Assembly (NCBI GenBank): GCA_024220525.1
Contig: JAMYWO010000286.1
Span: 1 to 43,602 of the forward strand
DNA length: 43,602 nt
Source of the DNA: Cochliopodium minus
Lineage: Eukaryota > Discosea > Himatismenida > Cochliopodiidae
Reading direction: 5' to 3'
Numbering within the stretch: position 1 is the first letter of the stretch; every line of letters begins with the position of its first letter. Both the position numbers and the translations under genes were made by a program. Shown piece after piece: positions 1 through 43,602 of this stretch. The notes under the pieces were generated by a model. The model saw only the letters and a list, made by a program, of their open reading frames with translations, did not search any database and was not told where the DNA came from.

Positions 1-73
1 ATAAAATAAATAAAATAAATAAAATAAATAAAATAAATAAAATAAATAAAATAAATAAAATAAATAAAATAAA
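1..73. repeat. 9-bp tandem repeat (AAAATAAAT)n at the left end
   Basis: About eight perfect copies of a 9-base A/T unit run from base 1 to base 73, where the pattern breaks into a run of A. Thymines fall at positions congruent to 2 and 7 modulo 9. The same unit, in the same orientation, closes the right end of the window. Read on the minus strand it is T-rich and lies inside a delta-COP intron whose donor is at 86. Same-orientation copies at both ends argue against telomeres, which would be inverted relative to each other. Confidence 0.97.
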
Positions 74-86
74 AAAGGGGAAATAC

Positions 87-1305
87 ATGTTGAGAAGAAG
101 AGGAAGAGTGAGAAGAATCTTTGGAATCTTTGGAGGAAGAAGGAGAAGAGTTGTTGACGGGGATGACTATTTTTTCTTCTTTTGCGATTGCTTGTAACAA
201 TTTGTCTCCCCCCTTTTTCTTGTTTCCTCCCAATTTCAATCCTGATACGTTTCCCGGTGTTTCTGTTATCTCCACTTTATTTTTTATAAAAAAAAAAATG
301 AATATTAAAAAATTGATAATTTTAAAATCGAAATAAATTATATAATTTGATAGAGATGTTATAATATATTTTGTTTATGTACCTTTAGGAGATAAATTAT
401 ATTATATATAATTTTAAATAATGGGTATGTACCTTTCTTTTTGGTTTCAATGGTGGGAGAAGGGGAGGTGTAGGAAGTAGAAGAGAAAGAAGGACTATCA
501 CTGGAAAAAGAAGAAGATCCAAAACCCTTTGGTCCCATCCCTCCTCCCATTCCTCCCATCTTTCTGCTTTCCTTCTTCTCTTTTTCAAATTTTAATCTCA
601 TTTCCTCTCCTTTTTCCAATGCCTCTCTTTCTTTGTTCTGTTTATTAAAAATAAGATTAGTAAAAAGAATTGATAAATGGATGGAGATTTTATGTTGAAA
701 GAGATTTAAATTAATTTTTATTTTTTGTAAGTAAATTAATTTTGAAAAGGATTTCACCTTTTTGACAATTTCAAATATTTTTTCTTCATGACTATCCATT
801 TCCATACAAGTCTTGATTTGAGGCAAAGATAATTTTTCTCTATAACCCAAAGAGATGACCTCATCAAAAGCAAAAGTAAGTTCAAAAGCTCTTTCAAGAA
901 TTTTTTCTTCAGTGGGGGTACTTTTACAAAATTCAGGAATCAATTTTGTGAATAATTGTAATGCCTCTAAATCTTCCAGGATATTAGATGTTTTATTTGT
1001 TATTATCAGCATGTACAGTGTATCTAGCGGTTGATAAACATATCTTACATTTTGTGTTTCAATAAACGTATGTTGTATATCTGTGCTCAACAATTTTGGA
1101 AATGCAGAGATTAATCCTTCAATTCTTACTCTACTCATTTCAACAAATTGTCTCGCAAGTAAAACTAATGAAAAAAAAAAAATATTAATATATTTCTCAA
1201 TTAATATTATTTTTTTTTAAAAGAAATAAATGAAAGAGAATGAAAATTTAGATTATTCTTACTTCTTCCAGTTTTGGTTATGATAGACGCCAATAAAACC
1301 ACCAT
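87..1305 (-). CDS. ARCN1 (delta-COP): Coatomer subunit delta, N-terminal half (exons 1-4; continues across the window junction)
   Basis: Delta-COP is part of the COPI coat that returns cargo from Golgi to ER. Exons read 1305-1263, 1164-758, 637-433 and 274-87, with GT-AG introns between them. Exon 1 begins MVVLLASIITKTGR and joins to ILLARQFVEMSRVRIEGL, matching the family's start. The longin-type domain follows, with HTFIETQNVRYVYQPLDTLY, SNILEDLEALQLF, AFDEVISLGYRE and EMDSHEEK all conserved. Next come a charged helix, a Gly/Met-rich linker (MGGMGGGMGPKGFG) and a Ser-rich linker. The last exon ends in phase 0 at 87, and its donor GTATTT at 86 opens an intron that runs into the left-end repeat. 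The mu-homology domain is missing here but present at 43444-42505. Joined, the seven exons give about 528 residues, close to the family's usual ~510. Family call is very secure; the exon edges rest on reading splice signals. Confidence 0.95.
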
Positions 1306-1488
1306 TTTTTTTTTTTTTTCATATTTGAATATATTTTTTATTGCATATATTTTTTATACACGTATATTATACCATCATCCTATATGTTGATTTTATTCAT
1401 AAACTTTGAACGATCATTTCAAAGCAAATTTTTGCAACTGATTCTAAAATTAAAGAAACACGCAATTGAAGTTAAGACTATTGATTTA

Positions 1489-2227
1489 TTAATTTTTGAA
1501 CTTCTTTTGATTTTGTTTCTTCTTATTGTAATTTTTTCTTTTTTTATTCTTAGCTTGATTTTGATTGATAAAAGAATGAGCATAATCAAAGATCTTCTTA
1601 TGTTGTGTAGTAAAAATTTTGGTTGCACGAAGTTTTTTCTCTTGCAAAGAGAAAGAAAGAGAGATTTCCTTTTTAAAAACGAAAATAGAAATGGACCTGT
1701 GGGGATGTTTGATACCTTGACAAGGGAAAACGCCCCAAAAAGAACAGTCCTCCAAGAAAGAAACACAAAAAAGACAAAGTAATTCACAAATTCTAACATT
1801 ACCAGTGTCATTGAGATGAATGGCCATGTGTCCTTCTTTTTGTAAAACTCCCCAACTTTTTTTGAGAGAAAAAAAAAGAAACTCCACCAACCATTCGTTA
1901 AAATTTTGAAAAGTAAGAATAGATTGTCCTTTTGTTTCTGTGTACTCTTCAAAGTCATAAAAGGGAGGACTCGTAAAAACAAGATCTGCTTTAAAATCAC
2001 TGGGTATTGGTGCAGATTGAAAAGGGAGGTATATAATTTTGTATTTTTCAAAATTTCCTTCTCCAAATCTTTCAATCATTTTTGAATGTGCTTTTTTAAG
2101 ATTGGTATTCGGATCAAATCCTAAATACCTATCTACATTATGTGCCATTGCCCCTAAAAGTCTATCTCCTTTTTTAATATATTTTTTTATTTCTTTTTAT
2201 TTATTTATTTATTTATTATTATTTATT

Positions 2228-2258
<31 letters not shown>

Positions 2259-2300
2259 TTATTATTTATTTTATTTATTTATTTTATTTATTTATTTATT

Positions 2301-2359
<59 letters not shown>

Positions 2360-3863
2360 TTTTTTATTAATTTATTTTACTTTATTTTATTTTCATTTAT
2401 TTTTTATTAATTTTTAATTATTTTTATTTTTTCTTTAAATTTTTTTTTTTTTTTAATTTTTATTATTTTGACTTTATTTTATATTTATTTACTTTTATCA
2501 TTTTTATGTTAAATTATATTTAGTCATTACCCCAACCAGAAGAAAAATCGAGGAAATGTTTGACATTGAAAAATTTGAGGACAGAAATGGCCAAAGTGGG
2601 ACGAAAGATGCTACATTCTTTCAAGTTTCGATAAAGAGAATCTCTAATATTGGAAGAGTGAAGAGGATAAAGATTGTCACTCATGTAAACAAAAAGTTTT
2701 CTTAGAAAAGAAGAATTTTGAAAAAAAAGAAAAGGAGAAAGTTTTTGGTCTTTTCTTTTTGCTTTCACTCTTTCTTTTTCAGAAAAGAAATCAGTAAGGA
2801 CATTCATAGTAGAATAGTCATCAAGGTGAGGAACCATAATCAAGTTTTTGGAATTCATTCTTAAATCAAAAGCAAAGTAAAAATCATTACAAAATTTATT
2901 TGAATTTTCCAACTCTTTTTCTTCATAAACGGGTTCGTATCTTTTCAGTTTTTCAAAACATTCTCTCACTTCTTCTTCTGTCAAATAATATTTTTTGAGA
3001 GGGAATTTAATTCTTTTTTGTTGAATCAATTTAATTATTGTTTCATGAAAATTTTTAAAAGAATTTCCAAATTCAAAATAACTCTTCTCTTTCTCCTCAT
3101 CACTCTCTACTCTCCCCTCTTTTACTATCCCCTTTTCAATTAAATCTCTTTCTATGCATATTTTTGATAATTCATCCAAGTACCTTTCATACCTCTCATC
3201 TCCTTTATACCTCTCATCTCCTTTATATCTCTCATCTCCTTTATGTATCTCATCTCCTTTATGTATCTCATCTCCTTTATGTATCTCATCTCCTTTATAT
3301 CTCTCTTTTCCTTCATATTTTCTTTTTCCTCGGTGTGTTTGTTGTATTCTATTTCTGTCTTGTATTTCATAAGTTTGTTGTCCATTTCTGTCTTGTTTTT
3401 CATATCTTTTTTCACTACTTGCATCTGTGTAGCTTTCATTGTTAAGATGTAAACTCCCATCAAGAGAATGGTTATTATTAACAAAGGAGAGGGAGGGGAG
3501 AGAGTTTTTTTGTTTTTGATTGTAAAATTCGGATTTAACAAGAAGAAACAAGGTATCCTGAAACAAAGAAAAGATAGAGAGACATCTTTGTATTATTGAT
3601 ACTTTCTTTGAATTTGTCAAAAAAGAAAGAATGGATTCCTTTTTTTCCAAAATTTCATTTTGAAAAGTTTTATATTTGGAATAAAGAGAATCCAAAAAGT
3701 TTATTGATTTTTTGATGTAATAAAGAAGATAAATTGAATCATTGGAAAAAAAAGGCAGTGAAATATGATGAATGATTTGAATGTAATTGTAAGAATTCTC
3801 TAATTCACAACAATCCTTTATATATTTTAAATATAAACTATCTCTGTCATCCTTAATATCCAT
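1489..3863 (-). CDS. SAM-dependent DNA-methylase-like protein
   Basis: Two exons, 3863-2531 and 2168-1489, give about 670 residues. The splice joins DFSSGWG to DRLLGAMA, rebuilding a class I methyltransferase SAM-binding loop (motif I, FLDFSSGWGDRLLGAM) that neither exon encodes alone. Downstream are YLGFDPNTNL (acidic-loop region) and a catalytic-type motif TSPPFYDFEEY, of the SPP[FY] form seen in N4/N6 amino-methylases, then GHMAIHLND. The N-terminal ~270 residues are low in recognisable domains. They carry a pentapeptide tandem repeat (KGDEI/KGDER) near residues 185-225. The 362-bp intron is almost entirely an ATTT microsatellite. The C-terminus is a basic Lys/Asn tail. This could modify DNA, or less likely RNA or protein; the substrate cannot be read from the sequence. 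The family's broad presence in phages and large DNA viruses is general knowledge; the ancestry of this copy is not established. Confidence 0.8.
2185..2400. repeat. ATTT microsatellite inside the methylase-like gene's intron
   Basis: Imperfect (TTTA)n tract with occasional TTATT and TTTTA units, filling most of the intron at 2169-2530. On the coding (minus) strand it reads as A-rich AAAT repeats. Its core unit resembles that of the window-end repeat, so it is a second place where assembly could slip. Apparent reading frames through it (runs of Leu, Tyr, Ile and Phe) are repeat artefacts. Confidence 0.93.
3184..3312. repeat. 15-bp coding minisatellite (KGDEI/KGDER pentapeptides)
   Basis: About eight copies of a 15-base unit (TCTCATCTCCTTTAT and close variants on the plus strand) lie in frame in the methylase-like gene. 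They encode Lys-Gly-Asp-Glu followed by Ile-His or Arg-Tyr. Copies fall in two flavours (His type in the middle, Tyr type flanking), which suggests unit duplication and gene conversion. Expected to be length-polymorphic and unstructured. Confidence 0.9.
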
Positions 3864-4025
3864 TTTACTTGCTTGGAATATGTAAATATTAAGAATGGGA
3901 AATTATAATGAACAATGATTTTTACCTCTTTAATAATTAAGAATTTTTCCAATTTTTTTTTTTTTGAAAATGTTTTATTGTTGATATAATCAAGATCATA
4001 ATTTATGAAATAGATATGAAGTAGA

Positions 4026-4781
4026 TTATGGACCAAATTGTCTTCTTCTCTTGATCCAAGACAAGTTATCTTTACGTCTTCTGTGACTAGCAGTAGCCAA
4101 ACCAGCAGGAGGAACATAAATTTCCCATCCTCTTCTCTTCTTTGTAACATTTCTTTTCTTTCTCTCTTTATCGTGCAATGTTTTGATTTCTTTGGCAGCT
4201 TTTGTCAACAATTTTTTGGTATTTTCTTTCTTCTTTTTTTGTACTTTCAAGAATTTCTTTCCTTTATCTGGTTTTCCTTCTCTTGGTTGTTTCTTTTCTT
4301 TAATAATTATAAAACCAAGTGATTCTGCTTTTCTAATTAACTCCTTTCTCTTCATTGCTGAAACAACTGGGAAAATTTGTCTCTTGCTGAATTTTTCTCT
4401 TCTGAATACTTTAGGTATTGGATTAGGAGATACAGCCCCATTTTCATCAGTTGCAGCTTTCAATAATTTTTTTTTGGCCTCTTTCTTTTGTTTCAAAAGT
4501 TTTTTCTTCTTCAACTCTTTTTTGGATTTTTTTGGAGATGTTTTTGGTTTCGCATCTTTTTTTAATATAGGGAATGAAGAAGAAAAATCTCTTATTGTTT
4601 GATTGATTAAATAATTTGTATTGAGGATATTGTTGAACTGTATATTCTTTATTTTTTCAAAGGTCTGAAAATAATTAGGTTTATCATGCATTGTCATTTT
4701 ATTGAAGAAATGATAATTCTTCATTGCAAAATTGCTTCCCAATTTCAACATTTTCAATTTTTTTTTATTTATATTTAACAT
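4026..4781 (-). CDS. Very basic protein of unknown function, possibly mitochondrial
   Basis: Single exon, 251 residues, extremely Lys/Arg-rich. The first ~70 residues are basic and amphipathic with few acidic residues, so a mitochondrial presequence is possible. A Lys-rich middle (about residues 75-110) and a second basic block (about 165-215) follow. The C-terminus is the least biased part: GWEIYVPPAGLATASHRRRK then SWIKRRRQFGP. The ending and overall charge are reminiscent of mitochondrial ribosomal or other RNA-binding proteins, but I do not recognise a family. An in-frame ATG 10 codons downstream could also be the start. It lies head-to-tail between uL4 and the methylase-like gene, all on the minus strand. 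Coding potential is good; function is unassigned. Confidence 0.7.
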   Translation of the reverse strand: MLNINKKKLKMLKLGSNFAMKNYHFFNKMTMHDKPNYFQTFEKIKNIQFNNILNTNYLINQTIRDFSSSFPILKKDAKPKTSPKKSKKELKKKKLLKQKKEAKKKLLKAATDENGAVSPNPIPKVFRREKFSKRQIFPVVSAMKRKELIRKAESLGFIIIKEKKQPREGKPDKGKKFLKVQKKKKENTKKLLTKAAKEIKTLHDKERKKRNVTKKRRGWEIYVPPAGLATASHRRRKDNLSWIKRRRQFGP

Positions 4782-4857
4782 CTGACGTATTTTCTTTACT
4801 TTAGACTAATTATTTAAACACCAAAAAAAGTTTTTTTTATAGAATAATTATTTTAAT

Positions 4858-6152
4858 TTAGTTAGAGTTTTTGATCAACTTTTCGAGAACAGTTTGTGGT
4901 CCTCTATATCTTCTTTTCTTTCTGAGTTCTTGGTTTCTTTGATTGTTTTTCTTTGCATTTTCAGGTAATCTAGCGAGTAATCTTTTTCTCTTTTGACTCA
5001 AATAGTTTGGATTAAGTCTGACCATTTCTCCAAGATTGGTGAGAGGATTTTTCTTTACTCTTCTTTTGAGAGGAGTTCTGGTTGGGCGGAGAACAGATTG
5101 AACTTCATCAGAGTTAATAACACGTGAAATATCAGAGTTAGAAAGAACAGATGTTGGGAGATTGAATCCAACTTTGTGTGTAGAGTAAGGTCCATAAATT
5201 TCATCAATTTTTTTGAAAGCAGATTCAGTCCATACAATCAATCTTCCGAGATGACCTCCTGGTGCCAAATCGAGTAAGTTCAAGCGAGAGACATCAGTAA
5301 TATCAACTCCTGGCAAATTACGGAATCCTCTGGTGTGGGTAGTTTTTCCACTTACTACAACGAGTGGTCCTTTTCTTTGAACATATCTTCTGTTTCTCCA
5401 TTTACCTTTACCTGCACGAATGTGTCTTGTTCTTTTTACTCTTTCAACATCATTGTAAATTCCTAATTTGGTCAACAATTCAATAGCTTGTTTAGTTTTA
5501 TCAACTGCGTTGAAGGATTCATCAGAAACAACGAGTGGGATTTCGAGAGCTCTTGAGATTCTGTGTCCTCTAGATTGAACAAGAGGAGCAACTGCGGTTG
5601 CTGCCAAAGCTGCTGCTACAGCAAATCTCTTTTGATTTTTGTTGATCTTTCTGTGCCATCTTCTCCAGATTTTGGTTGGTGCAAACATTCTTCCTCCTCT
5701 ACACATGTTTCCGAAAGCTCCTTGTCCGGCACGATGAGTACCACTTCCAGATACACGAGGAATACGAGATACAGCTCTACCAGTACCCCAAGATTCTGCA
5801 GATGTTTGATGTCCAGACAACAAAGAAACTGCATAAGGTTGTCTATTATTCTTTCTCATGTTGGTGTGAACAAATCTAACAACATCAAGACGTATTGGAG
5901 TCAAAAATACCTGATAATCGATAATTCATTGGATATAAGAAATTTTAATATTGATATGAAAAGATATTATTACGGATGGGAGTTTAATAGTGGTCTTATT
6001 TTCCTTTCCTGGGGTGTGAACATTAACCAATGGGCGAGCTGATGCATAAAGTGGAGGGATGACTAGTTAATTTTTAAAATAAGTTAATAAAATTTAATCC
6101 CTTATTGAAAAAATCATATTTAATTGAATGGAATACCTTCTTTTTGAGACAT
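4858..6152 (-). CDS. RPL4: Large-subunit ribosomal protein uL4 (L4)
   Basis: Component of the 60S subunit whose long loop lines the exit tunnel. Exons are 6152-6137 (16 nt, MSQKE), 6062-5974 and 5910-4858, giving about 385 residues. After splicing the N-terminus reads [21 protein letters not shown], then the hallmark stretch [35 protein letters not shown]-type (here [18 protein letters not shown]), [19 protein letters not shown] and RGHRI. The tail is Lys/Arg-rich, as in eukaryotic L4. Codons are noticeably richer in C-ending and favoured forms than in the unknown genes nearby, as expected for high expression. The first exon encodes only five full codons, so a search for uninterrupted frames misses the true start and would begin at TPIRLD. 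Very secure. Confidence 0.98.
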
Positions 6153-6522
6153 TTTCTTCTTTTTTTTTTTTTATAATTAAATATATAAATTTTTTATATA
6201 TAAAAAATTTTCTTCATACTCAACAATTGGATCGATTTTAATTTTAATATAAAAAAATGAGAAAGATTTGAAGAATGAATTTTTTTTTGTAAGAATTAAA
6301 TATGCAATATAATTTGGATCAAATTTTTATATTTTAACATATGATGGTATATAAATTGATCATTGATTGATAATATAATATAATCATATTATCATTTATA
6401 TATATGTTGATTGATATTGATCCATTCTTTGATATATTTGCTAACAAATTTTCAAATGATTGAATGTTCTTCATTTTATACCTTTTTTAAATATATTCTT
6501 TTGTGGGAATGATTTTGAATTT
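6153..6522. promoter_or_regulatory. AT-rich spacer upstream of uL4
   Basis: 370 bases between the end of the EndoV gene and the uL4 start codon. Almost entirely A/T, with homopolymer runs just before the ATG. It must hold the uL4 promoter and the EndoV 3' end, since both genes are on the minus strand. No conserved box or RNA gene is evident by eye. Confidence 0.4.
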
Positions 6523-7968
6523 TTAATTGAAAGCATTATCATAATTTTCTTGAATAAACAATCGAGAATAATTATCCGCAAAATGAATAGGCTCAGGAAG
6601 AGGATTTTTCAAATACAAACTTTTAACGATTGATACACAAGTTGGTAAATCGATACGATGACCAGGACTGATAAATATTTGTTGATTGTTTTTGATCATT
6701 ACACAAGCAATATCTTTCCCGGTTTTCTGATCATTCAAATGAGCATCTACTCCTTTAAGTTTTCCTTGTTCCAGTGATTGTTTGACTGATTCCTCAGTGA
6801 TTCCTCTGCAATACAACAATTTTTTTGAAACACCCAAAGTAGGAATATCGCAGATAACTCCCCTGAAATTAAATTTTTAATATTAAATAAAATTAAAATA
6901 AAAAATGTTAAGTTGGTGTTTACAAGTGACAAGCAAGACCAAACAAACTTGGGTGTAATATTCCATTTCCATCAACCAAAATTAATTGAGGTAAAAAACT
7001 GGGAGCTTCTTCTTTCAATTTGTTCACCAAAACAATGAAAGCAGGAACTGAAAAAAAATAAATAAATTCTTTAATAAATTTAAAAGAGATAAAATTACCT
7101 TCTCTGAAAGCTAAAAAACCAGCAATGTAAGGAGCTGTTAACTTTAGCATGGTATAGCATTCGTAAACTATTTTCTTTGTTTTATAATCCATGATTACTA
7201 AACAAGCACAAGCATCTGTTTGATTTTTTCTTTTTCAAAACTTTTAAAAATCAAATAAAAATTTGAGAAGAGTAGATACCTAGGAAAGGAAATGTCCACT
7301 CCACCCACATATTTGATACATTGTGGAGAAGAAGGTATGAGATTCCAATCAAACCTATTAATCAATTCCACTTTATCAGACATTTTCTTTTGTTCTTCTT
7401 GCCACTCTTTTTTGATATCATTTGTTGGTACTTGAGGCTAAAATAGCAAATAAGAAATAAAAAAATTGAATTCAATCAAAGAGAAATTTACTTGTTTCCC
7501 AAAAAATTTTTCTTTTTCCCAATTTTTATCGATGACTATTGAGCAATTTATTGAAGATCCAGGAATGACAAGTTTGGGATATCTATTCAAAATGTCTAAA
7601 ATAGATTTGCTAGCTCCTTGATTCTTCATTTCATTTGCATCCAATTTTATTTGATTTTTATCAATTGAAGTTTTCAATTGGAGAAAGTTTTCTTGTGAAG
7701 ATAAATCCTTGTAGATCTTTAACGATTCTTCTATTGTTGGAAATTCATCAGAATCTATTTTTGAAATATTATTATCAAATTGTTTGAATTGATATATTTC
7801 TAATCGATCATCATATTCTTCTCCGTAATCTCCCTCATCATTTTCCTCATTTTCTTCATATTCTTCAGGAATATTAGAATGGGATCCTTTTCTTTGATTA
7901 TACTCTACTTGGTTTATGAATCCCATATTGTATAATTCTTCTAACTTGATCAATTCACTTTTCAACAT
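6523..7968 (-). CDS. ENDOV: Endonuclease V with an N-terminal extension
   Basis: Endonuclease V cleaves nucleic acid next to inosine; the eukaryotic enzymes act mainly on RNA. Five exons (7968-7492, 7437-7280, 7229-7099, 7047-6924, 6862-6523) give about 409 residues. The catalytic domain has all expected blocks: YVGGVDISF (first metal Asp), LTAPYIAGFLAFRE (catalytic Glu), LILVDGNGILHPSLFGLACH (third acidic residue), GVSKKLL and ISPGHRIDL. Ahead of it are about 160 residues not found in the usual enzyme. They begin with a short helical motif, LEELYNMGFINQVEYNQRK, of SHOCT type, followed by an acidic Glu/Asp-rich stretch. The in-frame phase-0 splice at 7492/7437 supports one fused protein, but a separate upstream gene cannot be excluded without transcripts. 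It is divergent from the thioesterase gene, with only 89 bases between start codons. Confidence 0.93.
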
Positions 7969-8057
7969 TCAATTTTTTAAATAATTTTTTATTATATTTC
8001 AATCAAATTATCATTAAAAACCTCAAAAACTCAAAACCAATTTAAGAGTTTAAAAAA
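7969..8057. promoter_or_regulatory. Short bidirectional promoter region (EndoV / thioesterase)
   Basis: Only 89 bases separate the divergent start codons of EndoV (minus, 7968) and the 4HBT thioesterase (plus, 8058). The stretch is A/T-rich with T-runs on the left and A-runs on the right, so each start codon is preceded by an A-run on its own strand. Both 5' UTRs must be very short or overlap the opposite promoter. Confidence 0.5.
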
Positions 8058-8729
8058 ATGACACATAGCATAAATAATCAACAAATGGGGATGTAAGATA
8101 ATTGATCTATTCTTTTAAGAATTTAAAAAAAAAAAATGTTGTTTGAAAATAGGAAATATCCAATGACAACGGAGAGAAAAGCAGATATTGTCGATCACGA
8201 TATCAATGATCATGTTTTCATTTCAATTTATTTTATCTTTAATTCAAAATTTCAAATTCTCAATAAAAGGTTTCAAATATTATTTTTGCAAGATGGTATC
8301 AAATTGCAAGAAATGAATATATTTTAGAATGCGGCATAGAAAGGCCAATTTATTTTCTATTGGCTTCAATAAAAATAGATTATCTTTCTCAAGTAAATTT
8401 TTTGTTTAATATTTCAAAATTAAAACAATTTCAGTTGAGAGCTCCAGATACTATCATAATAGAAAGTTCTGTAATTCCTTTTTTTTTTGTCAAAAAACTT
8501 ACAAAAGATTACATCTATTTTTCCACAAAAGATAACAAAAATTGGAAATAAAAGTATCGAGATGATTGCTCAAATTAAAAGTAAAAAGCAAAACAAAGTT
8601 GTATCAAGAGCAACAATGATAAGTGTATGTGCTCAAAATGGAGAATCAATTCCAATTCCAGATTTCATTAAACTAAAAATAAAGAAATTTGAGAATATCA
8701 AAGAAACTAATAATCTTTCTCATTTATAA
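8058..8729 (+). CDS. 4HBT-family acyl-CoA thioesterase
   Basis: Hotdog-fold thioester hydrolase, about 150 residues from five small exons: 8058-8092, 8153-8213, 8270-8392, 8435-8470 and 8532-8729. No single reading frame shows the domain; it appears only after splicing. Then IVDHDINDHVSN (family motif D-x-N-x-HV-N with the usual catalytic-region Asp), IFARWYQIARNEYILE (helix after the motif), ASIKIDYLSQ, DTIIIESS, TKIGNKSIEMIAQI and RATMISVCAQNGESIPIPD follow in the order of YbgC/acyl-CoA thioesterases. Length equals the family's usual 130-150. The exact acyl substrate is unknown. There is no obvious targeting peptide. Exon edges are all GT-AG and keep frame. Confidence 0.87.
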
Positions 8730-8787
8730 AGCATTATAATTAAAGATTTTGAAATTAGATTTCTCTTAAATTAAATAATAAAAAAAA

Positions 8788-9513
8788 ATGAATAGTAATA
8801 AAGGATTGAGAAGGTAAAAATGAATAAATATCTACTCCAGAATATTATTTATTTTTAATTAGAGGTGGGAAGGTTGACTATGAAGGTAAAATCCTCATCA
8901 ATGTCACTATTTTATCAAATTAATCCTAATATATATAAATATATATATATATAAAGGTGTTGTCGACTATGGAGCAGTCTTAGAAAATTATGAATGGAAT
9001 CAAACACAAGATGAAGTAAATATAACCATAAAATTGCCACAAGGAAAAACTCCAAAAGATATTATTTGTGATATCAAACCCAATAGAATTAAATTGGGTT
9101 TTAAAGGAGAAGAAAAATTGTTATTTGATGGTCCTTATCCAGGTGGAAGAAAAGTGATCACTGATGATTCTTCTTGGACATTTTCTGGTACTTTGGATAT
9201 TACTTTATGGAAATTCGATAGAGGTGATGAATCTTGGTGGCCATCCGTTGTAGAAGGTGAACCAGAAATTGATACTGAATTAATCAAAGGAAGCAAATAT
9301 CTTGATAGGGGCTTATTATTGAAATTAAGGGTAAAAATTAAAAAAATTTAAATCTTTAAAAAAGTTTAACTTTAAAATTCATTTTTGCAAAAGAAACAAA
9401 GAGAAGAACAAAGAAGGCAAGGGAAATTAAAAGATAATGTTCCAATAGTAGAGAAGCAACCTGGAGACGATGAATTAATAAATGCATTGCAACAAAATCC
9501 AAATGATAATTAA
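8788..9513 (+). CDS. CS-domain (NudC-like) protein
   Basis: Exons 8788-8813, 8863-8885, 8957-9330 and 9394-9513 give about 180 residues. The core (residues ~30-115) is a p23/CS domain of NudC type: YEWNQTQDEVNITIKLP, DIICDIKPNRIKLGFKG, LFDGPYPGGRKV, DDSSWTF and LDITLWK. Such proteins act as Hsp90 co-chaperones or in dynein/nuclear-migration complexes; which role applies here cannot be told. The C-terminal ~40 residues are a charged helix (KQREEQRRQGK) and an acidic end. The second exon is only 23 nt. Starts 58 bases after the thioesterase stop, same strand, so the promoter must lie within or just upstream of that gene's 3' end. Confidence 0.85.
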
Positions 9514-9590
9514 TTTTTCAAATAAAATTTTATTTGATTCTTTCATATTATTGTTTTTTAAAATATATCGCACAAAATATAAAAAAAAAA

Positions 9591-10184
9591 ATGTCTGAGA
9601 ATAAAGGATTCACTCAAAAAATATTTAATTTTTTCAGAAAAGAATTTGATAGCAATGAAGAAGGTTTTTATGAATTGACTGAAAAACGTATGAGAGCTGG
9701 TGCTGCAACGTATTGCTTTATAAAATATATATATTTATATTTACTTTATATTCTTATAAAGTAAGAAAATAAGAAGCTTATATCAAATGCCAAAATTTGA
9801 TAATGAATTTAGAGGATTTCTTTTGAGACCAGAATTTTTATTAAGGTAAAAATTATAATTCTTTTATTCCTTTTATTATCATTCTCATAATAAATATGTA
9901 GGAGAGGATATTTCATTGATTCATTTCAAGCTGCAAATATGGAACGTCAAGGATTATTGGCAAGAACCACATTTTATCGTCATTTAAAAACATCAAATGG
10001 ATTAATTATTCCTTGGACTGTTAATATTGGAAAAGAGCATGAATCAAGTTTTGGAAGAAGAAAAGATTATTTGAATGATAGCATTGAAGATTTATTATCA
10101 ACTGAAGATGAAATTGCTTTTAATTATTCAAATTTGCCTATTCAAATTACAGGAGTGATTGAAGGAGAAATAGTAATCAAATAA
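9591..10184 (+). CDS. Conserved-looking small protein, unrecognised
   Basis: Three exons (9591-9709, 9774-9845, 9902-10184) splice to about 157 residues. It starts MSENKGFTQKIFNFFRKEF and, after the first splice, reads RAGAATSLYQMPKFDNEFRGF and then RRGYFIDSFQAANMERQGLLA. The body is mixed charged and aromatic, with no signal peptide, transmembrane segment or known motif. Introns carry clear GTATTG/GTAAAA donors and AAG/TAG acceptors, and phases agree, so it is very likely a real gene. It is the third of three plus-strand genes spaced 58-78 bases apart, and its stop lies 105 bases from the end of the convergent TMEM192-like gene. Confidence 0.7.
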
Positions 10185-10288
10185 TAATCATAAATCAAAT
10201 AATAATCAAAATAGAAATAGCTGTTAACAAAAATAAACAATCTTTAAAAACAAACTTTATTTAACAAATAATACTTGAAAAAAATAAT

Positions 10289-11206
10289 CTATTTTTTCCC
10301 AATTTGTCTCTTTAAAATTTCACATTCTTTTTTGTATTCATCCCTTTCGGAGATAATCAGTTTCAATTCATCATTTTTTCTATCAAGTGATAAATTATTT
10401 TGATCATACACTTTTAATTTTGAATTCAACTCCAAAATTTGTTTGCTCAGCTTTTCTTTTTGTTCCCTCAAATATCTGATGATTTCTTCTTGCTTTGAAG
10501 AAATATCTTCATCTTCTTCTTGAATATGCAATAATCTGGTTTTAATATTCATACTTTCAAGATCAGAATAAGCATCTGGCGCATATTTTTTCCGATTGTG
10601 GACTATTATCAAATCTATTCATCAAAAAGATTTGATTTCAATGAATTAATGGCATTTAAATACTTACGTGCATAGAGAATCAAAAATATTGATGTGCTTG
10701 CAAATTCCAAACACACTATGATTTGTAAAGCATTTATAGTATTAAATTTTTCATTTGAAACATCTGATAACCAAATGCTCAACAAAATAACGATTGATGC
10801 ATTTCCCACTGACCAAATATAGAAAGGAGATTTTTCCAATATCCTTGTTTTTCTATAAAATTCTAAATATCCTCTTGTTCTTGCTTGTTTATGAATGTAA
10901 TTTAGATATCTATTGAATATTACAATAATAAGATAGATGATAACTTGGATTATTGTTCTCAATTTAAATGGGGTTAGATCTGATGGTAATTTTTTATCAA
11001 ATGGAAGATCAATGAAACACATTGAACAATATCCAGCCTTATAAAGGTAAATAAAATTGAAAAATATTCTTAAAAAATGGTACCATCAATAGAAATTCAA
11101 CAATAACAACCCATAAAGTCTTGATATGGAAAAATACATTATAATTCCCACTTGATGATAAAGAATTTGGAACATATAAAAAGGGGCTTTCATCTTCGCT
11201 CATCAT
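10289..11206 (-). CDS. TMEM192: TMEM192-like lysosomal membrane protein
   Basis: Three exons (11206-11084, 11037-10668, 10614-10289) give about 272 residues, the same length as animal TMEM192. Four hydrophobic segments are visible: around LWVVIVEFLLMAGYC, TIIQVIIYLIIVIF, SIVILLSIW and IIVCLEFASTSIFLILYA. Between helices 2 and 3 is the family-like stretch HKQARTRGYLEFYRKTR. The C-terminal tail is cytosolic and coiled-coil (ISSKQEEIIRYLREQKEKLSK), matching the tail helix of TMEM192. In animals the protein sits in late endosomes and lysosomes with an unclear role. The second splice removes a stop codon and creates LILYAH-LIIVHNRKK. Identification rests on order and spacing of features plus short matches, so it is strong but not certain. 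Confidence 0.8.
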
Positions 11207-11435
11207 TTTTATTTTTTTTTTAATTGAAAAATTTCTTTTTTCATTTTCTGTGAATAAATTTATTTGATTTATTTTTTGGATTGATAAAGTTGACCAAAAT
11301 TGTTGGAAAGAACTTCAAATTATGTAAGAATTTTTTTAATTAAAAAGCCTTGGTAAATTGACCAAAAACAGTTTAGAAAAATTTCAATAAAATATAGAAT
11401 GTGTTCAATTTTAATTAACAAAAAATAAAAACCAT
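11207..11435. other. AT-rich spacer between TMEM192-like and RNF10-like genes
   Basis: 229 bases upstream of the TMEM192-like start and downstream of the RNF10-like stop. Contains A/T runs and two loosely similar stretches with the words TTGACCAAAA and TTGACCAAAAAC at about 11291 and 11359. No coding potential or RNA gene seen. Confidence 0.35.
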
Positions 11436-14388
11436 TCAAATTTTGAAATTTCCACCACCAGATAAATTAATAGTTTTTTTGTTCTTTTTTTTATTTCTAT
11501 TTGTGGTCTGATTGGCTTTGTCAATGGCACCGCCAAGGTCGAAAGAAAGGTTAGAAAGATGCTGGACCTCTTCTCCCGAAGTAGAAGAAGAAAGATTTCC
11601 CACATTTTTATTTTTGGGAGGAGATTTGGCAGTAATGTTGTTTTGATTGTTTGTATTATTGTTATTGTTATTATTACTGTTATTGTTTATATAATTGTAA
11701 TTTTTGTTAGGAGAGCTACCAACAGTGTTATTATTTTTTTGATTATTAGAATTATTTTGAACATTGGAATTACTAGAATTACTAGAATTATTGGAATTAA
11801 TATTATTTTTTTTAGATTTGCTTTTGGAAGCGATGGAAGCATAAGAAGAAAATTGAAGGTCTTCGTCTCCAAAAAAAGGGGTGCGTTTGTCTTCTCTCTG
11901 ATGAAAATCGATACGTGATGAAGAGTCATCAAGATTAGAGTTTTCGGGGAACTCACAGTAAGAGGAACTTTCCTCTAAGGCTTCTTTGAATGAAGGAAAT
12001 TTTTTGCAAAGTTCCTCTATCTCTTTTTCGTTTTTTCTTTGAAGATCTTGTATGCTTTTCTCTTCTCTTTTCTTCTCATTTATCACCATCATCTTTTTTT
12101 TCTTTCTTTTATTCTCCCTTTGTTTTATTTCTTCAAAAAACTTGTTCTTGGTCATTTGGTTCAAAGTCTTGTTCTTTAAAATATAAAAATCTTATTATTA
12201 ACATTAATCAGTAAATTACTTTAATTTTCAAAAAATTCTTTTATAAATATTAAAATAAAACATTTTTTTAATATTAAATTATAAAAAATATTAAAAATGT
12301 TATTAATATTAAAATCTTAATGGATTAAATATCTCATTATAAATGTTATTTTAGAAAAATTTTACATTATAAATTATTTTTATAATTTACCAACTTTTTT
12401 TAAAAATATTTTGTAAAAATTTTGAATTTTGATTTTTTAAATAAAAATTCAATTCAAATTATTTTTGATTTTTAAATAAAAATATTTTTTTTCAGTTTTT
12501 TTTTTTTGTAAAATATTTTTTTTCAAAAATTACCTTGAAGAGATCCAACTCAACCAATTTTAAATGAGAAGAAAGGGGGAGGTGACTCATGTGTTTGGAT
12601 TTGTCAACGTTAAATTTTTCTTCGGCGGAGATTTCCAAGATGGAACCTTCTAAGAGAAGAGGCGCCTTTGAAAACTTTTCATACTGAAAAAAGATGCATT
12701 TGTTGTTGAAAGGATCCAAGTAAACAGGGCTCCCATCTTCGCTCTGATAAAAAAAATCGATGCCATCCTCTATATTTATCTCCACCAATTTATTTTTGGT
12801 TTTTTTATTGTTTGTTTTTTGTTCATTATTATTATTCTGTGAATTATTATTACTATTATTATTCTTCTGAGAATTAATATTCTCGTTGTTATTATTGAAG
12901 ATATCTTGGTTGCTATTATTTTGTATGTTGGGAGCAGATGTGATTTCGATGATTTTAGGTTGTTCAATGAGAGAGGAGAGTGTATTATCAGAAGTCTCAA
13001 CAGAATCCCAACTCTCTATCTTCAAATTCTCTTCACTCAAATGAATCTTTTCTTTCTCTTTTATGTTATTTTGATTGTTTTGATTATTATCGTTGATATT
13101 ATTGGTTAAATTACTATTGATATTATTGTTGATATTGGTATTATCGTTGTTTTTACTTTCTTTATTGTTTGCATTTTTTTTGCTTTTAGAATTTTTTTTG
13201 TCTTTGAATTTGTTGGGGAGGGGGAGGAGATCTTGAGGGGTGAAATAGGTGGGAGAGGAGAAATGCTCAAAGCCAGAAAGTTCCCTTCTATCATTCAACA
13301 AAGAGATGGCTTGTTCGATGAAGATGAGGGAGTAATCTTGAAAGTTTTTTGCTTCTTCCAAACTTTTTTCCAATCCTTCAAATTCCTTTTTCAACATTTT
13401 TTTGAGAAAAGGAGTGGTGGAGAAGGTATATCTGTTGTATTTCGCATTCCCATCTTCACAATTCAAAATTATTGTTCTCTCTATTGAATCCATTTCATTG
13501 AATGTTTCAAAAGGCAAAATTACGTTTGAATTCTAAAAAATGTATTTGTTGAGAAAAATAATGGAGGATAAATTGAAAATAAAAAGTATTTTCTGAAATA
13601 TTCATATTTTCTTTTACCACTTCTCTTGCCAATAATCTCAAGTTAATGTTATCTCCTTCGCTTATTTTTTTGCTTTTGATAATTTCGATAGATTTGAGTT
13701 CTTTCACACCTTTGAAAAAAGAAGTATCATCAGAACAAACAGGACATCCTCTCTTTGCTTCGTATTCTGTGATATATCTTAAAATACACGTCCAACAATA
13801 AATATGACCACATTTGGTAATCTTGGGTACATTGGGGGTTTCGAGGCAAATTGGGCATTTAATCTTTTCACATGAAAATAAGATCACTTGTTCCACATTT
13901 TCCCAATCTACAAAATTGTCTTGATTAGAATCGAGGAAGAATCTGTCCATTCCCTTCAATATAAAAGAATAATTTGCTTCCACATATCTCTTTTTATTGA
14001 AGATAGGAATGTGCTGAACATTTCTTTTATAAGAAGGATAACTATTCTTGTATTGAACTGGATTTTCCTCTCTTTTGAAATTAAATTGGAGTAAATGATT
14101 TCCATTTATTTGATTCTTTTTATTTGGTTTGCTTTTGTTCATATTTTTATCTCTCTTTTCATACTTGTTTATTTTTGCAATTTCTGAATTGTCCGAAATA
14201 TTGGTTCTATAATTATCATACTCTTTATTTTGATTGACAGGATTTCTTGAATTATTTTGATTGGATTGATTATTATTTGTATTTGGCCTTCTCACAACCA
14301 CAACTGGTTTCTTATTTGTATTCTCCACAGAAGTACCAGATGAAGGAACATAAGAACTTGATGATGGGTTCATTAATTTTTTGCTCAT
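11436..14388 (-). CDS. RNF10: RNF10-like RING-finger protein
   Basis: Three exons (14388-13618, 13532-12534, 12173-11436) give about 835 residues, near animal RNF10 (~810). Order of features matches the family. A low-complexity N-terminus is followed by DNFVDWENVEQVILFS and a C3HC4 RING (CPICLETP, CGHIYCWTCILRY, GCPVCSDD). Then come LKSIE plus GDNINLRL, a helical block after a phase-0 splice (PFLKKMLKKEFEGLEKSLEEA), a long Asn-rich insert, and the RNF10-specific block DFFYQSEDGSPVYLDPFN, with HMSHLPLSSHL after it. The last exon is a Lys/Glu helix and a second Asn-rich tail. RNF10 is an E3 ligase (in animals tied to ribosomal-protein ubiquitination and transcription). A start at MSKKLMNPSSS is preferred over upstream hydrophobic codons because it follows an A-run. 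The 360-bp second intron is nearly pure A/T. Confidence 0.9.
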
Positions 14389-14574
14389 TTTTTTATTTAT
14401 TTCAAAACAAAAATAAAGCATATTAATATTTATAAAAGTTGAGAAGAAATAAAGAATCATAAGCTCATAAGAGATCACTATTCCCAAAAAAAAAAATAAG
14501 GAAAAAAAAAATATTTAAACAAGTTTATTTTTAATGTATAAATGCAAATCAAAAAAAGAAAATCCAAAAAAAAA

Positions 14575-15793
14575 TCATTTGGTTTTGTTTGATCTTTTGT
14601 GCAAACACCTGAAAGGTATAGAGTAGCCAAAAGTGTTAAGACTAGGGATATCAACCCGGATTCTAAACACCTTTCTACTTTTAGTTTTTTCCCAGAAACG
14701 AAGGGTGAAAGAAGCAGCTCCGTTTTGCAAGTGAATCTCTTTGTTTTTTGTGAAGGCAAAAAAGAAGGGTTCTTTGAGTTCACCTTTTGGATCTTTAGAA
14801 GAGTATTTCTGATACTGTTCTTTTGCAATACTCGAAAACTTACGAATATAACTTTCCTAAAAAAAAAAATAAAATAAATAAAAAACAATTAAAATAATTG
14901 ATTTCTTACGTCTTGGGGGTTGCATTCAATGAAACGACTGTTGGATTCTTGTTTGATGTCATAAACAGTGAGATTGATGAAAAAATCATGGCCAGTGTCT
15001 TTAGAAATGGTTTTGTTCACATTCCCCGTTTTCGTGTCACAAACCTGGATGATCACATCATATCCCTGCCAGCAGCGAATCTTTTTTTTAAAATACAAAA
15101 TTAAATTCCATTATTTTAGTTGAATTTAAATCAATATATTTTTTTTTTTAAATTTTTTTTTTATTTACCTTTTCACCGGGAGACTGAAGAAATTGTCTAG
15201 GACGGCCATGTTTAAACAAAACTTTGATGGTGTAGCGTTCATCAGGTTGAAAGTAATCTTTGACTTCAATGGGGGGTTTCTCTTTTTTTTCTTTTTTCTT
15301 TTTGTTGGGGTTGGGAGTACCAGTGGAACCTTTGGGCCTTCCTCTCTTCTTGGAAACATTGGTCTCTGTTTTTTCATCATCATCACTTTCCTTGTCTTTG
15401 TATTCCTCTGATGAATTTTTGTTGCTTAACTTTTTTATTTTCAAATTGCTATTTGAACTATTGTTGTTATTGCTGATACTCAAATTGTTATTACTGTTGC
15501 TGTTATTAAGAGTGTTTACATTGTTATTACTATAATGATTCATATTAAGATTATTGTTGTTAGTGTTTTTGTTGTTATTGTTGTTATTATTATTAATATT
15601 ATTAATATTATTATTGTTATTATTGTTCATGTTTATTTGGCTGACGTTATTGTACATGGTGTTATTGTTATGGTTGTTATTGTACATGGTGTTTTGAGAG
15701 GAGTTTGGAAAAAAGTTGTTCATTTGATTTTGAGAGGTATAAAGTTTATTGTTACTGTTATTATTAACGTTAAAGTTGTTGAAATTATTATTA

Positions 15794-15826
<33 letters not shown>

Positions 15827-18655
15827 GGGTTGTTGTTAAAGGTAGATTGATTTTCAAAGAAAGGTTGGTTGTTATTATTGAAGTTTACATTATTAATATT
15901 GTTATTGTTACTGTTCGGGTTGAGATTACTATTCATGTTGTTGCTATTTTGGTAAAAATCTTCAGATTTAATAAAAGTTTCATTAAAAGAGGGAGAAGAC
16001 AATGAAAAAAATTTATTACTATTAGGAATATTATTACTAAGAATATTATTATTACTATTATTACCATTATTACCATTGTTATTATTGTTCATGTTTATTT
16101 CATTATTGTTAGAGGGGTTGGGGAGGGTAGTGGAAGGGGAAAGAGGGGTAAGGGAAGAAAAAAAAGAGTGAGGAGAAGAAATAGATTCATTTGAATTGTT
16201 CATACTCATACTTCCACTCATAACCCCCAAATTTATCTCATTTGAATTACTCATATTCATATTCATATTCGTGTTCATATTTCCATTCATAGTATTCATC
16301 TCATTGTTGAAATTGTTGTTGTTATTGTTATTGTTATTGTTGTTGTTGTTGGAGTAGTTAGAAGAGTTGGTCACATTTTGGTTAAAGTTATTGAGGAGAG
16401 AATTGGAAGAATTAGAATGGTTTATATGAATAGAATGGTTGTTGTTAGAGTTATGAACAGATTGATTCAAGTTAGAAGAGTTTGAATGAATCATATGATG
16501 ATTCAGATGATGATTCATATTGTTTATATTATTACTATTATTAATATTATTATTATTATTAGAGTTGTTTAAGCCCAAAGTATTTAAATTTAAATGGAGG
16601 TTGTTGAGATTACTTAAATTATTGAGATTATTTAAATTGAGATGAGTAAGGTTGGTGAGATCAGTAAGGTTGGTAAGATTGCCCAAATGACCCAGGTGAT
16701 TTTCCAATTTAAATTTGGAATCTCCATTTTTACTTTTTTTGTTAGGATTACCATTAGGGTTATTATCAATAAAAGTAGAGTCCATCACTTCAATAGCATT
16801 GAGAAGAGTGACGAGATTAAGACTGGCTTTACTTTCTGATTTTTCACTGATTTTGTTTTTCATATCCATGACTTTTTTCTCATTCATGTTGAAAAGACCA
16901 GAGTAGGTTTTGTTATGTGAAAAATCTCCGTGTTTCATGTGGAGTCTTTGTACTTCTTTTTCTTCGTATATGTTGTATTTTTCTATCAATTTCTTTTTCA
17001 CATCTTTAAATTGTGTTTGGTTGATCAATCCCGCGTCTAATTGAATCTTTTGAAATTGATTTTTAGAAAAAAATGAAAATATTAAAATAATAAAGTAAAA
17101 ATAATGAGAATAACATCAAATATATAAATAATTGACATTTTAAAAGAGTACCTTTGCTTTTAAGACACGGTAGAGATAGTTTGCGTTAAAACCTTTGGCG
17201 ATGTTGAGAAACAAAAGAGAGAAGATGACTTTGTTTCCTTTGTAAAGGGCCAGGGTCATTGGTTGTATTCCAATTTCGTCTGGTTTCAAAACATCTTTTT
17301 TCAAAAATAAAAGTAAGATAAAAATAAATCGAAGATTAATAAAAAATGTAAACAGACAAAAGAATAAATAAAATTATAATTTTTTAAAAAATAAAAAAAA
17401 ATTATTAAAAATTTATTAAAGGAAAATATAATGTAAAAATTTTTTCCCTTAAAAGTACCATTGTTTTTGTTTAAAAGTTTGATAACTTGGTTGATGTCAT
17501 TGATGGTAACAGCAAAGTGCAAAGGCAAGTGATCCCAAGAATAATCGTTGGAAGAAATCAAAGGGATCTTGGAGGGGGTGGCATCATAGTACAAGTAGTC
17601 GACATCAGTGAGCTGCTGTTCATAAGGCAAATGGACAAACAAAGAAACTTCAACAGTACCACCCTCCACAAAATGTTTCAAAAGAGGAACCTTACAAAGA
17701 TAGTAACAATCAAACAAATGGATACAATTGCTGATTTCAGTAGAATAACTTGAGTAACCTTCTGGTGAAAAAAACTTGCAGAAAAGAGATTGATTTGAAA
17801 TCAGATTTTTTAGTTCGGAGGAGACCATGAGCAAGATGACGTGATGTGGTTTCACTGTGTTGGGTGTCATCACAAAGTTTCTTTCAGATAGGGGATTATC
17901 GAAAAAGTTTTCGGGCAATTTGCTGCACACTGTGTAGAGCTCGTATGCCATCCTCAATGCTGGCGAGATTTTGAAGATGAGAATCCCCACTTCCTTTTCT
18001 ACATCTTCATTCACTGATAACTCCATCTCTATCAGCACATTCACCTGTTTTATTATCGAATCTACAAATTCATAAACACATTTGAATGGCAAGATTTTTG
18101 TGTTCTTTGATTCCACTTTTTCAGAGGTTATCTCATCTCCCATATTATTATCTTCTGTCAATGATTTTCTTTTTTTGAATTATAAAATTATTTTGTCAAA
18201 CACAATTAAAAATTTTTGATTTTATTTCAAATTTTTCTTACATTGTGGTGAGATTTTCAAGTTTTTGTATTGCTATATCTATCAATGATGCCTTTGATAA
18301 TAATTCAGGAGGTGAGAGTTTCAGATCTGAAGAAAAAAAAAATTTGATTTATTCATGTGAGGTTCTAATTTCATACCTTCTGCCAATATTATTGCCAATC
18401 TATTGATTGCAGATAATTCATCTAGATAATAAATAATCGTTTTTTTTTAAAATATACTTTGATAAATTCAAAATAATTACCTTTATCCCACTTTTGCTCT
18501 TTTTCCTTTCTTATATCAAGTTTCCATGGGTCCTATTTTAATGGGATGTGAGTAAAAATTATAAAAAAAATGATAATTTATTTTTTAAAATCCCTCCTTA
18601 CATTCATATAAGTACTATGAGGATATATATATCCATCTAAAGGATAATAATGCAT
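14575..18655 (-). CDS. Ankyrin / poly-Asn / AT-hook nuclear-regulator-like protein
   Basis: Nine exons: 18655-18602, 18532-18481, 18421-18377, 18326-18242, 18168-17459, 17294-17152, 17046-15169, 15080-14910 and 14856-14575; about 1139 residues. The four 5' exons are short and add some 80 residues (starting MHYYPLDGYIYPHS) ahead of SLTEDNNMGDE. A conserved-looking helical region follows, then an ankyrin pair rebuilt by splicing (DHLPLHFAVTINDINQVIKLL, then GIQPMTLALYKGNKVIFSLL). Next is a SHOCT-like helix hairpin (LDAGLINQTQFKDVKKKL), a region of LT/NL repeats and ~350 residues dominated by Asn, then an AT-hook (KKRGRPKGS). The C-terminal ~170 residues look beta-rich (GYDVIIQVCDTKTGN, HDFFINLTVYD, ASFTLRFWE, FRIRVDIPSL, YSIPFRCLHKRS). 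This resembles Ig-fold transcription-factor domains in style only. DNA binding is inferred; no family is recognised. Confidence 0.82.
15420..16600. repeat. Asn-coding AAT/AAC low-complexity tract
   Basis: Inside exon 7 of the ankyrin/AT-hook gene the coding strand is dominated by AAT and AAC codons, giving runs of up to about 14 Asn broken by Met, Ser, Ile and His. On the plus strand it reads as ATT/GTT repeats. Mixing of AAT with AAC suggests the Asn character is older than simple slippage of one codon. Confidence 0.9.
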
Positions 18656-19547
18656 TTAAATATATATAAAGATTATAAAAATCAAAAGTGAATATTAATA
18701 AATATCACTTTTTTTATTTTATATTATTTTGTGAAAGTCCCAAAATCTATTTTCTCGACACAATGTTGTTTTCGTAAACTTCACATTATCTAAAGTTCTT
18801 TTTCCAATTATTAAACTTCTTTACTTTACAACAAAATTTATGCATTTTCAATTCTCGCATTTACAATCCCAATAACTCATCAATTTCCTTCTAATCATCT
18901 ATTCTTGAGATGGTTTTGAAATTGTTCGAGAAAAGTACATCATTATTTATGTTTCTTAGATTGTTTAGGATCAAAAGGTGTTCTTTTTGAAAAACTCAAC
19001 TAGCTCAGTGAAATATCTTCCATGCACAATAGACCCTACTGTGTAGTAACTTTTGTCAATTTATGAAAGTTTCGCAAAGTTGACTCCTTCGAATTAGTGG
19101 ATCCATCCATAGACTGTACACTCCCTTTTGAAATGGAAAGTTGAAAAGCTAGTGCCGCAGATGCATAATGCGTTTCTCGGGAAGTAACAATTCTGTAAAA
19201 AGATTTTGGTTTAAAATCATCAAATTCTCTAATTGAGACAACTTGGTCTTGAGTAGTCTTTCAATTCGGATGATCCTTTTATATTTTTTTGGTGTTATTA
19301 AGTCAACATACTTGGGAATAATCCCACTAATAATCTTCATGAGCACTTCGGTGATTTAATATTTAATCACTTTCATATATATATTCAGAAGCAATGTCCA
19401 TTTTCTTGCAAATTTTAGCTGTAATTGAAGAAAATTACCTCATTTTAATCTGTTATAAAATTTCTTTATGGATTTTCTGAACTTTTAATTTATTAATTTA
19501 TTTGTTGAAAAAAATTTTTTTATTATTATAAGATTGGGTTTGGGAAA
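18656..19547. pseudogene. Gene-free stretch with a possible relic
   Basis: 892 bases with no intact gene. From about 18740 to 19350 the base composition is less extreme than in other spacers, which is unusual here. On the minus strand a 65-codon frame (19346-19149) begins at an ATG and includes LSQLENLMILNQNLF, loosely LRR-like. Just downstream, other frames yield further protein-like pieces interrupted by stops (for example YTVGSIVHGRYFTELVEFF near 19050-18990). This looks like a decayed gene rather than a promoter, but the parent family is not identifiable and chance cannot be excluded. The last ~150 bases before 19548 are ordinary A/T spacer. Confidence 0.35.
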
Positions 19548-22231
19548 TTAATATCCTCCCTGATCACCAAAAATGTATTGGATCATGTAATTGTTAGGAT
19601 TTTCCTGGCCAAGAAAGGTAGGGTGGTTCTGTTGGAGCAAAGAAACAAAAATTTGACCAAAAAGAGAATTAGCAATTTGATTAGGATGGAAACCATCACA
19701 AGGTTCAATAAGTTGCCAAGTTTCTCCTCCTTTAGCATGCCACATTTTGATGGCAATGTCGAGAGGAAACTCAATGAAAGCCATGTCAAAGTTGACATAG
19801 GTGGTAGTGTTGACGATTTGAGGGTAGACAAGGGAGAGATTGGCTGCTCTTTCAGAAGTAAAGTTACGAATGGTTTCATTGCTGTTCATCCACCCGTAGC
19901 AAGGAGAGATGTACAAACAGTTTAAAAAATCATAGACTCTCTTGTATGTAACACCTGTCAAAAATAAAATAGAATGAATAAAATTTGTATTAAAAAAATT
20001 AAAAATAAATGAAAAAAAAAATAATTTTATTTTTTTATTTCTAAATTTAAAATTCTTTTTTTTTGGTTACCGATAGGATGGGTTCTGTTGTGCAAAGAGT
20101 CCCACAAAATCCCACCTTGTGCCAAACCGACCATGACGACGTGAGAACCCTTAGGCAAGGTAGAGTTGAGGTAGTCGAGGGTGGAGAGAATGTTTGCTCT
20201 GAATTCTTCCACAGTGGTCATACTGTTTTGATAATCGTGGTGTCCATCACACACATCATTACTAAAAAAAAATTCAAAAATAATGTGAATATTAAAACAA
20301 ACATTTAATTGAAAAAATAATTAAATGATAATTAATAAAATAATCAAAAAAATAATTAAAATGAAATAATTATATAGGTAATTAATATGATATTTTAAAA
20401 AAAAAATTTTTACCCAACTAACTCCAAAAAGACGAGAGCAGGGTGATCGAGTGTTTGGTTTCTTGCGATGTCAGTGACCAAACCATTTTTTCCAGCCATT
20501 GCTCCACTTCTTGCTCCATTCACTCCCAAATTTTGGTAATCACTAAGCAAAAACAAAATCAAATTGTAATAAATATTTTTTAAAAAATGAAATGAAAAAA
20601 AAGAATACCGATGATTACATCTGTTTCTGTTCTTAATAAATTTGTAGACAGAGTCCATAGGAAGGTCAGAAGGAGTAACTTCGTAGGAAGTGTAAGCAGA
20701 TCTTTGAGGCCAGTCGAATTCGTCTGACAAAACATCCAATAGGCCATCATAAGTACCTTTTTTAAAAATAAAAAAATTTAAAAAATTGAAAAAAATTCAG
20801 AGAAAAAAAAAAGAAGAAGAAAAATTAATAACAAATTATCATACCCTTTTGTATTTCGGATGCGTTCAAATATTGAGGAGGAATTTCAAAGTGAGCTCCT
20901 GCAGAATCTCCCAAAACAATAACTCCTAGATTTTGGACAGTGCAAAGTCTCTCTGAAATACAAAAATAAAAAAAATTAGAAAATTACAAAAATGAAAAAA
21001 AAAAAACATTTTTAAAAGAAAGAAAAACCTTCCCAAGTAGACCCATTGATGGTTCCGAAAATACCATTACAGTTGTGGTCAACGTCAGGATTGTGGAGTG
21101 GAACTTTTCTTCCTGCATAAACGTCGTCCAAAAAGTCTAAAAACAAAAAATGTAAAAATAAAAATAATAATAAAATGAAATAAAGTTAAATTAAAAAAAG
21201 TACCATTGCAGTCTCTTCCTCTCCAATTAGCACCACGCAAGGTGTCAACAGTGGAGAAACGATCATTATCTATATCAACGACAGGCAAGTGATTGTTTGC
21301 AAGACGGTTTACTAACTTGACTATCCAGTCCCATGGGTTAAACTTTACATTCCTAAAGCAAAAGAAAAATAAGAAATTAAATCAAATTATAAAAAATTAT
21401 CAAATTATAAAATTATATATTATAAAATATGCGTACCATGTTCTTCTGAATTTCTCAGCATTTTTGGATCTTTTCAACATTCTTCTATCCAAGTTTTTCC
21501 CATTGTTGTCAATGTTGTAGTAATGAAATCCTTCTGGGAAAAGTTGGCATTGTGGATAGGAACAAAAATCAATGTATTGGCATGTTTTATCAGGACCTTT
21601 TATGAATCACAAAGAAATATTAAAAGTAAAATGAAAAAATTTTTTATATTTGTTGAATATTAAGGGATTCCTCTTGATTGTTGAAAATTATTTAATTATA
21701 AACTCAATTATTGGAAAAAGAATTTTCAATGGATTTTTTTTTATCAGCCATCATAAAGAAATATCAAATTTTATTCAAACATCATAAATAAATTTTACCT
21801 TGATGAGCATCCAAATACTTGATTACATCCGCTCCATAATTATCCACAAAGTAAATGCCTTTTTAATAAAAAATATTTTTATAAAATTTTATAATATGGC
21901 TCGATTTTCAAAAGTAAAAATTGTTTACAAGTATCCTTGAATTCTGCTGGAAATAAATCACACACTTTATCTACTTCTTGTTCAACAGAATTGTTGTGAA
22001 TCAAAGCCATTTGTTCCAAAAGTCCAACAACAATAGTACATGCAGCACAGGTTACATTTCCTTTACCTAAATAAAGGAAAGAATGAAATAGAAATTTTAA
22101 TTGAAATAAATAGTTTTATGAAAATTTTTACCTTTCAATCCTTCTGATAAAATCTTTTTATAAGAGGAAAATGAATAGGACAAAGAAAGTCCAACTAACA
22201 ATAGAATTATGAAAAGAAATTTAGCACTCAT
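19548..22231 (-). CDS. AOAH: Acyloxyacyl hydrolase (saposin B + GDSL lipase)
   Basis: Secreted or lysosomal lipase that removes secondary acyl chains from bacterial lipopolysaccharide. Eleven exons: 22231-22132, 22066-21929, 21858-21799, 21596-21437, 21352-21204, 21136-21029, 20952-20845, 20756-20609, 20542-20414, 20261-20071 and 19954-19548. All are GT-AG and in phase, and total 565 residues against ~575 in animals. A signal peptide (FLFIILLLVGLSLS) leads into a saposin-B domain with paired cysteines (NVTCAACTIVVGLLEQM, KVCDLFP, DTC-IYFVDNYGADV, CQYIDFCSYPQC). Next come the family's calcium-loop-like stretch (DVDHNCNGIFG) and the GDSL block VIVLGDSAGAHFEIPP with the nucleophile Ser. LGVNGARSGAM and LVGNDVC supply the oxyanion Gly and Asn. 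DGFHPN carries the catalytic His, and the end FGDQGGY is typical. Essentially every family landmark is present, so the enzyme is probably active. Confidence 0.97.
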
Positions 22232-22440
22232 CTCGATTTTTTATTTTTTGATGGATAAAAAAGATTTTTTGTTCCAAAATTTCTTTGTAATTTATAAACA
22301 TTAATCAATAATCATTCCTCAAAATGGGAATGGAATCCAAATTTATTTACAGCCAATAAATATTTTCAATCAAAAATAAAATTAATATTTATTTTTGTCG
22401 AAACATCTTTCTCATAATAGCAATCGCATCCATAATTTGA

Positions 22441-23186
22441 TTAAAGATGAAGTGGCAAAACTTCTTTTACTCTTTCTATAATAGTATCAACAGAAGCTAA
22501 AGCGCCATTGCCATATTCATTGCAAGCCAACAATTTTACAATAGGATCAATTATTTTGGCGCCATAGTTCTTTATTATGGTTATTTGTTGAGAAGTGATT
22601 GGATTATCCCACATGACCGTATTCATTGCAGGTGCCACAAGCATTGTTTTTGCTTTATAATCCCAACATCTTGCTACACAAGAGAGGAGGTTATCACAAA
22701 GCCCATAACTGATTTTGGCGAGTGTATTGGCATCCAATGGAGCTATAAGGAATAGATCTGCCCATTTTCTTAAATCTATGTGTACGACAGGATCCTTTAA
22801 TTGTTTCCAATTTTCCCATTCATCTTTTAATGTAAAATAATTGAAAAGTAAAATAATTATCTATTTCTATATTTACCTTTATTTGTCAATAATTCAACAT
22901 CTTCTATATCTTTCTTGTTTATAAAATGAAGTGCGCTATCTGTTGCCACTATTTTAACTATATATCCTTCTTCTATCAATTTTTTTGCTATCAAATGTAC
23001 TTTGATACTTGCCACTGATCCTGTCGCACCCAATAAAACTTTATTTTTAAAAATAATCTTTTTCTTTTCCATTTCTTTTTCATCTATTTCTATTTTATCT
23101 TCAATTTTCAATTTTTTGTCGGTGATTTCTTTATTGTTATTCTCACTTCCCAATTTTCTTTTTGAATTTTCTTTTAAATCTGACAT
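22441..23186 (-). CDS. PPCDC: Phosphopantothenoylcysteine decarboxylase
   Basis: FMN-dependent enzyme of coenzyme A synthesis that decarboxylates 4'-phosphopantothenoylcysteine. Two exons (23186-22877, 22823-22441) give 230 residues. The Lys/Glu-rich N-terminal ~45 residues are an extension. The flavoprotein domain has LLGATGSVASIK, DEWENWK (rebuilt by the splice), VVHIDLRKWADL with the catalytic His, LIAPLDANTLAKI, CDNLLSCV, the substrate clamp APAMNTVMWDNPIT and LLACNEYGNGALA with the essential Cys. All key positions of the eukaryotic enzyme are intact. Its stop is 209 bases from the AOAH start, same strand. Very secure. Confidence 0.97.
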
Positions 23187-23361
23187 TTTTTTTTTTTCAT
23201 GATTTATTATTCTCGAAAATAAAATGATTTTTCACTTGAAGGAATATCATCAACTTTTTTAAAACTAAATTTTTTAAAGTGATCCACATCCATAGAAAAA
23301 GTTGAAATTTAACAGAATTGCATTTAAAATCGATTTTAAATGCATTTAATTTATTGAAAAA

Positions 23362-25853
23362 TTATGTTAATATTTCTTTATTTAGCAATAAATGAAAAAT
23401 TAATCTTGTTGTGGTTCTGATTTGTTGAATTAAACCTCCAATTCTCAACTTATCTTTATGTGTTTCTCCATTTTTGTATTTATGGCCATTAGAGACATGA
23501 ATGGCAGGAACACCAACAAGATGAAAGTTGCTGGCATCACTTTTCAAAAAAGAACTAGAGGGAGAAATAACGAGACTTTCTTTCTTTGCAGAAATTTGAA
23601 AGAGATTAGATAAAGCCTTATTAAAGTCTGAACCAAACAATGAAATGTCTTCTGTTTCACCTAAATAAATAAAAATTTAAAAAAAATTTGTTAAGATTTA
23701 TTTTATTTTAAAATGAAAATAGTTAGAAAAACAATTTTTTTTTTTTTACCATAAATATTCAATTTGTCAAAAACGATGCAAGCATGAGTTTGTGAGACGG
23801 GAAACTTGGACTGTATAGAATGATGTACGTAATAATAACTTCCCAAAAACCCAAAGTTGGAAGCAGTTAAAGAAATGAAGATCAAATTTTTTCTTTTCTC
23901 TTTTTCGGAATATTTTTTGATGAGGGGAGCAAGTTTGGTGAGTGATAAAAGACCCGCTATTCCCGAACTGTTCTCCAAATCATATAATTTGCTGTACTCG
24001 TCTGGCACATTTCCATCTGCTTTTGGACCAAGTGAATCGTGATGTGAAGCTATGACTATGTTTCCCTTTGACACAAAAAATAAGAAAAAAAATCAAAAAA
24101 GGTATAAATAAAATTAAAATTATAAAATTCTTGGAAATATATTTAAAAAAAAAATTAGCAGAATGAATGAAATGATCAAAAAAGAATGAATTTTTTTTTT
24201 TTTACTCTCAAATTTCCTTCCAAAACACCCATGACATTTCTACCAATCAATTTTCTTCTGTGGTATTGAGTGAGAGAACGAAGAGAAAACTTTAGGGGGT
24301 GAGGGAAAAAATGTCTTTTATTGGCTTTTGCAATGATTTCTTCAAGGGAACCCAAGTTGATCTGATCGAAAATTTTTTGGGCCAAATGTTCGTTGATCCA
24401 CACTAAAAATTTTAAGTCACCTGTCTTTCCCTTTTGAAGAATTTCCATCTTTTTGTTTTTGAGAGAACTGAAAGGAAAAGCTGTCGTTGAAAAAAAAGGA
24501 TTAATTAGACAAGTAATTTAATTAAAAAATATTTTATCCAAAAAATAATAGATAAAAATTAATTAAGAAAAAAAAAATTTTTTTTCAACAAATGAATGAA
24601 AAAGTATGAAAATTTTTTTAAATAAATATTCAAAAAAATTTTTATTATTAAATTACCAGCACCCTTCTCTGTGTGGATCAATATTATTCCGGAAGCTCCT
24701 TTTGCTTCTGCTTGTTCCAACTTATAACTCCATCTGCCATAATAATGACCCACTGTTTCATGGTTCAACTCACTGACAAACGCCAAAACAACTTTTCCTT
24801 TCACGTTCACTCCTTTGTAATCATCCCATGAATACTCTGGTGAAATAATCCCAAAACCAACAAATACAACTAAAAAAAAAAATTATTAATTATTTTTATT
24901 ATTTTTATATTTATTTATTGGAAAATTAAATTTTTTTTTAAAAAAAAAAGAAATTGACTTAATAAATTATCATTGAAAAATAATTTAATGGAAAAAAAAA
25001 ATTAAGTTTACCATCATTTATATCAATTTCCTAAATTTTATTTTTTTTTAAAAAAAATTAATCAATCAGTGTTTTATTTTATTTTTTAAATGAAAGTGTG
25101 TACAAGTTTTTCAAGATCTTTTTGAGGAGAAATATGATACTGCGATGGATCACAAGCAATAGGCTCAGAATTATTCTCAATAGAAAGAATAAGTGGATGA
25201 ATTACCTCCTCTTTCATCTCTTTAGAATAAAAAAATAAATAAAAAATTGTTAAAACCTTTTTATTTATCTTTTGCGGAAAAAAAAATTAAACAATTGTTA
25301 CCTATCACGGGTACTCTTTGGGTGTAAGATTTATGTCCATTTTTATCAACAAATCCAGGTTCTAATTCAAATATTTCAAATAAACTTTCTATATATTTTG
25401 TAGTTATGTTTTCTCCCATAGATCCAACCAATCTTCCTTTTTTTTTAATCAATCAAAAGTTTTTTATAAAATAAAGTTTTTTTTTTCAAATTAAATAAAT
25501 TCAAAAAAACTATCAAAATTTTTTTTTTGAGTACCTTCATTTATTTGATCTGTTAAAAATTTAAAGGATGATATCAGTGTTGTATTCGCCGAATCCATAT
25601 CTTTTAATATTTTCTCGATATTTATTGTTTCCATCTCATCACTTGCAAGTACTTTAAAGAATAAGATATAAACAAATGCCATTATTAAAATAATTAGAAA
25701 GATGATTGATATTTTGAATTGAGAAGTGAATTGATATTTTTTGTTGGAAAAATTATTTTCGAATTGAAAACTTTTATTGTTTGTTTTTGATGATCTTTTC
25801 TTCTTTCCACGACCCCATATAATAGAGATTATAAAATTTAAAAAAGAATTCAT
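23362..25853 (-). CDS. Membrane-anchored PA/M28-family protein, probably inactive peptidase
   Basis: Eight exons (25853-25535, 25436-25302, 25219-25104, 25030-25012, 24869-24657, 24480-24206, 24065-23750, 23660-23362) give about 563 residues. The start is the ATG at 25853; codons upstream of it use TTG. One transmembrane helix (SIIFLIILIMAFVYILFF) after a basic N-terminus implies a type II membrane protein. A protease-associated domain follows (VVFVGFGIISPEYSWDDYKG, VKGKVVLAFV, YYGRWSYKLEQAEAKGASG), then an M28 fold. Only the first metal site looks normal (IASHHDSLG). The Asp of the usual DNxSG is Glu (LENSSG). The Glu-Glu pair of TGEE is replaced (SLTASNFGFLGS), and the last region reads SDASNFHLVGVPAIHV. 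By comparison with M28 enzymes this should not cut peptides; nicalin and nicastrin are known inactive cousins. Exon 4 is just 19 nt. Confidence 0.85.
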
Positions 25854-26200
25854 TTTCAACAATCAATTTTTTTTATTTTTATATAAAAGCCTTGATGAAG
25901 AAAAACTAGAAAAAGTCAACATTAAGAAAACTCAAAGAGAGAAAACTTGAGACAATACGCTTCTATTTTGACAAAATAGATAACCCTTTCTAAATTAAAG
26001 AATTATATATGGAAAGAATTTTCACAAAAACAAGATAAGATACTTTTTCAAATTAATCATTCCACAGGTTATTTAATTGATTTATATTTTGTTGAAAGAT
26101 AGATATTAGAAGAAATTAATAGATTTTAAAATTTTGTTTTAAATAAATTTAATCATATAAATTCTTCTAGCATGAACAAAAAATTAAAGAGGAAAATAAT
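25854..26200. other. AT-rich spacer upstream of the M28-like gene
   Basis: 347 bases between the M28-like start codon and the eS27 stop, both on the minus strand. A/T-rich throughout with scattered short GC-containing words (25880-26000). No open frame, RNA gene or repeat of note is visible; it should contain the promoter of the M28-like gene. Confidence 0.35.
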
Positions 26201-26591
26201 TTAATTTTTGTCTTTTCTACGATAAGAACATCCTTCAGTTAATCTACATCTTCCTCCGGTAGGAGTGGAAATAATAGTATTGCACCCTTGGCATTTAACA
26301 ATGGTAGTTGCCTAATAAATTAAAGATCAATAAATTATCATTAAAAAGAAGAAAAGAGAGATTACATGAGAAAAAACAGTTGTGACTGCATAACATCCAG
26401 GGCATTTAACATCCATAAAAAAACTACAAATGAAAGTTTAATGATTGAATAATGGAGATATTAATTTATTATATTTCAGTGAATAAAGAAAATATTAGAA
26501 TTTACCTGTTTGGAGCTTGAACTAATCTTTTCTTTTTGTGAATGGAGGATTGATTTTCCCTTGAAGGGTGAAGAAGGTCGGTGTAAGACAT
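26201..26591 (-). CDS. RPS27: Small-subunit ribosomal protein eS27 (S27)
   Basis: Zinc-binding protein of the 40S subunit. Three exons, 26591-26506, 26423-26366 and 26311-26201, give 84 residues, exactly the family's usual length. No exon is long enough to stand out alone. After splicing it reads [34 protein letters not shown], then the C4 zinc ribbon CPGCYAV...VKCQGCNTI and the ending [15 protein letters not shown]. Spacing of the four cysteines (CxxC-x14-CxxC) is as expected. The start codon is nine codons before the first exon's conserved PSRE-type core. Shares a 434-bp divergent spacer with the SLK-type kinase. Confidence 0.97.
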
Positions 26592-27025
26592 TTATGGATG
26601 ACTATTCTATTTTTTTTATTAAAAAATTGAGAATTTGAAAAAAAAAAAAGTTTATTATTTCTTTAAAATCAAGATCATTTGGTAGTATTTTTATAATATA
26701 TCACAATAATAGAATGTTTGAACTGTAGATTTATTTTATTCTAAAGAATTTGGTAAGAGGATTTTAAAGTAACTTACATTTATATGATTTTTTTTTTATT
26801 TTTTTTATAAATCCAAATAAATTAAAATAAAATAAATTTTTATATCCATAATAAATAGTAGGGAGCATAGAAAATATAAAACACAAAATATTCTCAATAT
26901 TTCATAAAGTAATATAATTTTAATTCAATATCTTCTTTGATAACCTTGATGAGAACACAAAGGAATAATTATATATATGCTCTTATAATTTATAAAAAAA
27001 AAAAAAAATTGGATAAAACAAATTA
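26592..27025. promoter_or_regulatory. Bidirectional promoter region between eS27 and the SLK-type kinase
   Basis: 434 bases separating divergent start codons at 26591 (minus) and 27026 (plus). Nearly all A/T, with poly-A/poly-T runs flanking both starts. Contains no coding segment I can support. Promoters for a ribosomal protein and a kinase must both lie here. Confidence 0.45.
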
Positions 27026-30000
27026 ATGAGTACATTGCAAAATAGTGGACCTCGTGGACCTCCTTTGGAGACATTAGTAGATGAAGGAGATCCTGATATT
27101 TTGTTCGATTTAATTGAAGAAATTGCACAAGGAAGTTATGGTCATGTGTAATATCCGAAGAATTGAAATAAAAATGATCTTTATTTTTTTCTAAATTCCC
27201 CTTCAAATAAATATAAAATTTTAGTTTCAAGGTATCAAATAAAAAAAAAATCAAAAAATATATCTTATATCAAAATCCATTTTACAAAAAATAATAGGCC
27301 ATTTACAAAAAAGATGGCACAATTTGTGCTTTGAAAATTATAGCTCTTGAAGAAGATGAAACATTTGATGATTTAAAAGTTGAAATTGCACTCTTAAAAC
27401 AATGTAGTCATAAGAATATAGTAAAATATGTGGGTAGTTGGAAAAAGGGAGAGGAATTATTTGTAATTTCATTCCTCTAACATTAAAAATTTAATATTGA
27501 AAACTTTTATTAATTATCCGAAAGATTGCGATGGAACTATGTGATGGTGGATCATTGGATAGAATATTAGAATGTAAAATTTTTGTTCATATTTTTTATG
27601 TTTTATCATTTTTTTCTATACCTTAGTAAGAAAAAAAGGATTAAATGAAGCACAATTGGCATTGATTGCAAGAGAGTCATTATCTGGATTACATTATCTT
27701 CATAGCAATAATATTTTGCATCGTGATATTAAAGCAGCAAATGTTTTGATGACAAGCCAAGGGGAAGTTAAATTGGTTGATTTTGGTGTATCAGTTATCA
27801 CAGAAGAAGGACAAAAAAGATTAACATTTATTGGTAGTCCATATTGGATGGCACCCGGTAAATTCTTTCTTAATTTTTTGAAAATTATTAAATTTGTCAT
27901 TCTTTATTTACAGAGGTTATTGATAATCGTACATTGCCTTCTCCTTATGATTTTAAAGCAGATATATGTAAAAAAGAAAGATTTCTTCAATATATTAAAA
28001 TTTCAATTTCTTAATTTCATTAAAACTAATCAAAGGGAGTCTCGGTGTGACCATGATAGAATTGGCCGAAAATAGAGTTCCTCTTGCAGAACTCCAACCT
28101 ATGGCCGCATTAAGACAAATCCCAAGAAAAGATCCACCTAAATTATCAGAAGAATCCAAATGGTCTTCCGAATTCAAGGATTTTCTTAATAAATGCCTTC
28201 AAAAAGAGCCAGATGATAGATTTTCTTCTGAACAACTTTTGTCTGTAAAAAAATATTTCCTCCAATTTTCCAAAATTTATTCTTTATTTCAAATTTAGCA
28301 TCCCTTTGTTAGTAATTGCAAACCTATTGGAGTTTTGGTTGATTTGATATCTGAATATCAAAAATATATGGAAGAATTAGAACTCACTTCCGAAGAATCT
28401 AGTGAAGAAAATTTGAATAACAGCAACAGTGTAATCACATCAGAGAGCATTTCCGAAACAACACCCCAGAAAGAAGGGGGAGACACATTAAAATTCGTCC
28501 CACAACACAATAATACAAATGGGGAGAATATTGACAATCAATCAGAAACACTCAAAAAGAAAAAGAAGAATCTCGATTCTGAGAAGGATATTGAGAATCT
28601 TCAAGATCTTGACGAAGATGAGAAACAAATGCTCAAAAGCACTTTGAGAGATGCCCAAAAGAAAAACAGACCTGTTTCTCTCCGTAAAGGCAACGTAGTT
28701 GAGGAGCTCCAGAAAGTAAAGGATGCACAAATCCTAAAGCAACAACTCAAAGCTGCCAAAACACAACAAGCCAATCAACTCAAAGAGAGAACCAACTTGG
28801 AGAAGAATCAAAAAACAGAGATGAAGGAGCTCGAGAGATCTTTCCAAAGCAAACTCACCAAACAGGACACCAAGTACAAAAAGGACATTGAAAACAAAAC
28901 CAGAAACGAAAAGACCGACAAAGAAAACTTGGTGAAGAAGCACGACAACACCAACAAGAATCTACAGCGTCAACACGACACCAACACCAAGAATCTCCAA
29001 AGCTCCATCCGCGAGAAGCAAAATGAGATCAAGCGTACCAACCAGAACAACCAAAAGTCTTCTGATCGTATCTTCAGACAATACCAAAAAAACCAGAAGA
29101 AAGATAAGAAGAAAGACAAGAAGCAAGTCGCCTTCGTCCAGAAGCGCCACGAGCAAGTCTTCATGCAGAAGGAGCTTTTGCTCAACACCGAGTTGAACCA
29201 GACTATGGAGCGTGATTACACCCAACTTACCAACCAACAGCAACTCCACCAAACCACCGAAAAGACCATCATCAAACTTGTATCCTATTTTTTTATTTAT
29301 ATGAATCACATCATCATCATTGTTTTTTACATTTAATTATTTTTAAATTTATTTTTTAAATTTTTTTTGATACTTTTTTATTGTTGATTTTAAACATTTT
29401 GTTTTTTTTAGCCTCAACTCAGACACAACACTTTGTTTTTGATCCACTCCCATCAACTCCAGATCCACATTGACCAACAAAATCTCTACAGCAAACACGA
29501 GACATTGACTGAGCAGAACAACGCCATCCGCGACTTGGCCTACGAGCATCTTTCCCAGCTCCAACAGCTCGAGTTTGAACAACAAAAGCAGAACCACACC
29601 TTTGAGAGAGAGCAACAAACTAAGGACCAACAGAAAGAACAAAAGGCAGAGTTTCGTAAGTTTAAGCAGAACCAAAAGAATGATGCTAAAACCTTTGAAA
29701 GGGAAAAGAAGAAGGAGCTTTCCCGTATCAAGGTATTTTTAAAAAAATTTTTTAAGAACAATTTATATTTTCATTATTTTTATTTTTTTTTATTTATTTT
29801 AAGTTTATTTTATATTTTTCAAAAATTTTTTTAAATTGAAAGATATCGAGAAAAGAAAGCAAGAATCAGATGGAAAATGAGAAGAAAGTCTATTTGCAGC
29901 AACAAAAAGCAGATGAGATGGAATTCCTCGAAAAGTTAAAGTGGATCCACGAGGAGCAGGACAAACAACTCAATGAGTACCAAAAGGACCAAAGAGAGCG

Positions 30001-30873
30001 CATAGAGGATTTACACGACAGAGCCAAGAAGAAAAAACAGTCTGAGAACGAACAACAAAAGTTGGGGGAAAAACAGAAATTTAAATCTGAGAAATTGGGT
30101 AAATTTTTTTTATTATTAAATTTTTTATTTTTTATTGATTTTTTTTCAAAAAAAAAAAAAAAGAGACGTACCAAAACCAACGTATCGCACTATTCCTCGA
30201 AATGTTCAACGCGTTCAAAGTGGAGAGGGAGTATCTGATCGAAGCCCAAAAAACGGAAAAGTCCCTCCAAGAGTCCCACTTCAAAGCTCTCGAAAAGCTC
30301 CAACGTGAAAACTTGGGTCATTTCCAATCCTCTAACGCTCAACAGATTGAGAGACAAGTTTTGCTTCAACGTCACGATAAACAAACTCAGTCTTTGGAGT
30401 CGGAACACAAGTCTATCATTGAAAAAACTCTTGGCTTCAAGAACGATGAGCTTGTCGATAAAATATTTGAGCTCCAACTCAATGGTAATGGTGACTTGAG
30501 ATCTTCCATTTCTGTTTTGCCTCTCACTGATGAGATTCCTGAGGTTTCTTTTTTACATTTTTTTTTTTGAAATTCCCAAACAATAATCCTTTTATAAACT
30601 TATTTTTTTCTTTTTCAGGTCGCTTCTGATGTTTTGGCTCAACAAAAAGAACCTATGGTTGAGCGCCAGAAGAAAGAGGTCGAAACTCTTTTGGCTGAGT
30701 CTGAAAAGGCTCTTGAAAACATGAAAGAGTATCAGAAGAATGAAGTTAACGAGTTGGATTCTTTCATTTTTGAACTTGAGGAACAACTCATTGAGATCCA
30801 CAAGGAAACCGAACTTGCTTTGATCGAAGAATTTGATTTGCAGTTCGAATTAGTTCCAAAAAAAGAAAAATAA
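27026..30873 (+). CDS. SLK/LOK-type Ste20 kinase with PKK coiled coil
   Basis: Ser/Thr kinase; animal SLK and STK10 phosphorylate ERM proteins and Polo-like kinase. Twelve exons: 27026-27147, 27225-27231, 27298-27462, 27525-27573, 27627-27857, 27914-27967, 28036-28244, 28299-29279, 29412-29732, 29843-30098, 30164-30543 and 30619-30873; about 1009 residues. Kinase motifs: [12 protein letters not shown] (glycine loop, completed by the 7-nt exon 2), [54 protein letters not shown]-like (here IELAE) and [11 protein letters not shown]. Then follow [21 protein letters not shown] and LLSHPFVS. The PMxxLxxI block with SxxFKDFLxKCL is diagnostic of the SLK/LOK branch. After an acidic/Ser linker the rest (from about residue 360) is one long Gln/Glu/Lys-rich coiled coil resembling the PKK domain. 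Codons shift from A/T-ending to C-ending across the protein. Confidence 0.95.
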
Positions 30874-30995
30874 TCTCTTTTTTTTTGGCTTTCTTCTTTA
30901 CTTTTTTTTTTTGTTTTGTTTGGATCTTTTTATCCAAATTTATATCATCATTGTTTAAATTTAAAAAACATTTTTAAAAATAAAAAAATTTATGT

Positions 30996-32244
30996 TTAAT
31001 TTTTCTCTTGTTTGTTTTCTTCTATTGATTGTTCCTCAATTTTTTCTTCAATAATTATTTCATTTTCTTTTTGTTCATCATTTTTTTGATTGGTCTCTTG
31101 TGTGATTTCTTCATTTGATTCTGTTCCTCTTCTCCTTGTAACATTTACTTTCTTTTTTAATTCCCAAGGTTTTTTTTTCTGTTCCAATTTGGAAGCAGTG
31201 GGAACTTGATTTGGGAGAGGTTTATCATCAATAAGTTTCACTCCAGGGAGAGTTCCACCGTTCTGTATGATAATCATGATATCTTGAAAATTAAGTTTTT
31301 TCTTTTTTGTATCCTCAATGCTAAACTTTGATAAATTTTTGAGAGATTGAATCAAAACTTCAACAGACTTAAACGTTACAAGAGGAGATTTTGTTAGGTC
31401 TAAGATTTTAAGCTTTGAAAGATTCTTGAGGGAAACAATGAAATCATCGTTTGCAAAATTTCCAGAGAATTGTAAAGTTTGCAAAGAGTTTACTTTGGAG
31501 ATTTCATTACAAAAAGAATTCCATTTTTTTTCATTTTTGAAATTCATTTCCTCAGTTAGAAGTGAATCCATTAGATCTGCTTTAAGAATACTCAATGTTT
31601 TTATCTCTCCTAGAAAACTCCACTTACTTGTTTCTTCAATCAATTTGTTTTGGGAGATATCAAGAATGGAAAGCTTTTCAAAATTGATCAAAGAAGAAGG
31701 AGCCTCTATTTTTGTGTTGCTCACTGATAAGATTTTCAATGATTTATGGCATACTTTTGAAAGATTTTCTATCGATTGATCATTGACACTTGTGGAGGAT
31801 AAATCAAGAATTTCAATATTTTCTTTGTGAAAAAATGAATTAATCAAAAATGGATAAAGGATTTTATCTTTATATATTGAATCAATAGGTTTGTTTATGA
31901 TTTTTCGACTTACCAAAATTTGGAGGAATTATTTGACCGAATATAATTTCTTTATTGTTTAATAGCCTCAAAAATTTTAATGATTCAAATTCTTTCAGTG
32001 ATTCAAAACAATTATCAGTCAATTTTCCATTTGAAAGATCTAAAGAGGAGGTTTTTTTGAAGAGAATAAATTTGGAAAGAAAGAAATCATCAAGAGAATT
32101 ATTTTTGGAAAGAATGGAGAGGATCTTATTGAATGATGAACCAAATTTTTGTTCATCGAAGGGAGGAACTTTCCCCAATATAGGAATTAATTTTAAAATA
32201 CAGAGTTCAAACAAAGAAATTGATGATTTCGTCTTCTCTTGCAT
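30996..32244 (-). CDS. Leucine-rich-repeat protein
   Basis: Two exons (32244-31914 and 31867-30996) give about 400 residues; the start is the ATG at 32244, codons upstream being TTG and Lys runs. The intron is only 46 bases. Repeats of LRR type run through the middle: SSLDLSNGKLTDNCFESLKE, IEILDLSSTSVNDQSIENL, LKILSVSNTKI, LSILDISQNKL, LQTLQFSGNFANDDFIVSL and LKILDLTKSPL. The C-terminal ~100 residues are Lys/Glu-rich and probably disordered. No signal peptide or membrane segment. LRR spacing (about 24-26) resembles ribonuclease-inhibitor-like or cysteine-containing repeats, so a protein-binding role is likely; the partner is unknown. Convergent with the kinase gene, their stops 122 bases apart. 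Confidence 0.85.
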
Positions 32245-32462
32245 TTTTTTTTTCAATTAACTGAATTTTCTTCCAAACAAAAATCCCAAAAAAAAATTAT
32301 GAATGGTCATTTGAGATCAAATTTGAGATCAAAATCAGACACGATAGGTTTTAAATAAAAAATTTTTTTTAATAAAACAAATTATTATTTTTGATGGAAA
32401 AAAGTTTGTGTGTATGAAAAAAGTTATTTTTTTTTGTTGAAAAAAAATGGATATATCCTCCT

Positions 32463-33123
32463 TTAAATGATATCAATTGACTCATCATTCTCTTCTTCAT
32501 CATTATTTTGAATTTTTATTATTTCTTCTCCCATGAATACCTTATTGATTCTTTTTTCTAAGATAGTAGCCTTTTTGTGGGTTAAATCAAGCTCAGTAAG
32601 GATATCATAAACCATAGATTTGTTAATCTTGTTTTTATTATTTTTATTTTTGCTAGAAGGGAGAGATTAAGGTTAATTTTCATTGAATATATAAAAATTA
32701 AAAAATAATTTTTCTTACATATTTTGATCTAAAGATTTTCTTTTTCTATTTTTTTCTTTTTTAGGGGGAGTATCAGATATAATATCAATTTCATCAATTT
32801 CAATTTCCTCAGTTTCCATTTTAGGATTTTGAATCACTGAGAAAAGAAATTTTTCTTGTTCCTCTTCTATATCAAATTCTTCCTCCTTTCGAATAAATAA
32901 ATTAAAAAATATAATTATTATAAAAAAAATTTTTTGTTGTGAGAAATTTTACATTTTGAATATCCTGATAATTATTTATTTCAAAATCAATCAAAGAAGA
33001 GAGACTATCTTCATCAGTAAGAATGCTTTCTATTGCTAGAGGATCAGTTGTGTAGTCTTCATAATCATAAATAAATTGATTGTTGGAATCTTCGAATAGA
33101 TTAGTGTTGACAATATCAAACAT
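32463..33123 (-). CDS. Acidic protein, unrecognised
   Basis: Three exons (33123-32953, 32885-32719, 32652-32463) give about 175 residues. The first two thirds are strongly acidic (Asp/Glu/Ile-rich, e.g. ETEEIEIDEIDII), followed by a short basic segment (PPKKEKNRKRKS) that could be a nuclear localisation signal. The last exon encodes a helical stretch (NKSMVYDILTELDLTHKKATILEKRINKV cut here into recognisable words MVYDILTELDL and ATILEKRI) and an acidic end. That helix has the look of a tetramerisation or coiled-coil element. No known domain is recognised. Donor and acceptor signals and phases agree, so the gene is probably real. Confidence 0.65.
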
Positions 33124-33435
33124 TCTTCTGTGTATATAGGGAAAAATAAATAAATAAAATTATATTTTTTTTTTTTTGATTTTTTTTTTTTTTTTTTTAT
33201 TTATTTCTTTTCTCTCAAATGAAATAAAAAAAATATAAATCCTTTGAGCAAAAAAATTTGTAATCTTTATTGGTCAAAAAAAATGTGACGTTGGAGGAGG
33301 AATTTTAATAAAAAAGAGATAATCTCATTAATCTAAGCAATCTAAATGAAAATGATAAATGAATATAATAAAGAGAAAAAAAAGAGAATAATCAAATATT
33401 TTTATTTTTTTTTTTCAGAATTTAAAATTAATTAA
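33124..33435. other. AT-rich spacer with long T and A runs
   Basis: 312 bases between the acidic-protein start (33123) and the CaMK-like stop (33436), both minus strand. Includes T-runs of 10-18 bases near 33163-33199. No coding or RNA feature seen. It should contain the acidic-protein promoter and the kinase 3' end. Confidence 0.35.
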
Positions 33436-34980
<1,545 letters not shown>

Positions 34981-35163
34981 CTTTTTCAAAAATTACTATT
35001 TTTTTTTTTTTAATTTTGAATATAAAACAACAATTCAAGACATCAGAATTACCTGAACAATAAATTATTTCATATTACTGACAATAGAGGGGATTTATAT
35101 TCAAAATTTTAATTATATTTATAAGCATATTATTATTAAAAAATTAATGAGAACAATCAATTT

Positions 35164-35636
35164 TTATTTGAAAATGAATGTAGGAAATGTTGAATGTTCA
35201 ACAACATAGGTAGATACACTTCCCATCACAATATTCTTCAATCCACTCAAACCTCTTGAACCCATTGCAATAAAATTGACTTGATGTTTGGAAGCACATT
35301 CCAAAATTACTTCTCTTGGATCACCTCCCAAATATTCTATTTTTTGCAATTTTAATTCAATCACCCAAACAAATTATTTTCCTATTTTATTTTACCCTCA
35401 ATATATTTAATATTGTGCTCCTCTAATTTACTTCTGAATCTTTCAAGTTTTTCTCTGCACTCTGATTCTGCTTTTTCTTTTTTCAATAGGTTTTTATCTT
35501 TTGGATTTATTGCTTTTGAGACCATCAATAATATCACTTGGTCATCTTTTTTGCAAAAATTTGAGACATGTTGGAGTGCTGCATAAGAATAATCAGATCC
35601 ATCAGTTGCCAATAACCATACTACGTTTCCTTCCAT
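35164..35636 (-). CDS. Universal stress protein (UspA family)
   Basis: Two exons (35636-35396, 35336-35164) give about 137 residues, the standard length of a single UspA domain. Starts MEGNVVWLLATDGSDYSYAAL, then a beta-alpha unit with VILLMVS. After the splice come GGDPREVILECASKHQVNF and the ATP-binding loop IAMGSRGLSGLKNIVMGSVSTYVV (G-x2-G-x9-G-S pattern), ending in FPTFIFK. The nucleotide-binding residues look intact, so an ATP-binding Usp is likely. Divergent from HYOU1 with 324 bases between start codons. Confidence 0.95.
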
Positions 35637-35960
35637 TTTAAAAATCAGTTAAACAATTTTTTTTTTTTTTTGCTGATTAATTTAATATCAAATTTTGGCT
35701 TTAAAATTTTGAAATTTGCCAAAAATTTGCAGTGATTCTAATTTAAAACTATGTTTCAATCAAATCTCTTTGGATCTACTTGAAGCTCTTTCAATTTTAA
35801 AATGTTTGATTTAAATTTGAAAATCCACAATAATATCGTAATTTTTTAAATTTATTTCCAAAAGAAAAGAGATGATGATAGAATTTTATATTTTTGAATT
35901 TGAGTCACTCCAATTATAATTTCACAAACAAATCAAAATAAGAAAAAAATAAAAAAAAAA
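35637..35960. promoter_or_regulatory. Bidirectional promoter region between the stress protein and HYOU1
   Basis: 324 bases between divergent start codons (35636 minus, 35961 plus). Mostly A/T but with moderately complex sequence around 35690-35880. Both neighbours are stress-type genes, so a shared stress-responsive element is conceivable. I see no clear repeated GAA (heat-shock) array or ER-stress box by eye. Confidence 0.4.
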
Positions 35961-38790
35961 ATGAAAAATATAATATTAATCACCTTATTCATTTTTTCTA
36001 TATTCCATTTAATCAATGGTGCAACAGTATTGGGAATAGATTTTGGATCAGATTCCTTTAAAATGGCTATAATAAAGGGAAACAAATTTGATGTAATTAT
36101 AAATAAAGAATCATCAAGAAAAACATTGAATGCAGTGGGATTTACAAAATCCATGGAAAGGGTATTTGGAAATAGAGCATCATCATTGGTACAAAATAAA
36201 AGAAATATTAATTTTAAAAATTCTTTTTATAAAATTCTATTTATTTTCTCTAATTTTTTATTTAGCAAGTGAGAAATGATGATAGGGTATTTAAATTTGC
36301 TTCAAGTCTTCTTGGAAAGCAATTTGGAGATGAATTGATAGAATCCAAAAAGAATTTTTTTCCATACAAATTGGTGAAATTGGAGGGCAGAGATACATAT
36401 GGAATATCCATCACAAATAAAACAAATGAGGTGGTATTTTCTGTTGAAGAAATTATAGCTATGTTGTTGGAGCATGGAAAAGAAGCAACAGAAGCATTTA
36501 CATCAGGACCTATAAAAGATTGTGTCATCACAGTTCCATCCTATTGGACACATCATCAAAGAAAAGCTCTGGTATATGCAGCAAATTTGGCTGGATTAAA
36601 TGTTCTTTCAGTAATCAACGAATTATCTGCTGTCGCATTAGAATATTCTATCTCAAGAAAATTTGAAGGAACAGAAAATGTAATATTTTATGATCTTGGT
36701 GAAGCAAGTGCAAAAGCAAGCGTGGTATCTTTTAGCAAATTTTTAAATGAAAAAAATAAGACTGTCACACAAGTGAGAGTGTTATCTTCAAAATGGGATA
36801 CAAGCATTGGAGTGAGAGATTTGGAAAACAATTTGATCCAATATTTCGCAGATTTGATCAACAAAGATAAAGCATCCCACAAATACACTGGAGGAGATAT
36901 AAGAAAACATAAAGGTGCTATGGGAAAATTGTCCAAAGAAACTAGAAGAACAAAGGAAGTTCTCAGTGCAAATACAGAGACAATTGTATCAGTAGAAGGG
37001 ATAATTGGAGAATATGATTTCAGGACCCAAGTCAGCAGAGAAATCTTTGAAAATATCAACTCCAAGTACTGGGATCAGTTGGTTGATTTGGCTCGTGTAG
37101 CTCTTAAGGATGCAGACGTGGATGTGAAAGATCTTGCAGCATTTGAGTTAGTTGGGGGAGGTATCAGAATACCAAGAGTGTATGAATCTTTGAGAAAGTT
37201 CTACGGAAGAGATTCCCTCGACAGACATTTGAATGGTGATGAATCTGCATGCCAAGGCGCATCTTACTACGCTGTCACCAAAAGCATTGCTTTCAAAACA
37301 CAAGGAATTGAATTGAGAGATATCAATCTTTATCCTATCAGCGTCAAGATTTTGGATGAAGACATGAAGGACAACAAAAAAGTATTTTTTGGAGATCGCT
37401 CCAAGTTTGATGATAAAAAGTATCTTTCTTTCAGAACTTTCAACAACACTCTTGTTCGTTTCGATTATGAACCTTCCAAGATCCTCCCTAAGGGTACTCC
37501 TCTCCCTTTGTCTCTTTACAACATCACTGGAATGCCCACTTCCGCAGAATTCAATTTTACCACCACTCCAAAGATCACTGCCACTGTTCTTTTTAAAAAT
37601 GGGGTTGTTTCCATCGAAAAAGCTGAGGTTCGTTTCAGATACGCCACCACCCAAAAAATCACCAAAAAGATCAAAAAAGAAGAAAAATCCAAAAAGACAG
37701 AAGAAGAGAATATCCCTCCCACCCCCACCACTACCGAAGAAAGCAAAGAAACAGCAGAGGAGGCCAAAAAAGAGGAGAAGGCATCTGATTCCAAGAAGAC
37801 CACCGAAAAAGGAGCAGAAAAGGAAAAGGAGAAGACCTACGAAGAGATTGTTGTTTATGAGCCTGTCAACAAGACCAAAACCATCAACTTGATTGTCCAT
37901 GAGACTTCTCTTGGTTTTGCTGATTTCACTGCAGAAAAAATCGCAGAAATCAAGAAGCGTTACAACCGCATCAACAAGGTTGAGAACCACAGAGTCCAAA
38001 AGCAAAAGGCTTTGAATGACTTGGAGTCCTACATTTTGAACAACCGTGATGCTCTTGAAGAGAAACCTTTCGTTGAGGCTTCTACTGAATCTGAGAGGGA
38101 GGCCATCAAACAAACTTTTGAGAACAACTTGGAGTGGTTGGAAGAAGATGGGTAAAAAAAAAAAAATTCAATTTTTTAAATTAATATTTTTTATTTTCAA
38201 TTTTTTATTTTTTTGAATTATTTTTAGATCATCTGCTGCACTTAAGGAACTCGAAAAAAGAATCAAGGAAGTGAAAAAAGATGTGGAGAGAGTACAAACC
38301 AGGATTAGCGAAGCAACCGCATTCCCCCAAGCAATCCAATCCTGCCGCACCACCGTCAACTTCACTCGCATCTTGCTCGAGAACATCACTCTAACCTTGG
38401 AAGTCACTGAAGAGGAAAAAAAGGATGGTTTGAACGATGCAAATGAATTGGAAACCTGGTTGACAGAGAAAGAGACTGAACAAGGTTCTGTTAAACTCTT
38501 TGAGGATCCTAAAGTAACTTCTGCCACTGTCAACTCTAAGTGCAGCATTTTTACTTCTCTTTCTCGCCGTCTTTTGGGAAGGTTTTCAATTTTTTTTTAT
38601 TTTTTATATTTGTAATTTTTTTTTATTTTTTGATAGAAGAAAAAAAGTTCCAAAAAAAGAAACCACCAACACTACTGAATCTACCAATTCCACCAGTGCT
38701 AATTCTACTAGTGCTGGTGATTCAAAGAAAAAAGATTCTACTACTGAGGAAACAACTCCTCAAACCGAAAAAGATGAAGAAATTTTATAA
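35961..38790 (+). CDS. HYOU1: HYOU1/GRP170-type ER Hsp70 chaperone
   Basis: Large Hsp70-related chaperone of the ER lumen and nucleotide exchange factor for BiP. Exons 35961-36188, 36266-38151, 38228-38581 and 38637-38790 give about 873 residues. A signal peptide (NIILITLFIFSIFHLINGA) is followed at once by VLGIDFGSDSFKMAI, as in this family. The ATPase domain has LLGKQFGDE, CVITVPSYWTHHQRKA, LNVLSVINELSAVALEY, FYDLGEASAKASVVSF and FELVGGGIRIPRVYESL. Then come a beta-sandwich region, a Lys/Glu/Thr-rich acidic insert (about residues 540-600) and a helical C-terminal domain. The end carries three closely spaced Asn-x-Thr/Ser sequons (NTTE, NSTS, NSTS) and stops at EKDEEIL, with no clear KDEL-like retention signal. 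GC-ending codons increase strongly from the 5' to the 3' half. Confidence 0.96.
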
Positions 38791-38800
38791 AAAAATATTT

Positions 38801-38806
38801 AATAAA
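38801..38806 (+). terminator. Candidate poly(A) signal AATAAA downstream of HYOU1
   Basis: AATAAA lies 11 bases after the HYOU1 stop. In such A/T-rich DNA the word occurs often by chance, and it is followed by a 12-A run and an N. Position is plausible for a poly(A) signal; not demonstrable from the sequence alone. Confidence 0.25.
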
Positions 38807-38811
38807 CTTAT

Positions 38812-39071
38812 TTAAAAAAAAAAAANCAAAGTTTTCTTTGTTTCCAAATCAAACAAATCATCATGATCAAGATTTTCGAAACACTCCATTTTTTGGAGGA
38901 TTTCGTCTTGGTTGTTGATAAGTCCGATTTGTTCTTGGTAAAAACCAAGATATCTCACCCTCTCTCCTTCTTTGTATAGTTCAATTTTCTAATTCTCTTG
39001 ATTTTGTTGGGACCTATAGAAAATCTAACTTTTTTCTGATAAAGTTCTACATTTGAAGCTTTCAATTCCAT
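38812..39071 (-). CDS. Small or truncated gene ending at an ambiguous base
   Basis: A convincing exon body on the minus strand runs from 38988 to about 38827, reading KIELYKEGERVRYLGFY, QEQIGLINNQDEILQKMECF and DDLFDLETKKTL, with coding-type base composition unlike the surrounding spacer. It then meets the single N at 38826 and a T-run giving a stop at 38812. An upstream exon 39071-39030 (MELKASNVELYQKK) fits by a 41-base GT-AG intron, giving about 72 residues. No family is recognised. Either this is a tiny gene, or the N marks a break that cuts off the rest of a larger one. Its stop is 21 bases from that of convergent HYOU1. Confidence 0.45.
38826..38826. other. Ambiguous base (N), possible assembly join
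   Basis: The only non-ACGT base in the window. It sits after a run of 12 A, between the convergent ends of HYOU1 and a small minus-strand frame. It could be a miscalled homopolymer base or a minimal gap symbol. Confidence 0.9.
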
Positions 39072-39330
39072 TTGAATTACTCAAGTGATATTTGAATTGA
39101 TGTAAAATAAAATTTTTATCTAATCCCTTCTCTTTTTCTTTTAAAAATTCAAAGAATTAAAAAAAAAAATTAAAAAAAAATTGGATCATTTTCATCGAAT
39201 ATGGTATCAAATAAACCAATAAACCCAATTCAATTCCATTTTATCCATAAATTTAAATAATTTAAAAATACTCAAAAAGAAAAAATCAGATTTTCAAAAG
39301 CTTGAAAATAGCCCAAAAAGACCTCCATAT
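39072..39330. promoter_or_regulatory. Spacer upstream of the Asn-rich coiled-coil gene
   Basis: 259 A/T-rich bases between the small minus-strand frame and the ATG at 39331. Presumably the promoter of the plus-strand gene and, if real, of the small minus-strand gene. No recognisable element. Confidence 0.35.
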
Positions 39331-39771
39331 ATGATAAAAAAACAAAATACCTCTCTGCAAAATGATAATCAATTTGATGATCTTTTTTTGGAAAAATTGG
39401 AAATACCAGATGAATTAAATTATCAAAATAGTATTGATAATGATTCAAATCCCCCTCATAGTTCAATTGATAGTAATAATTTAAAAACCAATATTAAAAT
39501 GACCAATATAGCTAATTATGAGGAAGAAAATGAAAAGTTAAAAGAGATTCTGGAAGATAAAGAAAAAGAAGCGAAATTGTTGAGATCTCATCTTCATTCC
39601 ATCCAATTAAACGAAAAAACCAAAAATAAAGAATTGACTTCCCTAAAAAATCAATTAGAATTCACCAAACATGAATTACTCGAAAAAGAAAAATTCCTCT
39701 CTTCCGAACCTCCAAACAAAGATAAAAATAATAAAAATAATAAAAATAATAAAAATAATAAAAATAATAAA

Positions 39772-39804
<33 letters not shown>

Positions 39805-40101
39805 AATAATAAAAATAATAAAAATAATAATAATATTAATGATAATATTAATAATAATAATAAGAATAATTCAAATGATGATAAGAACATAAGAGAAGAA
39901 AATGAGAATGAAAAAGGGAAAAAGAGAAAGAAAAAAGAAGGGGAAATTTCTGATGAAGATCCTCTTAAACCTCCCAAAAATAAAAAAATACAACTACACT
40001 TCTTCCCTTCTCCTAGTGACAATAACAACAGAAAAAAACAAAAAGAAATTAAAAAAAATAAAATCATTTTTAATAATAAAAAAAATTACACAAAAAATAA
40101 C

Positions 40102-40133
<32 letters not shown>

Positions 40134-40704
40134 TATTAATAATAATAAGAATAATGATATTAATAATAATAAGAATAATGATATTAATAATAATAAGAAT
40201 AATAGTAATAATAATAATAATGATAATGATAATAATAATAACAATAACAATGATGATATTAATAATAATAATAGTAATAATAATGATAATAATAATGATA
40301 ATAATAATAATAATAATAACATTAATAATAATAATGATAATAGTAGTAATAATAATGATAATAATAATAATAATAAAAATGATGATAATAATAATAATAA
40401 TCATAACATTAGTAAGAATAATGATAATAATAAAAATAATAAAAATAAAAATGAGATTAATAATTTGAGAAGTAAATCCCTCTCCGTCTCTCCTCATCGT
40501 TCTCCAAATAAAAACAATAAAAAAAGAAAACAAAGAATGAATGCAACCATCCCTTTTTCCCCTCTCCGCTCTCCTCGTATTCACCTCAACAATAATAAAG
40601 ATAACAATAATATTAATAATATTAATAATAACATTATTAATATTGGCAATAATAATGAAAATAATATTAAAAATAGTAATAATAATAACATTAGTAATAA
40701 TAGC

Positions 40705-40787
<83 letters not shown>

Positions 40788-42450
40788 TAATAATAGTAAT
40801 CTTAATAATAACATTATTAATATTGACAATAATATTAAAAATAATAAGAATGATGATAATAACAATAATAATACTTTCAACGATATTAATGATGTAAATA
40901 AGAATATGAACAGTTGTGATTACATAAATAACAGTGATAATACTGAAGATACTTTTTCTTTATCTTCTAGAACCACTTCTCCCAACAAAAGTAGTAACAA
41001 TTACACAAACAAGAGTAGTAATAATGTCAGTAATAACACAAGGAGTAGTAATAATACAAGGATTAGTAGTAATAATACAAGTAGGAGTAGTAATAATACA
41101 AGTAGCAGTAATAATAATACAAGTAGCAGTAATAATAATATAAGTAGGAGTAGTAATAATACAAGGATTAGTAATAATAATATAAGTAGGAGTAATAATA
41201 ATACAAGTAGCAGTAATAATACAAGTAGGAGTAATAATAATACAAGTAGCAGTAATAATAATATAAGTAGGAGTAATAATAATACAAGTAGCAGTAATAA
41301 TACAAGTAGCAGTAATAATAATATAAGGGAACATTATGCATCATTAACAAAAAAGAAAAAAGTAAAAATTATACCTCATCTCATTCCCCTTCTCTCCTCC
41401 TTTTCTTCTGATTTTCCTCTCTCCAACAACAATACCATCAACAATAACCGTAAAAATGATAACTGCATTAATAATAATAAGGGTATTAATGAGGATAATA
41501 ATAAGGCTATTAATGAGGATACTAATAAGGCTATTAATGAGGATAATAATAAGGCTATTAATGGGGATACTAATAAGGGTATTAATGGGGATAATAATAA
41601 GGCTATTAATGGGGATACTAATAAGAGTATTAATGGGGATAATGGAGAAAGTGGTGATGAAGAAATGTTTTTGGAAGATTTTGAAGAGGAAGTAGAGATA
41701 GAAGGGAAATGGGAAGAAGAAGCAGTTGAAGAAGATTTACAAAGAGAAACTTCTCTTCAACAAAAAATGGAAAAATTAAAACAGAAAATGAAAAGAGTGA
41801 AAGAATGTGTTTATGAAAAAAAGTGGGAAAATCAATTTATTAGAAACAAAGAAGAAATAAAAAACATTGCTCTTTCTGTGGGAGAAATGTTAAAAGAAAA
41901 TTTTAATTTTCAATCGTTAAATGAAGAAAATTCACAACAAAACCAACAACATCAACAAATCTTAAAAACTAAATGTGAAAAACTAGAAAGAAAACTGGAA
42001 AAAGAAATTCAAACAAACAAAAATTTGACAAAAAAAATGGAAGAACAAAAAAAATATCTCACTTTATTCAACGAAAAGCTGAAATTGAAAGAAGAAGAAA
42101 TCAAAAATTTGAAAAAAAACAATGAACATCAAAACATTCTGCTCGAAGAAACAAGAAAAGTAAAAAATCAAATTCAAAAGTCATTAGAAGAAGAAAGACA
42201 AGTTTCTCACCAATACAAACTAAATTTTAACAACAAAAATGAACAGATTCTCATTCTTTCAAATCAAAATAATCAACTCCTTCAAGAAAGAAAGCTAATT
42301 TCTTTAAATTTTTTGGAAATTCAATCTCTTATTGAAAAAAAAAAAAGATCTATTTCCTTCTTAGAGAAAGAAAAACACATGGATTTGATTGAATCAAAAG
42401 TATTGGCCAACTTTCCCGTCTTCAAAGATTTTGATGAAGAAAACAATTAA
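39331..42450 (+). CDS. Asn-rich coiled-coil protein, unrecognised
   Basis: Single exon, 1039 residues, no introns despite its length, unlike almost every neighbour. N-terminal ~130 residues are a charged coiled coil (EEENEKLKEILEDKEKEAKLL). Residues ~130-600 are dominated by AAT-coded Asn, but are interrupted by three ordinary islands: a Lys-rich block with KKIQLHFFPSPSD, and two Ser-Pro blocks, SLSVSPHRSPNKNNKKRK and TIPFSPLRSPRIHL. Then come Ser/Asn/Thr repeats (SSNNTSSSNN), an island KKKKVKIIPHLIPLLSSF, and in-frame NKAINED/NKAINGD heptad-length repeats. The last ~230 residues form a second long coiled coil with Gln/Glu/Lys and FLEIQSLIEKKKRSISFLEKE. The Ser-Pro islands look like kinase target sites and basic nuclear signals. 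A scaffold or filament-associated role is conceivable; no family is identified. Confidence 0.8.
39720..40890. repeat. AAT trinucleotide repeats coding poly-Asn
   Basis: Three dense blocks (about 39721-39880, 40095-40470 and 40590-40880) of AAT with scattered GAT, ATT, AAA and AGT triplets, all in one frame of the 1039-residue protein. The other frames read ATA/TAA, giving Ile runs or stops, so only the Asn frame is coding. The opposite strand gives Leu/Ile-rich frames that are artefacts. Confidence 0.95.
41025..41330. repeat. Tandem 12-15 bp repeats coding Ser/Asn/Thr
   Basis: Variants of AATAATACAAGTAGCAGT and AATAATATAAGTAGGAGT alternate in frame, encoding NNTSSS and NNISRS words. Order of the variants is irregular, which suggests local duplication and conversion. 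Confidence 0.9.
41466..41645. repeat. 24-bp tandem repeats coding (D/N)NKAIN(E/G)D
   Basis: About eight copies of a 24-base unit (GATAATAATAAGGCTATTAATGAG-like) with a switch from GAG (Glu) to GGG (Gly) in the second half. Asn and Thr alternate at one position (AATAAT versus ACTAAT), giving an alternating two-unit pattern. Confidence 0.9.
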
Positions 42451-42504
42451 TTTTGTGAAAATTTGATTAAATATGTTTTTTTAATTTCAAAATATCTTAT
42501 TATA

Positions 42505-43444
42505 TTATTCAAAATCAATGATATATTCTCCCGTTTCGATGATAGAATTAAGAGAAAATTTGGATTTATTATTGGTGGAGAGATTTTGAACTTTATCAAC
42601 AGAAATATCACAGTAAGGAGTAGAACAAGTAAAATAAGCACGAATAGGAAAAATTAAAGAATTATCTTTGATATCTGGTATTACAAACTCCATTTGACCA
42701 TCTGTGTTTTCTGAATCTACTAATGCAATATTCCAAACCAAAGTTGAGGACTTTGGATCGAATCTATACTGTCCAGTTGATTCTTGTACAACTGGTTTGA
42801 CTCCCTTTTAACAATTGTTAATTTTAGATTTTTTTAAAATAATTATATAATATTATTTTTTTTATTGAAAAATTTGAAAGTTGTTACTTGAGGAAGAGGG
42901 ATGTGAATATTCAGGTCTCTAAGTTCACGATCTTCCTTCAACAAAATGTATTCCAAATTAACAACAGTGGTATCAGTGCTTCCAACAGAAGGCCAAGCAG
43001 TAATTTGAAGAGGATGTTCTCCTTCTTCTTTTGATGCATATCTCCATTTCAACACTGGAAGTTTTTTTGCTCCCACTGGATACTTTTTTCCTTCCCCTAT
43101 TTAAAAATTTCAAATTGTTTTAAATTTATTAAAAATTTTTTTTTAAGTAAATAAAAATAAAATTGAAAATAATAAATTTAAAAACAAAAAAAAAAACAAA
43201 AAAAAAAACCTTTTAAAGAAATGATGTTGTCTTGCCATTTTTTTTTGTCTATGTGGGGATGAGTGGACATTCTGTATTCTTTGGTGGCATTGTTTTGAAT
43301 GTAAACATCAATGGAAGAATCATCATTGGAAGAAACAGTTAATGATAAACTTCCCTTCACTTCAAACATTTTTATTACCCCGTCTTTGTCCATTTGTGCA
43401 CATATTTGTTCTTCAAATTCAAAATGAACAGACTCTTGTTGCAC
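42505..43444 (-). CDS. ARCN1 (delta-COP): Coatomer subunit delta, C-terminal half (exons 5-7; begins across the window junction)
   Basis: Mu-homology domain of delta-COP, the cargo/regulatory part of the COPI coat. Exons are 43444-43210, 43096-42888 and 42804-42505. The first starts right after an acceptor (AAAAAG) at 43445 in phase 0 with VQQESVHFEFEEQICAQ, equivalent to the ESVHMKIEEKI-type start of this domain. Then MFEVKGSLSL, MSTHPHIDKKKW, YPVGAKKLPVLKWRYAS, PLQITAWPSVGS, IHIPLPQ-GV, STLVWNIALVDSENTDGQMEF and an end in TGEYIIDFE follow. No start codon or longin domain precedes it here; the missing first half is at 1305-87 on the same strand. The 157 bases from 43445 to the right end, plus 86 at the left end, form the linking intron. 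Family identity is secure. Confidence 0.95.
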
Positions 43445-43525
43445 CTTTTTTAAATAATAAAAATTTTCAAAATCAATACAAGATTATATAGTACTTAGTA
43501 CTAAAAGAATACAATAATACAATAC

Positions 43526-43602
43526 AATAAAATAAATAAAATAAATAAAATAAATAAAATAAATAAAATAAATAAAATAAATAAAATAAATAAAATAAAT
43601 AA
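43526..43602. repeat. 9-bp tandem repeat (AAAATAAAT)n at the right end
   Basis: More than eight perfect copies run to the last base. By direct comparison the last 67 bases equal the first 67 in phase. The tract lies within the intron that precedes delta-COP exon 5, just downstream of an AATAC-rich stretch. Confidence 0.97.

Follow-up and report, generated by a model that had tools for sequence, protein, structure and literature searches.

The stretch of DNA considered here, referred to below as the window, is 43,602 bases long with a G+C content of 28% and makes up the whole of one record, C283, in the Cochliopodium minus assembly (GCA_024220525.1, contig JAMYWO010000286.1), the genome searched comprising 44.65 Mb in 598 records. 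Twelve of the 20 reading frames submitted from the window found a match in Pfam, and no replication or plasmid gene was seen among those 12. Ribosomal protein L4 is encoded at 4861-5925; the initial annotation had counted two ribosomal proteins in the window, and Pfam confirms L4, the frame next to it at 4029-4805 giving no Pfam match. Beside an endonuclease V gene, at about 6235-6491, the window carries a repeat of some 140-220 bases that is dispersed in the genome: of the 40 matches listed in a search with 1301-20900, 39 fall on it, and they come from 38 contigs at 83-89% identity. Towards the other end of the window, 35904-38787 on the plus strand holds an Hsp70-family gene, its Hsp70 domain recognised by Pfam, with a signal-like N-terminus and the C-terminus EKDEEIL; the product presumably resembles endoplasmic reticulum (ER) chaperones of the HYOU1 type. 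An open frame of 1075 codons with long low-complexity repeats follows on the same strand at 39223-42450 and has no Pfam match.

A gene for the coatomer subunit delta-COP is found in parts at both ends of the window. A rough delta-COP model of 532 amino acids, which also has matches among solved structures of coatomer delta (best 5a1u_H), gave six exon-sized matches in the genome, all of them in C283, and the search of the 44.65-Mb, 598-record genome with this model returned no second delta-COP match. Its top match among 8000 candidates scored, at 99% identity and 100% query coverage, was P0001, a protein of 528 amino acids from a Trinity transcriptome in EukProt. When base 43602 is closed onto base 1, a spliced search reproduces all 528 residues of P0001 on the minus strand as seven exons separated by six GT-AG introns. 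Exons 1 to 4 lie at 1263-1305, 758-1164, 433-637 and 87-274, the last followed by the donor GTATTT at 86; exons 5 to 7 lie at 43210-43444, preceded by the acceptor AAAAAG ending at 43445, at 42888-43096 and at 42505-42804, the last including the stop codon. Each of the seven is an exact match to P0001, and the intron that spans 43602/1, running from donor 86 to acceptor 43445, is in phase 0 and 244 nt long as closed. The initial annotation had proposed from the genomic sequence a single delta-COP gene split between the window ends, of seven exons and about 528 residues and with this same phase-0 junction; the transcript protein bears out the split to the base and the gene model residue by residue. 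Since P0001 crosses 43602/1 exactly, the two ends of the window are adjacent in the real genome, and the earlier argument that two loci joined at random would not restore a gene is correct. Next to the start of delta-COP, at 1374-1456, there is also a short repeat of 83 bases that is 99% identical to C7:247669-247751.

The two ends of the window share one 9-base microsatellite, (AAATAAATA)n, oriented alike, at 1-76 on the left and 43527-43602 on the right (inner boundaries approximate), each being one part of delta-COP intron 4, with a contig break at this site. The ends share an exact suffix-prefix match of 67 bases, which is no evidence of circularity because repeats alone yield such an overlap. 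An A/T-rich microsatellite opens five of the 15 record starts read among C273-C282 and C284-C293, so an ending in a microsatellite is ordinary in this assembly. The window was previously taken to behave as a circle, a reading that the joined ends alone do not establish: exactly one undefined base is present in the window, at 38826, and had been overlooked. Given this single N, the window is most simply seen as two scaffolded contigs rather than as an unbroken sequence, the first, here called Q, running from the record start to 38825 with delta-COP exons 1-4, and the second, P, from 38827 to the record end at 43602 with exons 5-7, both as deposited on the plus strand. Two contigs placed in swapped order would look the same as a circle, and P should most likely precede Q, the join at 38826 being most likely false. 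Single Ns are found elsewhere in the assembly, in C47, discussed below, and in C318, where a gene is cut on each side of the single N at 19323 and where a long (AAATAAATA)n array is present as well.

The sequences that meet at the undefined base differ in kind. To the left is the 3' end of the Hsp70-family gene on the plus strand, followed by a run of A, and to the right is a minus-strand reading frame cut by the N. The latter belongs to a dispersed element of reverse-transcriptase-like character, a fragment of which opens P at 38827-39075 on the minus strand (inner boundary approximate), as recognised by genome search and by reading its relatives. Matching in two parts, this stretch has relatives on C303, C206, C47, C94, C121 and C334, and twice on C124. 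A reading by eye, rather than a profile search, suggests that in one relative, L025, the frame of the element continues into a non-LTR-type reverse transcriptase; Pfam, PDB and protein searches with the fragment itself returned no usable match. That the cut frame is an ordinary truncated gene was considered and rejected, its relatives on several contigs showing a dispersed element. Microsatellites and the dispersed element are likely sites of contig breaks, as at the two kinds of edge seen here, though the element at the N could instead mark a real recombination point.

The window is best explained as an ordinary, linear locus of a chromosome, the order of its two contigs having been exchanged, a reading to which we assign a probability of about 0.94. 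Assembly would have broken within the delta-COP intron 4 microsatellite, leaving P (38827-43602, exons 5-7) and Q (1-38825, exons 1-4), the real order being P, microsatellite, Q. Scaffolding would then have linked these true neighbours and kept their strands while swapping their order, giving Q-N-P with a false join at the N. With only two pieces, such a swap would turn the true junction into the meeting ends of the record and so mimic a circle. The single N at 38826 suggests this mechanism, in which P and Q are true neighbours placed as Q-N-P. Ns are commonplace where contigs are scaffolded; in a section of PMC4076250, a positive gap is described as being shown by one or more N, according to gap size. 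Such an order would arise if the orientation of paired links had been misread (everted pairs), a possible cause of the swap. The order P-Q restores the interrupted delta-COP gene in agreement with P0001. An N join is found inside the record, the swap restores a gene, and a similar error is seen in one other record, C47.

C47 is 202,208 bases long. A single N at each of 172784, 175398 and 198480 delimits its last pieces as A (172785-175397), B (175399-198479, read in part, so that further internal Ns may occur) and R (198481-202208), deposited in the order A-N-B-N-R. A minus-strand GH92 glycosidase gene is distributed over two of them: three matches at 174432-173137 in piece A cover positions 17-231 of its N-terminal domain, PF17678, and five matches at 198320-196519 in piece B cover positions 119-463 of its catalytic domain, PF07971. 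At E <= 0.001 the genome gave no further match to PF17678 or PF07971. The N-terminal half therefore lies 22 kb lower than the C-terminal half, where a minus-strand gene requires it to have the higher coordinates, and from this reversal it follows that the end of B should precede A. The halves do not meet cleanly: some 118 positions of PF07971 that would lie between them were not found, and the microsatellite that ends B has no counterpart at the left edge of A. It is formally possible that C47 carries two separate partial GH92 genes.

A second minus-strand gene of C47, of secreted type, has 5' exons at B's left end and 3' exons at R's right end, and at both of these piece ends it is cut in an (AATAATA)n microsatellite. 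Compared by eye, the microsatellites, the orientation and the splice phases agree and are compatible with a gene that would run continuously if R were followed by B. A search for a homologue gave none at E <= 0.001, and the gene is counted as support and not as proof because no homologue proves its continuity. Expectations set down in advance, on the premise that the pieces stand in reverse order, fared unevenly here: the piece after the second N does show the 5' part of a gene compatible with the one cut in R, the cut gene in R is not the WD40 gene that had been named, and a microsatellite expected at the left edge of A was not seen there. The order R-B-A fits both genes, the second less firmly, where the assembly has A-B-R, and a swap in the same sense applied to C283 gives P-Q. 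Apart from these pieces, VPS18-like genes were seen at C47:1-2500 and C175:85570-87015, the copy in C47 being cut in a microsatellite at the left end of the record; its 5' exons, likewise expected in advance, had no match in the genome search.

Swaps of this kind in C47 and C283 would carry little meaning in an assembly that was scrambled throughout. Controls were drawn from families with many exons, taking genes with at least two pieces on one contig and contigs regardless of Ns, and all 40 such genes had their exons in normal order (10 of 10 for Cpn60, 15 of 15 for kinesin and 15 of 15 for myosin). Three of the control myosin genes, on C79, C84 and C496, are partial, and single-piece genes or fragments (one Cpn60, one kinesin fragment and three myosins) were left out.

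Other histories would also bring the window ends together, and the initial annotation had offered three: a circle, a tandem unit and a linear locus permuted by assembly. The last of these is the one that the evidence favours, the other two having gained no positive support. A genuine extrachromosomal circle, about 43.5 kb in size and with chromosomal-type genes, linearised at the microsatellite of the delta-COP intron, would explain why P0001 finds the ends to be true neighbours and why no other delta-COP match was found in the genome searched; its N join would be true, perhaps as the point of recombination between two retrotransposon copies, an exchange that the element at 38826 could mediate. 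It requires, however, that the N join be trusted in an assembly where the pieces of C47 around single Ns are out of order for the GH92 gene, and the 12 Pfam-matched frames of the window include no replication gene and no plasmid gene. To our knowledge, a delta-COP gene solely on a circle would be very unusual, which was likewise counted against the circle, and we regard it as highly improbable. The case that the window is one unit of head-to-tail tandem copies, collapsed in assembly, deserves as little credit. It too accounts for ends that join into one gene and it too needs a real N join, but a collapsed unit should, by reasoning, break at the duplication boundary and not inside delta-COP in a way that leaves the gene intact. 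The delta-COP exons were each matched once, and no long second copy of 1-1500 or 38500-39120 was among the matches listed, results in which a collapsed copy would stay invisible. With 1301-20900 and 20901-39600, 39 candidates were scored for each stretch and the window itself was not among the matches, so that these comparisons do not bear on a second copy. Even taken together, a circle or tandem unit of about 43.5 kb that holds the only detected delta-COP gene, L4 and other housekeeping genes and is closed through the element at 38826 is very unlikely.

An unrelated chimera, in which shared repeats caused a chance join of P and Q at the N and the fact that they are true neighbours through delta-COP is a coincidence, would draw on the fact that P opens in a dispersed element matched on several contigs, where false joins are easy. 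With hundreds of pieces to choose from, chance would nevertheless seldom hit on the true neighbour, and the swap in C47, seen in one gene and compatible with a second, points to a systematic cause, so that a chimera of this kind is scarcely to be expected. It had further been suggested that two separate truncated delta-COP loci with different flanks would speak against the joining of the ends. Both halves of delta-COP lie inside the single record C283, and a search for truncated loci is uninformative as to which history applies because both halves sit in one mis-ordered scaffold.

With high probability, then, the circle is an artefact of assembly and the underlying locus, read as P followed by Q, is ordinary. 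What was probably a false claim, that of a chromosomal circle bearing genes, is thereby removed. Contigs appear swapped in both records where the order around a single N was testable, C283 and C47, and gene models, synteny and claims of 'circular permutation' that extend across a single N in this assembly need to be treated with caution.

Two known situations resemble what is seen in C283. Extrachromosomal circular DNA carrying genes would likewise leave one gene joined across the ends of a record, and it differs in that closure of the ring needs the join at 38826, where the continuity of C283 is interrupted by one undefined base. Scaffolding errors from everted links are the closer parallel. 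Everted pairs are described, in a passage of PMC3648348, as giving a 'wrong order of tags', and in C283, where the cause is deduced from the result, the outcome would be the one that such links produce: the contigs keep their strand and their order changes.
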